A DNA stretch of 64,000 nucleotides from a virus: positions 36,840 through 100,839 of the IMG/VR virus record IMGVR_UViG_3300042731_008016; one strand, 5' to 3'. The notes beneath the pieces are model-generated. The model worked only from the letters and a program-made list of their open reading frames with translations, had not been told where the DNA came from and made no database searches. The position numbers were made by a program, and so were the translations under genes. This document shows positions 1-64,000 of this stretch, in pieces. Numbering within the stretch: the first letter of the stretch is position 1; each line of letters begins with the position of its first letter.

Positions 1-34
1 AAAACAGGGATAAATTATTTAAGAGAAGTTAACT

Positions 35-472
35 ATGAGCATTAATACGCATAATCTAATTGTAGATTTCGGGAAACATAAGGGTGAGCGATGGACTAGA
101 GTACCAGCAAGTTATCTTAGATGGTTAGTCAATCAACCCGAAGAAATCCCAGGAATGGAAAAAAACAAAGATATTGCAAAAGCTGAACTTGAACGTCGAG
201 GAACTAAGATTGGTAAAGGAATTGTTGAAATTTCAAGTCATGCCATTGATTCGGCAAGCCTTCGGGTAAGAAAAACGTGGCATGAAACCAGTAATAAAGG
301 AGAGGGTCTATACACTTGGCTACTTAGAATTGCTCAAGAAGCAGTCGAGAGTACCAATGAACAACCAGAAAAATTAATATATAAAGGAATTAAATTCGTT
401 TTTAAATGGGGCAATGAATTCCCAGTTTTAAAAACAGTAATGCCAGCTAAACATGAGAGTCACAAAAACTAA
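35..472 (+). CDS. DUF3820-like small protein
   Basis: The N-terminal part (residues about 11-32) reads FGKHKGERWTRVPASYLRWL, matching the pattern of the DUF3820 family: a short beta-hairpin Gly-Lys motif followed by PxxYLxWL. Members are found in phages and next to exonuclease domains, but their reaction is not established. The C-terminal two thirds, including EGLYTWLLRIAQEA, has no family I recognise. The start has a weak purine-rich site (aagagaagt) 4 bases upstream. The 3' end overlaps the VWA gene by 20 bases, suggesting translational coupling. Family call fairly sure, function unknown. Confidence 0.6.
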   Translation: MSINTHNLIVDFGKHKGERWTRVPASYLRWLVNQPEEIPGMEKNKDIAKAELERRGTKIGKGIVEISSHAIDSASLRVRKTWHETSNKGEGLYTWLLRIAQEAVESTNEQPEKLIYKGIKFVFKWGNEFPVLKTVMPAKHESHKN

Positions 473-2168
473 ACTAAAAAAACAAATAAAAGAGCAGATT
501 GCAAGCATGGTCGATGAGTCAGTCGTAGTAGATGACTTTACTTTATCCACTGATTTTGCTGAAGATCTATACGCATTATTTGCAGAAGAAATAAGTAAGC
601 GTGGTATATTTAAAGGCTATTGGGAATTGTTCAAAGATGTAAAAAATCTATTTATTAGATTTAAAATCGGTGAGTTAATGAAGAATGTTGAGTTTTACTC
701 ACGGGTGAGGCAATTCTTTAGATATTTCATAACCTCAAAGCTTTTCTATGAGCTTGATAAGCTTGATGCAATGGAAGCCCTAGAAGCATTTCTAAGAATG
801 TTTCAACCACCTCCACCACCAAATCAACCTCAACCAGGACAAGGCCAAGGAAATGATTCTGAAAATCAAGAAAGTCAACAAGACCAAAATGGTGACGGTC
901 AAGGTAACAGCAAGCAAGATCAAAGCCAGCAAGGTCAAGGAGATCAACAACAAAGTAGTCAAGGTGATGGTGACGGCCAAGACAAACAGGATGGTCAACA
1001 AGGTCAAGGTGAAGGTGATGGAGATGGCAAAGAGAATAATTCAGAAGATGGCAATAGTGAAGAAGATCAAGATGATTCTCCTGGCAAAAGCAAACAACAA
1101 CAGGGTAAAAAACAATCTCAACCTCAAAGCGGTAAAGGACAGGGTGGTAACAGTGAAGGGAAAGGTTCTGGTCAACAGCAACAACAGGGTGGAGATGGCA
1201 ACCAATCACAACAGCCACCAAGACCACCAAGACGCAATACCCAAGATAAACAAGGCTTGAGTGCTGATGAAAAAAATCTTCCTATCGATATGACTAAGTT
1301 TAGACAAAGCCTTCCTAAAATCGAAAAGGCTATTGCTACTGGCATATTTGATAAAAACGATGTGAAAAAATACCTAAATAAAAATGCTGGTATTGCCGAA
1401 AATGAACTTAAAGTTCACAACGTTATGGAAATCATTGACAAAATCTCAAGAAATGTTCGTGAACGTGATATGGATATTTTATATGTAGCCAGAATGAAAG
1501 AGGTTACTGAACGCTATCGTAGAGACGAAGTAATTAGTAGTGTTCCCTACCCAGATGATGAAATGACTATCAAAAATATTGAAGACTCAAATGAATTACT
1601 CAGGGTATTGCCAACAGAATTTATTCACGACGATGACGTCTTTATGCAAAAGTTTGTTAAAAAAGAATTGCAAATTAAGGACTATCAAGCTAGACGTTTA
1701 AAAAGACAAGTTTTATATCTCTTGATTGATGTTTCTGGAAGCATGAGGGGTTCAAGAAATGTCTACGCATCAGGAGTAGCTTTAGCTTTTGTTAGACAAG
1801 CTGTAACTGAAGGCTCTACTTATTTCCTACGCTTCTTTGACCACGGAATTAAACAACTAAATACGGTCACTAATGAAAAAGAGGCAGAAAAAATGATGGA
1901 TACTCTTATTAGACAACCTTACTCTGGGGGTGGTACCAGTATCAGCAATGCTCTTAGAACAGCAGTGAAGGATATTACTTCTGATCCTGAAGGATTTGAG
2001 AAAGCTGAAATCATGCTTATCACTGATGGTGAAGATAGTGTTGATTTATCTAAAAAAGATCTCAAAAAGATTAGGCTACACTCTACAGTCATAGAGGGTA
2101 ATAATAGAGACCTTGAAGAGTTATCTAACAGTTATGTAGAGCTCAGAGAAAGAGACTTTAAGAGTTGA
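453..2168 (+). CDS. VWA-domain (CobT-like) metal-binding protein with long low-complexity linker
   Basis: A 571-residue protein. Residues about 1-118 are helical; about 118-270 are an extreme Gln/Gly/Asp/Ser/Lys linker opening with a proline run; about 420-571 form a von Willebrand A domain. The metal-ion-dependent adhesion site is complete: DVSGSMRG near residue 426, GGGTSIS near 492 and ITDGED near 524. This layout, acidic linker then C-terminal VWA, is typical of CobT/YehP-type proteins that partner with MoxR-class AAA+ ATPases to remodel complexes. No AAA+ partner of that class lies downstream; one could precede the window. Role in the phage is unknown; the VWA call itself is firm. Confidence 0.8.
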   Translation: MRVTKTKLKKQIKEQIASMVDESVVVDDFTLSTDFAEDLYALFAEEISKRGIFKGYWELFKDVKNLFIRFKIGELMKNVEFYSRVRQFFRYFITSKLFYELDKLDAMEALEAFLRMFQPPPPPNQPQPGQGQGNDSENQESQQDQNGDGQGNSKQDQSQQGQGDQQQSSQGDGDGQDKQDGQQGQGEGDGDGKENNSEDGNSEEDQDDSPGKSKQQQGKKQSQPQSGKGQGGNSEGKGSGQQQQQGGDGNQSQQPPRPPRRNTQDKQGLSADEKNLPIDMTKFRQSLPKIEKAIATGIFDKNDVKKYLNKNAGIAENELKVHNVMEIIDKISRNVRERDMDILYVARMKEVTERYRRDEVISSVPYPDDEMTIKNIEDSNELLRVLPTEFIHDDDVFMQKFVKKELQIKDYQARRLKRQVLYLLIDVSGSMRGSRNVYASGVALAFVRQAVTEGSTYFLRFFDHGIKQLNTVTNEKEAEKMMDTLIRQPYSGGGTSISNALRTAVKDITSDPEGFEKAEIMLITDGEDSVDLSKKDLKKIRLHSTVIEGNNRDLEELSNSYVELRERDFKS

Positions 2169-2193
2169 TAGAACTCTTGATTTATGGTATAAT
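2165..2193 (+). promoter_or_regulatory. sigma-70-type promoter
   Basis: -35 TTGATA at 2165-2170, 17-bp spacer, -10 TATAAT at 2188-2193, with an extended -10 TGG just upstream. The -35 overlaps the stop region of the VWA gene, and the promoter drives the small genes starting at 2217. The same TGGTATAAT core recurs at 9181, 13078 and 27359. Confidence 0.8.
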
Positions 2194-2216
2194 AAATTAG
2201 TAAAATAAGGAGAATT

Positions 2217-2510
2217 ATGAACGAAACTATATATAGAGAAGCAGATTTAGACTATATCTTCATAAGAACCCAGTCACCTGATGGACACTGGGGAAATTCC
2301 TCCCTCAAAGAAGCCTCTGATAAACAATTTTTAGATTGGCTTACACATAAATTTGGACCATTACAAAACTTGGAAAAAATCATCCCTCCTGGAATAATCT
2401 GGACAGCAGATAAAAGAGTCAAGTTATTAAACGATCTTCAAGAAAGGCTTGGTTTTTCTGCAGCTATGATTAAAAGAGAAGCACGTGACGAATTTAATAA
2501 AAATATTTAA
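2217..2510 (+). CDS. hypothetical protein, 97 aa
   Basis: First gene behind the promoter at 2165-2193, with a clear Shine-Dalgarno (ataaggag) 6 bases before ATG. Soluble, charged, without membrane segments or cysteine clusters. Contains aromatic-rich segments (SPDGHWGNSS, HKFGPLQNL) and a basic C-terminal helix. I do not recognise the family. It heads a run of small early genes leading to the Gp157-like gene, a position typical of host-takeover or DNA-metabolism accessory genes (inference from position only). Confidence 0.6.
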   Translation: MNETIYREADLDYIFIRTQSPDGHWGNSSLKEASDKQFLDWLTHKFGPLQNLEKIIPPGIIWTADKRVKLLNDLQERLGFSAAMIKREARDEFNKNI

Positions 2511-2520
2511 AAGGAGAATT

Positions 2521-2796
2521 ATGCTCACACCAAAATATATTGTCAAAAGAGATACCCCAGAACTCAAAAAAGGGGCAATTTTAGAAGTTGATGGGTGCTA
2601 TTCAAATGGTGATTATGAATATACTTGTGAAGATAAATCATCTTGTAAATACGAAGATCAAGGTGGTGTTACTTATTCTAAATCAGTTGTTGAGAAACAG
2701 CCGAAATGGTTTGAAAAAGTAAGCCCAGTTTGGCTCACCAAAGACCAAATGAAAAAATTAAATAAGATTTTAAATTTAGGTAAAAAAAGAAAATAA
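2521..2796 (+). CDS. hypothetical protein, 91 aa
   Basis: I chose the ATG at 2521 because AAAGGAGAA sits 5-6 bases upstream; an in-frame start at 2485 exists inside the preceding gene but has no ribosome site. The protein begins MLTPKYIVKRDTPELKKGA and contains three cysteines in YTCEDKSSCKYE. The opening resembles short SH3-like beta modules (inference, weak). Ends in a lysine-rich tail. No recognised family. Confidence 0.55.
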   Translation: MLTPKYIVKRDTPELKKGAILEVDGCYSNGDYEYTCEDKSSCKYEDQGGVTYSKSVVEKQPKWFEKVSPVWLTKDQMKKLNKILNLGKKRK

Positions 2797-2836
2797 GGAA
2801 ATCTTTATTATCATTTAACAAAGAAAAGGAGAATAT

Positions 2837-3355
2837 ATGAACGAAGATAATCAACTAGAACAATTAATTGAAGAGCTTGAGATCGATCAAGATCAAGTCA
2901 AACCTATTGAGCTTGGTAAGGGATTAATCGAATATCGAAAATATCTTTGGGCTCTAAAGTTCATTAATGAAAAAATCGATAGATTAAAAGCTTATAAACT
3001 GGAGGTCACAAATGATATCGATCAAGCAATTGCTACCCAAGAAAATAACGTGGCAAGGATTAAAGACGTTATTGAAAAATCTATCATTGCTGACCCAATT
3101 GCGGATCGCACTAAGTCTGGAGGACGAACACTTAGTTTGCCAGATATCGCTACCGTCTCTCTCAGCAAACTCTCAGAAAAAATCGACATCGAAGACCCAG
3201 AAGCAGTCTTAGATGAGCTTGGTGAAGAATATAAAAAAGTTAAAGTTTCTCTAGATACTTCCAAGGCTAAAAAACATATTCAAGAAACTGGAATATTACC
3301 TAAAGGTGCCAGTAAACGAGAAGCTAGAACTTTATCAATTAGATTTAAACGATAG
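2837..3355 (+). CDS. Gp157-like phage protein
   Basis: 172 residues with the layout of the siphovirus Gp157 family: an N-terminal coiled coil (residues about 30-85, EKIDRLKAYKLEVTNDIDQA) followed by a beta-rich region beginning RTKSGGRTLSLPDIATVSL and a C-terminal segment with LDTSKAKKHIQETGILPKGA. Gp157 proteins are common in early phage regions near recombination genes; one was linked to phage resistance in Streptococcus thermophilus, but the molecular role is unclear. Good ribosome site (aaaaggaga) upstream. Family assignment fairly confident. Confidence 0.75.
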   Translation: MNEDNQLEQLIEELEIDQDQVKPIELGKGLIEYRKYLWALKFINEKIDRLKAYKLEVTNDIDQAIATQENNVARIKDVIEKSIIADPIADRTKSGGRTLSLPDIATVSLSKLSEKIDIEDPEAVLDELGEEYKKVKVSLDTSKAKKHIQETGILPKGASKREARTLSIRFKR

Positions 3356-3363
3356 GAGGATTT

Positions 3364-3591
3364 ATGGAAGTCAAAGTATTAGACAAACTTTATAAAATAG
3401 TAAGTGAATTCCAGGGACAAACCCTAGAAAACGTGGCTTTCTTAAAAAAGACAGTCCACGGAAAGGAGATACTAACTGCAGAACTTACATTTAAAGATCA
3501 AGCAGATGTCAGCAGAATAATGGTGTTTGCTTTAGATCAAGAATTAACTGAAGGAGATCACGTAGAAATGGTAGAAAAACTTCTTCAGTAA
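3364..3591 (+). CDS. hypothetical protein, 75 aa
   Basis: Starts 8 bases after the Gp157-like gene with a strong site (aggagg) spaced 5-6 bases from the ATG. Predicted soluble alpha/beta miniprotein with no cysteines or membrane segment. Not recognised. Co-transcribed with its neighbours by position. Confidence 0.55.
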   Translation: MEVKVLDKLYKIVSEFQGQTLENVAFLKKTVHGKEILTAELTFKDQADVSRIMVFALDQELTEGDHVEMVEKLLQ

Positions 3592-3627
3592 AAATTATTA
3601 TAAGAGAATTTAAAAAGGAAAATTAAT

Positions 3628-4278
3628 ATGCCAATATCAGAAAAAGTACAAATCAATCCCCTAAAGATCAAAGTAATTGATGTTACCATTGTTGGTACTA
3701 CTAGCATGATTCAGCATCGTTTTGGTCAAAAAGCTAGAATGCAGATTCTAGAAAAACAAATGAGAACTGCTAAAACTGGGAAAAAGCCAGTAAGAGATCC
3801 AAATAATGAATTTGAGCAAGGCTTACATGTCATGGAGGAAGGTAAGTTTACCTACACAAATAAAGAGAATCCTGGATTGGGTGAAGTTAAGTTCACTGGT
3901 AAAGTTGGATTCCCAGCCTTCGGAGTAAAAGCAGCTATAGTTGCAGCAGCTCGAAATGTAGATGATCTTCCAATGACTCTATTAAGAGGGGCTCTTTTCC
4001 TTAAAGGTGATGAAAACGATTTAATTGAGGTCGAATACAAAAAACTCATTATGAGGGAACATACTGTAGTTATTGGAAGAGGAACTACCGATCTAAGATA
4101 TCGCCCAGAATTGAGAGACTGGACAATGAAATTACAAATTGAATTTAACTCTGACGTTTTAACCGTTTCAGAAGTTATCAATCTGCTTTCAATTGCTGGA
4201 TTCAGTGTTGGTTTGGCAGAGATGAGACCTGGAAAGACTGGTGGAAACTACGGGAAATTCGAAGTAAAGGAGCAATAA
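3628..4278 (+). CDS. conserved phage protein of unknown function, 216 aa
   Basis: Pattern includes VDVTIVGTTSMIQHRF near the N-terminus, VGFPAFGVKAAIVAAAR in the middle and a C-terminal NLLSIAGFSVGLAEMRPGK followed by GNYGKFEV. I associate this arrangement with a protein often found next to Gp157/recombination genes in phages, but no activity is known to me. Preceded by aaaaggaaa as ribosome site. The following gene starts one base after this stop, so the two are probably made together. Existence is firm, function unknown. Confidence 0.65.
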   Translation: MPISEKVQINPLKIKVIDVTIVGTTSMIQHRFGQKARMQILEKQMRTAKTGKKPVRDPNNEFEQGLHVMEEGKFTYTNKENPGLGEVKFTGKVGFPAFGVKAAIVAAARNVDDLPMTLLRGALFLKGDENDLIEVEYKKLIMREHTVVIGRGTTDLRYRPELRDWTMKLQIEFNSDVLTVSEVINLLSIAGFSVGLAEMRPGKTGGNYGKFEVKEQ

Positions 4279-4279
4279 A

Positions 4280-4732
4280 ATGTCTAAGCTAAAAAGAGTA
4301 GAAAAAATTGCAATTGTCTGTGAAAAGATTGAGAAAAGAGATGGTATTCTCACTCCTCAGGCGGTTGTTGATGAAGCAAAATCATCTACATGTCTAATTC
4401 ACGATATGTTTGATTGGAATGATATTAGTGCTTCAGAAAAATATCGACTCGGACAAGCTAGAAAACTAATTAAAGAAGTAACTATTACTTACGAAAACAA
4501 AGAGATTCATAGTTATCAAAATGTTTTACTTAAAATTCAAAATCAGCAAGTTCAAGGTTATGCTTCAACTGTAAACATTTTGCAAAATGATGATTTGCGA
4601 AAACAAGTAATAGCAAAAGCTTTACAAGAACTTTTGTACTGGCAAGCTGAATATGCTAAATACAAAGAATTAGCTGATTTAGTTGATGCTGATAAATTAA
4701 ACAGTCTTAGCAAAAAACATAAAACTAAATAA
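4280..4732 (+). CDS. conserved phage protein of unknown function, 150 aa
   Basis: Contains ILTPQAVVDEAKSS then HDMFDWNDISASEKYRLGQARKLI, a pattern I recognise from phage hypothetical proteins encoded beside the preceding type of protein (LTPxAVVxxA, FxWxD, YRLxQAR). The helical C-terminus is rich in Gln and Leu. Probably a DNA-metabolism accessory by association. It is the last gene before the G-rich non-coding element. Confidence 0.6.
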   Translation: MSKLKRVEKIAIVCEKIEKRDGILTPQAVVDEAKSSTCLIHDMFDWNDISASEKYRLGQARKLIKEVTITYENKEIHSYQNVLLKIQNQQVQGYASTVNILQNDDLRKQVIAKALQELLYWQAEYAKYKELADLVDADKLNSLSKKHKTK

Positions 4733-4748
4733 AAGATAAGCTCTTTAA

Positions 4749-5145
4749 CAATTAAATAAGTGACTATTGAGGCAGGTGTGTTAAGGCACGCTGAAATACG
4801 TTGTGTGTCGGTTCGGGCTGGGTGAGATAAGTCCAGATTGGGTAAGGCAGGTCAGTTAGGATTTGGTAGATAGTGCAGCGATCAGATGAGCTCTGGAGGG
4901 ATCAGGTTAGGTTTGGCAGGTAAGTTGGGTTGGGTTGGGTAGAGAATTGTTTAGTTACGGTCCGATAAGGCAGGTGTGATGGGTTTGGTTCCGATATGAT
5001 GGAGTGCGGTTAGTTCTGGCAGGTGGGTTGGGCTGAAATGTGTCGGCAATGGACAGGTGGGTTATGGCAGGTGGAATTAGTTGCGATGTGTTCGGTTCAG
5101 GAGCGTTGCGATTAGGTGGGGTTTGATGTGTCACTTATTTAATTG
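4749..5145 (+). other. G-rich non-coding element bounded by a 16-bp inverted repeat (structured RNA or replication/partition locus)
   Basis: This is the longest stretch without a gene apart from the RNA island. Perfect 16-bp arms (CAATTAAATAAGTGAC) lie at 4749-4764 and, inverted, at 5130-5145. Between them the + strand is extremely G-rich and C-poor: by hand, 97 G and 24 C in 4801-5040, while flanking DNA is AT-rich. GGCAGGT recurs six times and there is a triple TTGGG run at 4925-4939. No ORF of note fits. If transcribed, the arms would close a roughly 400-nt RNA; as DNA, it could be an origin prone to R-loops or quadruplexes, or a ParB-type centromere. The ParB-like gene starts 44 bases downstream. 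Confidence 0.6.
4771..5072 (+). repeat. degenerate GGCAGGT repeat family inside the G-rich element
   Basis: Exact GGCAGGT copies start at 4771, 4846, 4915, 4969, 5018 and 5066, with a variant GGACAGGT at 5051. Spacing shrinks from 75 to 48 bases. Several copies continue as GTNNGTTNGG, giving loose units of 48-75 bases. GCTGAAAT also recurs (4790, 5032) followed by a TGTGTCGG-like word. Copy-to-copy identity is too low for a tandem or CRISPR array. Confidence 0.65.
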
Positions 5146-5188
5146 AAAATTGTTAAAATAAAATTGTGTTAATTAATTAGGAGTAAAT

Positions 5189-6073
5189 ATGGAAGAACAA
5201 AAAATATTAATAGTTCCAATCGGCTCTATTAGACCAGATCCAGATCAACCAAGAAAAACATTTCTTGATAGTCATATTAACAGTCTAGCTCAAAGCATAA
5301 AGCAAGAAGGATTCATAAATGAGATTGAAATTGATGTTAATAACATGATTGTTACTGGAGAATGTAGATGGAGAGCTGCTAAAAAGCTTAATCTTACTGA
5401 AGTTCCGATAAAAATAAACGAAACACAGTTCACATCGTACACCAGATTACGAAGACAAATGGCTGAGAATGCCCACCAATCTGGGGCATCATACGAAAGA
5501 GCAATGAATCCTTTGGAAATAGCTGAGGGTTACGCTAGATTAATTAAGCTTAAAACTGGAAAAGATTGTCGGCCTGGCCAACAATCTCGTGAAGAATCTT
5601 ACGGTTTAATAAAAGGGGTTGCCTCTGAATTAGGTCTCCATAGATCGACAGTTTATGAATATTTAGAATTAATTGAACAACCAAAGGAACTTAAAAAAGC
5701 AATTGTCGAGAAGGGATTGCCACGAACTTATATTAGAGAAATTGAAAAAGCTCCTGAAGAAATCAAACCAGCACTTCAGAAAAAAGCAGTTGAGGGTGGT
5801 TATTCAAGCAGAAGAGAAATCAAAGAAGACGTTAAGTTAGCCAAAGATCATCCCGATGTTGCTGAAAAAGTTATTCCTAGACAAACTCCAGAAGCAGCTA
5901 AAAAAGAATCTATTGGAGGAGGAAGGTTGCTTACTTGGATCAGTGAGGGAGTTTTGGCTTTGAGAGCAATTCCTAGAAGAGAAATAAGAATTGAAGAAAA
6001 AGGAGCAGTTGAACAACAGCTTGAATGGATAGTAGAAAAAATCAACGCTTGGCAGCGTGATGAAAAAGTCTAA
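5189..6073 (+). CDS. ParB/Spo0J-like nuclease-HTH protein
   Basis: 294 residues. The N-terminal ParB domain shows IGSIRPDPDQPRKTF (residues about 9-24), SLAQSIKQEGFINEI and the box TGECRWRAAKKL (canonical GERRWRA, here with Cys for the first Arg). A helix-turn-helix follows (GVASELGLHRSTVYEYLEL). Such proteins bind centromere-like sites or act as CTP-dependent clamps, or in phages regulate transcription. No ParA is present in the window, so a pure partition role is unproven. The gene follows the G-rich element directly, making that element a candidate binding site (inference). Ribosome site taggag, 6 bases before ATG. Confidence 0.8.
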   Translation: MEEQKILIVPIGSIRPDPDQPRKTFLDSHINSLAQSIKQEGFINEIEIDVNNMIVTGECRWRAAKKLNLTEVPIKINETQFTSYTRLRRQMAENAHQSGASYERAMNPLEIAEGYARLIKLKTGKDCRPGQQSREESYGLIKGVASELGLHRSTVYEYLELIEQPKELKKAIVEKGLPRTYIREIEKAPEEIKPALQKKAVEGGYSSRREIKEDVKLAKDHPDVAEKVIPRQTPEAAKKESIGGGRLLTWISEGVLALRAIPRREIRIEEKGAVEQQLEWIVEKINAWQRDEKV

Positions 6074-6075
6074 AT

Positions 6076-6264
6076 ATGACTCAACCAGTGCCTTATGAGC
6101 AACCAAATAATAATCAGACAATGCAGATTTGTCAGAGGTGCTTTGAACATGTAGCTTTAAAAATCTGTGCTAAATGCGGTTGCCCACTTTGCACTGAATG
6201 TTGGCCTAAACATATTTGTAATCAACCAGATCTAGGAGATAAAGAAGACAAAATAATAAACTAA
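6076..6264 (+). CDS. small B-box-like zinc-binding protein
   Basis: 62 residues with a dense cysteine pattern, CQRCFEHVALKICAKCGCPL followed by CTECWPKHIC, consistent with one or two zinc sites of treble-clef or B-box type. Such minidomains mediate protein contacts; the partner is unknown. Begins two bases after the ParB-like stop. Confident that it is a real metal-binding protein, not about function. Confidence 0.65.
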   Translation: MTQPVPYEQPNNNQTMQICQRCFEHVALKICAKCGCPLCTECWPKHICNQPDLGDKEDKIIN

Positions 6265-6389
6265 TGTCAAAAAGCAAAAAGAAAAAAAACCTAACTAAAA
6301 AAAGGCGAAAACGCCTAAAAAAGAAAATTAGAAAAGAAAAGAAAAGAGGTGATGATTATGTCAAAAGTTTATGTCAAACGAAACCTTAA
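6264..6389 (+). CDS. possible 41-aa very basic peptide
   Basis: An ATG overlapping the last base of the preceding stop opens MSKSKKKKNLTKKRRKRLKK and continues to a stop at 6389, overlapping the next gene by 32 bases in another frame. About half the residues are Lys or Arg. It could be a nucleic-acid-binding peptide or only AT-rich chance; the stop-start overlap favours a real coupled gene. Confidence 0.3.
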   Translation: MSKSKKKKNLTKKRRKRLKKKIRKEKKRGDDYVKSLCQTKP

Positions 6390-6702
6390 ATATTATAGTT
6401 GGTCAATTGAAAGTGAGGGTAATAACCTACCTTACTTAGTCATTCACGATAAAAGAAATGACATCACTATTAAGATAGATAAGGTTTATACAATGTCTCT
6501 TCATAAATTTATTCCAAATTATTTGGACAAATTGAGAATACTTCAAGGTAAGTCACTGAGAACCAAAATGTCCAAGATGAAAAAAAAGTATAAAGAATCA
6601 ATGGCCAAACAAAAGGCAAAGGTAAAAGCTGTCAAAAATAGACAAGCCTCACTTTTCACAAAGGCCAGAAAGGTTAAAAATGAAAGAGAAACAAGAAGAT
6701 AG
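6358..6702 (+). CDS. hypothetical protein, 114 aa
   Basis: I chose the ATG at 6358 because AGAGGTG lies 7 bases upstream; GTG at 6349 and ATG at 6352 are possible but fall inside that site. An N-terminal beta-rich half (YVKRNLKYYSWSIESEGN) is followed by a strongly basic helical tail (KMSKMKKKYKESMAKQKAK) that could bind nucleic acid. No family recognised. Confidence 0.55.
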   Translation: MSKVYVKRNLKYYSWSIESEGNNLPYLVIHDKRNDITIKIDKVYTMSLHKFIPNYLDKLRILQGKSLRTKMSKMKKKYKESMAKQKAKVKAVKNRQASLFTKARKVKNERETRR

Positions 6703-6781
6703 AATAAGAGATTTTTGTGAAATATGGGCAAGCAGTAATAAAGATATAAAAAACTATGAAAATATTCGCAGTTGGAGATAA
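6680..6781 (+). CDS. possible 33-aa peptide
   Basis: Short frame beginning MKEKQEDRIRDFCEIW, overlapping the end of the preceding gene by 23 bases. It runs through the stretch that, in another frame, encodes the phosphatase stub at 6756-6785. No ribosome site. It may be the C-terminal part of a gene disrupted when the LAGLIDADG gene arrived, or noise. Confidence 0.25.
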   Translation: MKEKQEDRIRDFCEIWASSNKDIKNYENIRSWR

Positions 6782-6785
6782 GTAA
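6756..6785 (+). pseudogene. 5' stub of a phosphatase gene interrupted by the LAGLIDADG gene
   Basis: ATG at 6756 reads MKIFAVGDK then stop. Six of the seven residues KIFAVGD correspond to RIFCVGD at the start of the intact phosphatase at 7409, ending exactly before the metal-binding I-H-G of its GDIHG motif. Bases differ at most third codon positions between the two copies. I read it as the original 5' end, left behind by insertion of the nuclease gene at the GDIHG codons, while a recoded 5' end sits beyond it. The match is short, so chance is possible. Confidence 0.5.
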
Positions 6786-6786
6786 T

Positions 6787-7425
6787 ATGAAAAATATTTA
6801 TATTATTCAAGATGATAATATTAGAGTTCTTTTTGGAACTCTTTTAGGCGATGCTTATTTCCCTAAATTGGCATTTAAACAACAAAATAGAAAAATAGCA
6901 TGGGAACATACTGATAAACAAAGAGATTACGCTATTTGGAAAGCAAGAAGAATTGGATTTCAATGGAATAAATATGAAAGAAAAAGACTTGATAAAAGAA
7001 CCAATAAAACATATAAATCAATTACGATAGTATTACGGGCAAATGAATCGTTTAATAAGATTTACAAAATCTTTTGTCCAAAAAGCAAGAAGATAGTTAC
7101 AAATGATATTCTAAGTTATTTATCTAAAGAAGCTGTTGCTATTTGGTATTGTGATGATGGGAATTTATATCAAAATAAAGATACTAATCATTTAACATTA
7201 TCTATACAATCTTTTAAAAATAAACAGTTAATTATTGACTTCTTTAAAAGAAAATTTAGTGTTAATTTTAAATTAAATGATGGAGCAATTAGATTAGTTA
7301 ATAAAAACGAGATCAGAAAATTTATTGATTCAATAAAACCTTATGTTCCAATCATGATGCAATACAAAATAGATTTTGTTGATTATAAAACGTATAAAGG
7401 ACGATATTATGGTAAAGACAGATAG
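6787..7425 (+). CDS. free-standing LAGLIDADG homing endonuclease
   Basis: 212 residues from the ATG at 6787, which has GGAG 9 bases upstream; a TTG at 6772 is less likely. Two motifs typical of this group are visible: [11 protein letters not shown] near residue 13 and [11 protein letters not shown] near residue 120, each ending in the acidic metal ligand. Members cut a long DNA target and spread by repair of the break. The 3' end overlaps the phosphatase start by 17 bases, and a phosphatase-like stub lies immediately upstream, so the gene appears inserted in that locus. Unlike five other homing genes here it has a normal ribosome site. Confidence 0.8.
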
Positions 7426-8173
7426 AATTTTTTGCGTGGGCGACATCCATGGTTGTTACACTGAGCTAATGTTGCTCATGGAGAAGCTACCAATCAATCC
7501 AGAAAAAGACCAGGTAGTTTTCCTAGGAGACTATATTGATAGGGGACCTGATTCAAAAAAAGTTGTTGAGCAATTAATCAAGTGGAAGAAGAAATACCCC
7601 CATTGGGTATTCTTGTGTGGTAATCATGAAGATATTTTTTATGACTATTTAGTTAGAAGTGGAGCTTTGTATGGTTTTCAAAACTGGTTTGTTAATGGTG
7701 GAAAAATTACTTACCAAAATTATGGAGGCCATTTTGGAGCTAAAGTATATGACAAAGAGTTAAAAAAAGTCGTTTTTGAGGCACCTAGACCTGCCGATTT
7801 TCCCAAGGAACATCTAGATTTTCTATTTAAGGAACTTCCATTCACTTATGAGACAGAAGATTACTTTTTTGTTCATGGTGGTGTAATTCCTGAAGCTTCC
7901 CTGGAAGAAAGTAAAAAGCATTGGAAAACTATGCTGTGGGCTCGGGACGGTTTTATTGATAGTGAATACGATTGGGGGAAAAAGATTATCTTTGGTCATA
8001 CTCCAGCTTATAAAAAGGAATGGGGTGTATTTGGCCAACCAATCATTATGAAAAATAAAATAGGTCTTGATGGAGCTTGTTGCCCAGGAGCATGTAAAAA
8101 CTTAATTGCTGTTGAGCTTCCTTCAGAGAAATTCTATTTACAGGAGAATGTAACATGCAAAAAAGAAAAATAG
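7409..8173 (+). CDS. PPP-family metallophosphatase (serine/threonine or dinucleotide phosphatase)
   Basis: 254 residues with the full metal-binding set of PPP/ApaH-type enzymes: GDIHG (residues 11-15), GDYIDRG (about 41-47), GNHED (about 71-75), a later FVHGG and FGHTP. These coordinate two metals and remove phosphate from proteins or from nucleotides such as Ap4A; lambda phosphatase is a phage relative. ATG at 7409 has AAAGG 8 bases upstream, inside the 3' end of the LAGLIDADG gene. The substrate cannot be told from sequence. Confidence 0.85.
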
Positions 8174-8532
8174 TTACCAATCACCAGATATCTGTTTTTA
8201 AAATCAGAATAGATATAATTCAAGAACATGCTATTGGTTTTGAATTATTTGCTGGAGATAAAGTTAAAGATACCTATGTCAATGTTGTTGCCAAAGGTGG
8301 CTATGGAACTCAAGCAAGACTTTTGTTAACCCCGAAACAATTTTCGGATTTTGCCATTAGAACAATTTCTTATGTTTATTTAGGGTTTTCAAGACCGTTA
8401 ACTGATAATGAACTGATGATTTTGTGGGAATTGAGATTAAATATTTTTGACGTTGAGAACCAGCAAATATCAGGATCAATATTTGATAACTACAGAGAAA
8501 AGATTAAAAGATACAGTTCCAAGAAAGGATAA
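8155..8532 (+). CDS. hypothetical protein, 125 aa
   Basis: Starts inside the last 19 bases of the phosphatase gene with a good site (caggagaatg) upstream. Mixed alpha/beta composition, no cysteines, no membrane segment. Not recognised; coupled to the phosphatase by overlap. Confidence 0.55.
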
Positions 8533-8536
8533 GACA

Positions 8537-9148
8537 ATGACTAATAATATGGTACCGTCAAAAAGTAATCCAATTACTTTAGACCCAAACTTTTTAAACA
8601 ACGCACAGGATTGGGAGGACTTTGTTAGCCTTTGGATGGTGTCCAAGGAAATTGATGTTCGTAACCAATGGTTTAAAGGTGATATTGCCAACAGAGTTGC
8701 CGTTGTTCATGGAGAGGGTAGTTTAAGAAAATTTGCCCAAGAAGTAGGTGAATCGCTCAGAACCGTGGAACATTATAGACGTGTTTCTCGTGCTTTCACT
8801 GGCAACGATAGGCTACTCAATCTCAGCTGGACCCATTATTTGATTGCTTCATTCTCTGATTCATACAAAAAAGGAGAAGGAAAGTTTGATGGCACTGACA
8901 GGCTTAAATGGATTGAAAAAGCCAATGATGAGGGTTGGTCAACTACTAGACTTGTAGCAGAAATTAAAAAGGCAGGAGCTATTGCTGATAAACAAAGTGT
9001 CTATGCTTACTACAACGATTACTTTGACAAACTAAAAAATATTCTGATGCACATTGAGAAAGATTCACTCACTGATAAGGAAAAATCAAAGTTAGTTGCA
9101 AAGCTCACAGATACCTTAATTGAGTTCAAAAACTACCTTAAATCCTAA
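8537..9148 (+). CDS. helix-turn-helix DNA-binding protein
   Basis: I place the start at 8537 (MTNNMVPSKSN), with AAAGGA about 6 bases upstream, rather than at the longer frame inside the preceding gene. A helix-turn-helix is visible around residues 60-85: LRKFAQEVGESLRTVEHYRR. The following SWTHYLIAS recalls the region after the HTH in ParB-type and plasmid-replication regulators. Probably an early regulator or replication accessory; it is the last gene before the promoter at 9161. Confidence 0.6.
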   Translation: MTNNMVPSKSNPITLDPNFLNNAQDWEDFVSLWMVSKEIDVRNQWFKGDIANRVAVVHGEGSLRKFAQEVGESLRTVEHYRRVSRAFTGNDRLLNLSWTHYLIASFSDSYKKGEGKFDGTDRLKWIEKANDEGWSTTRLVAEIKKAGAIADKQSVYAYYNDYFDKLKNILMHIEKDSLTDKEKSKLVAKLTDTLIEFKNYLKS

Positions 9149-9160
9149 GGGGGGTTGTTA

Positions 9161-9189
9161 TTGATTTTTGTTTAGTTTTTTGGTATAAT
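9161..9189 (+). promoter_or_regulatory. sigma-70-type promoter
   Basis: -35 TTGATT at 9161-9166, 17-bp spacer rich in T, extended -10 TGGTATAAT ending at 9189. It lies in a 65-base gap and drives the YkgJ-like gene and probably the recombination/replication operon beyond. Confidence 0.85.
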
Positions 9190-9213
9190 ATAATTTAGAA
9201 AATTAAGAGAATT

Positions 9214-10149
9214 ATGGACCAAAAAGAAGCTAAAAAACTACTAAACGATATTAAAACGGGGAAGCATCAAACCTTGAGAATGAATGATACATTTCAATTT
9301 AAGTGTACTAGCTGTGGAAAGTGTTGTTTCAATAATGAAGTCTTACTAAATTGTTATGATCTTATTAGATTGAGGCATGGTTTAAGAGCGTCCACTAACG
9401 ATATTCTCCAACAAAAACTTATTTCATTTCATATCGGACCATCATCAGGATTACCAGTCTGCATGATTAATTTTATGGATCTTGCTTCTAGAATGTCAAA
9501 GTGTCCGTTTTTAGCACCAGCTATTAAGGCTGACGTTAATAAAAGAAGCAAGTCTGAAATGAAAAGGGTATTGGCACAAGGAGCCGAAATTGAAAAATGG
9601 TTATGTGCTATTCACAAAGATCGTCCATTAGCTTGTAGATTCTATCCATGTGGTCGGATTAAGAAAATTAACAACAAAACTGGTAACGTAAAATCTACTT
9701 TTATACTCCAAGATATCGCCGATTTCTGTCCAGGATTCAAAGAAAAACAAAAACAAACATTAAAGCAATATTTGAAGGAATCTGACTTTAAGCAGTATGA
9801 CGCTGGGAGTGCTAAATACGCTTCGTTGATGGAAAGACTGATATCATCGGGTTTTTTTATACCCACCAAACACAACAAATCGGGATCCAATGACCAAAAA
9901 CCATTATTGACCGATAAATCAAGGATTCTTTTTTTACTAGCGAACACAATGTACAACTTCGATTCGTTCAATTATTTCAGTAACGATGAACGAGTCCTTA
10001 AAACGATCAATGATCCTGATGCAAATCACGATGATTTTATGTATGTCTTCACTAAAATCATTAAAATGGTAGAGCATTTGATTAAGCTCTATAAAGAAAA
10101 TGATGAAGATGAAGAAGCCGTTTATAAATTAATTAATAGTCAAAACTAA
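9214..10149 (+). CDS. YkgJ-family cysteine-cluster protein
   Basis: 311 residues. The family signature is clear: CTSCGKCC near residue 31, KCPFLAP near 96, and CAIHKDRPLACRFYPC near 131-146. YkgJ-type domains bind zinc or an iron-sulfur cluster; the reaction is unknown. The C-terminal 150 residues are helical and charged without recognised domain. It is the first gene behind the promoter at 9161, upstream of the annealing-like protein, so a DNA-metabolism link is plausible but only positional. Confidence 0.75.
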   Translation: MDQKEAKKLLNDIKTGKHQTLRMNDTFQFKCTSCGKCCFNNEVLLNCYDLIRLRHGLRASTNDILQQKLISFHIGPSSGLPVCMINFMDLASRMSKCPFLAPAIKADVNKRSKSEMKRVLAQGAEIEKWLCAIHKDRPLACRFYPCGRIKKINNKTGNVKSTFILQDIADFCPGFKEKQKQTLKQYLKESDFKQYDAGSAKYASLMERLISSGFFIPTKHNKSGSNDQKPLLTDKSRILFLLANTMYNFDSFNYFSNDERVLKTINDPDANHDDFMYVFTKIIKMVEHLIKLYKENDEDEEAVYKLINSQN

Positions 10150-10162
10150 GGAGGTGGATAAT

Positions 10163-11053
10163 ATGCCAACAAAAAAGACTAAAACCAAAAAAGATAAAAA
10201 AGTAAACGTTCCAGTCAACGCCGAAGAAGAAAGTAATGTTGAACTGTCACCTTACGAAGCAATGGATTTAGCTGATGAAGCTCAAATCATTGATGAATTA
10301 GAGGGAAAGCTATCGCCAATCGATATGGAAACATTCGTTTACAGTTTCATGGACAAATCGACTGGTAAGGAAATTACTGGCCTTTCATGGAAAGGTACTA
10401 AAGCAACTTGGTGGGAACTTAACAGTCGTAAGTTAACTGATATGACAGTTACAAAAGACGTAAAGATCACTCAGGGTGAAGGATATGTTGATGTCGCAGT
10501 TTATGCCTATGATAATAAACGAAAAATTGGTGCTTGGGGAATGGCTCGTGGCTATACAAGTATGCAAACCAGAAATGGTTCGATGGTAGATAGATTTGCT
10601 TCAGCTAAAGCAATGAGCAAGGCTCAACGAAATGCTTTGAATCAATTGTTCCCATCAGAATTAGTAGCGAAACTCATTAAAGAGTGGATCGATAAAGGCC
10701 ATGCCAAAAAGCTCAGTCCTCAATCTACAGCTCAAACTAGGCAGAGAGTAGTACATTCAAGTCAAGTAAGAAGTGGTCCTAGCCAAGAAAATTTGATGAA
10801 CAAGTACGGGATGGACACTAAACAGGTGCCACCAAAATGTCCTAGCTGTGGCGCTACTATGAGGATCATTGAAAGAAAAGATAAAACTGGAATTTTCTGG
10901 AGTTGTCCAAACTGGAGAACCAAAGGTTGCAAGGGATATAGTATCGATGAAGTCGATTTAGACGGAACCATTACTATGAAAAAGAAGTCTGCTCCTAAAA
11001 AGCAGGCACCCAAAACAACAGCAGAAGATGTAGCAGACGACATTCCGTTCTAG
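10163..11053 (+). CDS. ssDNA-annealing-like protein with topoisomerase-type zinc ribbon and SSB-like acidic tip
   Basis: ATG at 10163 has the strongest Shine-Dalgarno in the window (aaggaggtg). Lys-rich N-terminus (about 1-20); a core (about 50-185) with MVDRFASAKAMSKAQRNALN, resembling the conserved A-x-SKAQRNA segment of phage recombination/annealing proteins; then residues about 215-260 with CPSCGATM and CPNWRTKGC, a four-Cys zinc ribbon like topoisomerase I tails; and a C-terminus ending ADDIPF, like the SSB tip that recruits repair partners. It probably coats or anneals single-stranded DNA with RecA and SSB nearby. The exact annealase superfamily is uncertain. Confidence 0.6.
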   Translation: MPTKKTKTKKDKKVNVPVNAEEESNVELSPYEAMDLADEAQIIDELEGKLSPIDMETFVYSFMDKSTGKEITGLSWKGTKATWWELNSRKLTDMTVTKDVKITQGEGYVDVAVYAYDNKRKIGAWGMARGYTSMQTRNGSMVDRFASAKAMSKAQRNALNQLFPSELVAKLIKEWIDKGHAKKLSPQSTAQTRQRVVHSSQVRSGPSQENLMNKYGMDTKQVPPKCPSCGATMRIIERKDKTGIFWSCPNWRTKGCKGYSIDEVDLDGTITMKKKSAPKKQAPKTTAEDVADDIPF

Positions 11054-11058
11054 AAATC

Positions 11059-11090
11059 AGGGGGTTTTGTTTAAGCTCACAAGACCCCCT
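11059..11090 (+). terminator. hairpin after the annealing-like gene (weak terminator or attenuator)
   Basis: AGGGGGT at 11059-11065 pairs with ACCCCCT at 11084-11090 around an 18-base loop, five bases after the stop of the annealing-like gene. No long T-run follows, so termination would be partial or factor-assisted. Confidence 0.45.
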
Positions 11091-11105
11091 TCTTGTGGAG
11101 ACGAA

Positions 11106-11285
11106 ATGAAAACGAAAAAGAAAATTATTAAAAAGTTTAAGTTCGACAGATGCTATAAATGCAAACGTCTAATTTGGCCATGGGAAAAAAGAGTATTTAT
11201 TGGTGTAGATTTTGCTCACCACTCGTCTAGCTTTATAGCCTGTTTTAAACATTCAAAGGAGAATAATGAAACAAAGAATAACTAA
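11106..11285 (+). CDS. small CxxC protein, 59 aa
   Basis: Starts at ATG 11106 behind gtggag; in-frame TTG/ATG starts further up lie in the terminator-like hairpin. Contains CYKCKRLIWPWEKR, a zinc-knuckle half, with a second Cys/His set late (HHSSSFIACFKHS), so it may bind one metal. The 3' end overlaps the next gene by 20 bases. Function unknown. Confidence 0.5.
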   Translation: MKTKKKIIKKFKFDRCYKCKRLIWPWEKRVFIGVDFAHHSSSFIACFKHSKENNETKNN

Positions 11286-11523
11286 ATATGGAGAATTAGT
11301 TGTCATTGTCACTAAAGATAATGGTTATTGGCACCTGAGTGTTTCTCATAGAAATCGCTATCCCACCTGGGATGAAATTAAAGATGTCCGTTATAAATTC
11401 CTCCCGAATGAAATTACGGTTGGTCTTTTATTGCCTCCAAAAGAGGAGTACGTGAATGTCCACCCTAATTGTTTCCACTTATGGGAAGTTCGATGTGAGG
11501 GTGAAAGGATAACTAGCCTATGA
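11266..11523 (+). CDS. DUF7694-like protein
   Basis: 85 residues with the recognisable phage pattern W-HLSVSHRNRYPTWDEIKDV, RYKFLPNEITV, then PPKEEYVNVHPNCFHLWE. This family is widespread in tailed phages, usually near replication genes, with no assigned activity. Ribosome site aaaggag. Overlaps the next gene by 4 bases (coupled). Confidence 0.6.
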   Translation: MKQRITKYGELVVIVTKDNGYWHLSVSHRNRYPTWDEIKDVRYKFLPNEITVGLLLPPKEEYVNVHPNCFHLWEVRCEGERITSL

Positions 11524-12341
11524 CAAAATTTCCAGGATTCCCAAAAGAACCCGCGACAAATTATTGGCCATACCCGAAAGCCTTAAATGGCTGGTGGCAT
11601 ATATTAAGCGGGGCTGAACAAAAAATTTTGGATTATATTTTGAGACATACGTGGGGTTTTAAAAAGAATGCTGATTTTATTTCTTACTCACAATTTAAAG
11701 AAGGTGTTAGGGGATGCGATAAAGGATGTGGACTTAAAAGCGATACTACAATAGCAAAAGCGCTTGAAGGTTTAGAAAGTAAAGGATTTATTAATAGAAG
11801 TGGTGGTAAACCTCAGAGTGGAAAAACCCGAAGATATACATTAACTTTTCTAGGTACTCCAGAAAATGAAGAACTCTTTAATAGTTCTTCAAAAAATGGA
11901 GAAGGTTCTCCAGAAAATGAAGAAGGTTCTTCAGAAAATGGAGATACAATAAAGGATTTATCAATAAAGGATATTATCAATAATAATAATATATATAAGA
12001 AAAATAGCCCTCAACAAAATATTTGGCTTCATTATTGCAATAAATTCCAAAGAGATCCTAAAAGATATAAACTCTCAGCAAAGAGAATTAAAAAAATTAA
12101 CTACAGATTAAAAGAATTTAGTGAAGCAGCAATTATAAAGGCAATCACTAATGCTTCAGAGGATTATTTTTACTCTGGAAACAATAACAGAGGATGGACC
12201 GCTGACCTTGATTATATTACCAGAAACTATGAAATTATGGAGCGCTTATATAATCTAAAGCCAAGAAAAACAAATGTAGATTACCAATCTCCTAAAAATG
12301 TGACCATCGCTAAAAAGAAAGGAAAATATGCAAACTTCTAA
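11520..12341 (+). CDS. phage replication initiator / replisome organiser
   Basis: 273 residues. The N-terminus is a winged-helix domain (ILSGAEQKILDYILRHTWGF near 28-47, then LKSDTTIAKALEGLESKGFI), as in lambda O-type and other phage replication initiators. A low-complexity hinge of repeated Glu-Asn-Glu follows, then a C-terminal domain with NRGWTADLDYITRNYEIMERL typical of DnaD-like or initiator tails that recruit the helicase loader. The adjacent, 14-base overlapping DnaC-like gene supports this. The origin bound is unknown; phage initiators often bind repeats in their own gene, and the hinge DNA at 11860-11945 is repetitive. Confidence 0.8.
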   Translation: MTKFPGFPKEPATNYWPYPKALNGWWHILSGAEQKILDYILRHTWGFKKNADFISYSQFKEGVRGCDKGCGLKSDTTIAKALEGLESKGFINRSGGKPQSGKTRRYTLTFLGTPENEELFNSSSKNGEGSPENEEGSSENGDTIKDLSIKDIINNNNIYKKNSPQQNIWLHYCNKFQRDPKRYKLSAKRIKKINYRLKEFSEAAIIKAITNASEDYFYSGNNNRGWTADLDYITRNYEIMERLYNLKPRKTNVDYQSPKNVTIAKKKGKYANF

Positions 12342-13014
12342 CGATAAAAAAACTATAATTTGTGAGCTTTGTGAAAAACCTTACGAAGTTGATTCCTGGG
12401 AATTAGGTTATAAAAAAATTCTTGGTCATCCAGAATGTGAAGAAAAAATTAAAAGACATACTCGAATTGGAATTGATAAAAGATTTTGGAATTTACCTAA
12501 ATTTAAAATAGAAAAAGACAACGCCAAAGCTTTTAAAGCTGTAGAGCAATTTATTAAAAATCCTGGAAAAATTGGTTTATTTTTATACGGAGATGCTGGA
12601 AGTGGAAAAACTCATTTGGCAGTAAAGATAGCTCAAGAAATTAAGTTAAATACTAAGTTTGTTAAAACATCAAAATTATTACTTGAAATGAAAAGCAATT
12701 TTGACGGCAAAAGCTGGGAAAACGAAGCTATGGTTAAAAAGCTGTCTGAAATTGATTTATTAATTTTAGATGATTTGGGAGCTGAAAAAACAACTGAATG
12801 GGTAGCTGAAACATTTTATTTACTCATAGATGAGCGATATGGGAAAATGCTCCCAATTGTAATTACGAGCAACCTTTCTCTTGAAGAAATTGAAAAAAGA
12901 TTTGGAGATAGAATTTGTTCCAGAATTACAGAAATGTGTCAAGTAATTAAAATAGATTCTGAAGATGCGAGAATCAAGAAAAATAAACAAATATCAGTTG
13001 CCGATATTAATTAA
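12328..13014 (+). CDS. DnaC-like AAA+ helicase loader
   Basis: 228 residues. An N-terminal cysteine set (CELCEKPYEV, HPECEEK) is followed by an AAA+ core: Walker A GDAGSGKT near 88-95, Walker B LLILDDLG near 144-151, sensor I IVITSNLS, and an arginine-finger region RFGDRICSRITEM. Together these mark DnaC/DnaI-type loaders that place a hexameric helicase on DNA opened by the initiator encoded just upstream. No DnaB-type helicase is seen in the window, so the host helicase may be recruited. Confidence 0.85.
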   Translation: MQTSNDKKTIICELCEKPYEVDSWELGYKKILGHPECEEKIKRHTRIGIDKRFWNLPKFKIEKDNAKAFKAVEQFIKNPGKIGLFLYGDAGSGKTHLAVKIAQEIKLNTKFVKTSKLLLEMKSNFDGKSWENEAMVKKLSEIDLLILDDLGAEKTTEWVAETFYLLIDERYGKMLPIVITSNLSLEEIEKRFGDRICSRITEMCQVIKIDSEDARIKKNKQISVADIN

Positions 13015-13057
13015 ATTGGTATTATTGGAAAAATGAAAGGAGTTGTTCGCAGATTTA

Positions 13058-13086
13058 TTGATTCAAAAGGGGATTTATGGTATAAT
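13058..13086 (+). promoter_or_regulatory. sigma-70-type promoter with near-leaderless start
   Basis: -35 TTGATT at 13058-13063, 17-bp spacer, extended -10 TGGTATAAT ending at 13086. The ATG of the MucR-like gene is only 10 bases beyond, leaving a leader of about 4 bases and no room for a ribosome site. Confidence 0.8.
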
Positions 13087-13096
13087 ATATTTAAAT

Positions 13097-13462
13097 ATGC
13101 CTTACGGAAAAGTACCATACGACCCAATAATAGATAGCTTTAGATGTGAATACCCTGTAAAAGATAGTAGCGGGAACGATGTTCCCTGTGGAAAATGGTG
13201 TAGAGATCTTGCAAGACATATTACTAGACATCACAAGATAACTGTTAGAGAATATAAGCAAATGTTTGGATTAAACATGAATGCTTCTTTAATCTCAAAA
13301 TCAACAAAAGAAAAACTTAGACAGGCTGTACAAAAACATAAAACTTATGTTAATTTAGAAAAAGGCAAAAAATATAGATTCAAAAAGGGTGAAACAACAG
13401 TTCAAAATTACAAACGCAGTGCACAAACAAAATCTCGCTTGAGAAAACTTCGCTCTAAATGA
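13097..13462 (+). CDS. MucR/Ros-like zinc-finger protein
   Basis: The start at 13097 (MPYGKVPYDP) is set by the promoter ending 10 bases upstream; a frame from 13043 would begin before the promoter. Residues about 20-60 read CEYPVKDSSG, then GKWCRDLARHITRHHKITV and YKQMFGLN, matching the MucR/Ros prokaryotic zinc finger (paired Cys, two His, then xYKxxFGLN). Such proteins are small regulators or occur in homing-type cassettes of phages. The C-terminus is basic. It lies between helicase loader and RecA genes with a promoter on either side. Confidence 0.7.
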   Translation: MPYGKVPYDPIIDSFRCEYPVKDSSGNDVPCGKWCRDLARHITRHHKITVREYKQMFGLNMNASLISKSTKEKLRQAVQKHKTYVNLEKGKKYRFKKGETTVQNYKRSAQTKSRLRKLRSK

Positions 13463-13468
13463 TATAAT
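13439..13468 (+). promoter_or_regulatory. sigma-70-type promoter
   Basis: -35 TTGAGA at 13439-13444 inside the end of the MucR-like gene, 18-bp spacer, -10 TATAAT at 13463-13468 with TGA just before it. It would drive the gene at 13496 and RecA beyond. Confidence 0.65.
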
Positions 13469-13495
13469 TAATTAAGAAAAATTAGGAGAATAATT

Positions 13496-13756
13496 ATGGA
13501 AAATGATAATAAAAATTATGAGACTACGAATTTCCACATTTGCGTTTGGTTGCAAATGAATGGGATTCATTTAAAAGATGTCGACTGGGCAAATAAACGT
13601 AGGGCGAAATTTATATTTGACGATTTTGAAGATAGGGAACTTTTGGTAAGTAATTTTTTCAAACAAGAACAATTGCAAAATTATATTTCTGTGTCACAAG
13701 AAACAAAGGCACGAATGTATGCTGTGAATCCACCAGTCGAATATGAGCGATCTTAA
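13496..13756 (+). CDS. small protein, possibly DUF5659-like
   Basis: 86 residues, with ETTNFHICVWLQMNGIHLKD near the N-terminus and a middle KRRAKFIFDD, the layout of DUF5659 proteins common in phages (weak match from memory). Ribosome site attaggaga, about 7 bases upstream. Overlaps RecA by 14 bases, so translation is probably coupled to it. Confidence 0.5.
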   Translation: MENDNKNYETTNFHICVWLQMNGIHLKDVDWANKRRAKFIFDDFEDRELLVSNFFKQEQLQNYISVSQETKARMYAVNPPVEYERS

Positions 13757-14705
13757 TAAAGCAATACTAGAGATTAATAAAAAATTCGGTGAAAATACAA
13801 TTGGTAAGATTGCCGATATGCCTGTTATAAAAACAGAGCGAATTTCTTCAGGTTCCCCTTATCTTGATTGGTCTATAGGTGGCGGATGGCCACGAGGTAG
13901 AAGTATTGAACTTTACGGACCATATTCATCAGGAAAATCCCTTATAGCACTCAGAACTATAGCAGAAGCCCAAAAACAAGGACTTAAATGTGTATATTTA
14001 GATGCTGAAAATACTTTTGATCCAGATTTTGCTGAAAAAATAGGCGTTAAAATGGATGAGATTATAATTTCTCAAATTTCTTCAGGAGAACAAGTTTTTA
14101 ATATTTTAGACAAGCTTATTGAAAGCAAAGATGTTGCCATTATAGTTATCGATACAGTAGCTTCATTAGTTCCAGAATATGAAGAACAAGAAGGAATGGA
14201 AAAACAATCAATGGGATTGCAAGCTAGATTAATGAGCAAAGCCATGAGAAAAATTACTGCTAAAGCAGCAAAAAATAAAACTCTTCTTCTTTTTATTAAT
14301 CAATTGAGAGAAAAAATTGGATCATACGGAAACCCATTTACAACACCAGGAGGAAACGCTCTAAAATTCTATTCATCAATTAGATTGGAAGTACGTAGAG
14401 GCGAATTACTTAAAGATGAAAAGAAAATCATTGGTCAACAAGTTAAATTTAAAGTTACTAAATCTAAAGTTGGGCCTTCATTTAGGGATGGATACTTTAT
14501 GTTTTATCAACCAGATCCAAGTGCACCAGATATTGAACTATTTGACGAAGCTGATGAGATAGTATCAATGCTCTTATTAAATAAAAAAATAAAAAGAAGA
14601 GGCGCTTACTATGATGCTGTTGGAAAAACATTTAAAGGTAGAGAAGAACTTGAAAGAGAAATTAGAGTTAATAAAGACTTTAGAAAGCAATTAGAGGCAC
14701 TATGA
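13743..14705 (+). CDS. recA: RecA-family recombinase
   Basis: 320 residues, near full RecA core length. Motifs: SSGSPYLDWSIGGGWPRGR, Walker A GPYSSGKS (about 59-66), Walker B region VAIIVIDTVASLVP (about 136-149), and LFINQLREKIGSYGNPFTTP which includes loop L2. It catalyses strand pairing and exchange on ssDNA filaments, likely for phage recombination-dependent replication and repair. The usual long acidic C-terminal domain is short. SSB and resolvase-like genes follow. The bases before ATG are poor in ribosome site, consistent with coupling to the overlapping upstream gene. Confidence 0.95.
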   Translation: MSDLNKAILEINKKFGENTIGKIADMPVIKTERISSGSPYLDWSIGGGWPRGRSIELYGPYSSGKSLIALRTIAEAQKQGLKCVYLDAENTFDPDFAEKIGVKMDEIIISQISSGEQVFNILDKLIESKDVAIIVIDTVASLVPEYEEQEGMEKQSMGLQARLMSKAMRKITAKAAKNKTLLLFINQLREKIGSYGNPFTTPGGNALKFYSSIRLEVRRGELLKDEKKIIGQQVKFKVTKSKVGPSFRDGYFMFYQPDPSAPDIELFDEADEIVSMLLLNKKIKRRGAYYDAVGKTFKGREELEREIRVNKDFRKQLEAL

Positions 14706-14953
14706 TAATCTTACCAAAAAATATTAAATTTGAACTAGACTATTTTGAGTTTGGTTACCTATTCACTTCAATCAAAGAAGACGCATGGGATAGAATGCCC
14801 CGTAGACTATGGTTATTATTTAAGATAACTTCTCTAGAAGCTTATCGGAAACACCCTGCATTCGGTAAAAGGGACAGGGAAAAACTCGATAAGTGGAGAG
14901 AAGAATTACAAAAATTAGAAAAAGGAGGTCAAGATGGCACGAAGTCTAAATAA
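14702..14953 (+). CDS. hypothetical protein, 83 aa
   Basis: Overlaps the RecA stop by 4 bases and SSB by 20 bases, so it is translated between them. Aromatic-rich N-terminus (FELDYFEFGYLFTSI) and charged helical C-terminus. No family recognised; the position suggests a recombination accessory. Confidence 0.5.
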   Translation: MIILPKNIKFELDYFEFGYLFTSIKEDAWDRMPRRLWLLFKITSLEAYRKHPAFGKRDREKLDKWREELQKLEKGGQDGTKSK

Positions 14954-15344
14954 AGTGATACTCATTGGGAATCTGACCAGAGACCCAGAATTAAAATATA
15001 CTCATAGTGGAACTGCAGTTTGTAGTTTTACTGTTGCTACAAATAGACAGTGGAAAGATTCTAGTGGAAATGAACAAGATCAGGCAAGTTTTCATCGTTG
15101 TGTAGCTTGGAGTAAACTAGCTGAAATTTGTGGTCAATATCTTTTTAAAGGAAAAAAGGTGTATATTGATGGTAGGATACAAAATAGAAGTTGGGAAACC
15201 CAACAAGGTGAGAAAAAGTACATGACCGAGATTGTAGTCAACGAGATGATTATGCTCGGAGATAATAGAAGTCAAGGTATTACTCCCCAGGATGCAGAAA
15301 ACGCTCTAGGAGCTGAGGATTATCCACCAGAGCCAGAAGAATAA
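14934..15344 (+). CDS. ssb: single-stranded DNA-binding protein
   Basis: 136 residues with the bacterial SSB OB fold: MARSLNKVILIGNLTRDPEL, a middle TNRQWKDSSG, FHRCVAWSKLAEICGQYL and KGKKVYIDGRIQNRSW. The C-terminal tail is short and acidic (AEDYPPEPEE) but lacks the canonical DDDIPF tip, which instead appears at the end of the protein at 10163-11053. It coats ssDNA during replication and recombination. Strong site aaaggaggtc before ATG. Confidence 0.95.
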   Translation: MARSLNKVILIGNLTRDPELKYTHSGTAVCSFTVATNRQWKDSSGNEQDQASFHRCVAWSKLAEICGQYLFKGKKVYIDGRIQNRSWETQQGEKKYMTEIVVNEMIMLGDNRSQGITPQDAENALGAEDYPPEPEE

Positions 15345-15371
15345 TAATTATTAATCAAAGAGGTAAACTCT

Positions 15372-15626
15372 ATGCAATTAGCAAGCGGAAGCGGACTAAA
15401 CTATGTAGAGCCAATCATCACCTCTGACCGTGCCCAAGAGGTCGAAGAAGTTGTGGTTGAAGAAAAAATAGCCACCACTCAAACTGAGGTTGCACAACCA
15501 ACTCCCCTTTCAGAACCTACAAAGGATACTTCAAGTCCAAGTTGGATTGTATTGTTCTTAGTAATGGTTGTATTAGGGGCTATCGCTGTTGTTCAGATGA
15601 TTCGAAGTAGCAAAACTAAAAAATAA
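15372..15626 (+). CDS. single-pass membrane protein, 84 aa
   Basis: A Val/Glu/Thr-rich N-terminal region (DRAQEVEEVVVEEKIATTQ) leads to a transmembrane segment at about 57-76 (WIVLFLVMVVLGAIAVVQM) and a short basic tail (RSSKTKK), predicting a tail-anchored protein. Could be a spanin- or holin-like accessory, but lysis genes are not otherwise visible here. Unrecognised. Confidence 0.55.
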   Translation: MQLASGSGLNYVEPIITSDRAQEVEEVVVEEKIATTQTEVAQPTPLSEPTKDTSSPSWIVLFLVMVVLGAIAVVQMIRSSKTKK

Positions 15627-15931
15627 TGGCTAAACAACATTGGCAGAAAAAAGAAAGCAAGGATGCTGATGAATTCGGGGGAAGAGTCACACCCCGCAGT
15701 GGCGGGATGTGGTCTTTCCCTGGTGACGTTAAAACAGAACACTTTCTTATTGATGCCAAAACTACCAATCATAAGAGCTTTAGTATTACTGCGAGTATGT
15801 GGAGGAAACTCTATGCCCAGGCTCTAAAGTCTCAAAGATTACCATGTTTATCTATTGAACTTGTCGACGAAGATATAGAAGTGGTAGTATTGGATAAGAA
15901 CGACTTTATTTCGTTTTTTAAGGAAAACTAA
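15626..15931 (+). CDS. PD-(D/E)xK nuclease, Holliday-junction-resolvase-like
   Basis: 101 residues: EFGGRVTPRSGGMWSFPGDV then FLIDAKTTNHKSFSI. The Gly-Asp and Asp-Ala-Lys make the D...DxK metal site of small phage resolvase-like nucleases, with TPxSGG as a helper motif. The following KLYAQALKSQRLPCLSIEL is typical of the last strands. Such enzymes cleave four-way junctions made during recombination. Starts on the last base of the preceding stop. Confidence 0.65.
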   Translation: MAKQHWQKKESKDADEFGGRVTPRSGGMWSFPGDVKTEHFLIDAKTTNHKSFSITASMWRKLYAQALKSQRLPCLSIELVDEDIEVVVLDKNDFISFFKEN

Positions 15932-15932
15932 T

Positions 15933-16121
15933 ATGATTCAAACTAAATATTTTTGCCCAATTCATCAAACAAGTATTTCAACAACTGATCCCAATTTTGC
16001 AAGTGATAAAATGTGGATTAAGAGGGCTAGATCTTTTATGGAAACCCATAAAAACTGTAGTGAGACCATTAAAAAACAACTAGAGGAATACAATGCCTAC
16101 AAGAACGGGAAAAGACACTAA
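15933..16121 (+). CDS. hypothetical protein, 62 aa
   Basis: Begins one base after the nuclease stop. Contains KYFCPIHQTSIS near the start and a later HKNCSE, so a single zinc site of C-H-H-C type is possible. Overlaps the next gene by 29 bases. Function unknown. Confidence 0.45.
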   Translation: MIQTKYFCPIHQTSISTTDPNFASDKMWIKRARSFMETHKNCSETIKKQLEEYNAYKNGKRH

Positions 16122-16317
16122 AGGTTGTTATGCCCGCTGGGGTGGGCATGGCAAAAAATATTATTATAAATGTGGCGATAAAAAAGCCAGAGAAAGAGCT
16201 AAAGCCAAGGCAGACGCACAAGGAAGAGCTGCACATGCCCACGGTTATAAAGGCTCTACTACTACAAATTGTTACGCCACAGGATATAAAGGAGACTTAA
16301 ATGACAAAAACACGTAA
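16093..16317 (+). CDS. small conserved phage protein with Ala/Lys-rich motif
   Basis: 74 residues, with KYYYKCGDKKARERAKAKAD then AQGRAAHAHGYKG. The pattern of repeated Arg-Ala-Lys followed by QGRAxHA is one I have seen in short hypothetical proteins of many phages, sometimes near structural genes; no function is known. Highly basic and aromatic. Confidence 0.5.
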   Translation: MPTRTGKDTKGCYARWGGHGKKYYYKCGDKKARERAKAKADAQGRAAHAHGYKGSTTTNCYATGYKGDLNDKNT

Positions 16318-16543
16318 GGTTAAGCTTTTAGAGGTATCAGTTCAAATAGTAACAGAGCTTTGCAAAAAGGCTGTAGAGAATAAATTACCTGATGACGCCT
16401 CTGTTATCAGAACTTCTTATAATCCCCTCACAAACAATTTTGATGTAATCGTTCACAGCGAAGAGTTTGATGAAGTACCAGAGGGACAGATGATCCCAAA
16501 AGTTAGTAAAACTCCAGTTGTCTCGACGGATGTGCTAAAATAA
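16301..16543 (+). CDS. hypothetical protein, 80 aa
   Basis: Starts within the last 17 bases of the preceding gene, with aaaggag 7 bases before ATG. One predicted helix (VQIVTELCKKAVEN) and two strands including NNFDVIVHSEEF. No recognised family. Confidence 0.5.
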   Translation: MTKTRKVKLLEVSVQIVTELCKKAVENKLPDDASVIRTSYNPLTNNFDVIVHSEEFDEVPEGQMIPKVSKTPVVSTDVLK

Positions 16544-16546
16544 TAA

Positions 16547-16675
16547 ATGAGTCTAGTTGACTCGTATATGTTTAGACTCTTAATAGGAGCCATCGTGTTC
16601 CTTACCTTGGTGGGAGTCTTTTATTTTATTACAAAATGGGAAGACAAATTACCACCAACAAAACATAAAGTCTAA
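16547..16675 (+). CDS. 42-aa single-pass membrane peptide
   Basis: ATG at 16547, three bases after the preceding stop, reads MSLVDSYMFRLLIGAIVFLT and then VGVFYFITKWEDKLPPTKHKV. Residues about 8-28 form a membrane segment with a positively charged C-terminus. It lacks a clear ribosome site but is tightly packed between genes and its hydropathy is not random. Too short to assign. Confidence 0.45.
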   Translation: MSLVDSYMFRLLIGAIVFLTLVGVFYFITKWEDKLPPTKHKV

Positions 16676-16687
16676 GGAAAAGGAAAA

Positions 16688-17047
16688 ATGATATTTTGCT
16701 TACCATGCCTATCATTAATAGTGTACTTTGCAATCATTGGTATCTTTGTTCCAAGTAAAAGGGGGTTTATAAAAGATGCAATTAAGTGCTTTTGGAAAAA
16801 ACTTACAAGACAGCACTGTACAGATGCCTTTGATGATTTAGTTCACAAGCAATTTGTCATGTGGTTAGCCGATAAAAATACTCGAGTAGCAAAGTTATTT
16901 AGTGACAAAAGAGTCTTTGATCTTGCAGTAAGTCTATCTCTTATTGCATTTTCACTCATAAATGTCATATTATTGTATGTACTGTATCAATGGTTATTTA
17001 TTAAGAGTCCCTGTGATACAGCAGGAGAGGGGGTGTGTCCACTATGA
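16688..17047 (+). CDS. two-pass membrane protein, 119 aa
   Basis: Membrane segments at about 3-22 (FCLPCLSLIVYFAIIGIFV) and about 82-106 (VSLSLIAFSLINVILLYVLY), with a cytoplasmic-type loop containing KCFWKKLTRQHCTDAFDD and cysteines at both ends (CLPC, SPCDTAGEGVC). The CPCL start plus CFWxKLT..C..xFD recalls a membrane family I associate with uncultured bacteria and archaea near thiol-redox proteins; this is a memory-level resemblance. It may be a host-derived gene. Confidence 0.5.
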   Translation: MIFCLPCLSLIVYFAIIGIFVPSKRGFIKDAIKCFWKKLTRQHCTDAFDDLVHKQFVMWLADKNTRVAKLFSDKRVFDLAVSLSLIAFSLINVILLYVLYQWLFIKSPCDTAGEGVCPL

Positions 17048-17307
17048 AACTTTATCAATACGACGATCTAAAGAAAGTAAATCAAGCTCTTGGAAGCTTC
17101 AAAAGGAATAAAGTTCCTGTAAGCGATGTCAAGATTCTCACTGTCGACGGTAAGGTTCAATATTTTATCGTAGCTGATCCTGTTTATACTCCTAAACCAG
17201 AAGAGGATAAACCAAAAAAAGAAGAAACCAAACCTGTCGATAAAAAAGAAGAAGTGGTAGCCGAAGAAAAAGAAGAGACGCCAAAAGAAGAAAAAGAGAA
17301 AAAATAG
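17044..17307 (+). CDS. hypothetical protein with Lys/Glu-rich tail, 87 aa
   Basis: ATG at 17044 is preferred over GTG 17035 because gagaggggg sits just upstream. N-terminal half (LYQYDDLKKVNQALGSFKRN, DGKVQYFIVADP) looks folded; residues about 50-87 are alternating Lys, Glu and Pro and probably disordered. Unknown role. Confidence 0.5.
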   Translation: MKLYQYDDLKKVNQALGSFKRNKVPVSDVKILTVDGKVQYFIVADPVYTPKPEEDKPKKEETKPVDKKEEVVAEEKEETPKEEKEKK

Positions 17308-17326
17308 ACTATCTTAGAGAGCAATT

Positions 17327-17593
17327 ATGTCTAAATATGCAGAGTGTCAAAGTTGTGGCACTATTCATTATATAATCAGTAAAGAAGAGGCTAAATCCCT
17401 TATCGATGAGGGATATTTAGCTGCTGAATTTTCTGATCGTAATTTAGAGCATTGCTCCAACTGTGGTTTAAAAAAAGGTTTTTCAAAAGTCACTGACGAT
17501 TATGTGGATAAATACTCCAATGGAGACCACATACAACCAATCCTGCTCGATAATGAAAATCTTAAAACAATCACAGAACAGTCTAAGTCTTGA
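17327..17593 (+). CDS. small zinc-ribbon protein, 88 aa
   Basis: Two cysteine pairs, CQSCGTIHYI near residue 7 and CSNCGLKKGF near 43, spaced as in a zinc ribbon. Ribosome site agagagcaatt is weak. The 3' end overlaps the next frame by about 40 bases. Function unknown. Confidence 0.5.
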   Translation: MSKYAECQSCGTIHYIISKEEAKSLIDEGYLAAEFSDRNLEHCSNCGLKKGFSKVTDDYVDKYSNGDHIQPILLDNENLKTITEQSKS

Positions 17594-17765
17594 ATTTTTT
17601 CTAGACAAGATGAGTCAATTAGATAGATTACTAGAATCTTCTAATTTGATGTCTACTGAAAGTAAAAAGAATATTCAATGGTACTGTAATTATAGAATTT
17701 CTCAATATTACAAAAGATATGTTGCTGAAAACCCACCTTCTGTGATAAAATGCGTTGAAAATTAA
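17553..17765 (+). CDS. hypothetical protein, about 70 aa
   Basis: Several ATGs are possible (17502, 17553, 17610); none has a strong ribosome site. I list 17553 (MKILKQSQNSLSLEFFLD). The stop at 17763-17765 directly abuts the first base of the tRNA-Trp-like gene, marking the junction of protein-coding and RNA regions. No family recognised. Confidence 0.4.
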   Translation: MKILKQSQNSLSLEFFLDKMSQLDRLLESSNLMSTESKKNIQWYCNYRISQYYKRYVAENPPSVIKCVEN

Positions 17766-17836
17766 AGGTTGGGCGCTGGGCGCAAGAAGCACTCCAAACG
17801 CCTCTTTGCAGGGTTCGACTCCTTGACAGCCTGCCA
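17766..17836 (+). tRNA. tRNA-Trp (CCA), shortened D region
   Basis: Acceptor AGGTTGG (17766-17772) pairs with ACAGCCT (17826-17832) with one mismatch; T arm CAGGG/TTCGACT/CCTTG is intact (17809-17825); discriminator G and encoded CCA follow. The anticodon loop CTCCAAA at 17792-17798 gives anticodon CCA. A1-U72, G2-C71, G3-C70, G73 and CCA are all Trp identity elements. The stretch between acceptor and anticodon loop is about 5 bases short and the anticodon stem holds only three of five pairs, so the gene may be degenerate or an unusual functional tRNA. Confidence 0.6.
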
Positions 17837-17848
17837 AGCGGGATTAGT
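17836..17848 (+). repeat. 13-bp duplicate of the tRNA-Gly 5' end, left of the HNH gene
   Basis: AAGCGGGATTAGT occurs here and again at 18233-18245, where it forms the first bases of the intact tRNA-Gly. The two copies exactly bracket the HNH cassette (promoter plus gene), as expected for insertion at the tRNA 5' end with reconstruction of the disrupted sequence. Confidence 0.75.
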
Positions 17849-17876
17849 TGATTTTATAACTAATACCCACTATAAT
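17848..17876 (+). promoter_or_regulatory. promoter of a leaderless HNH gene
   Basis: -35 TTGATT at 17848-17853, 17-bp spacer, -10 TATAAT at 17871-17876. The ATG at 17885 is 8 bases past the -10, so transcription should begin at or within about two bases of the start codon; no Shine-Dalgarno is present. Confidence 0.75.
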
Positions 17877-17884
17877 GTGGCTAT

Positions 17885-18244
17885 ATGCCATATAAGGACA
17901 TTAAAAAACGAAGACAGAGTTCTCGAAAATACTATTATGCAAATCGAGAGAGGCTAATCGAGCAACAACGAGAGTATCGAGTAAAGTTGCGATTAGAGGT
18001 TCTTTCTCATTATAGTAATGGAGAGCCAAAATGTGCGTGTTGCAAAGAAAGCCAAATAGAATTTCTAGCAATAGACCATATCAATGGAGGTGGTACTAAG
18101 CATAGAAAAAGAATTGGCGGAGGAATGCACACCTATCTTTGGTTGAAAAAGCAAGGCTATCCGAAAGGATACAGAGTCTTATGTCATAATTGTAATCAAG
18201 CTTATGGCTTTTTCGGATACTGTCCTCACAATAAGCGGGATTAG
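17885..18244 (+). CDS. HNH homing endonuclease (tRNA-Gly-associated)
   Basis: 119 residues. A basic helical N-terminus (YKDIKKRRQSSRKYYYANRE) precedes the HNH core: CACCKES, FLAIDHINGGGTKHRK, and VLCHNCNQAYGFFGYCPH, giving the catalytic DHI, the following N/G region and a C-x2-C pair for structural zinc. It is closely related to the HNH protein at 61710. The gene is leaderless, and its last 10 bases, including the stop TAG, are the first bases of tRNA-Gly. Likely a mobile nuclease cutting a tRNA-Gly target. Confidence 0.85.
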   Translation: MPYKDIKKRRQSSRKYYYANRERLIEQQREYRVKLRLEVLSHYSNGEPKCACCKESQIEFLAIDHINGGGTKHRKRIGGGMHTYLWLKKQGYPKGYRVLCHNCNQAYGFFGYCPHNKRD

Positions 18245-18308
18245 TGTATTGGCGACACGACATCCTTCCAAGTTGTAGAAAGGGGTTCGATTCCCCTATC
18301 CCGCTCCA
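18235..18308 (+). tRNA. tRNA-Gly (TCC)
   Basis: Acceptor GCGGGAT (18235-18241) with ATCCCGC (18298-18304), discriminator T, encoded CCA. D stem GTGT/ACAC, anticodon loop CTTCCAA (18265-18271) giving TCC, T arm AGGGG/TTCGATT/CCCCT. The anticodon stem has one T-T mismatch. Its first 10 bases overlap the stop end of the HNH gene. Confidence 0.9.
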
Positions 18309-18309
18309 A

Positions 18310-18354
18310 ACATTATGATGTTGACAATATAATGTCGAAAAAACAAACATTATA
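18310..18354. promoter_or_regulatory. palindromic operator-like sites ACATTAT/ATAATGT
   Basis: Just after tRNA-Gly, ACATTAT and ATAATGT halves face each other across 18311-18336, and a perfect 14-bp palindrome AACATTATAATGTT follows at about 18341-18354. A TTGACA (18323) and TATAAT hexamers lie within but not at proper spacing. Suggests binding by a dimeric regulator near the basic-protein gene at 18448. Confidence 0.4.
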
Positions 18355-18386
18355 ATGTTGTTATTAATAAATCTAGGAGAAAAGAC

Positions 18387-18450
18387 CATGACTATATAGT
18401 CGCCTAACCCATTATTTTGAAGGGCGACCCCGAAGGGGGTGATAGTCATG
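18387..18450 (+). promoter_or_regulatory. structured leader sequestering a start codon, with 3-codon upstream ORF
   Basis: CATGACTAT (18387-18395) pairs with ATAGTCATG (18442-18450); inside, GTCGCC (18399-18404) pairs with GGCGAC (18423-18428), and CCCC/GGGG flanks a GAA loop at 18428-18438. The right arm holds the ATG of the next gene and the inner stem holds its GGGGGTGAT ribosome site. A separate AGGAGA precedes ATG at 18388 that reads Met-Thr-Ile-stop. A translating ribosome there would open the hairpin, so this looks like translational control. Confidence 0.55.
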
Positions 18451-18636
18451 AGTACGCCTAGAAAAGGCCGAGGTAAATCTGGTAGTAGAAAATACGGTAG
18501 AAACAAGGTCAAATGTGCCCTTTACCGTGTGCAAAATCGAAGAGAGAAAAATAAATTGAGAAAGCTAAAAAAACTCTCTAAGAAACAGCCAAACAACAAA
18601 CAGATTCCAAAGCTAATCAAAAAGCTAGAAGGATAA
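18448..18636 (+). CDS. small very basic protein, 62 aa
   Basis: Starts MSTPRKGRGKSGSRKYGRNK and continues with NRREKNKLRKLKKLSKKQPN; over a third of residues are Lys or Arg. Ribosome site GGGGGTGAT lies 7 bases upstream but within a hairpin (18387-18450). The composition and the location among tRNAs suggest RNA binding or a ribosome-like protein (inference). No family recognised. Confidence 0.5.
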   Translation: MSTPRKGRGKSGSRKYGRNKVKCALYRVQNRREKNKLRKLKKLSKKQPNNKQIPKLIKKLEG

Positions 18637-18691
18637 TTAAATGTTAACCGATGCTAAATACCATCATAAAAGCTACGGCATCACCTTTCAT

Positions 18692-18765
18692 GGTGACGGT
18701 AGCTTAGTGGCAAAGCACTCGGTTGTGGTCAGAGGGACGGGGGTTCGAATCCCCTCCATCACCCA
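18692..18765 (+). tRNA. tRNA-His (GTG)
   Basis: The extra 5' G (18692) faces C73 (18763), the His hallmark. Acceptor GTGACGG/CCATCAC has one mismatch. Anticodon loop TTGTGGT (18723-18729) gives GTG; T arm GGGGG/TTCGAAT/CCCCT. The 3' end encodes only CA after C73. A competing hairpin with upstream sequence exists (AGCTAC 18671-18676 with GTAGCT 18699-18704; TCACC with GGTGA). Confidence 0.85.
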
Positions 18766-18811
18766 AAGCACATTAAATAATCAACAGAACTAATTACATC
18801 CTGCGCATTAT

Positions 18812-18884
18812 TGCGGAGTGGTGTAACGGTAGCACGCTGGGCTTTGAACCCAGAGGTCTTTGTTCGAATCAAAGCTTCGCATCA
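18812..18884 (+). tRNA. tRNA-Gln (TTG)
   Basis: Acceptor TGCGGAG with CTTCGCA (18875-18881), starting with the U1-A72 pair typical of Gln. Perfect anticodon stem CTGGG/CCCAG around CTTTGAA, anticodon TTG. T arm CTTTG/TTCGAAT/CAAAG. Discriminator T then CA; the tail is incomplete. Confidence 0.9.
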
Positions 18885-18889
18885 TAGAA

Positions 18890-18918
18890 TTGACAATATA
18901 TATTTGAATTAATAAAAT
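18890..18918 (+). promoter_or_regulatory. promoter of a leaderless HNH gene
   Basis: Consensus -35 TTGACA at 18890-18895, 17-bp spacer, -10 TAAAAT at 18913-18918. The ATG at 18925 begins exactly 6 bases after the -10, where the +1 base is expected. It starts 6 bases after the tRNA-Gln gene. Confidence 0.75.
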
Positions 18919-18924
18919 AGTTCA

Positions 18925-19269
18925 ATGCCACATAAAAATGTAGATGCTAGAAGAGCTTATGCTAGAGAATATTATAAAAGAAATCCACAAAGATGGATTG
19001 AAAAAAATAAAAAACGTAAAAAAGAAATATATAAATTTATAAGCGAATATAAAAGAAAAAATGGGTGTAAATTATGTGATGAGAATGAACCAGTAGCTTT
19101 AGATTTTCATCATATAAATAAAAACAAAGAAATCAATTTAGCACACGCTCAAACTAGAATGTGGGGAAAAACAAGAATTTTAAAAGAAATTAATAAATGT
19201 GTTGTATTATGTGCAAATTGTCATAGAAAAGTAGAAGCTGGAATAATAAAATTATCCAGGGAAGCATAA
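18925..19269 (+). CDS. HNH endonuclease (tRNA-Asn-associated)
   Basis: 114 residues: basic N-terminus (RRAYAREYYKRNPQRWIEKN), then CKLCDENEPVALDFHHINKN, and VVLCANCHRKVEAGI. This gives the zinc-binding C-x2-C pairs and the HH of the HNH site. It differs from the tRNA-Gly-associated HNH family in lacking DHIxGGG. The last 15 bases of the gene, coding Ser-Arg-Glu-Ala-stop, are the first bases of tRNA-Asn. Transcribed from its own promoter without leader. Confidence 0.8.
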   Translation: MPHKNVDARRAYAREYYKRNPQRWIEKNKKRKKEIYKFISEYKRKNGCKLCDENEPVALDFHHINKNKEINLAHAQTRMWGKTRILKEINKCVVLCANCHRKVEAGIIKLSREA

Positions 19270-19330
19270 TTGGCATTTGCATCGGACTGTTAATCCGAAG
19301 ACAGAAGGTTCGAATCCTTCTCCTGGAGCA
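19255..19330 (+). tRNA. tRNA-Asn (GTT)
   Basis: Acceptor TCCAGGG/TCCTGGA (19255-19261 with 19321-19327), discriminator G then CA. Perfect anticodon stem TCGGA/TCCGA around CTGTTAA, anticodon GTT. T arm GAAGG/TTCGAAT/CCTTC. The 5' 15 bases overlap the end of the HNH gene, including its stop codon. Confidence 0.9.
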
Positions 19331-19342
19331 CCTTAAAAATTT

Positions 19343-19578
19343 GATAGTTCGCACATGGGTGGCTGAATGAACCGCTATGCAGGGTTAAGGCACTATTGAT
19401 GAGTACCTCATTTAAGGGGGCTTAATTTGCTCACGATAGGTTGGGACGGTCACATATACCTAGTATGACTAAACTAAGACATACTACTGCAGAGATCGTC
19501 GTACTTGGGAAGTAAGTCCGAAGGAGGAGCAGAAGTGTTCGGTACGGAGGATGGTCTTCCCCCCAGTTGTGAGCTATC
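19343..19578 (+). ncRNA. unassigned multi-helix structured RNA between tRNA genes
   Basis: No ORF covers this stretch. An 11-bp closing helix joins 19343-19353 (GATAGTTCGCA) to 19568-19578 (TGTGAGCTATC, with two G-U pairs). Inside: TAGTATG/CATACTA (19461-19467, 19480-19486) with 12-base loop, ACGAT/ATCGT (19433-19437, 19495-19499) enclosing it, TGGGAAG/CTTCCC near 19506 and 19555, CCGAA/TTCGG (19518-19522, 19538-19542) and TTAAG/CTTAA (19385-19389, 19421-19425). GTGAGC in the closing helix can alternatively pair with GCTCAC at 19429-19434. It is not tmRNA or RNase P RNA by any motif I can see. GOLLD and ROOL RNAs also sit beside phage tRNAs but are larger. Confidence 0.7.
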
Positions 19579-19585
19579 AAAACAT

Positions 19586-19753
19586 ACCCGAATCGTCTAG
19601 TGGTTAGGACGGCATAAATTTAGCACTAGGACAAGCTCCCTAGGGCAACAAGAAATTGAAGCCCTCAATTAACAGGTTATGCTCGTTTCGAATGAGCATA
19701 ATTAGTAAAATGGGCCAAATGTGCAAACCTAGGTTCAAATCCTAGTTCGGGTT
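19586..19753 (+). tRNA. tRNA-like gene interrupted in the anticodon arm by about 100 bases
   Basis: Acceptor ACCCGAA/TTCGGGT, D arm GTCT...GGAC (19595-19610) of tRNA-Glu/Gln style, T arm CTAGG/TTCAAAT/CCTAG. The anticodon stem GCATA (19612-19616) pairs with TGTGC (19720-19724), but 103 bases separate them instead of 7. The insert contains an H-type pseudoknot (AGGGC 19642-19646 with GCCCT 19661-19665; AATTG 19654-19658 with CAATT 19666-19670) and a perfect 8-bp hairpin TTATGCTC/GAGCATAA (19677-19701). Too short for a normal group I intron. Anticodon not readable: no U33 falls in place for any simple splice. Confidence 0.55.
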
Positions 19754-19778
19754 CAAAAGATTATTAGGAAAAACAATT

Positions 19779-20114
19779 ATGGGTAGTAAATCATGGAAAA
19801 ATTTAGAATACGATGCTGCCGAAACACTCGGCGGAAAACGAATTAGCAGAGGAGCTAATTTCTCCGATTCAGCCCCAGATGTATGGATTGAAGATTTCCC
19901 AAAGTTCAAAATAGATACTAAAAGACGCAAAAAGTCTAATGCCTTGACGTTGTATAATGAAATCAAGGATAAATACTGTACAAAGAAGGGCGATCAGCCT
20001 ATTCTTATAATAAGGCAACATTACAAAAAAACAGCCTTAGCAGTTATAGATATAAAGTTGTTGGCAAAATTATTCGATTTTGTCAGAGAACATGAAGGTC
20101 AAGATGGGTTCTAA
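19779..20114 (+). CDS. PD-(D/E)xK nuclease-like protein, 111 aa
   Basis: Residues 5-52 read WKNLEYDAAETLGGKRISRG, then DSAPDVWIED and KFKIDTKRRKK. The D...IDTKR site and the leading Glu/Gly-Gly-Lys-Arg are those of small resolvase-like nucleases, as in the protein at 15626-15931, to which it is a distant relative at best. Likely role: processing branched DNA at recombination or before packaging. Start has taggaaaaa as a modest ribosome site. Confidence 0.55.
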   Translation: MGSKSWKNLEYDAAETLGGKRISRGANFSDSAPDVWIEDFPKFKIDTKRRKKSNALTLYNEIKDKYCTKKGDQPILIIRQHYKKTALAVIDIKLLAKLFDFVREHEGQDGF

Positions 20115-20940
20115 TTACACTATTGCAGTTATAGGTTACACAGGAATGGTCGGCAGTCCGATCTACAGATGGTTTAAAGAACGAGGGGATAAAGTAATGG
20201 GTTGGACTCCAAGCAAACAAACTCATTCTTTTGACGAAATAAACAAAGAAGCAGATTATATTTTTATTGCAGTTCCAACTCCCTTCAACTGGGAAACAAA
20301 TAAACCAAGTATTGACTTCATAGAACAAAATCTTGCTAAGTTAGCAGACGGAAAAAGAGTAGTAATTAAATCAACAATTCTTCCAGGAACAACAAGAGAA
20401 CTTCAAAAACAATATCCAAATTTAAACATACTTTTCAATCCAGAATTTTTAAGTGCAAAAACTAATTGGGAAGATTTCATTAATCCAGATCGTCAATTAA
20501 TTGGGTATACAAAACAAAGTTATCAATATGCCACAGAAGTTTTAAATATACTTCCAGAGAGTCCTTATGGCATGATAATGAAATCAACTGAAGCAGAAAT
20601 ATGTAAATATGTTAATAATTTCCATGGCTCATTAATGGTTATCTTTGCCAATTTCTTTTACGATATTTGTGAGAAGACTGATGCAGACTTTGAAGTTGTC
20701 AAGGAAGCTTCTCAAGCATCAAAATGGGTTGGATCTCCTATGGGAAGAATGTATTGGAATGTTTTCCATGGAGGATTCAGAGGTTTTGGTGGTGGATGTT
20801 TCCCTAAAGATATGAACTCGTTATTGGTTTGGGCCAAAGAAATGGGTCTTTCTCCAGATGTTTTGGAAGCTACAATTGAAGTTAATAAAAAATTATTAGC
20901 TGAACAAAATATGACTGAGGAAGAAGCTCAAAAAGCATGA
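20104..20940 (+). CDS. UDP-glucose/GDP-mannose dehydrogenase family protein
   Basis: From ATG 20104 (site gaaggt upstream; overlaps preceding gene by 11 bases). Rossmann fold AVIGYTGMVGSPIY, VPTPFN contact, STILPGTT, NPEFLSAKTNW, and the catalytic cysteine box GFGGGCFPKDMNSL (about residue 236-249). The family oxidises a sugar nucleotide twice to a uronate with NAD. At 278 residues it has the N-terminal and central domains but lacks the C-terminal UDP-binding domain of full-length enzymes (about 390-430), as does the second copy at 50051. The activity may therefore be altered. Confidence 0.8.
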   Translation: MGSNYTIAVIGYTGMVGSPIYRWFKERGDKVMGWTPSKQTHSFDEINKEADYIFIAVPTPFNWETNKPSIDFIEQNLAKLADGKRVVIKSTILPGTTRELQKQYPNLNILFNPEFLSAKTNWEDFINPDRQLIGYTKQSYQYATEVLNILPESPYGMIMKSTEAEICKYVNNFHGSLMVIFANFFYDICEKTDADFEVVKEASQASKWVGSPMGRMYWNVFHGGFRGFGGGCFPKDMNSLLVWAKEMGLSPDVLEATIEVNKKLLAEQNMTEEEAQKA

Positions 20941-21602
20941 CTGACTTAAATGCCCTATTACCAAATCCAAAAGATATTAATTTATCTGCAGCTCACGTTG
21001 ATTTTAAACACCTAGATAAAACAGCTCTCAGACGTGCAAAAGTTCGTGAATTAATGCAGATGGGTTACAACAATACCCAAATTTCCCTAATTTTAGAAAA
21101 AGGAATTAGAGTTGGTGAGGGAAATGAACAAAAAGAAGTTCAAGTCCCCTGTAGTGAAGGTACTATCAGAAATGATATTAACTACATTCAAACTGAGTTC
21201 CTTTCAGCTGATGATGACATGTTGGTCAAAAGAGGCGAGCTTCTAGATAAACTTGGATTTCTTTATAATCAAGCTGTATCAAATTACACAACAGCAAAAG
21301 GGGCAGTTAAAAATAGTTTCTTGAATACAGCTTTAAATGTTATTAATAAGATTATGGAGGTTGAAGGTGTAAAATCTCCAGAGAATCTTAATGTTAATCT
21401 AAATGCAGAAGCTAAAGTAGCTCAGTTTGCTGCAGAAATACATAAATTAAGCGAAAATGACAAATCTACTATTCTCAGCGCAATTCGAAAAGTTCGTGAG
21501 GGACGCTTCAACAAAGGAAATGGAGAATCTGGAGTTTCTGATTCAGAACCCGAAGTACGAGCATCGACCAGTAACGATGAAGGAGTTCCTGGAGAATCCT
21601 AA
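20937..21602 (+). CDS. terminase small subunit-like protein
   Basis: 221 residues, start overlapping the previous stop by 4 bases. A helix-turn-helix appears in RAKVRELMQMGYNNTQISLI and GTIRNDINYIQTEF, followed by a helical oligomerisation region. Position directly before, and overlapping, the large terminase is the main support. It would bind the packaging start site on phage DNA. The last 48 residues overlap the terminase frame and look like a charged tail. Confidence 0.6.
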   Translation: MTDLNALLPNPKDINLSAAHVDFKHLDKTALRRAKVRELMQMGYNNTQISLILEKGIRVGEGNEQKEVQVPCSEGTIRNDINYIQTEFLSADDDMLVKRGELLDKLGFLYNQAVSNYTTAKGAVKNSFLNTALNVINKIMEVEGVKSPENLNVNLNAEAKVAQFAAEIHKLSENDKSTILSAIRKVREGRFNKGNGESGVSDSEPEVRASTSNDEGVPGES

Positions 21603-24600
21603 ATTTGTTAATCCACAGGATGCTCCAAGACCTCATAATAAGCAACTCTTAATCGATATTTTTGATAGCGGTAAAACATTTGAAGATTTTGAGAACCTTG
21701 GTAAATACGAGGAGGCTCTCTATATTGCTGGAATTGGGAGTGGTAAATGTCTTGCTAGGGGAACCAAAATCATCCGCTATTCAGGTAAGGTTGATGTTGT
21801 AGAAAATATTAAACAAGGTGACTTGTTAATGGGCTGGGACAGTAAGCCAAGAAAGGTGATCTCACTATCAAGGGGCAGGGAAAAATTATATAAAGTAACT
21901 CCAACTAAAGGCGAACCTTTTATCATAAATCAATCCCATATTTTGTCGCTTAAAAGAACAAACAGGGGTATTATTGCCAATAATGGCAGGTTAGATCAAA
22001 AAGCAGGAGAGATAATAAACATATCAGTCTTGGAATATCTAGAGTTAAGCAACAAAATGAAGAACATTTTAAAACTATGGAGGGTTGGTATAAATTTTAA
22101 GAAAAAGAAGGTTAGTATAGATCCATACTTTTTGGGACTATGGTTGGGGGACGGTAATTCTCATAATATCGGAATCGCCACACAGGACATTGAGATTAAG
22201 AATGAAATATATAAACAAGCAAAAGTTTGTGGACTCGTGGTAAATATTAATCAAAATAAAAACAAAACTTGTCCAACATATATTGTCACAAGTGGAACAA
22301 AGTTGGGAAGTAAAAACAGAAATTCGCTATTAGAAAATTTTAAACAATATAATCTCATCAAAAATAAATATATTCCGCAAGTATATAAATTCAACTCAAA
22401 GAAAATCAGATTACAGTTGTTAGCAGGGCTAATTGATAGCGATGGATATCAAGGAAATAACTGTTTGGAGTTTTCCAATAAAAATAAAACCTTAATTGAT
22501 GATATTACATACCTGTGTCGTTCGTTAGGTTTTGCTGCCTATATAAAACAAAGGAAAACTTCCTGCAATGGAAAATCATTCATATCATATAGAGTTTCTA
22601 TATCGGGAGATTTAGAAAAAATTCCTGTTCAACTAGAAAGAAAAAAATGTACTAAAAGGACACAAAAGAAGGATGTTCTTTTAACTGGATTTAAAATAGA
22701 ACCTATTGGAATTGGTGATTATTATGGATTTGATGTAGATAGAGACCATTTGTATTTATTAGGTGATTTCACAGTTACCCATAATTCTTATGTTTCCTCA
22801 ATGGCCATTGTTTATAATATTTATCGTCTTCTTTGCTTAAAAGATCCACAAGCCTATTTTAAATTTGCTAAAGGCACAAAGATTGCTTTTATTAACATTT
22901 CCACATCTTTTTCACAAGCTAAGGATGTTGTTTTTAGCGAAATTAAAAACCGTGTTGATAACAACCAATGGTTTCAAAACTTCTTTCCACCTAACCCGAG
23001 AATTAAATCACTTCTTCAATTCCCTAAAAATATTTATATTTTGCCTCTAGGATCAAATGAAGAGTCTCCTCTCGGATACAATATTTTTGGAGCCGTCATT
23101 GACGAGGCTTCATTTCATACTTTAACTAAAGATAAAGATTACGCTGAAGAATCTTATAACCAGATTAAGAAACGTATTCGTTCTCGATTTTTATCTAAAG
23201 GAAAACTTTTCATTATTACTTCACCTCGGTACGTTTATGACTTCGCTGAGAAGAAAATGGAAGAGGAAGCTGATAATCCAAAAGTTTATAAAAAAAGAAC
23301 TCCTCTCTGGGATGCTATGCCACCAGATAGATTCTCTGGACAAAAATTTGATCTAGGCAAATATCTCCCCGCCTATAAGGGCGTCATGGTCCCCGTGGAA
23401 TACGAGGACGAGTTCAAACAAAATCCCGAGAAAGCCATGCGGGACTATGGCGCCCAACCATCTCAAGCTATCCAAAGCTTTTTTGCTAATCCATCAATCA
23501 TTGATGATAATGCTAATTATGATAGAAAACACCCAATTAATCCCAAAGATGGTGAATTTCACACATGGTTTTTCAACAGAGCAAGTCAAGAAGATTATGA
23601 TTCAGATAAAAGATTTATTCATGTTGACCTTGGACTTAATAGAGAAGGAAAAGGCGACTGTGCTGGGTTTGCTATGGGTAAATTTGATGGATGGATTGAA
23701 AAACAGAGTACATCTGGAAAAATGGAAAAGCGTCCAAAAGTTAAAATTGATCTTATGTTAAGAATTGAGGCTGGACCACGCAAAGAAATTAAATTTGAAG
23801 AAATCAGACAAATGATCTATAAAATCAGAGATATTGGTTATAATATTCACAAGATTACTTTTGATGGTTGGCAAAGCGAAATTGGAAGTACAATGGTCAA
23901 GTTGCTTGATGGGACAAACAAAAGAATGGATGAAATTACAAACGGTGCTTGGATTTATTCATTTGACTTAAATAAAAAAGAAATTGTCCCAGCCTTTTGT
24001 AAACCAGTAAAACAAACTGGAATAAATGCTCCAGTTTACGAAATCATCATAGATAATGGACAAAAAATATACCTAACAAAAGAACATCCATTGTTAATGA
24101 AAAATGGAACCTATAAACAAGTAGAGTTTCTTAAATGTGGAGATAGTTTGATGCCATTTAATACAAGCTTTTTAGAAAGAAAAAACAAAACTAATACAAA
24201 ACCAAGACAATATGAAAAAATATTCCAACCAAATACAAATACTTGGGAAATGACACATGATATGGTTGCTAGGAATGTTTATGGAGAAAAACCAAAAAAT
24301 AATGTAGTTCATCATAAAGATTTTAATTCTCTAAATAATGAACCAGACAATTTAGAGTATTTATATGTTAAGAAGCATACTGCATATCATCGAAAATTAA
24401 CTCAAAAATCTAATCAAATCAGATGGTCAAAAAAAGGTGAAAGACGGAAGCAAGCTCAATTAATGAGAGATAGAAATAAAAAATATAATTTACCATCTTT
24501 ATTAAAACCACCAACTAAAGAGATTGCTAAAAAAATAGCACTAACAATTAAAAACAAATGGGACAATAATAACGAATATCAAGAAAAAATGGCAAAAAGA

Positions 24601-25203
24601 CCAGTATATTGTGGTGAGTATTCTCCACATTTTAATAGAGATATACCTAATGAAATATTATTTAAAGCCTGTGCTACCAGTAATTCTCTGGAAGAAGTTA
24701 AGCAAAAATTGAACCTTAAAAATACGTTTTTTGTTATAAGAAGATTAAAGACATTGGGTTACAAAGGATTCAAGGACTACAAATCACAAAAAAATCATAA
24801 AGTTGTATCTGTCAAATTTCATGGATATGAGGATGTTTATGACATAGAAGTACCAAAATATAATAATTTTGGACTTTCGGCAGGTATATTTGTTCATAAT
24901 TCCATAGACTCTATTCAAATGCTTAATTCAGCTGGTTTTAAAGCTGAGACATTCTCAATCGATAGGAATCCAGAAGCCTACTATACCGTCAAAGCTGCAA
25001 TTTTAGATGATCGTCTTGATTATTACTATTACGCACCATTTTCTGAAGAACTTAAACAACTTGAAGAAATTAAAGGCATGAAAATCGATCACCCTAGACA
25101 AGGAAAGAAAGACGTAGCTGATGCTGTAGCTGGAGTATGTTATCACGCTGCACAAGGAACTCCTGGTGTCGGATTTCTTGGAGTCAAACAGACACAATCT
25201 TGA
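21457..25203 (+). CDS. terminase large subunit with two inteins
   Basis: 1248 residues as translated; removing inteins of 346 and 342 leaves a 560-residue terminase, a normal size. Walker A GIGSGK is split from its Ser by intein 1. Walker B follows in FGAVIDEASFH; the nuclease domain shows FIHVDLGLNREG and, after intein 2, continues to KDVADAVAGVCYH with its C-terminal acidic site. It pumps DNA into the prohead and cuts it. Start uncertain: 21457 overlaps the small subunit by 146 bases; 21520 is an alternative. Both insertion points are at functional sites, so splicing is required for activity. Confidence 0.9.
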   Translation: MTNLLFSAQFEKFVRDASTKEMENLEFLIQNPKYEHRPVTMKEFLENPKFVNPQDAPRPHNKQLLIDIFDSGKTFEDFENLGKYEEALYIAGIGSGKCLARGTKIIRYSGKVDVVENIKQGDLLMGWDSKPRKVISLSRGREKLYKVTPTKGEPFIINQSHILSLKRTNRGIIANNGRLDQKAGEIINISVLEYLELSNKMKNILKLWRVGINFKKKKVSIDPYFLGLWLGDGNSHNIGIATQDIEIKNEIYKQAKVCGLVVNINQNKNKTCPTYIVTSGTKLGSKNRNSLLENFKQYNLIKNKYIPQVYKFNSKKIRLQLLAGLIDSDGYQGNNCLEFSNKNKTLIDDITYLCRSLGFAAYIKQRKTSCNGKSFISYRVSISGDLEKIPVQLERKKCTKRTQKKDVLLTGFKIEPIGIGDYYGFDVDRDHLYLLGDFTVTHNSYVSSMAIVYNIYRLLCLKDPQAYFKFAKGTKIAFINISTSFSQAKDVVFSEIKNRVDNNQWFQNFFPPNPRIKSLLQFPKNIYILPLGSNEESPLGYNIFGAVIDEASFHTLTKDKDYAEESYNQIKKRIRSRFLSKGKLFIITSPRYVYDFAEKKMEEEADNPKVYKKRTPLWDAMPPDRFSGQKFDLGKYLPAYKGVMVPVEYEDEFKQNPEKAMRDYGAQPSQAIQSFFANPSIIDDNANYDRKHPINPKDGEFHTWFFNRASQEDYDSDKRFIHVDLGLNREGKGDCAGFAMGKFDGWIEKQSTSGKMEKRPKVKIDLMLRIEAGPRKEIKFEEIRQMIYKIRDIGYNIHKITFDGWQSEIGSTMVKLLDGTNKRMDEITNGAWIYSFDLNKKEIVPAFCKPVKQTGINAPVYEIIIDNGQKIYLTKEHPLLMKNGTYKQVEFLKCGDSLMPFNTSFLERKNKTNTKPRQYEKIFQPNTNTWEMTHDMVARNVYGEKPKNNVVHHKDFNSLNNEPDNLEYLYVKKHTAYHRKLTQKSNQIRWSKKGERRKQAQLMRDRNKKYNLPSLLKPPTKEIAKKIALTIKNKWDNNNEYQEKMAKRPVYCGEYSPHFNRDIPNEILFKACATSNSLEEVKQKLNLKNTFFVIRRLKTLGYKGFKDYKSQKNHKVVSVKFHGYEDVYDIEVPKYNNFGLSAGIFVHNSIDSIQMLNSAGFKAETFSIDRNPEAYYTVKAAILDDRLDYYYYAPFSEELKQLEEIKGMKIDHPRQGKKDVADAVAGVCYHAAQGTPGVGFLGVKQTQS
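21748..22785 (+). mobile_element. intein 1, LAGLIDADG type, in the terminase P-loop
   Basis: Begins at Cys1 (CLARGTKI), block B is GEPFIINQSHIL, homing domain has YFLGLWLGDGNS and LLAGLIDSDGYQ, and the end is YYGFDVDRDHLYLLGD then TVTHN followed by Ser+1 (codon 22786). Splicing rejoins GIGSGK-S, the ATP-binding loop. All catalytic splice residues (Cys1, block B His, His-Asn, Ser+1) are present, so it should be active. 346 residues. Confidence 0.92.
23875..24900 (+). mobile_element. intein 2, HNH type, in the terminase nuclease domain
   Basis: Begins at Ser1 (SEIGSTMVKLLDGT) after Asp-Gly-Trp-Gln; block B IYLTKEHPLLM; HNH homing domain NNVVHHKDFNSLNNEPDNLE near the middle; ends DVYDIEVPKYNNFG then GIFVHN followed by Ser+1. 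342 residues. It uses a Ser nucleophile and a different nuclease class from intein 1, so the two have independent origins. The rejoined sequence is TFDGWQ-SIDSIQ. Confidence 0.88.
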
Positions 25204-25228
25204 CGTTTCCTAGAAACCCCAGTAAGAT
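25200..25228 (+). promoter_or_regulatory. promoter of a leaderless LAGLIDADG gene, overlapping the terminase stop
   Basis: -35 TTGACG at 25200-25205 contains the TGA stop of the terminase gene; 17-bp spacer; -10 TAAGAT at 25223-25228. ATG at 25235 is 6 bases past the -10. No ribosome site. Confidence 0.7.
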
Positions 25229-25234
25229 TAAAAA

Positions 25235-25684
25235 ATGTTAAGTTTACAATATTTAGCTGGATTTACTGACGCTGATGGAAGCATAACCATAAGCAAATTT
25301 AAAACAACAACTGGTTGTGGTCTAAAATTTAGAATTAGGGTTCGTATAGCAAACATAAGACTTGATATTTTAGAGCAAATTAAAAAACAATATGGTGGGT
25401 GGATAGAAAAAATACCAAGAAAAGCAAACGATAGACAATGTTATAGATGGTGTACTGCCGATAAATCTGCTGCTAAATTTTTACAGAAAATATATCCATA
25501 TTTATTTATTAAAAAGAAACAAGCAAGTATGTGTCTAGAACTTTATGAGATGAGTAAAAAATTAAAAACTCAAAGAAAAAATACTGGGCAATTTATAAAA
25601 GCATCTAAAAAAGAATTACAAAGGAAACTTCAATTAGTAGAAGAAATTAGATTGCTCAACAGACGTGGATTTTTAGGCGCATAA
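25235..25684 (+). CDS. single-motif LAGLIDADG homing endonuclease
   Basis: 149 residues with one motif, QYLAGFTDADGSITI (residues 5-19), so it should act as a homodimer. The middle NIRLDILEQIKKQYGG and C-terminal LQLVEEIRLLNRRG are as in this small subfamily. It sits in the gap between terminase and portal genes with its own promoter and no ribosome site. Its target is probably the terminase-portal junction or a nearby gene (inference). Confidence 0.85.
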   Translation: MLSLQYLAGFTDADGSITISKFKTTTGCGLKFRIRVRIANIRLDILEQIKKQYGGWIEKIPRKANDRQCYRWCTADKSAAKFLQKIYPYLFIKKKQASMCLELYEMSKKLKTQRKNTGQFIKASKKELQRKLQLVEEIRLLNRRGFLGA

Positions 25685-25689
25685 TAGTG

Positions 25690-25695
25690 TATACT
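25690..25695 (+). promoter_or_regulatory. possible late -10 element before the portal gene
   Basis: TATACT followed by CAAATT closely matches TATACTCAATTT at 57550, the likely promoter after the capsid gene. The -35 (TGGATT, 18 bp upstream) is poor. A 68-base leader, AT-rich, precedes the portal ATG. Confidence 0.35.
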
Positions 25696-25762
25696 CAAAT
25701 TAGGAATTTTTAGCAGAAACTTAATTTTATTTAAAAAAAATGCTAAAAAATAAAAAATAGAT

Positions 25763-27331
25763 ATGAAAATTCCAAAAATTTTCGAAAAAACCATCCTTAA
25801 TTCAGAACAAGTACAAGCTAAAGTTGAAGCTGCCAAAGACGAAGCTATAAAAAATGCGAAAGAAGAAATTGAACAGTCAGCTAAGACAAAATACAATAAA
25901 GAAGTTGTTAAAAGTGTAAACGAAGCTTTAGTTGCTGCTAAGAAGGATTGGGCTGTTGATACTGTAAAAGCAATGGATCGAAAGTTTGGAAAATCTAGAC
26001 AATATGTTTCAACTACTGGTAATTATGGTCAAGAAAAATTTAATGCTAAAAAATATGAATCTGGTAAAAACTACAATACTTTAACCACTTTATTTAGTGA
26101 TTCTCCTGGATCAATTCAAGCTGCTTCTCGTATAAAAGATGCTGTTCTTGGTGGTGGATATGTTATCAAACCAGAAGAGAAAAAAGGCACCAAACAAGAT
26201 TTTAAGAAATTAATTAATTTCTTTGATATGCCTAATCCAGATGACACAATTGAAACATTATTAGGTGTTTCTATTGAAAATTATTTAGCTTATGGAAATT
26301 TTTACTGGGAAAAAGTCCCAACAAGAGGTTCCGCAAATAAAAAGAAAAAAATTCTAGCATCGGTTTATAATCTTGATCCAACCAAAATGATTATTTTAGT
26401 TGATGCTGCTCAAAAGAAAAAAGGTGTGTTGGAAAAAGTTGGCTTTGCTAGAAAAACTGACCAAAATAAATCAGTAATTTACTCATTAGATGAGGTATTC
26501 CATGTTCGAAGACCAAGCAGAAAAGCTGATCTTTATGGTAGAGCTGTTTTAGAAGACAATATGGCCACTCTTCAACTTCTATTGAGAGCTGTTACTTTCA
26601 ATATTAATATTTTAAGAAATGGTGGTCGTCCACCTTTGCAATTAATTCTCCCTGAAGATTCTACTGAAGCTGATGCCGAAGCAGTATCAGCATGGTGGGA
26701 AAAGAACTATGAGGGACCACACAATGCTGGTAAAACACTGATTACATTTAAAGGAGCTAAAGCTGATCCCCTCGGAATCACTCCACAAGAAATGGCCTAT
26801 CTAGAATTGTTACGCTATGGTTTAAGACTCGTAGCTGGACAATATGGTGTTCCATTATTGTTAATGGGATTTCCAGAAGGTACAAATCGAGCTACTGCTT
26901 CAGAAGCCAGACGTTCATTTTATTTAACAAATATTTTCCAATTAAGAAAACTTATTTCTCAAAAAATAACTAGAGAGCTCATCAAAGACGGAATGGGTAT
27001 TGAGGGTTGGAGAATTGACTTTAAATCTGCTGGTCTAGAAGAATCAGAATCTTCACGAAGAGACTTCATGACTGGATGGGCTAAAGGTCTATACACATTT
27101 AATGAAGCTAGAATTGCAATGGGTCTATTACCAATTGATGAGAAATGGGCAAATAAATACTTCTTACTAGGCACAAAGAATGATTCATTGATCGAGATCG
27201 AAAAAGCTATTGGACGAGAACCAGATGATTCAAATCCAGATGATTCAAATCCAAAAACAAAGACTCCACCAGGGGAACATAGCCCTAGTGGTGATGACAA
27301 AACCAGTGACAATGATAAAGAAAACCAATAA
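25763..27331 (+). CDS. portal protein
   Basis: 522 residues. A Lys/Glu-rich helical N-terminus (about 1-75) is followed by a portal fold: SGSIQAA-type segment, LFSDSPGSIQAASRIKDAVL, VFHVRRPSRKADLYGRAVLE, TFNINILRNGGRPPLQLIL, and VAGQYGVPLLLMGFPEGTNR, which matches the conserved region of HK97/SPP1-type portals. Twelve copies form the DNA channel at one capsid vertex and dock the terminase encoded upstream. The C-terminal 40 residues (NPDDSNPDDSNPKTKTPPGE) are a disordered tail with a short duplication. Confidence 0.85.
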   Translation: MKIPKIFEKTILNSEQVQAKVEAAKDEAIKNAKEEIEQSAKTKYNKEVVKSVNEALVAAKKDWAVDTVKAMDRKFGKSRQYVSTTGNYGQEKFNAKKYESGKNYNTLTTLFSDSPGSIQAASRIKDAVLGGGYVIKPEEKKGTKQDFKKLINFFDMPNPDDTIETLLGVSIENYLAYGNFYWEKVPTRGSANKKKKILASVYNLDPTKMIILVDAAQKKKGVLEKVGFARKTDQNKSVIYSLDEVFHVRRPSRKADLYGRAVLEDNMATLQLLLRAVTFNINILRNGGRPPLQLILPEDSTEADAEAVSAWWEKNYEGPHNAGKTLITFKGAKADPLGITPQEMAYLELLRYGLRLVAGQYGVPLLLMGFPEGTNRATASEARRSFYLTNIFQLRKLISQKITRELIKDGMGIEGWRIDFKSAGLEESESSRRDFMTGWAKGLYTFNEARIAMGLLPIDEKWANKYFLLGTKNDSLIEIEKAIGREPDDSNPDDSNPKTKTPPGEHSPSGDDKTSDNDKENQ

Positions 27332-27338
27332 TTACAAA

Positions 27339-27367
27339 TTGAAAAAATCCTTAAAAAATGGTATAAT
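27339..27367 (+). promoter_or_regulatory. sigma-70-type promoter
   Basis: -35 TTGAAA at 27339-27344, 17-bp spacer, -10 TATAAT at 27362-27367 with TGG before it. It lies in the 75-base gap after the portal gene and drives the small-protein run starting at 27407, whose ribosome site is aggagg. Confidence 0.8.
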
Positions 27368-27406
27368 ACACCCAGTTTAAGGTTAAGGAAAAGTTAGGAG
27401 GATAGT

Positions 27407-27727
27407 ATGCAAAACATACCAAATTCAGGTCAAAGGACCGTTCGAGCAAATATGAAGGTGAAATCTTTTGTTTCACCTAAAAACCCCAATCAAGAAGAAA
27501 TTGATAAGTTTGATTCAGAAGTTAACGCTTTTCTTTCCTCAATCGACAATAAAAGTAGATTTTTAAATGGACGTAACGCTTACTCTATTGGTGAGCGTAC
27601 TTATGTTTTAGTTTGGTATCTAGAAAGATTGCCAGAAAAAACAGTAACAACTCCTTTTGGCAATAAAGTAAAACCAGTTACACCAGTTCAAGATGAACCA
27701 ACAAATAATCCTACCAAAGAAGCATAA
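27407..27727 (+). CDS. hypothetical protein, 106 aa
   Basis: First gene behind the promoter at 27339. Contains VKSFVSPKNPNQEEIDKFDS and a beta-rich middle (GERTYVLVWYLERLPE), looking like a compact alpha/beta domain, with a proline/threonine tail. Not recognised. Overlaps the next frame by 35 bases. Confidence 0.55.
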   Translation: MQNIPNSGQRTVRANMKVKSFVSPKNPNQEEIDKFDSEVNAFLSSIDNKSRFLNGRNAYSIGERTYVLVWYLERLPEKTVTTPFGNKVKPVTPVQDEPTNNPTKEA

Positions 27728-27968
27728 GCTTGATGAGGTTGAGGAGGTTCCTCTACCAACTGTTAAGTGTGATTTCTGTGGGAACCACACGACACAAGGT
27801 TTAAAACAGGAACAATGGATACCTGTAAAACCAGGTGGTGTTAAGATCATGCCAGATGGAAGCAAGAAATTGTTTCCAGCGTCAATGAAAAAAGTAGAAT
27901 ACTTTATGTGTAATGATTGCGTAAAAAAAGGTGCCAAATGGCCGAAGAGACCAAAACGGTGGAAGTAA
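27693..27968 (+). CDS. small zinc-ribbon protein, 91 aa
   Basis: Cysteine pairs CDFCGNHTTQG (near 26) and CNDCVKKGAKW (near 74) about 45 residues apart, consistent with one zinc site. Basic C-terminus KRPKRWK. One of at least eight small CxxC proteins in the window. Function unknown. Confidence 0.5.
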   Translation: MNQQIILPKKHKLDEVEEVPLPTVKCDFCGNHTTQGLKQEQWIPVKPGGVKIMPDGSKKLFPASMKKVEYFMCNDCVKKGAKWPKRPKRWK

Positions 27969-28192
27969 ACAGAGCTCGAGAACTAGATAAATTACTGGCC
28001 AGGCTCAGAAAAAAGAACGATAAGTATTCTGACATCGACCTGGTGTTAAAATATATAGAGGAGTTTATCTCTGATCCCAAAATGGGAGGGCCATCAAAAA
28101 AACTGGAAGAGTTTACGGTAGAAGATGACCCACAACTAGCAGCTAGGACATACCATCTTAGCTGGAAAAGGTTTGCTACAGAAGAATTATGA
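27938..28192 (+). CDS. hypothetical helical protein, 84 aa
   Basis: ATG 27938 (MAEETKTVEVNRA) chosen over 27917 because of its placement after ggtgcc and typical start composition; neither is strong. Largely helical and charged (ELDKLLARLRKKNDKYSDID). Overlaps both neighbours, so co-translated. Not recognised. Confidence 0.45.
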   Translation: MAEETKTVEVNRARELDKLLARLRKKNDKYSDIDLVLKYIEEFISDPKMGGPSKKLEEFTVEDDPQLAARTYHLSWKRFATEEL

Positions 28193-28644
28193 AAAAAGTA
28201 GATCGTATAAAAGAACTAGAAAAAATAGCCGATAAACTTGGAATTGGTCAGGATAAAGAGGTTGAATGCGTAAGCTGTAAATCAACAATAAATTTAAAAG
28301 ATGCAGTAATTTTAACAAACAAAAAGGAAGTTAAATATTTATGCTCTAAGTGTAATGAAAAATTGGAAAAAGGTGGTTTAGAAAAAACAGATCATGATCT
28401 TTCTGAGATTCTAAAAGAATTAGAAAAACAATCAGAAAAAAATGACCATAAAACTTTTCCACCATCTCCATATACACCCCAAGATTGGGAACCAGTTACA
28501 CTAAAATGGGAACCAAAGTGGATAGGAGATTATACTTCCACTGATAACGCAGTAAATAAACCAAGTTATTCAGTTTTAAGAATGAGTAATTTACTTAAAA
28601 TAGAACCAAACTATGCCGATACAACAAACACAAGCGCCAACTAA
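28189..28644 (+). CDS. zinc-ribbon protein, 151 aa
   Basis: Begins on a 4-base overlap. Helical N-terminus, then CVSCKSTINLKDAV and YLCSKCNEKLEKGG forming a four-cysteine zinc ribbon at about 25-66. The C-terminal half is Pro/Trp-rich (FPPSPYTPQDWEPVTLKWEP). Unknown function. Confidence 0.5.
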   Translation: MKKVDRIKELEKIADKLGIGQDKEVECVSCKSTINLKDAVILTNKKEVKYLCSKCNEKLEKGGLEKTDHDLSEILKELEKQSEKNDHKTFPPSPYTPQDWEPVTLKWEPKWIGDYTSTDNAVNKPSYSVLRMSNLLKIEPNYADTTNTSAN

Positions 28645-28978
28645 AGAATTGCCAGAAGCAGGCAAACAAGGAGAGGAGCAAGCTGAACAAAATAAACCCT
28701 TGCTCAATATTAACTTACCTGCTCCTGCCAGTGGTGATCCTAGAGCACCACTCCCTATTGGACAACATAATGCAGCAGCTCAAAAGAACTTTAAACAGGT
28801 TGCCGATATAATGCAGGCAATAATAAATAATCAAAAAGCTATGAGTGCCGTTATTGTTGAACAAGGCAAGACAATTAAAGAATTGCAAGAAGGAAATAAA
28901 AATCTAGCAGAGAATATAAGAAAATTATTAAAGGAAAATAAACATGAAGACGGACAAACCGAATCCACTGGAGCTTAA
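28613..28978 (+). CDS. hypothetical coiled-coil protein, 121 aa
   Basis: Overlaps its neighbours by about 32 and 35 bases. A Pro/Glu/Gln-rich disordered N-terminus is followed by a clear coiled coil from about residue 62 (FKQVADIMQAIINNQKAMSA onward to NIRKLLKENKH). Located immediately before the ClpP-like protease, it could be a scaffold or adaptor for it (positional inference). Confidence 0.5.
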   Translation: MPIQQTQAPTKELPEAGKQGEEQAEQNKPLLNINLPAPASGDPRAPLPIGQHNAAAQKNFKQVADIMQAIINNQKAMSAVIVEQGKTIKELQEGNKNLAENIRKLLKENKHEDGQTESTGA

Positions 28979-29609
28979 CGAATTACAAAAATTCAAACTT
29001 ACAGCTTTCAGTGAACGACTGAAAAGAAGAGAAATCTGGATTAATGGTCCTATCACCAATAATCTAGTTGAATCTTTATATACCAACCTCATAAAGCTAT
29101 CTGAAGAATCAGCTTATCAACCACTTGCCGTCATAATTAACTCCAAGGGTGGAAATCTATTTGAATCAATTGTGGCCACTGATATTATGGGCACACTAAC
29201 TTGTGATGTAAAAACCATCGCTTTAGCTGATGCTATTTCTGGTGGTTTTATTTTATTTATGGGTGGAAAAGAAAGAATCTGTCATGAACACACTTGTTTA
29301 ATGATGCACGATATTACTACCTTAATGATGAATAAAAACTCAGAAATCGAAAGACAAGTTCAATATATTAAATCGATTAAAAAGAAAATTGCTAATTTTT
29401 TCTCTTATCAAACTAACGGGAAAACCAGCCCAAGTTATTGGATGGAATTATTTGATAGTGGAAAAGATAAATGGTTTTCAGTTGAAGAAGCTATTAGATT
29501 AGGAATTGTTCATAAAATAGTTAAACGCCCAGAATTGATCGATCCAGTAAATAATTTGAGACCATCGTATACTTGGGATATAAAAGATTTTGCAAGGAGT
29601 CAACAATAA
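28944..29609 (+). CDS. ClpP-like serine protease
   Basis: 221 residues with the crotonase/ClpP fold: LAVIINSKGGNLFESIVATD, catalytic Ser in ADAISGGFILFMGG (near residue 99), His in CLMMHDITT (near 121) and an Asp in SGKDKWFSVEEAIRLGIV (near 174). In many phages such a protease next to the portal matures the prohead. Here a separate HK97-type protease lies with the capsid gene 25 kb away, so this one may process another protein. Active-site triad appears complete. Confidence 0.75.
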   Translation: MKTDKPNPLELNELQKFKLTAFSERLKRREIWINGPITNNLVESLYTNLIKLSEESAYQPLAVIINSKGGNLFESIVATDIMGTLTCDVKTIALADAISGGFILFMGGKERICHEHTCLMMHDITTLMMNKNSEIERQVQYIKSIKKKIANFFSYQTNGKTSPSYWMELFDSGKDKWFSVEEAIRLGIVHKIVKRPELIDPVNNLRPSYTWDIKDFARSQQ

Positions 29610-29610
29610 T

Positions 29611-29928
29611 ATGCCAATAGATTTAAACACAGCTAGAAAGCTATCAGAATCAGAAGATCACACTAGAACGCTGGATATGGAACCAGCAGCTAATAATGTT
29701 ATTCCTATTCGTCAAGGTCATTGTCCACAATGCTTATTGCCAATGGGAATTCAAGGTATTCCAGGAAGATCAACTGTTAAAGTATTTACGGCTGAAGGAA
29801 TAGAACTCTGGTGTGAGAATTGCTACAAAGAAGGCGAGGCGAAAGGTACTTGTATTAAATATCGATCATTGAGTAAAAAAGAACGTAAAGCTATTAGAAA
29901 AATGCTTAAAAAAAATAAAAATGAATGA
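29611..29928 (+). CDS. zinc-binding protein, 105 aa
   Basis: ATG 29611 has AAGGAG 11 bases upstream. Contains HCPQCLLPMGIQG and WCENCYKEGEAKGTC, a zinc-ribbon pair, with a basic C-terminal tail KKERKAIRKMLKKNKN. Overlaps the next gene by 4 bases. Function unknown. Confidence 0.5.
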   Translation: MPIDLNTARKLSESEDHTRTLDMEPAANNVIPIRQGHCPQCLLPMGIQGIPGRSTVKVFTAEGIELWCENCYKEGEAKGTCIKYRSLSKKERKAIRKMLKKNKNE

Positions 29929-30197
29929 CTGTAAACAGATTACAAAAACTAAACGAACTTTGGATGAAAATGACTGCTCCCAAAGAAGGAGACAATATCA
30001 AGTTCAAAGTAAAAGGGAGTAATGAAGTACGCGAGGGCAAAATTACAGCTGCCTTTAAATATGGTAACAAAATACAATATAAAGTTTGGTCAATGGGTCT
30101 TACGGCTCAACCAGATGGGATAATAGAAATAATTGAATGCAATGGTGTCAAGTTTAAAAGAGCTGAAAAAACACCGAAAGGATTTAAACCATTATGA
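29925..30197 (+). CDS. hypothetical protein, 90 aa
   Basis: Four-base overlaps (ATGA) on both sides mark it as part of a coupled operon. Beta-rich centre (DNIKFKVKGSNEVREGKITA) reminiscent of an SH3/KOW-like barrel, but not assignable. No cysteines beyond one. Confidence 0.5.
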   Translation: MTVNRLQKLNELWMKMTAPKEGDNIKFKVKGSNEVREGKITAAFKYGNKIQYKVWSMGLTAQPDGIIEIIECNGVKFKRAEKTPKGFKPL

Positions 30198-30406
30198 GTC
30201 AAGCAAAAATAACAGTACAAATTCATGAAAGCAACAAAGGTATTCCTCCTACAGCTGGAGATATGAAATTGATTCTTGATGATGGAAGAGAATTATATTT
30301 TTTCGGAGCTCAATTAGTTTTTAAACCAGACAACCTAACTTATGTAAAAGCAGAATTACTTATTGAAAATATAAAAGTTGTAAAGGCACCAAATGAAAAA
30401 AAATAG
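30194..30406 (+). CDS. hypothetical protein, 70 aa
   Basis: Small beta-rich protein (KITVQIHESNKGIPPTAGD, LILDDGRELYFFGAQLVFKP). Coupled by overlap to both neighbours. No recognised family. Confidence 0.45.
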   Translation: MSQAKITVQIHESNKGIPPTAGDMKLILDDGRELYFFGAQLVFKPDNLTYVKAELLIENIKVVKAPNEKK

Positions 30407-30662
30407 CATCATCCCAGCTCACACTTGGATAGTCTTAGGATTTGTAATCGGAACGGTTTTTTGGCCATTAATTTTTACTTTCATGGTTAATAAATTACAG
30501 ACTAGAGAAGAGGCTTATTTAAAGAGATTAGAAATTTGTTTACCTTACAGAACTGATAAAGGTGATTACGTTTGGAGACATAAATTTTGCGAAAACGCTG
30601 AAAAAGAATATCTAGAGTTATTTGAAAAAAATTGGAAGGAGCAAGATGAATCTGATAATTAA
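30393..30662 (+). CDS. single-pass membrane protein, 89 aa
   Basis: Membrane segment at residues about 9-30 (WIVLGFVIGTVFWPLIFTFM) after a short basic start, then a charged helical domain with two cysteines. Overlaps the next gene by 17 bases. Unknown; three membrane proteins in a row (30393-31158) suggest an envelope-related cluster. Confidence 0.5.
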   Translation: MKKNSIIPAHTWIVLGFVIGTVFWPLIFTFMVNKLQTREEAYLKRLEICLPYRTDKGDYVWRHKFCENAEKEYLELFEKNWKEQDESDN

Positions 30663-30807
30663 AGCTTTTACAACACCATATTGTGAAATAACAGCAGTTG
30701 ATTCATTTATCATTGCAACTCTATGTCTTGTGAGTTCAATCATTGGATATTTGCAATTCAGTTTTGGATTTTTAGCAGCATTACTAATTTTTTGGATAGA
30801 GGAATAA
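30646..30807 (+). CDS. small membrane protein, 53 aa
   Basis: ATG 30646 has a strong ggaaggag upstream. Two short hydrophobic stretches, FIIATLCLVSSIIGYLQFSF and FLAALLIFWIEE, probably a hairpin or one long segment. Could be holin-like by size, but nothing else of a lysis cassette is adjacent. Confidence 0.45.
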   Translation: MNLIIKAFTTPYCEITAVDSFIIATLCLVSSIIGYLQFSFGFLAALLIFWIEE

Positions 30808-30813
30808 AAAACT

Positions 30814-31158
30814 ATGAAAATCTTAAAAATCGTTTTAATAATAACAGGCACATTTTTAATTATTAGTTTACTTGGGTATATCCTAAAACCAAATGAGAAT
30901 ACTATTACTGATAAGGTAGTTTTTGAAACATTTGACGAAATCTATCGTGGATATAAGATGCAAATACTTAAAGAGGAAGAAGAAATAAAAAATGAAAAAA
31001 TGTTTTTATCTTTAGAGGAAGACATGGAAATGATAGATAGAAGGTGGGAAGCAGAGCAAAAAGCAACAAAGGAAATTGCTGAAAAATTTGGGATTAGTGA
31101 AGATGAAGTATTTAAAAAGTGTTTTGATTATACTAGCAGCACTAAGGAGATTGAATAA
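30814..31158 (+). CDS. N-terminally anchored membrane protein, 114 aa
   Basis: An N-terminal membrane segment or uncleaved signal (ILKIVLIITGTFLIISLLGY, residues about 3-22) is followed by a Glu/Lys-rich helical domain with AEKFGISEDEVFKKC near the end. Likely exported side or cytoplasmic coiled region; not recognised. Confidence 0.5.
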   Translation: MKILKIVLIITGTFLIISLLGYILKPNENTITDKVVFETFDEIYRGYKMQILKEEEEIKNEKMFLSLEEDMEMIDRRWEAEQKATKEIAEKFGISEDEVFKKCFDYTSSTKEIE

Positions 31159-31160
31159 AT

Positions 31161-32342
31161 ATGAAAATACTAATATACGGAGATTATTTTCGTTGGAAAT
31201 CAGGCTATGCTCGAGAGATTCGAGATATCTTGGAACTTCTAAAGGAAGGTGGAAAGAATGAGATTAGGCAAGTAGCCCTGGATTATAATGGCTACCCGAT
31301 CAATAAAGATGAGTATATCTATCACACTAAAACACCAGATGTGAAAGATCGATATGCCCAAGAGGTTTTGCACTTTGCTTTAGATGATTTCAAACCAGAC
31401 ATTGTTTTAACCGTTCAAGACTTTTGGATGTTACCAAAGATTTCGTTTGTTCTAGCCCACCCAGGTCCATGGAAATGGGTTCATTGGGGAACTTTAGATA
31501 GTGATCCACTAGATTTTTATTGTAGAGAATCATTGAAATGGATGCACTATTGTTTCTTCCAATCTCATCACGCTGCAATTGAAGTTAAAAGTAAGGTTCC
31601 CTCATTAATGGGTGAAGTTATTTATCCATCAGTTGATCTAAAAATATTTAACCAATTGGATAAAGAAAAACTAAAGAAGGAATTCAAGCTAGAAGGCTTT
31701 AATGTTCTGATTTGCAATTCACGTGGACAACAACGAAAGAATGTTCCTGTCTTATTAGATGCCTTTAAAGAAGTAGTTAACGAAATCCCAAATACAGCAT
31801 TAATTCTTTCATCAGGAATTTTGAGAGCAAAAACTGACGATGATAAACTCGATGGATATGATATCAGTAGATTCGTCGAAGAGTTAGATTTAACAGGGCA
31901 TGTTTTAATGCCTAGGACAATGCAGGGTGGTCCAATTGATGATAAAACCCTCAACATACAGTACAACCTTGCCGACTTAAATATCCTTGCCTCTTGGGGT
32001 GAGGGATTTGGACTGCCGTTTATTGAGGCGGGCATCTCTGGTGTTCCCTCTATTGGCGTAGACCACTCGGCGGTCCACGAGGTTGTCAAGAATCGTGGAT
32101 TATTAGTTGAACCAAAAGCCTATGCTTATAACACTGATGGTTCTAAATATCACCTTTGTCATCCAAAAGATTTGAAAGAAGCAATAGTTAAATTACTCAA
32201 AGATGACAAATTGAGAAAACAGTATGGTGATGAAGCTCAAAAGTTTGCTAAAGAGCTTACTCCAAAAAGCAGAGCTGAACAAATGTTGAAAGCATTTAAA
32301 AAATTAATTAAAGATAATGCTCAACCAGCAGCTAGAAGATAA
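31161..32342 (+). CDS. GT4-type glycosyltransferase
   Basis: 393 residues with a GT-B fold. The C-terminal nucleotide-sugar domain shows VLICNSRGQQRKNVPVLLDAF near 183, and the donor-binding EX7E region GEGFGLPFIEAGISGVPSIG near 284-303. The N-terminal acceptor domain starts ILIYGDYFRWKSGYAREI. Transfers a sugar from an NDP-sugar with retention, probably in the cytoplasm. First gene of the 23-kb sugar module. Confidence 0.85.
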   Translation: MKILIYGDYFRWKSGYAREIRDILELLKEGGKNEIRQVALDYNGYPINKDEYIYHTKTPDVKDRYAQEVLHFALDDFKPDIVLTVQDFWMLPKISFVLAHPGPWKWVHWGTLDSDPLDFYCRESLKWMHYCFFQSHHAAIEVKSKVPSLMGEVIYPSVDLKIFNQLDKEKLKKEFKLEGFNVLICNSRGQQRKNVPVLLDAFKEVVNEIPNTALILSSGILRAKTDDDKLDGYDISRFVEELDLTGHVLMPRTMQGGPIDDKTLNIQYNLADLNILASWGEGFGLPFIEAGISGVPSIGVDHSAVHEVVKNRGLLVEPKAYAYNTDGSKYHLCHPKDLKEAIVKLLKDDKLRKQYGDEAQKFAKELTPKSRAEQMLKAFKKLIKDNAQPAARR

Positions 32343-32343
32343 T

Positions 32344-32508
32344 ATGGAAAAAACTGAAAAAGAAAAACTAATTTATATAAAAGGTTACTATAAGGGATTT
32401 ATGGCAGCACAAATGTTAATGTGGCATTTAGCAGAACAATTATTGATTGAAGTTGATAATAATTCAAAAGATGCTGTTAGAAAATTAATAGAAAAAGTTA
32501 GACAATGA
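32344..32508 (+). CDS. hypothetical protein, 54 aa
   Basis: ATG 32344 is one base after the glycosyltransferase stop. Helical, with KGYYKGFMAAQMLMWHLAEQ, weakly amphipathic. Ends in a 4-base overlap with the next gene. Unassigned. Confidence 0.4.
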   Translation: MEKTEKEKLIYIKGYYKGFMAAQMLMWHLAEQLLIEVDNNSKDAVRKLIEKVRQ

Positions 32509-32705
32509 AAAAGAAAACCATACCAGTAACTAAAGATTTTAGAACAGATCTAGATGGACGAATTGGTTTTATGACTTTTAAAGAAGGAGTAACTATTAAT
32601 CAAGACTATTGCTTTGAACCAGGATTTGAAATAGATAAAAACGGGAAGCTAATTTTAAAAGAAATAAGTTTAGTAAGGAAAAACTATGAACTACGAAAAA
32701 AATGA
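32505..32705 (+). CDS. hypothetical protein, 66 aa
   Basis: Overlaps neighbours by 4 and 20 bases. Beta-rich, no cluster of diagnostic residues other than an aromatic patch (RIGFMTFKEGVTINQDYCFE). Unassigned. Confidence 0.4.
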   Translation: MKKKTIPVTKDFRTDLDGRIGFMTFKEGVTINQDYCFEPGFEIDKNGKLILKEISLVRKNYELRKK

Positions 32706-33432
32706 CATGAACTATTGGTTCCCTAAGTTAGTTGAAACTGGGGTACCAACACCAAAAACAATAATGGTCGACATGAATAAGGTTGACACAAATTTTGTCG
32801 GCGCTATGAGAAAAGTGTTTTGGATGGAAGAACCAGATGAGGCGCAAGTAAAATCATTGATTAAATTTAGACAAATACTAGAAGAAATGGGTCATAGAAT
32901 CGGATATCCGTTCTTCCTAAGAACAGGTCAGACCAGCTATAAGCACGAATGGTTTGGAAGCTGTTTTGTTCAAAATCAGGCAATTTTGATGAAGCACGCT
33001 CAAACTATAGCGGAACATAGTATCATGGCTGATTACAAAGAAGGGCTCCCTATTAATGTCTGGGCAGCTAGAAAAATAATAGATACAGCCCCAGCGTTTG
33101 AAGCCTTTGCAGGACAACTTCCAATCACTAAAGAGATGAGATATTTCTTTAAAGATCACGAGATAGTCTGTAGTCACCCATACTGGCCAGAAGTAGCCTT
33201 AGATGGACACGTACACAATGATCCAGACTGGAAATTAAAGTTGGTTGCAATGAACAAGCTTTCAAAGGAAGATAAAGAAACCCTTAAAAAATTTACAGAA
33301 TTGGTAGCTTTAAAATTTGATGGCTATTGGTCTGTAGATTGGTTAAAAGGTAAAGATGGCAATTGGTATGCTATCGATATGGCAACTAGGGATGATTCTT
33401 ATCACTTTCCAGGATGTAAGAATGGAGAATAA
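32686..33432 (+). CDS. ATP-grasp-like (R2K-type) protein
   Basis: 248 residues. YPFFLRTGQTSYKHEW near 75-90 and YWSVDWLKGKDGNWYAIDMA near 214-233 followed by TRDDSYHFP resemble the nucleotide- and metal-binding segments of R2K ATP-grasp proteins found in phages. ATP-grasp enzymes ligate a carboxylate to an amine or thiol. Here it may attach an amino acid or similar group to a glycan or protein (inference). Ribosome site taaggaaa. Moderately confident. Confidence 0.55.
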   Translation: MNYEKNDMNYWFPKLVETGVPTPKTIMVDMNKVDTNFVGAMRKVFWMEEPDEAQVKSLIKFRQILEEMGHRIGYPFFLRTGQTSYKHEWFGSCFVQNQAILMKHAQTIAEHSIMADYKEGLPINVWAARKIIDTAPAFEAFAGQLPITKEMRYFFKDHEIVCSHPYWPEVALDGHVHNDPDWKLKLVAMNKLSKEDKETLKKFTELVALKFDGYWSVDWLKGKDGNWYAIDMATRDDSYHFPGCKNGE

Positions 33433-33434
33433 AA

Positions 33435-34199
33435 ATGAAAAAAAAAGATTTAATTAGCATAATCGTACCAACTTTTAATGGCCTAACTTATCTAAAACAA
33501 ATGATGGATTCAGTTCAAAAGAATACTAAATGGCCATTTGAACTTATTATTATTGATAATGCTTCAAATGATGGAACTCAAGATTTCATTTTAAATTCAG
33601 ATTACACCATGGATGGACAATACCTTAGGAATGAGGAAAATATGGGTTTTGCCATTGCCAACAATCAGGGAGCTGAAGTTGCTAAAGGAGATTTTATTTG
33701 TTTCCTAAATAACGACACAATTGTTACTAAGGGTTGGCTTACTGCTATGATGAATGTTTTTAGCGAAGAAAAAGCAGTTGGTATGGTAGGTGCTAGGTTG
33801 GTTCATCCAGGACAGGGAACAATTCAACATGCTGGTGTAGTTAGATTAAGTAGCGGAGTTCCAGATCACATCAATTTTAAAAAACACATGAATCATCCAG
33901 ATGTAATGGAAAGGAAACAGTATTTTGCTGTCACTGCAGCTTGCGCAGTAATGCCAAAACAACTTTTTAATGAAATGGGTGGTTTTGATGAAAGATACTG
34001 GTGTGGCTGGGAAGATATGGATTTATGTCAAAAGGTAAGACGAGCTGGTTATCAGATTATCTATGAACCAACATCCTTGGTATATCACTATGAATCTCGT
34101 ACAGAGGGAAGATATGCAAAAGAGGATAGTAATTTCGCCTTATACATGGGGCGTTGGGAGTTAAATAAAAATGAGCAAAATAGAAGAGCAACAACATAA
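33435..34199 (+). CDS. GT2-type glycosyltransferase
   Basis: 254 residues with the GT-A fold signature: ISIIVPTFNGLTYLKQMMDS, ELIIIDNASNDGTQDF, the DxD-like FLNNDTIVTKGWL, GGFDERYWCGWEDMDLCQKV with its catalytic ED, and VYHYES. Inverting transferase, rhamnosyltransferase-like. Closely resembles the middle domain of the protein at 35452. Confidence 0.88.
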   Translation: MKKKDLISIIVPTFNGLTYLKQMMDSVQKNTKWPFELIIIDNASNDGTQDFILNSDYTMDGQYLRNEENMGFAIANNQGAEVAKGDFICFLNNDTIVTKGWLTAMMNVFSEEKAVGMVGARLVHPGQGTIQHAGVVRLSSGVPDHINFKKHMNHPDVMERKQYFAVTAACAVMPKQLFNEMGGFDERYWCGWEDMDLCQKVRRAGYQIIYEPTSLVYHYESRTEGRYAKEDSNFALYMGRWELNKNEQNRRATT

Positions 34200-34491
34200 T
34201 TCTATAAAAGGAATTAAAACAGCAATATTAATTTATGAAGACCCAATTCACGGGCCAAGAAGAGTATTGTTTGGAGAACCAACGGCATTGTTAGATTTAT
34301 TTTGGGTAAACTCAAATATAATCTACAGAAGAATTATGAATCTTAGAAAAATAGAAGAGGGAATCGAAAACCCAGAAGATATGGAAAAAGCTATAGATGA
34401 CACAAGAGAATGGTTCTCTAAAAAACACGGTAAGGCTGCTGCTGAAGACATGGAAATGTTATTGAGTTATGCAATAATAAGGAATAAATAA
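34171..34491 (+). CDS. hypothetical protein, 106 aa
   Basis: Overlaps the end of the glycosyltransferase by 29 bases. Helical C-terminal half with DTREWFSKKHGKAAAEDMEM. Similar small insert genes dot the sugar module. No family recognised. Confidence 0.45.
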   Translation: MSKIEEQQHNSIKGIKTAILIYEDPIHGPRRVLFGEPTALLDLFWVNSNIIYRRIMNLRKIEEGIENPEDMEKAIDDTREWFSKKHGKAAAEDMEMLLSYAIIRNK

Positions 34492-34492
34492 T

Positions 34493-34804
34493 ATGGACAT
34501 GAAAATAAGAACACCAGCTCAGATATTTATTAATGGCAGATTTTACTGCATTGCTAATGAGGTAGAAATTAAACATAACGATCCACGTTTCAAAAAAAGT
34601 CTAATTCCTGATAATATAAAACTAGACCCAGGTCAGTTTACTGGAATAGTCATTAATATAAAAAAGCCACCTACAACAGCTAAAGAGCGTAAGGAGGTGA
34701 AAAAATCTCTCAAGGTCGAGCCTTACGATGAGTTTTTCAAACGCATGGTGGATGTAAAAGACGATCCAGAGGCTCACGTACCAGTCGATCTTGATAATGT
34801 ATAA
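34493..34804 (+). CDS. hypothetical protein, 103 aa
   Basis: Begins one base after the preceding stop. N-terminal beta region (IRTPAQIFINGRFYCIANEV), a central DPGQFTGIVINIKKPP, and an acidic C-terminus. Not recognised. Confidence 0.45.
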   Translation: MDMKIRTPAQIFINGRFYCIANEVEIKHNDPRFKKSLIPDNIKLDPGQFTGIVINIKKPPTTAKERKEVKKSLKVEPYDEFFKRMVDVKDDPEAHVPVDLDNV

Positions 34805-34806
34805 TT

Positions 34807-34965
34807 ATGAAAGACACTACTGATTTTTTTGGTAAAGTCTTAAAAGTTATAGGAAAAGGAGCCGATTATGGCAGAAGAAAAAAAGAAAACAATCGTAAAA
34901 CTAGACGATCAAAAAAAAGAAGCACCGAAAAAAAAGGAGACAAAGATAGAGCAACCAGCTCCTAA
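34807..34965 (+). CDS. possible 52-aa basic peptide
   Basis: ATG two bases after the preceding stop opens MKDTTDFFGKVLKVIGKGAD and then a run of Arg/Lys to a stop at 34965, overlapping the next gene by 98 bases in another frame. The first 20 codons read naturally; the rest is set by the other frame's Lys-rich codons. Uncertain. Confidence 0.3.
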   Translation: MKDTTDFFGKVLKVIGKGADYGRRKKENNRKTRRSKKRSTEKKGDKDRATSS

Positions 34966-35446
34966 AAAGGTAACTCTTAAAGAAAAAATTGATAGGACTG
35001 TTGATGATTGGAAAGATAATCCAGAAGCTTTAAAGAAACAATTATTCGGTTTATTTCAAAGAGTTTTATATCCAGATCAATTTTGTCCAGAATGTGATAA
35101 TAGACTATTCTTCAATGGTCAAGCCTATAGTTGCCCAAATTGCGGTTACAGTAGAGCTTTCAATACCCCAGCCCCAGTAGCAAATTCAACTCCAACAGTA
35201 GCTCCAACAGGAGAAGTAAGACCATCTGCGACAGGAAATGTCCCCAAAGAAGTAGAAGACATGATTAGCAAAGCAAATCAAGATATGAAGGCTGCTCCTA
35301 GACGTGGGGGGCCAACAAAACTTGGTGCCAAAATACAAAAATTAGTCAATGAAAGAGATTCTAGTGGACCTCAACAAATAACTTCTCAAGATGAAGCAGC
35401 GGTTAAACGAGACCCCAATGCCTCTAGTCAGATAAACTGGGTATAA
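34868..35446 (+). CDS. zinc-ribbon protein with charged N-terminus, 192 aa
   Basis: Lys/Glu/Pro-rich start (about 1-45), then a helical stretch and CPECDNRLFFNGQAYSCPNCG near 76-96, a clear zinc ribbon, followed by an Ala/Pro/Thr-rich disordered tail. Ribosome site aaaagga 8 bases before ATG. Possibly a recruitment factor; function unknown. Confidence 0.5.
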   Translation: MAEEKKKTIVKLDDQKKEAPKKKETKIEQPAPKKVTLKEKIDRTVDDWKDNPEALKKQLFGLFQRVLYPDQFCPECDNRLFFNGQAYSCPNCGYSRAFNTPAPVANSTPTVAPTGEVRPSATGNVPKEVEDMISKANQDMKAAPRRGGPTKLGAKIQKLVNERDSSGPQQITSQDEAAVKRDPNASSQINWV

Positions 35447-35451
35447 AAATT

Positions 35452-37767
35452 ATGGATATATTTTTCAAAAAAATTAATGCTGGAATATTAAACGATCACT
35501 TCGATCAACTCGGAGGCGGAACTGTTCACTCATTCAAATTTATCGAATACCTTAAAGAATTTTACAATTGTGATGTCTATCTTCCAAAAGAACCAAAAAG
35601 TAAATCGTGGATGCAACAAATGCTCAATATCGATACTAAGAATGTCAATTTTTATAAATACACTAAAGGTATTGGAGAAAAATATAAATATTTGTTTTTA
35701 AATATTTCTCATTGGAAAGCAGAAGAAACAGAGGCACTTAAAAAATTTATGCTTGTTTTCTTTCCACAATTTTTCTTTCCAACTTTTGATTATAAATTTT
35801 TAGCAAACTCGAAATACACAAAAGACAACATTATTAAGAGATGGCATAAACCAATTAAAGACATATTGATTGTGTACCCGCCCATAATGACTAATGAGTT
35901 TAAACCAGGTAAAAAAGAAAATATTATTCTTCATGTAAGTAGACTATCAAGCCCAAAACCAGAAGCAGATAAAGGTCACGCTCAAATGATTGAAACCTTT
36001 AAAGAAATGTATGATGCTGGAATTACTAAAAATTGGGAGTTTCATTTAGTTGGGCAAGTTCAAGATCCACAATATGTAGCACAATTGAAAATTCAGACCA
36101 AAGGATATCCAATTATATTTAACGAGGGAATTCCATTTTCTAGATTAAAGCAACTCTATGCTAAAGCAAAGATTTATTGGCACATGACAGGAATCACAAT
36201 GCCTCATGAGCCAGGAGCCCAAGAACATTTCGGAATGACAACTGTAGAAGCAATGGCAAGTGGATGTGTCCCTGTAGTATTAGCAACTGGAGGCCAACCA
36301 GAAATAGTAGATGATGGTAAAAACGGCTTTTTAGTTGAAGATACTATATCTTTACAACGGAAAACAAAGTTCTTAATTGAAGATGACAGTCATAGAGCCA
36401 GCATGTCTAAAAATTCTGTTAAAAAAGCAGCTATTTTTGATGAAAAAGAAATTAGAAAGAAATTCTGGTCAATTATTGCTGGTACAGATAAAGTTTCAAT
36501 TATTATTATTAATTGGAATAATGCAAATTACACGAGAGAATGTGTTGAAAAACTTTATGAAGTAACACCTCCAGGATTTGAATTAATCATTGTCGATAAT
36601 GCTTCTGAAGATAATTCCAAAACAGTTCTAACTCAACTAAAAAAAGACTATCCAGATATTAAGCTTAAATTCTCCAAAACAAATCGTGGGTTTGCTGGAG
36701 GTAATAATTATGCTCTTAAAGATGCTACCAGAAAATATATTTGTTACTTGAATAATGATACTCTTCCTCAATATGGGTGGCTTGAAAGAATGGTTGATGT
36801 TTTAGAAAACAATCCTAAGGCTGGTATAGTTGGAGCAAGACTTTATTTCCCAAAGAAAACAGATCAATCATGGGAAGTCCAACATGCTGGAATTTCATTT
36901 AATGCAGATTATGAACCGAAACATATCGGAAGATTTAGGCAGGATCATCAAATTAATAAAATTGGCATAGAAGAGGTTGAGGCGGTAACTGGAGCTTGTA
37001 TGTTAGTTAGAAAAAAACTAGCCAAATTTAATGAAAACTATGAGCGTGGTTATTATGAAGATATCGAATTATGCCTTGAAGCCAGGGAAGATGATTATAA
37101 AGTTTACATTAATCATGAAGCAAAATTAATTCATTATGAAGGTGCTTCTCAAAATATAGCCAAGAAAAAAGATAGCCAAAAATTTAAAGATATTACGATT
37201 AAAAACAAAGAATTGTTTCACAATAAGTGGGATAAAAAAATGAAAAAGATGTCAAAAATTTCTAAGCAGCTTGATACTGCAGGGATTCATCATGTCCAAA
37301 ATTTAGAAATTGGTGGTGGAGAAAATCCGCTTCATCCAAAATATCATCAGCTAGATATAAGACAAGTTGGTAAAGTCAAGTTTATCAACGATGCTAGATT
37401 ATTACCATTTTCATCAAACTCAATTAAGAGTATTTGTGCTTGCTATATTTTACAATGCTTTATTGAAAGCGAAGCACTAATGGCTTTAAAAGAATGGTTT
37501 AGATGTTTAAGCCCAGAAGGAAGACTTGAAATTCATGTTCCAGATTTAGATAAAGTTATGCGTATGTTTGTCAGCACTAATGAAGAAGAATATCTAAAAG
37601 AAATTTATGGTGCTCAAGAACATGTGAATGATTACTATCATCACGGCTGGGTATTTCCAACACTAGATAGATTATTAACTAAAGCTGGCTTCGTAAGAGT
37701 CACTAAAATTAAATCGCCTGCCCATAGACCAAATTCTTTGTCTATTGAGGCGTTCAAACCATTATGA
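35452..37767 (+). CDS. trifunctional GT4-GT2-methyltransferase fusion
   Basis: 771 residues in three blocks. About 1-340: GT-B/GT4, ending with EHFGMTTVEAMASGCVPVVL near 262-281. About 345-600: GT-A/GT2, VSIIIINWNNANYTRECV at about 349, FELIIVDNASEDNSK, YLNNDTLPQYGWL and YYEDIELCLEA. About 615-771: SAM methyltransferase, NLEIGGGENPLHPKYHQLDI and LPFSSNSIKSICACYILQCF. One chain could add two sugars and methylate, or cap, the product. No frameshift or stop separates the domains. Confidence 0.85.
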   Translation: MDIFFKKINAGILNDHFDQLGGGTVHSFKFIEYLKEFYNCDVYLPKEPKSKSWMQQMLNIDTKNVNFYKYTKGIGEKYKYLFLNISHWKAEETEALKKFMLVFFPQFFFPTFDYKFLANSKYTKDNIIKRWHKPIKDILIVYPPIMTNEFKPGKKENIILHVSRLSSPKPEADKGHAQMIETFKEMYDAGITKNWEFHLVGQVQDPQYVAQLKIQTKGYPIIFNEGIPFSRLKQLYAKAKIYWHMTGITMPHEPGAQEHFGMTTVEAMASGCVPVVLATGGQPEIVDDGKNGFLVEDTISLQRKTKFLIEDDSHRASMSKNSVKKAAIFDEKEIRKKFWSIIAGTDKVSIIIINWNNANYTRECVEKLYEVTPPGFELIIVDNASEDNSKTVLTQLKKDYPDIKLKFSKTNRGFAGGNNYALKDATRKYICYLNNDTLPQYGWLERMVDVLENNPKAGIVGARLYFPKKTDQSWEVQHAGISFNADYEPKHIGRFRQDHQINKIGIEEVEAVTGACMLVRKKLAKFNENYERGYYEDIELCLEAREDDYKVYINHEAKLIHYEGASQNIAKKKDSQKFKDITIKNKELFHNKWDKKMKKMSKISKQLDTAGIHHVQNLEIGGGENPLHPKYHQLDIRQVGKVKFINDARLLPFSSNSIKSICACYILQCFIESEALMALKEWFRCLSPEGRLEIHVPDLDKVMRMFVSTNEEEYLKEIYGAQEHVNDYYHHGWVFPTLDRLLTKAGFVRVTKIKSPAHRPNSLSIEAFKPL

Positions 37768-38372
37768 CAGCAGGACTAGAAAGAATCTCATTATCAAAAC
37801 AACTCCATCATCCGATGGTAGTAATTAGAGAGCATCTATTGCGCTATACATTAGCGCTTCAAGACGTTTACGATAAAGATGTTTTAGATGTAGCTTGTGG
37901 GACTGGCTATGGAATGTACTTAATGTCTTTTTGGGCAAAAACAATAACTGGTTATGATTATGATGAAAACACAGTTAAAGGAGTCAAAAGAGATTTCCAA
38001 ATGAAATGCCCAGCTTACATTGAAGTTATGGATTTTGAAAAAGAGAGAAATTTCAGAACTCCATTAATAGAAAAATTCGATGTAATTACTTCATTTGAAA
38101 CAATAGAACATTTGGCTAATCCAATACAAATGATTGAGTCTATCAAAAAACATCTGAGACCAGGTGGTGTATTCTTATTTAGCACTCCAAATAAACCAGA
38201 TCTTAAAGATGGCAGCCAGTTTCATAAAAGCGCTTTTAACTTTGGTACTTGGAGAACAATTATTGAAGAACAATTTCCTAAAGCTAAGAGCGTTCAATTA
38301 TGGGGTCAAGATCAATATGGTTTAACTAATGATGAGGGAAAGCCATATTTAGTTGGGAGGATAAAAACATGA
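37764..38372 (+). CDS. class I SAM-dependent methyltransferase
   Basis: 202 residues. Motif I VLDVACGTGYGMYLMSFWA near 41-59, acidic loop GYDYDEN, motif IV region FDVITSFETIEHL near 107-119, and LRPGGVFLFSTPNK. Closest in style to UbiE/Methyltransf_11-type small-molecule or sugar O-methyltransferases. Overlaps the fusion gene by 4 bases, so made in step with it. Confidence 0.88.
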   Translation: MTAGLERISLSKQLHHPMVVIREHLLRYTLALQDVYDKDVLDVACGTGYGMYLMSFWAKTITGYDYDENTVKGVKRDFQMKCPAYIEVMDFEKERNFRTPLIEKFDVITSFETIEHLANPIQMIESIKKHLRPGGVFLFSTPNKPDLKDGSQFHKSAFNFGTWRTIIEEQFPKAKSVQLWGQDQYGLTNDEGKPYLVGRIKT

Positions 38373-39241
38373 AATTAGGAATAGCCATAGTAGCTTGGCG
38401 TAGAGCTAAATATTTAAAACAACTAATTGAGTCTTTAGAAAAGAATAACCTTGATGATGTTGATTTTCATTTATTCGTAGATGGTCATTTGTGTAAATTT
38501 TCTCAAAGAAAAGTTTGTGAAATTACAGATGTCGAAAAAACTATTGAGGTATTTGAAAAATCAAATTTACCAAATAAAAACGTCCATAGACAAGAATATA
38601 ATGTTGGTCCAGCAATCAATCAGTATGAAACTATGGAATTAATGTCTAAAAATTATGATAGATTTTTATTTTTAGAAAATGACATTATTGTAAGTAAAAA
38701 TTTTATTGCAATGATGAGAAAAGCTCTTGAAGAGTTTAAAGATAATGAACAGATTGGATGTATTTCTCCTGGATTTAGACTCAAGTGTTATCCAGAAGAA
38801 ATCGAGATGTATAAAGATAAATTAATGTTCTCTGATGGCCATTTTTGGGCTGAAGCTTTTTGGTCTAAAAAATGGGAACTAATCAAAATAGAGTACATGC
38901 CTTATTACGAATATGTAAGAAATGTACCCTACATGCAGCGAGACATGAACGCTATAGATCGATTATTTAGAAGCACTGGAATTCCTCGATATGCCACTTC
39001 TCAAGATAATGGTAAAGATTGGGCTATATTGAGAGCTGGTTTAAGAAGAGCTAGATTTGTTGTCAATAGAGCTACTGGTATTGGTGACTACGGAATCCAC
39101 AGCACACCAAAAAAGTTAAAAGAAACAGGAGATGGTCATCAAGAAATTTTTAACTTTGATGATGAATTAGGTTTTGAATTAGGTCTTACAAGTCTAAAGC
39201 TCAAGTCTCAATTAAAACCAAAAATAGGAGGTCAAAAATGA
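38369..39241 (+). CDS. GT-A-fold glycosyltransferase-like protein
   Basis: 290 residues. LGIAIVAWRRAKYLKQLIES at the start, VDFHLFVDGH, and the DxD-like FLFLENDIIVSKNF near 99-112. This pattern (AWxRxxYLxxxIxS...LENDIxxS) resembles GT2/GNT-like transferases. Paralogue of the protein at 47946-48812. The acceptor is unknown. Confidence 0.7.
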   Translation: MKLGIAIVAWRRAKYLKQLIESLEKNNLDDVDFHLFVDGHLCKFSQRKVCEITDVEKTIEVFEKSNLPNKNVHRQEYNVGPAINQYETMELMSKNYDRFLFLENDIIVSKNFIAMMRKALEEFKDNEQIGCISPGFRLKCYPEEIEMYKDKLMFSDGHFWAEAFWSKKWELIKIEYMPYYEYVRNVPYMQRDMNAIDRLFRSTGIPRYATSQDNGKDWAILRAGLRRARFVVNRATGIGDYGIHSTPKKLKETGDGHQEIFNFDDELGFELGLTSLKLKSQLKPKIGGQK

Positions 39242-39864
39242 TGAACAAGGACTTTTATAAGTTCAATCGACAATGGGATGTATTTGGCACTACTGTTGGT
39301 TATCAGCAATATATTGACAATAGAAACAAAAATCTAACTAATTTTTCACGTGTTTTTGAAGTTTTAAAGATGACAGGAGGAAATCTTAAAAATAAAAGAC
39401 TTATCGAATTTGGATGTGGCTACGGTTCATTAACAGAAAAATTAGTTAAAAAGGTAAGTTTTGTTCATGGTGTAGATTTTTCCCAAAATCTAATTCGTAA
39501 AGCAGAGTATAGACTTAAAAATACACCGAACTTTGCTGTTTCAAAAATAATTAGAGATTTTTCTATTCTAACTGACCTTTCGGCAAATGTAGTTTTGGCT
39601 GTTTCGATACTCGAACATTTACCAGAAGACATGGCAAAACGAGTCATACAAGACGCTAGAAGAGTTTTAAAGAGGGGAGGTCATTTAATAATCAGACTTC
39701 CATTAGAGCCAAAACATAAAGTCGTTTATAATGAATTTATTCCAGCCTTAGATACAGTCTATTGGACTATCGAAGAAGTTGAGAAAATGGCTAAAGAATA
39801 CAAATATGAGTACGTAGCAAGTATTGGATTTTATTCAATTTTCAAAAAAATAGGCGAAATATGA
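39238..39864 (+). CDS. class I SAM-dependent methyltransferase
   Basis: 208 residues; strong site aggaggtc. Motif I LIEFGCGYGSLTEKLVKKVS near 55-74, HGVDFSQNLI, VVLAVSILEHLPEDMAKRVI near 117-136 and LKRGGHLIIRLP. Methylates a small molecule or sugar, by context a glycan. Confidence 0.85.
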   Translation: MMNKDFYKFNRQWDVFGTTVGYQQYIDNRNKNLTNFSRVFEVLKMTGGNLKNKRLIEFGCGYGSLTEKLVKKVSFVHGVDFSQNLIRKAEYRLKNTPNFAVSKIIRDFSILTDLSANVVLAVSILEHLPEDMAKRVIQDARRVLKRGGHLIIRLPLEPKHKVVYNEFIPALDTVYWTIEEVEKMAKEYKYEYVASIGFYSIFKKIGEI

Positions 39865-40745
39865 AACCAACAATATCAGTTTTTTTATTCACACACGTAG
39901 GAGACAAACCACATTTAGTCAACTGTTTTAATTCCATAATTGATTTAAAACCAGATGAAGTATGCGTTTGTAACACGACTAAAGACTCATACCTATCAAG
40001 AGATTATCAAAACTGGATTAAGAATAAAGCTGGTGAGTTAGACTTACCAATAAAAGTTGGGTATCACAAATGGAATGGAAGCTATAAAGACTGTTGTAAT
40101 GCTGCCCTAAATATGTGCACTATGGATTGGGGAGTTAGAGTAGATTCTGATGAAATGCTCACAAAAAAGCTCTGTAAAGACCTAAGAGATAAAATTTCAA
40201 GTTTACCACCTCACATTTTAGTTTTAAGGCCAAAAAGAATCAGTATTCTAGATGATGATCGTTGTCTTGCTAACCTGTGGAAGGAAGATCATAAGAGGCT
40301 ACCAAAGGGAAGTCATGGGAGGATTTTTAAACTAGGACATGGCAGATATGTTGGAAGCGATATTCATGAAACATATCAATATCCAGGCAGGTTAAATATT
40401 CGCTGGGACTCACCAGATCATCCTAAAATGGATTGGCAAGGATACTACATTGTTCACCTATGGCTTTACAAAGACAATTTCCTAAGACGCTGTTGGGCTG
40501 TTCAAGATTTCCCATTTGATAAAATAATAAATGAGTTAAAAGAATCTGGTAAGTCAAAAAAGACCGTTTGGAAATCTGCAGCTAAAACTTTCTTGGAAAA
40601 GAGAAAGTGGTCAGTAACCAAAATTCCAAAAGATAAAGTGAGCTGGGTTCCAATAGAGTGGGAATTAAATAAACATTGGCTTAAAAAATACGATGATTAC
40701 TGGAATCATCAATATAGTGAAAATATTGAAGGAAAAGTAAAATGA
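39861..40745 (+). CDS. GT2-type glycosyltransferase
   Basis: 294 residues. TISVFLFTHVGDKPHLVNCF start, DEVCVCNTTKD, and the metal-binding DWGVRVDSDEMLTKKL near 92-107 (DSDE as DxD). Later HPKMDWQGYYIVHLW. Long-known GT2 relatives build O-antigen or capsule. Overlaps both neighbours by 4 bases. Confidence 0.75.
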   Translation: MKPTISVFLFTHVGDKPHLVNCFNSIIDLKPDEVCVCNTTKDSYLSRDYQNWIKNKAGELDLPIKVGYHKWNGSYKDCCNAALNMCTMDWGVRVDSDEMLTKKLCKDLRDKISSLPPHILVLRPKRISILDDDRCLANLWKEDHKRLPKGSHGRIFKLGHGRYVGSDIHETYQYPGRLNIRWDSPDHPKMDWQGYYIVHLWLYKDNFLRRCWAVQDFPFDKIINELKESGKSKKTVWKSAAKTFLEKRKWSVTKIPKDKVSWVPIEWELNKHWLKKYDDYWNHQYSENIEGKVK

Positions 40746-41749
40746 AAATAAATATTTACGATAATAGTGACAAACCACAATACAATCCAAACACCATGAA
40801 AAATGTTGGTGTAGGTGGAACTCAAACAATAATTATTGAATTGGCCAAAGAGCTTCAAAGCAGGGGTCATGATGTCACTGTTTATATAAGATGCAATTTT
40901 CCAGATATCTACGATGGTGTGAAATACATGCAATATTATGACTACAAACCTGAAGGTGAAGATGTGCTGATTGGTTTTGAAAGTTTCCCAAAAGCATCTG
41001 ATACTAAGAAGTTAATTAACTGGTCAACAAGAATTGCCGTTAAAGACATTACTAGATATCCAGATGTCGATCATATTGTAGTTTTAAGTGATTGGCACAG
41101 AGATCGATATGCCTCGGAACTACCAAAAGAATTCATGCAAAAAATGGTTGTAATTGAACCTGGAGTTAGAGAAGAATTTTTTAAAGAAACACAAAAATGG
41201 GACTATAGCATTAGTTACGCTGGCCATCCTTTTAAAGGAGGAATGAAGTCTCTGATTGAATTTGCTAGAAGATTAAAACCAAAAATGAGACATGCTCAAA
41301 TTCACGTTCATGGTGGTGGTGGACTCTGGGGATGGGATGACGATCAATATAGAACTCTTTATGATGATTTGATTAAAAATAAAATTTTATTCCATGGCCA
41401 GGGTGGAAAAAAGAGAATGTTAAAACAACTTGGAGGTAGTCAAATTTTTCTATATCCAGTTGGAAAACATATCCAGGAACCATTTTCACTAATGGTTTTA
41501 GAAGCCATGGCCTCTGGATGTGTAGTAATTGCCAGCGATAATGGATACATCAAAAATATAGTTGGAGACACTGGCTATATTATTGGAGGAAATATTGATG
41601 ACTACAAATGGCACTTGACAGCGATGGAAATAATTTTGGAACTCTTCAACGATCATGATACACTAGAAGAATTGAGTAAAGATTCGAGAAATAAAGTAAG
41701 AGAATATACTTGGGCAAAAACAGCAGAGAATTTAGAAAACCTGTTATAA
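40742..41749 (+). CDS. GT4-type glycosyltransferase
   Basis: 335 residues. N-terminal NVGVGGTQTIIIELAKELQS (GG-T acceptor/donor loop) and C-terminal EPFSLMVLEAMASGCVVIAS near 240-259, the EX7E donor site. AGHPFKGGMKSLIEFARRL gives the linking region. Retaining GT-B enzyme using an NDP-sugar. Confidence 0.88.
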   Translation: MKINIYDNSDKPQYNPNTMKNVGVGGTQTIIIELAKELQSRGHDVTVYIRCNFPDIYDGVKYMQYYDYKPEGEDVLIGFESFPKASDTKKLINWSTRIAVKDITRYPDVDHIVVLSDWHRDRYASELPKEFMQKMVVIEPGVREEFFKETQKWDYSISYAGHPFKGGMKSLIEFARRLKPKMRHAQIHVHGGGGLWGWDDDQYRTLYDDLIKNKILFHGQGGKKRMLKQLGGSQIFLYPVGKHIQEPFSLMVLEAMASGCVVIASDNGYIKNIVGDTGYIIGGNIDDYKWHLTAMEIILELFNDHDTLEELSKDSRNKVREYTWAKTAENLENLL

Positions 41750-41776
41750 AAGTTAAACAGAAAGGAAACTATTGTT

Positions 41777-41890
41777 ATGAAAATAGGAAGTCAAATAAGT
41801 GGTATCTATAAATATTGGACAGGCAAAAAAAGGTCTAAGGAGACGAAAAAGAAGATAAGTTATAAATTATCAGGAGGTAAAAATGAATAA
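41777..41890 (+). CDS. 37-aa NUMOD3-like peptide, probable homing-nuclease remnant
   Basis: Within the only gap in the sugar operon larger than 100 bases. AAAGGA lies 10 bases upstream of ATG 41777. The product contains YKYWTGKKRSKETKKKIS, matching the NUMOD3 DNA-binding motif (GKxxSxETKxKIS) found in tails of HNH and GIY-YIG homing nucleases. No catalytic domain adjoins it. It may be a decayed nuclease or a stand-alone DNA-binding peptide. Confidence 0.45.
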   Translation: MKIGSQISGIYKYWTGKKRSKETKKKISYKLSGGKNE

Positions 41891-42365
41891 TAATTTAGTA
41901 ATAGGATACGCTTACGTTGTGGCTGACCTAATACACATCGGTCACCTTAAACATCTTCAAGCCTGCCGAGGCTTATGTGACAAACTTATAGTCGGCGTCC
42001 TCACTAATGGTGCAACAATGGAAAGGAAGGTCAAACCTATCATCTCTTTTGGTGAAAGGTTAGAGACCATTAAATCTCTTGCGTACGTTGACGTAGCAGT
42101 CAAACAAGAGACTTATTCTCCATTGCCAAACGTTGCCCAATTAGAGCCAGACATATTGTTTGAAAGTACAAGTCATAAGGAAGAGGATTTAGCTGATGCT
42201 AAAAAAGTGTTAGGTAAGTATGGTGGCAGAATGATAGTCATGCCTTATTACGCTGGCCAGAGTTCCACCGCCATCAAGAATAAGATATTAAAAACATGGT
42301 CGCACACTGAAGAGGTGCACCCTAAAGTTATAAATTTAGAAGGAGGTCAAAATGACAAGTCATAA
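41883..42365 (+). CDS. cytidylyltransferase-like nucleotidyltransferase
   Basis: 160 residues. HIGH-type motif ADLIHIGHLKHLQACRG near 13-29, then ERKVKPIISFGERLETIKSL (the RxxxxxxxxxR substrate region) and the late AGQSSTAIKNKIL (equivalent of ISST.I). This matches TagD/RfaE-C/GCT enzymes that make CDP-glycerol, CDP-ribitol or ADP-heptose type donors. Ribosome site aggagg. It likely activates an unusual sugar or polyol for the transferases around it. Confidence 0.75.
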   Translation: MNNNLVIGYAYVVADLIHIGHLKHLQACRGLCDKLIVGVLTNGATMERKVKPIISFGERLETIKSLAYVDVAVKQETYSPLPNVAQLEPDILFESTSHKEEDLADAKKVLGKYGGRMIVMPYYAGQSSTAIKNKILKTWSHTEEVHPKVINLEGGQNDKS

Positions 42366-42744
42366 ATTGTCGATGCTTAAAAGCATTATCTGGAGAATCA
42401 TGGGCGTTATTGTCCTAGCTTCAGTAACATATTTTTTTACTAGGAAGTGGATTACCACGACTTATATCACCTTCGTACACCATGCCACTTTCTTGCTGGT
42501 TTTCTACCTGCATGAGAGAGTGTGGATGAAGCTGTACGACAAAGATGCTCCGTGGAGAAGAGTCGTCAAAGCCTTTACCTATGAAATTATTCTAGGTATG
42601 GGAATTGGTGGACTAATTGTATTTTTCTTCACAGGAGAATGGTCTAAGGTAACCCAAATCACTGGTACGTATACAGTTATCAAATTGATAATGTACTACA
42701 TCAATGAAAAAGTCTGGGCCAAAATCGAAAACAAAAACAAATAG
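42352..42744 (+). CDS. DUF2061-like membrane protein
   Basis: 130 residues with two similar halves: SMLKSIIWRIMGVIVLASVT then YLHERVWMKLYD; and VVKAFTYEIILGMGIGGLIV then YYINEKVWAKIE. This duplicated K(S/A)..WR...T / HExxW pattern is that of DUF2061, found alone or fused to sulfate- and sugar-activating enzymes. Four membrane segments predicted. The coupling to the cytidylyltransferase (14-base overlap) suggests it serves the same pathway. Confidence 0.65.
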   Translation: MTSHKLSMLKSIIWRIMGVIVLASVTYFFTRKWITTTYITFVHHATFLLVFYLHERVWMKLYDKDAPWRRVVKAFTYEIILGMGIGGLIVFFFTGEWSKVTQITGTYTVIKLIMYYINEKVWAKIENKNK

Positions 42745-42751
42745 GAGGAGT

Positions 42752-43438
42752 ATGAAAATACTGATTACAGGTCACAAAGGCTTCGTTGGTAAGCAGTTGT
42801 TTGAAAGGCTTAGAAACGAGGGCCATACAGTCATTGGTTATGATAAAGGGGATTCATTCCCTGAACAAAAGATTGATATAACCTTTCATTTGGCAGCAAA
42901 CCCAAAAGCCCTTGAGTCGGTGAAAAACCCCGAGCTTGCCATGGAGAACATTCAGCTTACATTCAACGTCCTTAATTGGATGAGAACCTCTGGGCTCTGT
43001 AATAAGATTATTTTTGCCTCCTCTACTAAGATTCCTGGATTGGACACGCCATACAGCGCTTCCAAGTTTGCATCAGAGAATCTAATTGAAGCTTTCTGTA
43101 AGTCATATAACTTTGGTGGAGTTTGTTTAAGATTCTCCAATCTGTATGGTCAAAATGACCGCAGCGATAGGTTCATTCCTATTGTGATTGAGAAAGCGTT
43201 GTCAAACGGCCAGATAGAGATTTATGGCAAAGAAGGCAGTTTTATCTACATTGATGACTGTATCGATATTTACGTTAAAACTATGGATGCAATGGAGATA
43301 GGCAAAAATAAAGTTTATTTGGTTGTTAATGAAAAATCATCTTTAGTTTCAGTAGCTGAAAAAATAATCAAACTCACTAACTCCAAAAGTATGATTAAAT
43401 TAGATGAAGGGCTAAAAAAATGTTTAAAACAGCAATAA
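42752..43438 (+). CDS. NAD-dependent sugar epimerase/dehydratase
   Basis: Starts at ATG 42752 behind aggaggag. SDR Rossmann motif ILITGHKGFVGKQLFERL, FHLAANPKA, FASSTKIPG, catalytic YSASK (near residue 96) and LRFSNLYGQND. 228 residues, shorter than the usual 300 or more, with the C-terminal substrate part reduced. Converts an NDP-sugar, e.g. epimerisation or dehydration at C4-C6. Confidence 0.82.
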   Translation: MKILITGHKGFVGKQLFERLRNEGHTVIGYDKGDSFPEQKIDITFHLAANPKALESVKNPELAMENIQLTFNVLNWMRTSGLCNKIIFASSTKIPGLDTPYSASKFASENLIEAFCKSYNFGGVCLRFSNLYGQNDRSDRFIPIVIEKALSNGQIEIYGKEGSFIYIDDCIDIYVKTMDAMEIGKNKVYLVVNEKSSLVSVAEKIIKLTNSKSMIKLDEGLKKCLKQQ

Positions 43439-44265
43439 GTGGAGCTAGTGGATTTATAGGCTCACATCTATCTTCACTGATGCGACCTTCTATAAAAATA
43501 CCAAGAGACCTAATTGATGACTTTACCAATATAATAATCACATTAAAGGGGATGGATACTGTTGTTCACTGCGCTTCTTATGGTAATCATAGTTCTCAAA
43601 TAAATGAGCCTGAAATTTTTAAAGTAAATGTTAAGTACACAAATGATCTTTTGAGAGCCTCTCAAGTAATTGGAGTAAAGAATTTTATTTACTTTAGCTC
43701 TTCTTCCGAATTGGGAAAAAAAGATAAACCGATGCACGAGGAGATGGTGGCAAGGCCAGAAACTATGTATGGAGTATGTAAGGCTTGTGGGACTCAATTA
43801 ACAAGATATTATTCAAAATACCTTAATACAGTAATCGTTAGACCATTCTCGGTCACAGGAGTTGATGAGCAAGAAAAACACCTTATTCCTACACTCATAA
43901 GAAGCTGTCTTTATGGTGAAAAAATGAAGTTTGTTCCTGAACCAGTACATGATTTCATAGATATAGAAGATTTATGTCAGGGAGTGCTTTTACTTCTTAA
44001 AAACATAAAGAAAGTCAACGGTGAGATTTTTCATTTAGGTTGTGGAATACAATATTCAAATCAAGAGGTTTTAGAAATAGTTGAAGAAGTAACTGGTAAA
44101 AAAGCAAATATTGAACTCGTTGAAAGCTTGAGGAGTTATGATGCTAAAATCTGGACAACCAGACATGAAAGTAAAATTAAAACTCTAGGTTGGAAGCAAA
44201 CTAAAACTCTAGAGCAATCAATTAGGGAGATGGTGCAACATGAAATTAAAACAGAGAATAATTGA
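43420..44265 (+). CDS. NAD-dependent sugar epimerase/dehydratase
   Basis: 281 residues. AISGASGFIGSHLSSL at the start, VVHCASYGNHSSQINEPEIF, FSSSSELG, catalytic YGVCK and VRPFSVTGVDEQEKHLIP; C-terminal IFHLGCGIQYSNQEVLEIVE. A full-length extended SDR. It overlaps the preceding epimerase by 19 bases; the pair may carry out successive steps. Confidence 0.85.
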   Translation: MFKTAISGASGFIGSHLSSLMRPSIKIPRDLIDDFTNIIITLKGMDTVVHCASYGNHSSQINEPEIFKVNVKYTNDLLRASQVIGVKNFIYFSSSSELGKKDKPMHEEMVARPETMYGVCKACGTQLTRYYSKYLNTVIVRPFSVTGVDEQEKHLIPTLIRSCLYGEKMKFVPEPVHDFIDIEDLCQGVLLLLKNIKKVNGEIFHLGCGIQYSNQEVLEIVEEVTGKKANIELVESLRSYDAKIWTTRHESKIKTLGWKQTKTLEQSIREMVQHEIKTENN

Positions 44266-44848
44266 CATATCATATCACTTGGGACTTACCCACATTGGAA
44301 GCTGTATCAGCTCAGTGGATGCACTTGATAGGATTTATTCTGTCAAAAAACCAGATGAGGTATTTATTTTAAGCAACGGTCATGCAGGGTTAGCCTTATA
44401 TGTAGTGCTTGAAAAACACGAAGGTATCGATGCTGAGTATTTATATAAAAAACACGGAGTTCACCCAAATAGAAATCTAGCAGATAGAATATATTGTTCT
44501 ACTGGTAGCCTTGGACAAGGACTACCAATAGCAGTTGGGATGGCCCTTGCAGATCGTTCTAAGAAAGTCTATTGCATGATTTCTGATGGTGAATGTGCCG
44601 AGGGTAGTATTTGGGAGTCATTAACAATTGCCAAGGAAGAAAAATTAGACAATTTAAAGGTCTACCTCATTATAAACGGCTGGGCAGCATACAAGGAAAT
44701 CAATATTGATTATCTTATAAAAAGAATTGAAGCATTTGAATTTCCAGTTGAAATTGTTGAGACCACAGTAGAACAGTACCCTTTCTTGAAGGGATTGGAC
44801 GCTCACTACTGTAAAATCGGAAAGGAGGATTATGAAAAGATACGATAG
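44240..44848 (+). CDS. transketolase-like, N-terminal (thiamine-diphosphate) subunit
   Basis: 202 residues covering the TPP-binding domain: LGLTHIGSCISSVDALDRIY, FILSNGHAGLALYVVL, STGSLGQGLPIAVGMALA near 92-109, and the TPP motif SDGECAEGSIWESL near 115-128. The two His and the GDG-equivalent are present. Together with the next gene it makes a split enzyme transferring two-carbon units, or building a branched or 1-deoxy sugar. Such split pairs occur in polysaccharide clusters. Confidence 0.85.
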   Translation: MKLKQRIIDISYHLGLTHIGSCISSVDALDRIYSVKKPDEVFILSNGHAGLALYVVLEKHEGIDAEYLYKKHGVHPNRNLADRIYCSTGSLGQGLPIAVGMALADRSKKVYCMISDGECAEGSIWESLTIAKEEKLDNLKVYLIINGWAAYKEINIDYLIKRIEAFEFPVEIVETTVEQYPFLKGLDAHYCKIGKEDYEKIR

Positions 44849-45329
44849 CATGAGAGGCTGGTTTGCCTTTGAGCTTTACCAGCAAATGAAAAAGAATAAA
44901 AACATTTGGCTAATAACAGGGGATTTGGGCTACAAAATGTTTGATTTTATTCGTGATGAGATTTCAGATAGATTCGTTAATGCTGGGGCAGCAGAACAAA
45001 GCATGATAGGAATTGGAGTAGGGTTAGCCCTAGAGGGCAAGATTCCATTTATCTATTCAATTACTCCTTTTTTACTCTACCGACCTTTCGAAACAATCAG
45101 AAATTATCTAAATAAAGAGAAGATTCCAGTCAAGTTGGTTGGCGGAGGACGAAATAAGGATTATAATGAAGATGGATTCTCTCATTGGTCAGAAGAAGAC
45201 AAACAAGTTATGAAGATATTCCCGAATATAAAATCTCACTGGCCAGAGACAAAGGAAGAGATTCCTGATTTAATGGAATCAATAATTAATAATATTAAAC
45301 CAACCTACTTAAATTTAAAAAGATTATGA
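44832..45329 (+). CDS. transketolase-like, pyrimidine-binding subunit
   Basis: 165 residues: SMRGWFAFELYQQM, IWLITGDLGYKMF, FVNAGAAEQSMIGIGVGLAL with the conserved Glu that activates TPP, and FSHWSEEDKQVMKIFPNI. The C-terminal transketolase domain is missing, as in some natural split enzymes. Overlaps the first subunit by 17 bases. Confidence 0.82.
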   Translation: MKRYDSMRGWFAFELYQQMKKNKNIWLITGDLGYKMFDFIRDEISDRFVNAGAAEQSMIGIGVGLALEGKIPFIYSITPFLLYRPFETIRNYLNKEKIPVKLVGGGRNKDYNEDGFSHWSEEDKQVMKIFPNIKSHWPETKEEIPDLMESIINNIKPTYLNLKRL

Positions 45330-46060
45330 AAAAAGTAACAGTTTGCACAATATTTTGGCATAGAGTAAGGAGATACACTGAGATATTGCAATCGTGGATG
45401 AATCAAGAAGAGGTAGATCAAATTCTTGTTTGGGACAACTCAGGAGAACTCAAAACAGATGTAGAAGGCGTTCATGTCATCAGTTCAAGTAAAAACATTA
45501 ATTCTAGATGGCGCACCCTCTTAGCCCATCTTGCTAAAAACGACTTAATCATCCTCGCTGGGGATGATTTTATTGCTCATAAAGGTTTAGTTAAAGATTT
45601 ACTAAAACACTGGGAAGAGAACAAACTGATCGGGATAATGGGTAAAAACTTCACTGGAGACACTTACTATACAGCTACAGGTCTCCGTTCACATAGCACA
45701 GATAAACCAGTAGAAATGGATTACATTTGCACCAATATTTGTCTGATCCACAGAAAGCACGCAATAGACATTGATTTAAGGGAAATACCATCAGTCTTTA
45801 TAGACGATTGGTGGTGGGAACAAAAATTGATGAAAAAGGGCGTAAGCCTTTGGGTCGTGCCAACTAAAAAATGGTCAGAAATTCCAGAAGGCAAAGATAA
45901 TGTCTCTCATCATATGGACCCAAGATTGAAAAAATTAAGAGAATTATATTTCAGAAAATGGATCAAAAAAGAGGACATCGATCCTTGGGATCTATATAAA
46001 AAATATTTATTAAATACTGGCCAAGAACAGGCGAAAGGAGATAACTATGCTAAGAGGTAA
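45326..46060 (+). CDS. GT-A-fold glycosyltransferase-like protein
   Basis: 244 residues: KVTVCTIFWHRVRRYTEILQ, DQILVWDNSGELKT, and LIILAGDDFIAHKGLVKDL near 70-88 (DD as metal site). Later FIDDWWWEQKLMKKG. GT2-like with short length. Four-base overlap with the transketolase subunit. Confidence 0.7.
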   Translation: MKKVTVCTIFWHRVRRYTEILQSWMNQEEVDQILVWDNSGELKTDVEGVHVISSSKNINSRWRTLLAHLAKNDLIILAGDDFIAHKGLVKDLLKHWEENKLIGIMGKNFTGDTYYTATGLRSHSTDKPVEMDYICTNICLIHRKHAIDIDLREIPSVFIDDWWWEQKLMKKGVSLWVVPTKKWSEIPEGKDNVSHHMDPRLKKLRELYFRKWIKKEDIDPWDLYKKYLLNTGQEQAKGDNYAKR

Positions 46061-46733
46061 TTATAATCGTGATCCCTATAAAAGACCTTTTGATTTACTT
46101 CTAAAAAGTAAGAAAGGCTTGGTAGGAGCAGAGGTTGGGGTTTACAGAGGTCAGCACGCCAGAGAAATACTGACTGATTTAGATATTAATAAATTGTATT
46201 TAGTCGATCCGTGGCAAAAATATGATGAATACAATGAAAAGAAACTTGGTAATCAATTAGAAGAAGCGTACTACGATTCTAAAAAACTACTAAAAGAATT
46301 TGATGATGGCAGAGTGGTTTGGTTAAAAGGATTCTCCGTTGATATTGCCAAACAAATTGAAGATAACAGCCTAGATTTTGTTTACATTGACGGTAATCAC
46401 TTATATGAGTTTATCAAACAAGATATTGAAGTATGGACTCCAAAGTTAAAAGAAGGTGGGTACATTGGTGGACATGATTTTGATAGTAATGTTGACAAGG
46501 TAACTCTTGAAGGGGTCGAATATGGAGTAAATAAAGCTGTTAGAGAATATTGTAAAAAGAACAACATCAAATTTGAATCTAGATGGTGTAATCCCCATGA
46601 CGCTGGAGAGGCAAGCTGTGATTGGGCCTTCAAGAAAGGTGGCAAGATAGAAAACTGGGGTAATGTAAGCGAGAGAGCAGCAAAAATAGTAAGTTTTGTT
46701 TCAAAAGCAAAAACAGAATTTAATAAACTTTAA
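46047..46733 (+). CDS. class I SAM-dependent methyltransferase (family 24-like)
   Basis: 228 residues: LVGAEVGVYRGQHAREILTD near 29-48, LYLVDPWQKYDEY, SLDFVYIDGNHLYEFIKQDI near 111-130, WTPKLKEGGYIGGHDFDS. The IDGxHxY box and GGHDxD are typical of Methyltransf_24 enzymes acting on sugars or antibiotics. Site aaaggag upstream. Confidence 0.85.
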   Translation: MLRGNYNRDPYKRPFDLLLKSKKGLVGAEVGVYRGQHAREILTDLDINKLYLVDPWQKYDEYNEKKLGNQLEEAYYDSKKLLKEFDDGRVVWLKGFSVDIAKQIEDNSLDFVYIDGNHLYEFIKQDIEVWTPKLKEGGYIGGHDFDSNVDKVTLEGVEYGVNKAVREYCKKNNIKFESRWCNPHDAGEASCDWAFKKGGKIENWGNVSERAAKIVSFVSKAKTEFNKL

Positions 46734-46739
46734 TAAACT

Positions 46740-47261
46740 ATGAAAAAAGAACATCCTTGGGAAATTGAACCACAAGTATATCCATTAATTTATGGATTAG
46801 TACGGGCTATTAAGCCTAGTCAGGTGGTTGAAACAGGGACGTTCACTGGAAAAAGCACAATTAGCATAGCCAAGGCGCTTAGAGACAATAAGCGTGGATT
46901 CTTATGGTCAATTGATATTAAGGACTTTGAAGCTGGAAAACGGCTGGAAGAAGAAAAACTAACTAAATTTGTTAAACTCATCATCGGTCAATCTCCACAG
47001 GCATTAGAAAAAGTAATGTCTAAAAATGAGATTGATTTTGTTTTTCTCGACAATGGACATCTCTATCCTACTGTCTCTGCAGAATTGGAAATAGCTCACA
47101 AATACCTCATTCCTGAGGGATATGTCATGGGGCATGATTATCGACCTGAGCACAAGGGTGTTTTCCCTGCAGTCAATGATTTCTTGGCTAGGCATAAAGG
47201 TGAATACGAGAAAGTTACGATTACCAGTGAGAATGGATTTTTTATAATTAGAAAATTATGA
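46740..47261 (+). CDS. class I SAM-dependent methyltransferase (family 24-like)
   Basis: 173 residues: PSQVVETGTFTGKSTISIAK near 25-44, FLWSIDIKD, EIDFVFLDNGHLYPTVSAEL near 96-115, and GYVMGHDYRPEHKGV. Same family as the preceding gene, but the usual Asp-Gly before His is Asp-Asn. Possibly a second methylation position. Confidence 0.82.
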   Translation: MKKEHPWEIEPQVYPLIYGLVRAIKPSQVVETGTFTGKSTISIAKALRDNKRGFLWSIDIKDFEAGKRLEEEKLTKFVKLIIGQSPQALEKVMSKNEIDFVFLDNGHLYPTVSAELEIAHKYLIPEGYVMGHDYRPEHKGVFPAVNDFLARHKGEYEKVTITSENGFFIIRKL

Positions 47262-48037
47262 AGTGGATAAATAAACTACATAACAAGTATAAAAATAAAG
47301 AGATCTGGGTTGCTGGTTCAGACGCAACATTAATCAACTATCCAGACAATTTTTTTGATGACAAAATTGGTATTACTCTTCATTTAGCTTACATAAAATT
47401 TCCAAAAGCTACTTATAGATATTTTAATGAAAGAGATAGATTTCTTTTTCTTCAAGAAAAATTCCCAGAAATTTTAGATCAAATTAATATTTTTGGGTTC
47501 CCTTTTTACAATCGCAGTGAACAGCTTTCTACCGAAGCAATTGGTGAAGCATGGGAAAAGGGCTATCGATTAAAACTTAGACCATATCCCCCCAATGGAA
47601 ATCCTGGAGCTATATTTAATGATTCTGGTCCTAATGCAATGAGAAAAATGGTTGGAGAAGCTATTAAAGGAGAGAGATTAGAGTATGGTGGCCATGGAAC
47701 CTGTCTACATCCTTGTTGTTATGTAGCAATCATGATGGGCGCTGCTAAATTAAATATCATTGGCTGTAACTTTAAAAATATTGGAGGAAAAGAACATTTT
47801 GGAGAAGCTCACAAGATCGATCACGATATGCGTCCACAAACCCCGTCTTTTACTGGCTACAGAGGAACTAGAATGACTAGAGGACTTGAAGCTATCATAG
47901 CTGGTTGTAAGGATCATGGCGTTAAAGTTAATTGGATAAAAGACTATGATAAAAAAACCAAACAAATTGTGTATAGGGATTCGAACCCTAAACAGAACAG
48001 ATTATCTAAAAAGGTCTCTGGATTCACTCCTCTCTAA
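47258..48037 (+). CDS. hypothetical Rossmann-like protein in sugar module, 259 aa
   Basis: IWVAGSDATLINYPDNFFDD near residue 15 resembles the opening of DUF115/sialyltransferase-like folds (VxGxGxSL), and later GGHGTCLHPCCYVAIMMGAA and LNIIGCNFKNIGG fit a nucleotide-binding sheet. No family certain. Overlaps the next gene by 92 bases, the second largest overlap in the window. Confidence 0.5.
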   Translation: MKWINKLHNKYKNKEIWVAGSDATLINYPDNFFDDKIGITLHLAYIKFPKATYRYFNERDRFLFLQEKFPEILDQINIFGFPFYNRSEQLSTEAIGEAWEKGYRLKLRPYPPNGNPGAIFNDSGPNAMRKMVGEAIKGERLEYGGHGTCLHPCCYVAIMMGAAKLNIIGCNFKNIGGKEHFGEAHKIDHDMRPQTPSFTGYRGTRMTRGLEAIIAGCKDHGVKVNWIKDYDKKTKQIVYRDSNPKQNRLSKKVSGFTPL

Positions 48038-48812
48038 CACAGATTTAGAGGGAGTTGATTTTCACTTCATTCAGGATGGGGCTGTCAGTAGGTATACGAG
48101 CATAAGATATGCCTCAGACGAATCAATAGAAGAAAACCTAAAACTCCTTAAAGAAGTAGATCTCCCTAATAAAGAAATTCTAGTAAAGCCATTTAATACT
48201 GGTACATCAATTCATAAAGAACTTCAACTAGATATCTTCTTCCCCAGGTATGAGTATGCCATTATGTGTGATGATGACCTTATTTTCAGTAAAGACTATA
48301 TTGCTAACGTTAAAAAACTGTTTGAACAATTTAAAGATGATCCGAAAGCAGGAATGCTTCAAACATCATTTAGGCATACTGGTAAGAAATTCCAAGGTCT
48401 AAAAGAAGCGAAAAAGCTAAATGATAGCGTATCCTATGGCTTTTCTCATCGATGGGAACAAGGATTCTGGAAAGAGAGTGCCGAGAAAATTAAACCAATT
48501 ATTAGACCCTACTTCGATTTAATAAGAAATATTGATTTTAACAAACTGTGGAGACAGCTTGGATCTTACCAAGAAATTCGCAAAGAGATAGCCAAAATAT
48601 ATGGAGTTGCTTTTGCTGGAGATCATGTCTTAGAGGTTAGTACCCAAATGGCTGGTTATTCAGGGTTACATACAAACATTAATCTTCACAAAACTATTGG
48701 TAAAAGGGGAGATTATAGTTTCAAGGGAGGAAGGTTCGATGGAGGTTCTTATGGTAAAATCAAATTACACCAATTAGGTGAAGTTGAAAGGTATAGATTA
48801 TGTCAAGAGTAG
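47946..48812 (+). CDS. GT-A-fold glycosyltransferase-like protein
   Basis: 288 residues: KLCIGIRTLNRTDYLKRSLD, VDFHFIQDGAVSRYTS, and YAIMCDDDLIFSKDYIANVK near 97-116 (DDD metal site). Paralogue of 38369-39241 with the same order of motifs. Its start lies 92 bases inside the preceding gene; the N-terminal motif falls partly within that overlap, so the start is well supported. Confidence 0.7.
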   Translation: MIKKPNKLCIGIRTLNRTDYLKRSLDSLLSNTDLEGVDFHFIQDGAVSRYTSIRYASDESIEENLKLLKEVDLPNKEILVKPFNTGTSIHKELQLDIFFPRYEYAIMCDDDLIFSKDYIANVKKLFEQFKDDPKAGMLQTSFRHTGKKFQGLKEAKKLNDSVSYGFSHRWEQGFWKESAEKIKPIIRPYFDLIRNIDFNKLWRQLGSYQEIRKEIAKIYGVAFAGDHVLEVSTQMAGYSGLHTNINLHKTIGKRGDYSFKGGRFDGGSYGKIKLHQLGEVERYRLCQE

Positions 48813-49543
48813 GAGTCTTTATTTTAAACTACATGCGACCAGATACTACACCAAAAGTAGTTGATTCTGTTTTGCACCAAAGTATTAAACCAGATGTGAT
48901 TTTTGTTTGGAATAATAATCCAAAAATTACAGCAAACTTTTCTGGTTGTATAAACATTAATTCACAAGAAAATTTTAGATGCTTAATAAGACATGCTGTT
49001 GCACTTGCAAGGCATGATATTGATTACTGGCTATTTATTGATGATGATGTTCAATTAAAACCAAAGGCTCTAGAAAACTTCATACATTACTCTAAAAAAT
49101 ATCCCAAATCTATTATTGGTTATTATGGCCGAAATATAATTGAAGCTCCTGGATATTATTCTCTAGATAGAAGCAATTGGTTTACTGGAGTTGAAAAAGA
49201 AGTCGATATGATTATGGGTATGGTTCATTTTTGTCATAGAGATAAATTAGTAAATTCATTTTTACTAAGAAAAAAACTTCCAGATATGCCAATGACTGAA
49301 GATGATATTATTTTAAGCTTGAGTAACAAATATATTGATAAACAAAAAAATTATGTAATTCCATATACTAATGAAAGTGGACCAATCCCTATGGGCAGCA
49401 ATCACTTAGGATTAAGTGCTCAAGGAGGACATTCATCTAGAAGAAAAGAGATTGTAAAAATTATTACTGAATGGGCTGGTATCTCAAAAAAGATGCCAGA
49501 TCCAAAGGTTCCACCACAGGGACCTCATTTTAAGGAGCTCTAA
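48800..49543 (+). CDS. GT-A-fold glycosyltransferase-like protein
   Basis: 247 residues: VGVFILNYMRPDTTPKVVDS, DVIFVWNNNPKI, YWLFIDDDVQLKPKALENFI near 75-94 with DDD, and MPMTEDDIILSLSNKY, which supplies the usual catalytic acidic pair. GT2/EXTL-like in style. Overlaps previous gene by 13 bases. Confidence 0.72.
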   Translation: MSRVGVFILNYMRPDTTPKVVDSVLHQSIKPDVIFVWNNNPKITANFSGCININSQENFRCLIRHAVALARHDIDYWLFIDDDVQLKPKALENFIHYSKKYPKSIIGYYGRNIIEAPGYYSLDRSNWFTGVEKEVDMIMGMVHFCHRDKLVNSFLLRKKLPDMPMTEDDIILSLSNKYIDKQKNYVIPYTNESGPIPMGSNHLGLSAQGGHSSRRKEIVKIITEWAGISKKMPDPKVPPQGPHFKEL

Positions 49544-49544
49544 T

Positions 49545-50063
49545 ATGCCAAGTGCAGTAAGATTAAGAATATTCGAAACAATGGAAGAATATGTAAAAAT
49601 ACTTGAGCCAAATAACAAGGGCTGGAGAGTTCTTGAAATTGGAATAGATGGCGACCCAAAACCAGGTGGAAATTTTAAGTATTTTGGTACGGGTAATGTG
49701 TATGAAACATTAGACTACCTCGAGAGACTAAACCCCACTTATGTACAAGATATCCAAAAAACAAATTTAGAAGCAGAAAAATTTGATTTAATTATTTGTT
49801 CTCAAACACTAGAACACGTTTATAATCCAATAAAAGCAATTAATGAAATATTCAGATTAACTAAAAAGGGTGGCTACGCAATACTAGACGCACCTTTCAC
49901 TTATCCCTATCATCCAGCATCGGGATATGACGATTATTGGAGAATGACCCCAGCATTATTACAAACAGTTGCAACAAAAGCTGGATTTACTGAAGTAATA
50001 CATGATATGTCAAACAATTTATTAACATCAATTTTAGTAAGGAGGGGAAAATGTTTAAAATAG
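49545..50063 (+). CDS. class I SAM-dependent methyltransferase
   Basis: 172 residues: WRVLEIGIDGDPKPGGNFKY near 27-46, DLIICSQTLEHVYNPIKAIN near 83-102, LTKKGGYAILDAPF. Similar in style to the methyltransferase domain of the fusion protein at 35452. Strong candidate for glycan methylation. Confidence 0.8.
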   Translation: MPSAVRLRIFETMEEYVKILEPNNKGWRVLEIGIDGDPKPGGNFKYFGTGNVYETLDYLERLNPTYVQDIQKTNLEAEKFDLIICSQTLEHVYNPIKAINEIFRLTKKGGYAILDAPFTYPYHPASGYDDYWRMTPALLQTVATKAGFTEVIHDMSNNLLTSILVRRGKCLK

Positions 50064-50824
50064 GGATAGTTGGATATGGAGTCGTTGGAAAGGCTCAAGC
50101 AAAATTCTTTGGAATAGAGAATTGCCTCATTCATGATCCAAATCAGGGATATAAAAATAGAGCTTTAATCAACAAAGAGTGTGATATGGCTTTTATATGT
50201 GTTCCAACGCCAATGAAAGAAGACATGTCATGTGACATATCTATAGTTGAAGAAGCTGTAGCATGGCTAGAGGTTCCAGTTATTGTGATTCGATCTACAG
50301 TTACGCCAGGAACAAGCGAATACCTATATAAAAAATATAGAAAGCAAATTGTGTTCGAGCCAGAATACCTAGGAGAAACTATCCATCACCCATACCTCGA
50401 TTTAAGAAAAAGACCATTTGTTATTTTAGGCGGATTACCAGGTCCAAGAAAAGTAGTCATCATGTATATGCAGAAGTTTATGCACGCTGACACTAAGTTC
50501 TACCAAACAAATTGGAAAACAGCAGAATTGGTTAAATACGCTGAAAATAGTTTTTTAGGATTAAAAGTAACCTTTTGTAATCAACTTTATGATATTTGTG
50601 AAAAATTAAATATAGATTATAACGAACTCAGAGAACTTTGGTTAGCTGATAATCGTATAAATAGAAGTCACACTCTTGTTTATCCTGATAAAAGAGGATT
50701 TTACGGCAAATGCCTTCCTAAAGATATTAATGCCATTTGTAAAAAAGCAAACGATATTGGAAAACCATTTAAGTTAATGGAAGAGGTTCTAAAAATAAAT
50801 AGTGAATTATTAAAAAATAATTAA
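50051..50824 (+). CDS. UDP-glucose/GDP-mannose dehydrogenase family protein
   Basis: 257 residues: FKIGIVGYGVVGKAQAKFFG, FICVPTPM, IVIRSTVTPGTSEYLYKKY, VFEPEYLGE, and catalytic Cys in GFYGKCLPKDINAI near 215-228. Again the C-terminal UDP-binding domain of full enzymes is absent. Only distantly like the copy at 20104. Site aggagggg upstream; overlaps the methyltransferase by 13 bases. Confidence 0.82.
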   Translation: MFKIGIVGYGVVGKAQAKFFGIENCLIHDPNQGYKNRALINKECDMAFICVPTPMKEDMSCDISIVEEAVAWLEVPVIVIRSTVTPGTSEYLYKKYRKQIVFEPEYLGETIHHPYLDLRKRPFVILGGLPGPRKVVIMYMQKFMHADTKFYQTNWKTAELVKYAENSFLGLKVTFCNQLYDICEKLNIDYNELRELWLADNRINRSHTLVYPDKRGFYGKCLPKDINAICKKANDIGKPFKLMEEVLKINSELLKNN

Positions 50825-50853
50825 TTGAAGTATTTGTATATATATTATATAAT
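50825..50853 (+). promoter_or_regulatory. promoter of a leaderless LAGLIDADG gene
   Basis: -35 TTGAAG at 50825-50830 directly follows the preceding stop codon; 17-bp spacer; -10 TATAAT at 50848-50853. ATG at 50860 is 6 bases past the -10. No ribosome site. Confidence 0.75.
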
Positions 50854-50859
50854 TCTGCT

Positions 50860-51315
50860 ATGACTAAAAATGAGGAGTTAGCATATATAGCAGGAATAAT
50901 AGATGGAGAAGGTTATTTAGGGATTGGAACAACAAAATCAAGCGTTGGGAATATTTGTTATTATCCAAGATTAACAATCCATATGTTAGATGAAGAAGCA
51001 ATAAAAATAGCTTGTGACTTTTTCAAAATTAAAATTAGACGTAGTAAATTAAATAAGAAAGACTATTATAGTTTTTACGCTACTGGTAAAAAATTAAAAG
51101 AGGTATTACTGAAAATAATAAGTTATTTACAGGTTAAAAAAACTCACGCACTTCTATTATTAGAATTAATAAAAACAAAAGATGATTATAAACCAATTCC
51201 TATTAGAAAAAATGGGCACTTTGCTGGAACAAAACCAGTTCCAAAAGAAGTAACTAAAAAAAGAAAACTTATTTATGATGATTTTAGAAAATTACAAGAA
51301 AGACATAAAAAATGA
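50860..51315 (+). CDS. single-motif LAGLIDADG homing endonuclease
   Basis: 151 residues with one motif AYIAGIIDGEGYLGI (residues 8-22), Glu replacing the second Asp as often seen. Basic tail (KEVTKKRKLIYDDFRKLQER). Inserted between dehydrogenase and deacetylase-like genes with its own promoter; its end overlaps the next ATG by 4 bases, keeping downstream translation coupled. Likely homodimeric nuclease. Confidence 0.85.
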   Translation: MTKNEELAYIAGIIDGEGYLGIGTTKSSVGNICYYPRLTIHMLDEEAIKIACDFFKIKIRRSKLNKKDYYSFYATGKKLKEVLLKIISYLQVKKTHALLLLELIKTKDDYKPIPIRKNGHFAGTKPVPKEVTKKRKLIYDDFRKLQERHKK

Positions 51316-51851
51316 AAAACTCTAAACAACCAAGTAAAATTGTTTATTTGGACTTCGATGATTTTTCAGAAAAAAACCATCGTCTAGATTTACTTTGGCA
51401 ACTTCACGATCAGTTTGATAATTTCAAAGTCAATCTATTTACTATTCCAACTAAAGTAACACCAGCGTTTCTTGAGTATTTGAACCAACCATATTTAAAA
51501 CACTGGATTCAACTGTGTGTGCATGGCTTTTATCACAAAAACAATGAAGAAGTATCTGAGCAGGATTTTAAACGAATAGAAGGTAAATATGCCAAAGTTT
51601 ATCGAGCTCCATATTGGCAACTTTCAGATGTTATGTACGAGCGACTTAAAAAGCTCGGTTATAAAATTATGATTCACCCAGATGATCCAAGACAGGGAAT
51701 TAAATACAATTGGAATACAAAAGACTCTCCCCCATTTCTAAAAGTTCTTTATGGCCATGGCCATGTTCAAAATATCTGTGACAATGGCATCGAACAGTCA
51801 ATGGAAAATATTTTAAAATTACCAAAAGATACGGAGTTCAAATTCCTATGA
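51312..51851 (+). CDS. polysaccharide deacetylase-like protein
   Basis: 179 residues: KIVYLDFDDFSEKN near the start (the DD pair of NodB enzymes), then LCVHGFYHKNNEE near 71-83 (HxxxH metal ligands) and VYRAPYWQLSDVMYERLKKL (the RxPY box). These are the three core NodB motifs, in a shortened protein like DUF2334 relatives. It would remove acetyl groups from amino sugars. Confidence 0.7.
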   Translation: MKNSKQPSKIVYLDFDDFSEKNHRLDLLWQLHDQFDNFKVNLFTIPTKVTPAFLEYLNQPYLKHWIQLCVHGFYHKNNEEVSEQDFKRIEGKYAKVYRAPYWQLSDVMYERLKKLGYKIMIHPDDPRQGIKYNWNTKDSPPFLKVLYGHGHVQNICDNGIEQSMENILKLPKDTEFKFL

Positions 51852-52453
51852 CAGCCAAAATAACACCACCAATTAAATTCGACAAAAACAACTATACTAT
51901 GGAGGAGTACATACACCTCCAGACCACCTCTGCTGGTGGAAGCAGACACACCCCATTTGGAGATAGAATCAAAAACTCTGTTCAAAGATATAAAGATTAT
52001 TTCAAAGGCCCAAGAGTTTTGGATGTTGGTTGCGGTGATGGGCTTGGTATAGAACTGATTAAGGCGCTTGGGTTTGAATGTGAGGGGCTAAAAGCAATAG
52101 ACAAAAAAATTGAGTATGGGAGAACCTTCGGAGTAAAAATAACAAAAGGGTTCCAGGAAAAGATGCCTTTCAAAGATAAGGAGTTTGACACACTCTTTTC
52201 ATCCCACGTACTAGAACACAGCTATGACGTAGAAGCAGCAGCAGCTGAGTATGCCAGAGTAGCCAAAAGAGCCATCATTATAATCCCAACCGAGCCAGAA
52301 AAACAATGTATTTCTCATCCTAGTGCATTTAAGGATGCTGTGGAGTTAAAAGAATTATTTAAGGATAAGGGTGATATTGTCGCCGAAGAATCTTTGTACA
52401 GAATGCAGAGCGAGCATACAATTATCATAGACTTTTATGAAACCAAAAATTAG
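51848..52453 (+). CDS. class I SAM-dependent methyltransferase
   Basis: 201 residues: RVLDVGCGDGLGIELIKALG near 56-75, FDTLFSSHVLEHSYDVEAAA near 114-133. UbiE-like. Overlaps neighbours by 4 and 17 bases. Probably methylates a glycan residue. Confidence 0.88.
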   Translation: MTAKITPPIKFDKNNYTMEEYIHLQTTSAGGSRHTPFGDRIKNSVQRYKDYFKGPRVLDVGCGDGLGIELIKALGFECEGLKAIDKKIEYGRTFGVKITKGFQEKMPFKDKEFDTLFSSHVLEHSYDVEAAAAEYARVAKRAIIIIPTEPEKQCISHPSAFKDAVELKELFKDKGDIVAEESLYRMQSEHTIIIDFYETKN

Positions 52454-53156
52454 CGTAATCATCAGCACATACAATAGACCAGAGATGCTCCAACGAGCTA
52501 TAGACAGTGTATTGGCCCAGACATTTAAGAACTTTGAATTAATTGTCGTCGATGACCATTCAAAGGTTCCACCCAAGTTTAACCTCCCAGACGAGGAAAA
52601 GAGAGTGGTGGCCATGAGGCTCCCACACAATAGCGGGTATCAAGTAATTCCTAAGAATGTGGGTATCATGATTTCTCGGGGCGAGTACATTGCCTATCTA
52701 GATGATGACAACGTTTATCTACCAAACCACTTAGAAGTGCTTTACAAAGCCATTACCAAACATCAAGCTGATGTTGTTTATGGAGATAGAATTTATAAAA
52801 GCACCGATCCAAACGAGAAGAAATTCATGGGAACACAGAGCTATCCATACGATCTCGGACAAATTAATCAGGCAAACTATGTTGACACTTCAGATATTAT
52901 GCACACTATCCAAGCAATGAATGACGTTGGTTTCTGGGATATCTTCTGGGAGAGAAAGGCAGACTGGCTATTAATGGTTAGATTTGGAAAGGCTGGTAAA
53001 AAGATAATTCATGTTCCTAAAGTAATCACAGAATATTGGTGGCACTCTGATAATATCGGTCAGCAAAATCCAGATGGCGGGGCTTATCCGCAGTCTACTA
53101 AACAAATGAGAGGTCATATTAGAGATTTAGCAACCGATGTTCATAAAGGAAAATGA
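52437..53156 (+). CDS. GT2-type glycosyltransferase
   Basis: 239 residues: KISVIISTYNRPEMLQRAID, FELIVVDDHSKVPP, YIAYLDDDNVYLPNHLEVLY near 82-101 (DDD) and DIFWERKADWLLMVRF. A classic GT-A fold inverting enzyme. It overlaps the methyltransferase by 17 bases. Confidence 0.9.
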   Translation: MKPKISVIISTYNRPEMLQRAIDSVLAQTFKNFELIVVDDHSKVPPKFNLPDEEKRVVAMRLPHNSGYQVIPKNVGIMISRGEYIAYLDDDNVYLPNHLEVLYKAITKHQADVVYGDRIYKSTDPNEKKFMGTQSYPYDLGQINQANYVDTSDIMHTIQAMNDVGFWDIFWERKADWLLMVRFGKAGKKIIHVPKVITEYWWHSDNIGQQNPDGGAYPQSTKQMRGHIRDLATDVHKGK

Positions 53157-53455
53157 TGAAAATATACGAAGACTTTCTAAACAGCAAATGCAAAATAACT
53201 TATTGGGAAGATAAAACATGGAAAGATTGGTTTGCTGATCTTCTAATCGTTTTAAATAAAGAGACAGAAGGTTTTAGCGGAAAAAGACCAAATACTGATA
53301 GTGGATGGTGCTATCAGTTAGCGGATGGCCTAAGTATGTTGGAACCTAAAATTATAAAAAGTAGAGACGATGAGGGTTATCCTGCCGACATAGACTGGAA
53401 GTTACAAGAAAAAGTTTTTAATAAATTAATCAAATATGTTTTTAAGATAAAATGA
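53153..53455 (+). CDS. hypothetical protein, 100 aa
   Basis: Contains FSGKRPNTDSGWCYQLADGL and a Trp-rich N-terminus (YWEDKTWKDWFADLLIVLN). This resembles short phage proteins of unknown role; it carries no motif I can assign. Coupled by 4-base overlaps on both sides. Confidence 0.45.
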   Translation: MMKIYEDFLNSKCKITYWEDKTWKDWFADLLIVLNKETEGFSGKRPNTDSGWCYQLADGLSMLEPKIIKSRDDEGYPADIDWKLQEKVFNKLIKYVFKIK

Positions 53456-54132
53456 AAGTAGCTTTATTTACCCTAACAAAGGATAGGCTTGAATATACCA
53501 AGCAAACATTTAAAAGCCTCAAAAAGAAGACTCATATTCCCTATGACCATTTTGTTTTGGATCAAGGTAGCAAAGATGGAACTGTTGATTGGTTAAACAG
53601 CTTCACTCATAAGTTAGGGAAAATATATGTATACCCACTTAACATGAATATTGGAATCAATCGTGGTGTGAATTATATTGTAGATAAAATCGGAGATCGA
53701 TACGATATTATTGTTAAAATCGATAATGATGTTGAAATAGAGACAGATGGCTGGCTTGAAAAAATGATTAAAGTCTTGGCACCAAAGTCAGTGATCTCCC
53801 CATACGTTAAAGGCTTAATTGATAATAGAGGTGGCGTAAATAGATATAGCCATATCAAAGAGTTGAATATTGGTTTGACTCCATTTATAGGTGGTATTTG
53901 TATGATCGGCCACAGGAAAGCCTGGAATGAGGATTCTGGAGGCTGGGAATATCCAAGACCAAAACATGCTGGTGGTGATAAAGCCTTTTGTCAAAAACTA
54001 GAATTAGCTGGTTATAAGTTTGGATATGTTGAAAATGTTATAATCAAACACATAGAGTCCACAACTGGTCAACATGAACGATATCCAGATTATTTTAAAC
54101 TTAGAAAAGAAGAGCGTACAAAAATTTTTTAG
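53452..54132 (+). CDS. GT2-type glycosyltransferase
   Basis: 226 residues: KVALFTLTKDRLEYTKQTFK, HFVLDQGSKDGTVDWL, MNIGINRGVNYIV, DIIVKIDNDVEIETDGWLEK near 84-103 (DND as DxD) and GGDKAFCQKLELAGYKFGYV. Inverting GT-A enzyme. Confidence 0.88.
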   Translation: MKVALFTLTKDRLEYTKQTFKSLKKKTHIPYDHFVLDQGSKDGTVDWLNSFTHKLGKIYVYPLNMNIGINRGVNYIVDKIGDRYDIIVKIDNDVEIETDGWLEKMIKVLAPKSVISPYVKGLIDNRGGVNRYSHIKELNIGLTPFIGGICMIGHRKAWNEDSGGWEYPRPKHAGGDKAFCQKLELAGYKFGYVENVIIKHIESTTGQHERYPDYFKLRKEERTKIF

Positions 54133-54141
54133 GATAAAAAT

Positions 54142-54453
54142 ATGAAATTCAAATCTAATCAACAACCAAAATTACTCAAAAGAACATATACTTGTAGAAA
54201 ATGTGGAAATAAATGGGACCAAACATTAGGTACTTCCTTTATTACTTCTACAATTCCAGATTGTCCAAATTGTACTGCTAAATCAAAATATATATCTGTT
54301 CAAGAAACAAAAATTAATCAATTTAAAATAGATAATCCAACTGGAAAAGAATTTGGCAGAGCAGATAATGAAGAAATAATCAAAGAGTCTAAAAAAATAT
54401 TTAAAAAGGGCGTCGTAGAACAAGAGGGTGTTGAAATCAAAGGAATAAAATAG
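54142..54453 (+). CDS. zinc-ribbon (FmdB-like) protein, 103 aa
   Basis: YTCRKCGNKWDQTLGTSF near 14-31 and CPNCTAKSKY near 41, the layout of FmdB-type putative regulatory zinc ribbons. Acidic/basic mixed tail. Last gene of the sugar operon; a promoter follows. Confidence 0.55.
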   Translation: MKFKSNQQPKLLKRTYTCRKCGNKWDQTLGTSFITSTIPDCPNCTAKSKYISVQETKINQFKIDNPTGKEFGRADNEEIIKESKKIFKKGVVEQEGVEIKGIK

Positions 54454-54463
54454 TATTGTATAT

Positions 54464-54493
54464 TTGACAAGTAGAGTATACCTTTAATATACT
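54464..54493 (+). promoter_or_regulatory. late promoter of the capsid operon, overlapped by an inverted repeat
   Basis: -35 TTGACA at 54464-54469, 18-bp spacer, -10 TATACT at 54488-54493. CAAGTA (54468-54473) and TACTTG (54490-54495) form an inverted repeat covering both hexamers, as an operator would. AAAGTCTTA starts 11 bases after the -10, as after the promoter at 57526. Confidence 0.75.
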
Positions 54494-54511
54494 TGTCCTA
54501 GGTAAAGTCTT

Positions 54512-54534
54512 AGTTAAGAGTTCCAGTTAAGAGT
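54512..54534 (+). repeat. direct repeat AGTTAAGAGT x2 in the capsid operon leader
   Basis: Two identical 10-mers at 54512-54521 and 54525-54534, three bases apart. They lie between promoter and terminator-like hairpin, possibly a protein-binding or antitermination site. Confidence 0.45.
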
Positions 54535-54569
54535 CTACAGTGGTAGAACTCGTTTTGGAGCTCTTTTTT
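54529..54569 (+). terminator. terminator-like hairpin in the leader (possible attenuator)
   Basis: AAGAG (54529-54533) pairs with CTCTT (54561-54565), enclosing TCTAC/GTAGA (54534-54538, 54543-54547) and CTC/GAG; six T residues follow at 54564-54569. Placed before, not after, the gene at 54588, it would gate expression of the capsid operon. Confidence 0.4.
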
Positions 54570-54587
54570 AATGAGAGAAAAAGAGTT

Positions 54588-54881
54588 ATGAACCTTATTT
54601 ACAATTGTGGCTACTATGCAACCTTAAAATTACAAGGCAAGCATACATACAAATGGTATACATTTAAAAAAAGGTTCGTTACCGAGGTTGATAATAGCGA
54701 CGGTGAGGAATTTTTAAAATTAACCTCAAAAAACGTTGCTTGGTGTCCTAAAAATAATAAGACTCTACCTCCGTTCATGAAACTAGAAAACTGGTGTGCT
54801 GGTAAAAAAGGAAGGTTTGATTCTAAACCTTTTAAAAAATATGATCCAGATAAGTACAAAGAACTCTTCTTGTTAAAATAG
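54588..54881 (+). CDS. hypothetical protein, 97 aa
   Basis: ATG 54588 chosen because the longer frame from 54540 begins inside the leader hairpin. Aromatic-rich (MNLIYNCGYYATLKLQGKHT, KWYTFKKRF) with a WCAGKKGRF segment. First gene of the late operon. Not recognised. Confidence 0.5.
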   Translation: MNLIYNCGYYATLKLQGKHTYKWYTFKKRFVTEVDNSDGEEFLKLTSKNVAWCPKNNKTLPPFMKLENWCAGKKGRFDSKPFKKYDPDKYKELFLLK

Positions 54882-54922
54882 AAAACTTTAAAAAATTCTT
54901 AAAGGGAGTTAATTAAAAAGCT

Positions 54923-56401
54923 ATGACAAATAAAACACAACGATTCAAAATTTCATTGCCAATTCTCAAAACACGTATCGAAATCCAAAAGGATGAAGAT
55001 GGTAATGAGAAGGAAGTGAGGTTTGTTGAAGGTTTGGCATCTGGTACAGAGAAAGATTTGCATGGAGATAAAATGGCTCCTTCAGCCATTCAGTCCATGG
55101 CAGACTCTCTAAAACTGCATGTCATCAATCTTAACGATGAACATAATACTTCATGGCAAAGCGAATTAGGAGAAATAACGCAACTGAATGTAACAGAAAA
55201 AGACAATTTAGTAATCGAAGCAAAATTGAACGAAATGAGTAAAGCCAATGATCTTTGGTATGCTTTAACAAAAAACAATAAAAAGCTAGGTCTTTCTATT
55301 GGTGGTTATGTTAAAGAATACGAAATGGAAAAAGATGAAAGTGGCGATAACCCAAAGTGGATTCGTGTCTATAAAGACATTGAATTAGATCACATTGCGG
55401 TAACATCAAGACCTGCTTATCCTAAAGCATGGGTTTCTGTGATTTCGAAATCAATGGAAGCCAGCGAGCAAGAACTCCAAAAAGTCAATAAGAGAATGCC
55501 CGCTGAATTAAACAAAGAGCAACATTTAAAAGAACTTGCTCACCAAATAGTTCGAAGCATTCAAGATATGGAAGCAGACTTGCTTCTAGAAATGACCATG
55601 GTTGGTCTATCTTATTTGAATGAAGAACAATTATCATTAGTTGAAAGGAATCTTCCTATGAGTAAAAAAGATGTCTCACTGGAAGCTGAAGAGGCCAAAA
55701 AAGCAGCCGATGCAGAAGTCCAACCCGAGGACGAGAAAGCTGAAACTTCAGCAACCCCAGAGAATGAGTCATCCGAAGACGAATCTCAAGTAGAGGGAGA
55801 AACCAAAGAAGAAGCCGAGGAAGCTGATACTACTGACGCAAAATCAGAAGGGGAAGAGTCAACAGAGAAATCTGAAGGCGATGAAGCCTCTGAAGAAGAC
55901 GCAAGTGGCGATGGTGACAAAGCTGAAACTGAGGAATCTACTGAAACAGAAGATAAGTCGGGAGATGATTCGGGCGAAGAAGAAAATGATGGCGAAGGCG
56001 ATGAAGAGACCGAAGATACCGATTCAGAAGAAACCGAAGGCGATGAGTCTGAGGAATCTGAAGAGGATGAATCTGAGGAAAAATCTCTAGATGCTAAAGA
56101 GAACAGTCAAGTTCTCAAAATGGTTACAGAACTTCAAAAAAGCCTCAAGAAAATGGTAGATACCAATAAAACTCTCGTTGAGAGAATTGAGGAACTTGAA
56201 GGTCAACCAGCTACTCGCAAAACCGTTGAAATCACAAAGTCTGTTGGCGATGACGACTCTGAAGAAGTCAGTGCTGCAGATTTAAAGAAAGAACGGGATG
56301 AAAAAATTGCTGATTTAAGAAAAAATCATGCAAATGATCCCGCACTCTTCTCTAAGATTCAACGAGTAAGAGCCGATTACGCTTCAAGGATCAAAGAGTA
56401 A
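54923..56401 (+). CDS. HK97-type prohead protease fused to acidic scaffold
   Basis: 492 residues. About 1-190 form the U35-type serine protease: VRFVEGLASGTEKDLHGDKM, the His in VINLNDEHNTS, catalytic Ser in KKLGLSIGGYVKE (near 119) and DHIAVTSRPAYPKAW. About 255-390 is an extremely Glu/Asp-rich region, followed by a coiled coil (MVTELQKSLKKMVDTNKTLV) and a charged C-terminus, as in protease-scaffold fusions. It guides capsid assembly and then cleaves the scaffold and itself. Directly before the capsid gene. Confidence 0.85.
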   Translation: MTNKTQRFKISLPILKTRIEIQKDEDGNEKEVRFVEGLASGTEKDLHGDKMAPSAIQSMADSLKLHVINLNDEHNTSWQSELGEITQLNVTEKDNLVIEAKLNEMSKANDLWYALTKNNKKLGLSIGGYVKEYEMEKDESGDNPKWIRVYKDIELDHIAVTSRPAYPKAWVSVISKSMEASEQELQKVNKRMPAELNKEQHLKELAHQIVRSIQDMEADLLLEMTMVGLSYLNEEQLSLVERNLPMSKKDVSLEAEEAKKAADAEVQPEDEKAETSATPENESSEDESQVEGETKEEAEEADTTDAKSEGEESTEKSEGDEASEEDASGDGDKAETEESTETEDKSGDDSGEEENDGEGDEETEDTDSEETEGDESEESEEDESEEKSLDAKENSQVLKMVTELQKSLKKMVDTNKTLVERIEELEGQPATRKTVEITKSVGDDDSEEVSAADLKKERDEKIADLRKNHANDPALFSKIQRVRADYASRIKE

Positions 56402-56459
56402 AAGTTAAAGTTTATAGATATTAATTATTAATTGCTCAAGCAGAAAAGGGCCAAAAAAT

Positions 56460-57473
56460 ATGGATACTCGAAAACAATTGAGACAAACCTTATTAGAGGC
56501 TGCATCCCTATTGGAGAAATCTGCCAAACTAGAGCAAGGCGTTGATGAAGCAGCAGCGATGCTCTTGAAAGATGCTATTTACACTACAACCTCTGGTGCG
56601 TTCGCACAAAGAGAGCATTTGGATACTCAAATTGGTGACATCACCAAGAGAAACACTCCGTTCTTGGACAGAGTGGCCAAAGTAGCTGCAAATGGTAAAA
56701 CTCATGAGTGGGATATGGTTACAGCTCTCGGATCAACTGACACTGCAGTTGCCGAATGTGGTACACCACCTGAAAACGATGCGACAATCACTCGCTACAG
56801 TGCACAAATCAAGACCTACGCTACAAGCGTAAAAGTCTGTGATTTAGCACAGTGGGCAGCAAGTGATTACTTTGACCTAATGAATCTTCATTTGGAAAAA
56901 GGAATGCGCAAAATCCTTCATGATGTAGAGAAGAAAATCTACTACGGAAATCATGATGGCACTTCAACCAACGACTTCACTGGTTTGTACAAACTTATCG
57001 CAGATTACGCAGGAGCTTTAAACACTGTTAACGCAAGTGGAAATCCAATTTCCCAAACTTACGTAGACAACGCTATTCAAGCAGTTGTTGATAACGGTGG
57101 AACTCCTTCTCACATGTTTATGGGAGCCAAAGACTTGAGAGACTTCGCAGCTCTATGGGCTAACAAAGTCGTTTACAACGATCCAGGTGCAGGAATGACA
57201 TTTGGTTACAACGTTGCTCGTTATATGTCATGGGCAGGACCTATTGAAGTAGTCCTAGATCCATTCTTGACAGCAGCTAATTCACCAAACTATCCAAACA
57301 CCGACGTATTTATCGTTGATATGAACGAAATTGCATTAGCACAAACTGAGCCTATGTACCGTCTGCCAACATATCGTGGCCTAGACCTAGCTGAAACACA
57401 AACAGTGGTCTGGAACATCGTGTTGGAAGTCAGAGTCCCTCAATGGCAAGCAGTAGTCAAAAACTTAGGTTAA
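56460..57473 (+). CDS. major capsid protein (SU10-like HK97 fold)
   Basis: 337 residues. After a helical N-terminus (about 1-50) that may be removed by the protease, the core reads DTQIGDITKRNTPFLDRVAK and HEWDMVTALGSTDTA, then MRKILHDVEKKIYYGNHDGT, and MFMGAKDLRDFAALW; this is the layout of SU10-type capsid proteins. Codon choice shifts to more C-ending codons than in neighbouring genes, as expected for a heavily translated gene. A strong terminator follows. Confidence 0.85.
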   Translation: MDTRKQLRQTLLEAASLLEKSAKLEQGVDEAAAMLLKDAIYTTTSGAFAQREHLDTQIGDITKRNTPFLDRVAKVAANGKTHEWDMVTALGSTDTAVAECGTPPENDATITRYSAQIKTYATSVKVCDLAQWAASDYFDLMNLHLEKGMRKILHDVEKKIYYGNHDGTSTNDFTGLYKLIADYAGALNTVNASGNPISQTYVDNAIQAVVDNGGTPSHMFMGAKDLRDFAALWANKVVYNDPGAGMTFGYNVARYMSWAGPIEVVLDPFLTAANSPNYPNTDVFIVDMNEIALAQTEPMYRLPTYRGLDLAETQTVVWNIVLEVRVPQWQAVVKNLG

Positions 57474-57507
57474 ACTCGTAAAAACAAATCAAATTAGTAA
57501 AAGACTA

Positions 57508-57541
57508 GGGGGAAGGCAAATAGACTTGTCTTCCCCCTTTT
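57508..57541 (+). terminator. Rho-independent terminator after the capsid gene
   Basis: Perfect 8-bp stem GGGGGAAG (57508-57515) with CTTCCCCC (57530-57537), 14-base loop, then TTTT. It ends the capsid transcript. Confidence 0.85.
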
Positions 57542-57555
57542 GATGATGTTATACT
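57526..57555 (+). promoter_or_regulatory. promoter behind the capsid terminator
   Basis: -35 TTGTCT at 57526-57531 within the terminator arm, 18-bp spacer, extended -10 TGTTATACT ending 57555. Two AAAGTCTTA copies follow at 57565 and 57577 (12-bp period), then the ribosome site taaggag. Drives the virion genes from 57599. Confidence 0.6.
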
Positions 57556-57598
57556 CAATTTATAAAAGTCTTATTAAAAGTCTTAGTAAGGAGAAAAT

Positions 57599-58024
57599 AT
57601 GAATCAAGATCTAGTAATAGTAAAAAGCAAAACTATTAATAACGAATCTGTTCCCATAGTCATTAAGGTTGCTGAAGTAAGGCATGGTGAAATCATGGAT
57701 GAAAGAGAAATCTCGAGAAGTTATGTTTTCGAAGATTTCGAAGCAATGATTCCACTTAAATATGCTAAAATTCTTGTAAAGCAAAGTCCTAAAGAATTTC
57801 ACATTGATAGGGCAGTTGGTGAAGAACCAAGTAATAAAGTTAAAAGAGCAGTAAAGAGCTCTAAAGAAACTGCTAAAGGTTTTAAATGTGACATTTGTGG
57901 AAAAGATGATATTAAAAGTAAAGCTGGATTAACAGCTCACATCAGGTACAATCACCCTGAAGAATTCGCTAAGTTATATCCAACTAAAGTAAAACCAAAG
58001 AAAAAGCCTGAAGAGGCTAAATAA
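57599..58024 (+). CDS. virion-region protein with C2H2-type zinc finger, 141 aa
   Basis: About 1-75 is a compact domain (LVIVKSKTINNESVPIVIKV, FEDFEAMIPLKYAKILVKQ) like head-completion or decoration proteins; about 97-120 is FKCDICGKDDIKSKAGLTAH then IRYNH, a C2H2 finger; the tail is Lys-rich. The finger might bind DNA or a partner at the head-tail joint (inference). Confidence 0.55.
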   Translation: MNQDLVIVKSKTINNESVPIVIKVAEVRHGEIMDEREISRSYVFEDFEAMIPLKYAKILVKQSPKEFHIDRAVGEEPSNKVKRAVKSSKETAKGFKCDICGKDDIKSKAGLTAHIRYNHPEEFAKLYPTKVKPKKKPEEAK

Positions 58025-58049
58025 ATTAATAACTTTGGGAGAATAAAAT

Positions 58050-58340
58050 ATGGTTTACGGAAATACATACAATCTAAAGATTGCTGTTGCCAACGGCAAC
58101 AAAGCCTCGCAGAACTTAGATACCATTGTTAAATCAGAAAAGTTAATCAAGATTGTCCCAACCGTTGATTTACATGTACTCATTACAGCTAAATCAAGCA
58201 CAACTGATCCAGATGCCAATGATTTCCTATTAAAAGCAAACATTGAATATGAATTCCCAGTTGGCACAGGAATGGACAAGATTTCTTTCTGGAATGCCAG
58301 TGGTGGCGATGGTCATGCTTATGTCATGGTCATGTACTAA
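58050..58340 (+). CDS. probable small virion protein, 96 aa
   Basis: Beta-rich, cysteine-free, with good site ttgggaga. LHVLITAKSSTTDPDANDFL and IEYEFPVGTGMDKISFWNAS read as a jelly-roll or decoration-type domain. Location after the capsid gene and the high-expression codon style support a structural role. Not recognised. Confidence 0.5.
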   Translation: MVYGNTYNLKIAVANGNKASQNLDTIVKSEKLIKIVPTVDLHVLITAKSSTTDPDANDFLLKANIEYEFPVGTGMDKISFWNASGGDGHAYVMVMY

Positions 58341-58386
58341 GTTAAAAGCTAGGAAACAGTAAAAGTATGAAGGTAGTTTATATTAC

Positions 58387-58415
58387 TTGTTTTTTGGTTA
58401 AAAATCCCTTATTAT
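58387..58415 (+). promoter_or_regulatory. promoter of an HNH gene with a normal leader
   Basis: -35 TTGTTT at 58387-58392, 17-bp spacer, -10 TATTAT at 58410-58415, then a 21-base gap holding AGGGG before ATG 58437. Contrasts with the leaderless homing genes. Confidence 0.5.
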
Positions 58416-58436
58416 TAGTTTAATAGGGGTATTTTT

Positions 58437-58958
58437 ATGACCAAAATTATATGTATTGATTGCGGTAGAAAGTGCAAACGAACTGGTAGTAGGCAAAAAA
58501 GATGTCCTGAGTGTCGTAGGTCAAATATGCTAAAGAGATACAGAGAAAAGTATCGTAAAAAAACAACATTAAACCCAAATTTTAATAAGGAACATTACTC
58601 TAAAAATAAAAACAGTATAAGATTAAACCAAAAAAAGTATTATTTAAAAACACGAGATGTATTACGTCAAAAGGCATTTAAGATATTAGCTAACGGTAAA
58701 AAAATTGGATGTGCCAATCACGACGAATGGGGATGTTGTCAAGACCCATTTGATTTAGATATATTACAAATTGACCACATTAAAAACGATGGTGCAGAAC
58801 ACAGAAAAGAAATTAAAGGAGGTCTTACTTTTTACAGATGGATAATAAATAATCCAAAAGTTGCACGGGCGAGGTTGCAAATAATTTGTGCCAATGCTCA
58901 ATGGAAAAAAAGAAGATTGGTTGAAAAAAAAGAAAGGAAAAGGCTTAGACTATCATGA
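58437..58958 (+). CDS. HNH endonuclease, degenerate second zinc pair
   Basis: 173 residues. N-terminal zinc knuckle (CIDCGRKCKRTGSRQKRCPE), basic middle, then ILQIDHIKNDGAEHRKEIKG and LQIICANAQWKKRRL. In relatives at 17885 and 61710 the last motif is LCxNCN; here Cys is replaced by Ala-Gln, so structural zinc binding may be lost. The DH catalytic pair remains. Overlaps the next gene by 4 bases. Confidence 0.75.
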   Translation: MTKIICIDCGRKCKRTGSRQKRCPECRRSNMLKRYREKYRKKTTLNPNFNKEHYSKNKNSIRLNQKKYYLKTRDVLRQKAFKILANGKKIGCANHDEWGCCQDPFDLDILQIDHIKNDGAEHRKEIKGGLTFYRWIINNPKVARARLQIICANAQWKKRRLVEKKERKRLRLS

Positions 58959-60019
58959 AATTAATTTTTTTATTACCCTCTTTGAGGGTTAATGGAACAA
59001 CATTAGTATTTGAAATGGCCGATAGACTGGAAAGTCTAGGTCATGATGTTCGTATAACTTCATTGGACGAACCAAGCAGACCAGGAATTTATCCTCTTAA
59101 AGTCCAAACCCAAAAACTCCAAGATACACTGACTGATTTTCAAAATGCAGATGCAATCGTTGCTCTGAATGCGGTTTGTGCTTTTTATCTTAATGATTTG
59201 GAAACTAAAGCAAGAAAATACTATTTACTCTTTAATGAGGAAAATAAGTTTTATCCAGAAGAATTATTTAAAATTAAATATCCAAAACTTGATGAAGATA
59301 GAATTGCTATAGAAAGAGAGTCGCAGAGACAATATCTTGAATCTTCATACTCATTAAAAATGAGATATCTCGTAACTAATGATGATTTAAAAATAATGTT
59401 AGAACGATTTGCGCTTCAGAAAGCAGATGTTATTAAAATTGGTGTTAATGAGAAATTATTTTATCCAGATGTAAGTATCCCCAAGGGAAGTCAGATTAGA
59501 ATAGTATTGGAAGGCAATAACTTACCATGGAAAGGATTAAAAACCGTTAATAGAGCTCTTAGTGACTTGAGGAATTTTGATCTTTGGACATTTGGTGATA
59601 GCCCAGCTCCAATTAAAAGTGACAAGCATTGGAAAAATCCAACAACGGATGACATTAGGAGAATTTTATCTTCAGCTGATATTTTCATTAGAGCTTATGA
59701 TGAAGATGGTACTGCAGAGCTGACAGCTCAAGCAATGGCTTGTGGTTGTGCAGTATTAACTACTAAAACATCTGGCTCAAAGATGTTCTGTACTAAAGAG
59801 AACAGTGTTATTATTAAACCAGGAGATTATGAGCAAATGGCTAAAGAGCTCAAAAGTCTCATTAAAGATCAAAAACGAAGAGAAACATTAATTAGAAAAG
59901 GTTTGGAAACTACCAAATCACTTTCATGGGACGAATCAATTAAAGTTTTAGAGTCAGTTTTAAAAGGAAGGAGGTCTTATGCCCGTAGCTCAAGCAGGCG
60001 ACGTTCAAAAGCCAAATAG
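58955..60019 (+). CDS. GT4-type glycosyltransferase
   Basis: 354 residues: LIFLLPSLRVNGTTLVFEMA start, IRIVLEGNNLPWKGLKTVNR, and DEDGTAELTAQAMACGCAVL near 249-268 as donor site. It carries a basic Ser/Arg tail. Separated from the main sugar module by the capsid genes, so probably tied to virion decoration. Confidence 0.82.
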   Translation: MKLIFLLPSLRVNGTTLVFEMADRLESLGHDVRITSLDEPSRPGIYPLKVQTQKLQDTLTDFQNADAIVALNAVCAFYLNDLETKARKYYLLFNEENKFYPEELFKIKYPKLDEDRIAIERESQRQYLESSYSLKMRYLVTNDDLKIMLERFALQKADVIKIGVNEKLFYPDVSIPKGSQIRIVLEGNNLPWKGLKTVNRALSDLRNFDLWTFGDSPAPIKSDKHWKNPTTDDIRRILSSADIFIRAYDEDGTAELTAQAMACGCAVLTTKTSGSKMFCTKENSVIIKPGDYEQMAKELKSLIKDQKRRETLIRKGLETTKSLSWDESIKVLESVLKGRRSYARSSSRRRSKAK

Positions 60020-61115
60020 ATTAAATTTGCTATTCATACCAAGAGACAATAAAGGTTGCGGTTTTTATCGCATGATGGTACCTGCCAATGAGATTAAAAG
60101 GCAAGATCTTGCTAACGTAGTAGTAAACTTTGGTTGGGATTGGAAGTTAGTTGAATGGGCGCACGTAGTCATTGTTCAAAGAATGACTGACGTTCAGGCT
60201 TACGAGGCCATTGACCAGGCACATTCTATTGGAAAAAAAATTATTTTTGAGATCGATGATTATGTAAATGCTATTTCTCCTCAGAATCCTTCATTTGATT
60301 TCTGGAGTCCATTTGGACCAAACTACGGACGTTGCTTAAAAATCATGAAAAAGTGTGATGCAGTTCAAGTAACTACAGATAGACTTAGAAATGAATATGC
60401 CTTGTGGAATCCTAGAATTGAAGCTCTTCCAAACTGTTTAGATAAGACTCTTTGGGACGTTCCAGCTTGGACAGCTACTCATTGGGATAACTACTATAAG
60501 AAGAAAAATGATGGTATTATAAGAATAGGGTGGGCTGGTGCAGCAAGTCATTATCAAGACTTAAAATTAGTCGAAGAGGTAATTACTAAACTGTGTCAGA
60601 AATACTATAATGTGCACTTTGTCATGATGGGGTACCACGGAGAATCTAAAACTGGACCTGATCTATTCAAAAACATTCCTAATGCTACAGCTGTGTGTCC
60701 ACACTGTAAACATGGGGGTCAACTTGAAAAGGTGCCTGGAATTGATTTATTATATTACCCAAGTAAGCTTAAAGAGGCAGCATTCGATATTGGAATCGCA
60801 CCTTTAATAGAGACTGGATTTAACCAGGGTAAAAGTGATATAAAGATAAGAGAGTATTCAGCGCTGAGTATTCCTGTTGTAGCCACCAGGATGAAGCCAT
60901 ATAGTGAAAGTGTGAAGGAAGGATACACAGGGTTCTTAGCATCTACAGGGAAGGAATGGTATGATGCTTTGGAACTCTTAATCAAGGATGAAGAGTTAAG
61001 GAAAAGACTCGGACGTAACAACTATCGTTGGTACAAAGAAAATACCATCGATAAACATATCCATAAATGGATCTCCTTCTACAATCGAGTCGTAAGTTTC
61101 AAGTTTAAATGGTAA
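59979..61115 (+). CDS. GT4-like glycosyltransferase
   Basis: 378 residues: NLLFIPRDNKGCGFYRMMVP near 14-33, IIFEIDDYVNAISP (a conserved DD in this GT1/GT4-like group), RIGWAGAASHYQDLKLVEEV, and KIREYSALSIPVVATRMKPY. The start lies 41 bases inside the preceding gene behind aaggagg. Likely acts with it. Confidence 0.75.
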   Translation: MPVAQAGDVQKPNRLNLLFIPRDNKGCGFYRMMVPANEIKRQDLANVVVNFGWDWKLVEWAHVVIVQRMTDVQAYEAIDQAHSIGKKIIFEIDDYVNAISPQNPSFDFWSPFGPNYGRCLKIMKKCDAVQVTTDRLRNEYALWNPRIEALPNCLDKTLWDVPAWTATHWDNYYKKKNDGIIRIGWAGAASHYQDLKLVEEVITKLCQKYYNVHFVMMGYHGESKTGPDLFKNIPNATAVCPHCKHGGQLEKVPGIDLLYYPSKLKEAAFDIGIAPLIETGFNQGKSDIKIREYSALSIPVVATRMKPYSESVKEGYTGFLASTGKEWYDALELLIKDEELRKRLGRNNYRWYKENTIDKHIHKWISFYNRVVSFKFKW

Positions 61116-61163
61116 ACTATAGTTAGTTTGCCTAATTATTATTAAAAAGGAGGAACACTTAAT

Positions 61164-61670
61164 ATGGCTGCAACATTTCAATGGTGGGGCGAATACGGTT
61201 CAACTGGTTCCCCAACTACTAGCGACTTAGGTGTTTCTGGAAACCTTTTTAACTTTAAGACATATAATGACTTGTCAAGTCCTTCGGATTACACATCGTA
61301 TCCGATCACAGCTGGCAACAACTCTTATGATGTTTGGTTGAAAGGTCATTTTACAGGAACATTTAATAAAGTTCAGAACGGTAAGTTCTGGAAATCTAGT
61401 GGTGCCTTGGGAACTGGAGAAGCAATCCAATTTGTTGGACATATAACTGCTTATCACCAACCAACAACAGGTGATAGCTCTTATGCTTCTGCCGACGTAC
61501 CTACATCATCACCAGGCTCAGCTAATGTGTCCTTCGGTGGAGACCTCGCTGGTAACATTACTGGCGCAGGATATTCAGACTTCGTTGTACTACAGTTGCA
61601 AACAACAACTGCTGCCGAAGCTGGAGACACTGAAACATTCACATTCACATTAACATACGATGAGAATTAG
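61164..61670 (+). CDS. probable virion structural protein, 168 aa
   Basis: Strong site aaaggagg. Rich in Ser, Thr, Gly and aromatic residues with alternating strands (ATFQWWGEYGSTGSPTTSD, SDFVVLQLQTTTAAEAGDTE, FTFTLTYDEN), typical of tail-tube, decoration or fibre proteins. High use of C-ending codons like the capsid gene. Exact role unknown. Confidence 0.6.
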   Translation: MAATFQWWGEYGSTGSPTTSDLGVSGNLFNFKTYNDLSSPSDYTSYPITAGNNSYDVWLKGHFTGTFNKVQNGKFWKSSGALGTGEAIQFVGHITAYHQPTTGDSSYASADVPTSSPGSANVSFGGDLAGNITGAGYSDFVVLQLQTTTAAEAGDTETFTFTLTYDEN

Positions 61671-61673
61671 TTC

Positions 61674-61702
61674 TTGTTAATTTAGCAAGAATTAAATATA
61701 AT
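61674..61702 (+). promoter_or_regulatory. promoter of a leaderless HNH gene
   Basis: -35 TTGTTA at 61674-61679, three bases after the preceding stop; 17-bp spacer; -10 TATAAT at 61697-61702. ATG at 61710 lies 7 bases past the -10. No ribosome site. Confidence 0.7.
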
Positions 61703-61709
61703 TGTATGT

Positions 61710-62186
61710 ATGAGTAGGTGGTTAAAAGACAATCCAAGCAAACATGCTAAATACATGAGAACTTGGGTAAAGTCAGAAAAAGGCATAGAGTACAAGAAGA
61801 AGCACAAAGAATATATGAAAAAATGGCGGAAAAAGAATTCTGCCAGAAGTCGCTCTTTACAAAAGAAATATTATAGAGAATTGAGATATGAAATAATATC
61901 TCATTATGGAGGAAATCCTCCTAAGTGTAAATGTTGCGGAGAATCAATATTTGAATTCCTAACGATTGACCATATTGATGGAGGAGGCAACCAACATAGA
62001 AAATCTCTTAAAGTAGGTGGTAATGGATTGTACGCTTGGATAAAGCGAAATAATTTTCCACCTATATTTCAAGTTCTTTGTGCAAATTGTAATTATGCTA
62101 AGTGGACTGATAAAGAATGTCCACATAAAACCATCAAGTTGAACCAGATGAGAACTAAAAAATTAGTAAAAGTTAAAGTTAGTTAA
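61710..62186 (+). CDS. HNH homing endonuclease
   Basis: 158 residues: basic N-terminus with HAKYMRTWVKSEKGIEYKKK, then CKCCGESIFEFLTIDHIDGG and GNQHRKS, and FQVLCANCNYAKWTDKECPH. The order CxCC / DHIxGGGxxHRK / LCxNCN / CPH is shared with the HNH at 17885, so these are recent paralogues. Inserted between virion genes, with its own leaderless promoter. Confidence 0.85.
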   Translation: MSRWLKDNPSKHAKYMRTWVKSEKGIEYKKKHKEYMKKWRKKNSARSRSLQKKYYRELRYEIISHYGGNPPKCKCCGESIFEFLTIDHIDGGGNQHRKSLKVGGNGLYAWIKRNNFPPIFQVLCANCNYAKWTDKECPHKTIKLNQMRTKKLVKVKVS

Positions 62187-62201
62187 AGGAGTCATAAAAA
62201 T

Positions 62202-62462
62202 ATGGCTAAATATATACCAATACATCCTAATGACAGTACATTCGCTGGGCTCATGAGAGACGCTGCGAAGGCTCTGCGTACAGGGAATAAGAAACTCCTA
62301 GAAAAGGTAAAAAAGGAGTTTGCAGAGGACCGAATCAGCCTCTTCTACAACAGCGACACTGACGTCATTAGGGTGCTTCGAAAGGATGCACCGCCCATTG
62401 ACTTTCCTGTAAGTAAATGGACTAGCCTCCCTAAAGAAGCACCTAAGAAGGCAAAAAAGTAA
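62202..62462 (+). CDS. hypothetical protein, 86 aa
   Basis: Ribosome site aaaggag. Contains FAGLMRDAAKALRTGNKKLL and YNSDTDVIRVLRKDAPPIDF; helical then beta. Located among virion genes. Not recognised. Confidence 0.5.
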   Translation: MAKYIPIHPNDSTFAGLMRDAAKALRTGNKKLLEKVKKEFAEDRISLFYNSDTDVIRVLRKDAPPIDFPVSKWTSLPKEAPKKAKK

Positions 62463-62526
62463 GAGTTTAAGTATTAGTTAATAAGGCCGTTGCAATACAA
62501 TGCGCCGTTCGGAGGAATACAATCCT

Positions 62527-63072
62527 ATGGCCAACAAAATAATTGGAAAACTATCAGACCCTAAAGAACGTACAGCTCGAGGAGAATTACACTTCGAGTG
62601 GATAGCAAAGTACAATGATGGTACAGAGCTAAAACAATATGACGATGAAAAGGGTCTTGTCTACCACTTTGGGCATATAGACCAAGAGAAAGTAGTCGAA
62701 TTCATTATTGAGTCAACTAAGGCAGAAAAGAAATTTTCTATCGGAGTTAATCTCAGAGATGGTTTGTTTTATATCGACAGCAAACCAGTAAAAGAGATCA
62801 GTGATGGAAAGACTCATATTCCCCTTGGTCTTTTTTTAATCGACAAAAAGGTTGTATCTTCTTGGGGAAACAAAGCTAAGTTAATCTTTGTTCGCCATAT
62901 AAGACGAGATTTTAATATGGGTACTGGTACTATGACAGCTACCGTGACCTATGAGCTCGGGTGGGAAGCCACAGTTAATGGTAAACAAAAAAAACATACT
63001 ATCATTGTAGATCAAAGAGGACATCTCGGTCTCCCCATTACTTCAGAACAAGAAGGTTTCAAAACATTGTAA
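62527..63072 (+). CDS. hypothetical protein, virion region, 181 aa
   Basis: ATG 62527 selected since ggaggaa lies 12 bases upstream; ATG 62500 lacks a site. Beta-rich, with GELHFEWIAKYNDGTELKQY near the start and MTATVTYELGWEATVNGKQK later; reads as a sandwich-fold structural protein. Ends at two terminator hairpins, so it closes a transcript. Confidence 0.5.
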   Translation: MANKIIGKLSDPKERTARGELHFEWIAKYNDGTELKQYDDEKGLVYHFGHIDQEKVVEFIIESTKAEKKFSIGVNLRDGLFYIDSKPVKEISDGKTHIPLGLFLIDKKVVSSWGNKAKLIFVRHIRRDFNMGTGTMTATVTYELGWEATVNGKQKKHTIIVDQRGHLGLPITSEQEGFKTL

Positions 63073-63073
63073 T

Positions 63074-63098
63074 AGATAGTGCGCCAGGCGCACTATCT
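63074..63098 (+). terminator. hairpin directly after the stop (first of two)
   Basis: A perfect 11-bp inverted repeat AGATAGTGCGC/GCGCACTATCT with 3-base loop, two bases after the stop codon. Few T residues follow; may be an RNA-processing or stability element in front of the true terminator. Confidence 0.6.
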
Positions 63099-63123
63099 TT
63101 CATAAAACATAAACGGCCAAAAG

Positions 63124-63174
63124 GCTCAGTTTAAGACTACAGTTTTAGTTGTGGTTTTAAATTGAGCTTTTTTT
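63124..63174 (+). terminator. Rho-independent terminator
   Basis: A stem of about 18 pairs: 63124-63141 with 63150-63167 (three G-U pairs), then seven T residues at 63168-63174. Strong terminator in the 138-base gap. Confidence 0.85.
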
Positions 63175-63210
63175 ATTAATTATTAGTTTTATTAATATAA
63201 AAAGGTGAAT

Positions 63211-63618
63211 ATGAAAAAAAAATACAACTTTTCTAATATGAAAAGAAATTATAAAAATGTTCAACATGAGCAATTAAGACGCAAAGTTGACCCAAAATGG
63301 ACAGTTTTACATGATGAATTATCTGATTGTTATTATAATTACTGGAAAAAAGGAGAAAGCAAACCATTTCAAGGTTATGATGTTCAATCAACACCAGAAG
63401 AAAGCAAGTCACTGTTTGATAAACTTCATGGATTAATTGAAGACAAAAGAATGATTGATTTGGATGGTGAATATAGGAAGCTTTCAGAAGAAGAAAAAAC
63501 GGAAAAAATGAAAAAGTATTTTGATGCTTGTGTCGATGACGAAAAGACAGAAAAGAAAATAGATAGGGTTAAAGGTAGAGTGTCTCAACTAAATCAAGAG
63601 GGAATAAACATAACTTAA
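63211..63618 (+). CDS. hypothetical protein, 135 aa
   Basis: ATG 63211 has aaaaggtg 5 bases upstream. Very charged and aromatic, with VDPKWTVLHDELSDCYYNYW and a C-terminal coiled region (EEEKTEKMKKYFDACVDDEK). No family recognised. No promoter evident in the gap between it and the terminator. Confidence 0.5.
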   Translation: MKKKYNFSNMKRNYKNVQHEQLRRKVDPKWTVLHDELSDCYYNYWKKGESKPFQGYDVQSTPEESKSLFDKLHGLIEDKRMIDLDGEYRKLSEEEKTEKMKKYFDACVDDEKTEKKIDRVKGRVSQLNQEGINIT

Positions 63619-63619
63619 T

Positions 63620-64000
63620 ATGTCAGTAACTTGGATTACTCCAGTTGATGTATCACCAGGCTCAACGGGTTCATGGGTTGATGTAGATAATGCCAATATA
63701 CCAGATGGAGCAGCTGGTGTAATTCTCCATATAGAATTTCCATCGGCAGTTACTAACGCTTGGAGTATTGGTGTGAGGAAAAATGGAAGCACAGATGAAA
63801 GATATACTGATTTAAAAAATAACGGTCATCTTTGGACGTCTATTGGTGTAGATGCAAGTGGTATATTCGAATTAAAAATAGAAAGTGATGTTTTTAATGT
63901 TTGGTTGGTTGGTTATTATAATGGAGATTCAGCTACATTTCTTACTAATGGTACTGATTATTCATTAGAGGATACTTCAACATGGACAGATATTGATATA
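63620..64000 (+). CDS. probable tail or fibre protein (cut by window end)
   Basis: Open frame from ATG 63620, one base after the preceding stop, running off the window. It reads MSVTWITPVDVSPGSTGSWV and then alternating Gly/Asn/Thr/aromatic beta strands (ILHIEFPSAVTNAWSIGVRK), as in tail or receptor-binding proteins. At least 127 residues are visible. Confidence 0.55.
   Translation, partial: MSVTWITPVDVSPGSTGSWVDVDNANIPDGAAGVILHIEFPSAVTNAWSIGVRKNGSTDERYTDLKNNGHLWTSIGVDASGIFELKIESDVFNVWLVGYYNGDSATFLTNGTDYSLEDTSTWTDIDI

Follow-up and report, generated by a model that had tools for sequence, protein, structure and literature searches.

Mainly in phage T4 has it been worked out how free-standing homing genes are expressed at whatever site they land, neither disturbing the phage programme nor relying on it. 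I-TevI has its own, productive promoter and its read-through RNA is silent; a hairpin hides the Shine-Dalgarno sequence (PMC2988022). The same arrangement, an adjacent promoter of the gene's own from which the only productive transcripts arise, is described for I-TevII, I-TevIII, segB and mobE of phage Aeh1; the promoters are phage middle or late promoters, and in read-through RNA a hairpin masks the Shine-Dalgarno sequence, which lies about 8 nt before the AUG (PMC2988022). Seven free-standing homing genes of T4 were described as promoter-less (PMC2988022). Leaderless bacterial genes, as found in Actinobacteria and Deinococcus-Thermus, lack a 5' UTR and have a TANNNT signal about 10-12 bp before the start, which is a trait of the host genome (PMC3160421). 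In phages, SigA-like promoters that place +1 on the start codon were predicted for Cluster O mycobacteriophages, where they serve operon-leading genes and are not a homing-gene design (PMC4351075). Leaderless-type initiation was proposed for the hidden HNH endonuclease of ShiLan, a phage homing endonuclease without ribosome-binding site, but no promoter was described, the frame is embedded in a longer transcript and the case is confined to a mycobacteriophage (PMC11855218). Leaderless genes are thus known, and so are homing genes with promoters of their own. For the combination of the two as a shared design, a search of open-access full texts found no report of a leaderless promoter design common to homing-gene families. 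This agrees with the sequence-only reading from which our analysis started, which knew of no such description.

The DNA analysed here, called the window, is a 64 kb stretch of a 100,839-bp IMG/VR record of a tailed phage. The phage has 35% GC (65% A+T in the window) and nearly all genes are on the same strand; the large terminase (21457-25203) carries two intein-type insertions and the portal gene is at 25763. No similar DNA was found among isolated phages, and a portal protein search aimed at the host gave remote, mixed matches only. Relatives were taken from IMG/VR: a 102.5-kb contig (G001), a 59-kb contig (G002) and shorter pieces. Five homing genes of the window, named by their start positions, are at issue. 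LAGLIDADG_1 domains were found in 25235 and 50860, and 17885, 18925 and 61710 are phrog_2255 HNH nucleases (PHROGs), the family call for 17885 and 61710 resting on phrog_2255 and alignments, not Pfam. IMG/VR searches with single sequences found no close relative of 25235 or 50860, for which an alignment query was needed; GIY-YIG genes were not found in the genomes of the phage and its relatives.

Upstream of each gene, the best sigma70-type match within 70 nt was sought and scored out of 12; d is the distance from the -10 to the ATG. Start codons were picked by rule, and the promoter model is that of E. coli sigma70. For all five homing genes the best match was a promoter directly abutting the start, with -35 and -10 hexamers of the sigma70 type, a spacer of 17 bp (16-18 bp being accepted for this type) and a score of 9-11.

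17848..17853, + strand: -35 TTGATT of HNH 17885, a promoter match conserved in the orthologue
17871..17876, + strand: -10 TATAAT of HNH 17885, spacer 17, d=8, conserved in the orthologue
17885..18244, + strand: HNH homing endonuclease 17885 (phrog_2255), 3' end overlapping tRNA-Gly 18235-18308
18890..18895, + strand: -35 TTGACA of HNH 18925, 7 nt past the tRNA-Gln end
18913..18918, + strand: -10 TAAAAT of HNH 18925, spacer 17, d=6
18925..19269, + strand: HNH homing endonuclease 18925 (phrog_2255), 3' end overlapping tRNA-Asn 19255-19329
25200..25205, + strand: -35 TTGACG of LAGLIDADG 25235, overlapping the TerL stop codon
25223..25228, + strand: -10 TAAGAT of LAGLIDADG 25235, spacer 17, d=6
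25235..25684, + strand: LAGLIDADG_1 homing endonuclease 25235, inserted in the terL 3' end
50825..50830, + strand: -35 TTGAAG of LAGLIDADG 50860, immediately 3' of the upstream stop
50848..50853, + strand: -10 TATAAT of LAGLIDADG 50860, spacer 17, d=6
50860..51315, + strand: LAGLIDADG_1 homing endonuclease 50860, by domain match
61674..61679, + strand: -35 TTGTTA of HNH 61710, 4 nt past the upstream stop
61697..61702, + strand: -10 TATAAT of HNH 61710, spacer 17, d=7
61710..62186, + strand: HNH homing endonuclease 61710; LAGLIDADG at the same site in G001, site empty in G002

The coordinates, hexamers, 17-bp spacing and distances of 8, 6, 6, 6 and 7 nt given by the sequence-only reading are all exact, and so is its placement of the -35 in four of the five genes, where it starts on, or 1-7 nt past, the end of the upstream gene or tRNA. 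In four cases the ATG lies only 31, 35, 39 and 41 nt behind the upstream gene end. A sigma70 promoter starts transcription about 7 nt after the -10; the predicted start is therefore on or beside the A of the ATG in all five genes.

This layout sets the homing genes apart from the rest of the genome. Under a strict test that requires a 17-bp spacer, a d of 6-8 and a score of 9 or more, it was found in five of the six homing-type genes of the 173-ORF genome but in only one of about 167 other ORFs (Fisher p=3e-8), so that the same spacing is not as frequent before ordinary genes; the reading thereby passes the refutation test that it had set itself. Dinucleotide shuffles of each gene's own upstream region gave p values of 0.005 (17885), 0.011 (18925), 0.001 (25235), 0.013 (50860) and 0.0155 (61710). 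The sixth gene, an HNH gene the sequence-only reading had not named, lacks the layout. Other strong promoters of the genome (2217, 9214, 13496, 27407 and 54540) are 23-46 nt away from start codons, so the phage apparently also uses leadered sigma70-type promoters. The other genes of the window phage are largely not organised in a leaderless layout.

A match to the Shine-Dalgarno consensus of at least 4 nt is present in 61 of 96 window genes and of at least 5 nt in 41, whereas the five homing genes match in at most 3 nt. The claim that these five have no Shine-Dalgarno sequence thus holds, and the companion claim that most other genes have one is only roughly right. With a -10 placed 6-8 nt before the start and no Shine-Dalgarno sequence, all five have the sequence features expected of leaderless genes; a hairpin-hidden Shine-Dalgarno sequence of the T4 type is found in none. 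They resemble the T4-type genes in having an adjacent promoter of their own, but differ in that the -10 abuts the AUG and there is no ribosome site to hide. Compared to leaderless bacterial genes, the TA-like signal near the start is similar, but here the layout is found mostly in a single class of mobile genes of a phage.

The origin of the promoter can be read from uninvaded sites. Two features mark the edges of the insertion between TerL and portal:

25170..25203, + strand: changed 3' tail of TerL, closed by a TGA stop, where the inserted unit begins by comparison with empty sites
25662..25684, + strand: original 3' end of TerL (..RGFLGA stop) in its displaced position, where it has become the homing gene's C-terminus

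In 13 relatives this site is empty: TerL ends in ..GRGFLGA-stop or an equivalent, followed by a short gap and the portal gene. The insert in the window starts within the last TerL codons and brings a changed tail (VGFLGVKQTQS-stop), the promoter and the gene; the original TerL end is displaced and serves as the C-terminus (RGFLGA-stop) of LAGLIDADG 25235. Since the insert spans the new TerL tail to the displaced TerL end, the promoter belongs to the insert, and it is missing from all 13 empty sites. A second site, 61670/62202, is empty in G002 and holds the HNH gene in the window phage and a LAGLIDADG gene in G001, the product of which ends in ..EWYDEN and thereby matches the target gene, with its TYDEN end. 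From the empty site of G002 the -10 of 61710 is missing. Presence and absence at a fixed position is therefore seen at both sites.

For HNH 17885, the target itself contributes to the promoter:

17838..17853, + strand: 5' end left over from the tRNA-Gly that was invaded (gcgggattagttgatt), equal to the tRNA-Gly of relative L003, which is uninvaded, and including the -35

The 16 nt before the spacer are those with which the uninvaded tRNA-Gly begins, and because the -35 lies inside this retained end, the insert brought the -10 only; a rebuilt tRNA-Gly is positioned downstream of the gene. An orthologue in G009 has a promoter block with 45 of 49 nt identical (92%) and an ORF of about 78-79% identity, with no similarity upstream of the block, which marks the edge of the inserted unit. 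The homology begins at residue 1, and the position of the ATG is shared. This argues against the idea that the ATGs are misannotated and the true starts lie downstream behind a normal leader, as do the in-frame stops just upstream; together with the lack of Shine-Dalgarno sequences at the annotated starts, they leave it very improbable.

Beside the -35 of 17885 is a conserved inverted repeat, GGGATTAGTT/AACTAATACCC. Since the I-TevI operator resembles its own homing site (PMC2988022) and the -35 of 17885 is located within a kept copy of the target tRNA adjoining this repeat, the upstream regions could be operators or homing-site copies bound by the endonuclease, as in autorepression by I-TevI, with the likeness to promoters being secondary. 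We regard this as unlikely: three unrelated kinds of genes have the hexamers and their spacing in common but no other upstream sequence, and four of the five strands fold normally. Read-through RNA of 17885 does form a strong fold over the AUG and start region (z=-4.3), and this region is conserved; with no unusual folding in the other four genes, a start-region hairpin was rejected as a general rule.

The portable cassette envisaged by the sequence-only reading is thus complete for 25235, whose entire promoter is inside the insert, and partial for 17885, with the -10 from the insert and the -35 from the target tRNA; for 61710 the lack of the -10 in the empty allele speaks in its favour. The comparisons suggest a promoter-ORF unit that is placed at gene ends and whose -35 is sometimes completed by the target. 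Across the homing families, upstream regions have hexamers and spacing in common and no convincing further similarity. A common promoter module was therefore rejected, and of the two origins that had been considered, convergence or a shared module, convergence is favoured.

The layout recurs throughout the phage family, in three kinds of homing genes: LAGLIDADG, EndoVII-like HNH and NUMOD3-HNH. An unbiased promoter scan of 599 genes of the phage and its relatives, made irrespective of function, gave 19 matches, at least nine of them homing genes (p=3e-11), including every LAGLIDADG gene and most HNH genes known by then. Three NUMOD3-HNH genes (L136:13764, L142:1071 and L147:6651) were found via the promoter alone and confirmed by Pfam. 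Altogether, 13 of about 16 family homing genes, which are all that were detectable, have a -10 at 6-10 nt before the start. Those outside the window include:

G001, LAGLIDADG: TTGACA-17-TATAAT, d=10
G001, NUMOD3-HNH: d=7
G006, LAGLIDADG in a tRNA region with ample upstream space: d=6
G003, G005 and G007, NUMOD3-HNH: d=7, 8 and 8, respectively
G009, two HNH genes: d=8 and 7

The -35 is weak at the G005 gene and at the third HNH gene of G009. Exceptions are an HNH gene of G009 (rc1452) and the sixth homing-type gene of the window with its G001 orthologue; one exceptional HNH gene of G009 has GGGGG ahead of the ATG.

58437..58958, + strand: HNH-like gene without abutting promoter, in a conserved gene row

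The G001 orthologue of this gene has a Shine-Dalgarno sequence and both stand in a conserved gene row, much as a settled gene would. The abutting layout is a strong rule within the family and a minority trait elsewhere.

The sequence-only reading had also proposed a survey of homing genes in related phages. IMG/VR and GTDB contigs supplied a non-redundant set of 174 homologues of the LAGLIDADG and HNH genes (first ATG taken as start). Of these, 23 had the layout, compared to 7 of 816 genes next to them (p=8e-13); when this phage family is left out, the numbers are 16 of 165 versus 7 of 816 (p=2e-8). The excess is limited to d=5-10 with a peak at d=6, which is the spacing of a leaderless gene, and no excess was seen at d=0-4 or d=11-16; promoters with leaders of 15-25 nt are also somewhat enriched before homing genes. 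Dinucleotide shuffles of the set gave 2.6+/-1.6 against 23 observed. Intergenic-only controls (3/20 vs 0/82, p=0.007) are too few to decide. Agreement was weaker for NUMOD3-HNH genes (8/71 vs 8/247, p=0.01), from whose neighbour controls two homing genes had been removed by inspection. Combined, the survey is positive, with 31 of 245 homing genes against 15 of 1063 neighbours (p=2e-13). That AT-rich upstream DNA yields -10-like words which were then picked by eye has in its favour that weak matches are frequent at 65% A+T; given the shuffles, the neighbouring genes, the flanking distance windows and the unbiased scan, it is hardly credible. About 87% of the homologues elsewhere fail the strict test, and the remaining ~13% are a lower bound for an abutting promoter, since weaker promoters and those of alternative sigma factors escape the strict score, and carry no information on homologues that are led by a Shine-Dalgarno sequence. 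Outside the family, the trait is thus widespread but confined to a minority.

From the sequence evidence taken together, we consider it likely that in this family a minimal sigma70-type promoter, joined directly to the start codon, is brought along by the free-standing homing genes or completed when they insert, giving a leaderless mRNA. Host RNA polymerase would start at the A of the AUG or some 0-4 nt from it, and the resulting mRNA would be translated without a Shine-Dalgarno sequence. Read-through operon mRNA would not be translated at this AUG because it offers no ribosome site there, so the gene would be expressed from its own promoter only. By analogy, the outcome would be that of I-TevI reached by other means, without a hairpin over a Shine-Dalgarno sequence. 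The likely purpose is to let the homing gene land among the final codons of another gene or at the edge of a tRNA, where neither leader nor ribosome site is at hand. Alternatively, the private promoters are real but their geometry is forced by tight packing, and leaderless expression is a by-product that was not selected. The gaps of 31-41 nt in four cases are barely one promoter long, so that a promoter in them must abut the ATG; however, the peak at d=6 holds for homing genes of other phages too, and d is still 8 for 17885 and 6 for the LAGLIDADG gene in the tRNA region of G006, although neither is short of space upstream. This explanation, which we hold possible but rather doubtful, alters the reason for the layout and not the expected transcript.

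It is tempting to speculate that fusion of promoter and start codon is a convergent strategy of phage homing genes in general, by which they enter coding ends and tRNA edges and are translated from their own leaderless transcript only, with a signature that finds unannotated mobile genes; on this wider claim our judgement is evenly balanced. A promoter-fused leaderless start would be a simpler answer than that of T4, and would serve whatever the site or operon. Its confirmation would explain the autonomy of these tiny selfish genes, provide a sequence signature that has already retrieved unrecognised homing genes in relatives, and add many naturally leaderless mRNAs to those of the classic host groups.

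Among isolated phages, SD-like sequences precede the HNH genes of FelixO1, wV8 and Pectobacterium phage P7 and the LAGLIDADG gene of cyanophage PP. The LAGLIDADG gene of Streptomyces phage Navo has TTGCGT-17-TACCAT-6-ATG, preceded by a terminator-like hairpin.

The gene of the large terminase (TerL) has been invaded three times, since it carries two intein-like insertions in addition to LAGLIDADG 25235, the homing endonuclease gene inserted at its 3' end. A homologue of LAGLIDADG 25235 also lies between the terminase and portal genes of the unrelated cyanophage PP (L255); the position is the same, but the leader there is SD-like. In two cases the invaded gene's original 3' end has been displaced and now forms the in-frame terminus of the LAGLIDADG gene; the upstream, invaded gene carries a substitute tail in both.

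Insertions in TerL and LAGLIDADG genes ending in displaced 3' ends
Window 21457-25203: TerL; the endonuclease is LAGLIDADG-type in one of its two intein-like insertions and HNH_3 in the other
Window 25170-25684: LAGLIDADG gene and substitute tail; invaded gene TerL, original end ..RGFLGA
L137:1640-2200: LAGLIDADG gene and substitute tail; invaded gene of 168 aa, original end ..YDEN

Unrelated homing families occupy the same intergenic site at window 61670-62202, as seen by comparison with L137 and L140: the window phage has an HNH gene, its relative G001 a LAGLIDADG gene, and in the relative G002 the site is empty. The tRNA region of the relative G009 is a hot spot of homing-type genes, with four around it in a single 7.4-kb piece (L145). 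Window 17765-17836 is similar to the tRNA-Trp (CCA) that the relative L003 has at the same place; ARAGORN reported no tRNA there.

An inverted repeat (GGGATTAGTT/AACTAATACCC, window 17838-17868) spans the -35 and the spacer of HNH 17885 and is kept in the G009 orthologue; it is possibly an operator or an RNA hairpin. The homing-gene promoter layout also occurs outside the recognised homing genes, in front of the gene for a ROS/MUCR-type DNA-binding protein of 121 aa (window 13097-13462; TTGATT-17-TATAAT, 10 nt to the ATG). Judged by its NUMOD3 match, a 46-codon frame at window 41777-41890 is what remains of a NUMOD3-type homing gene that has been lost.
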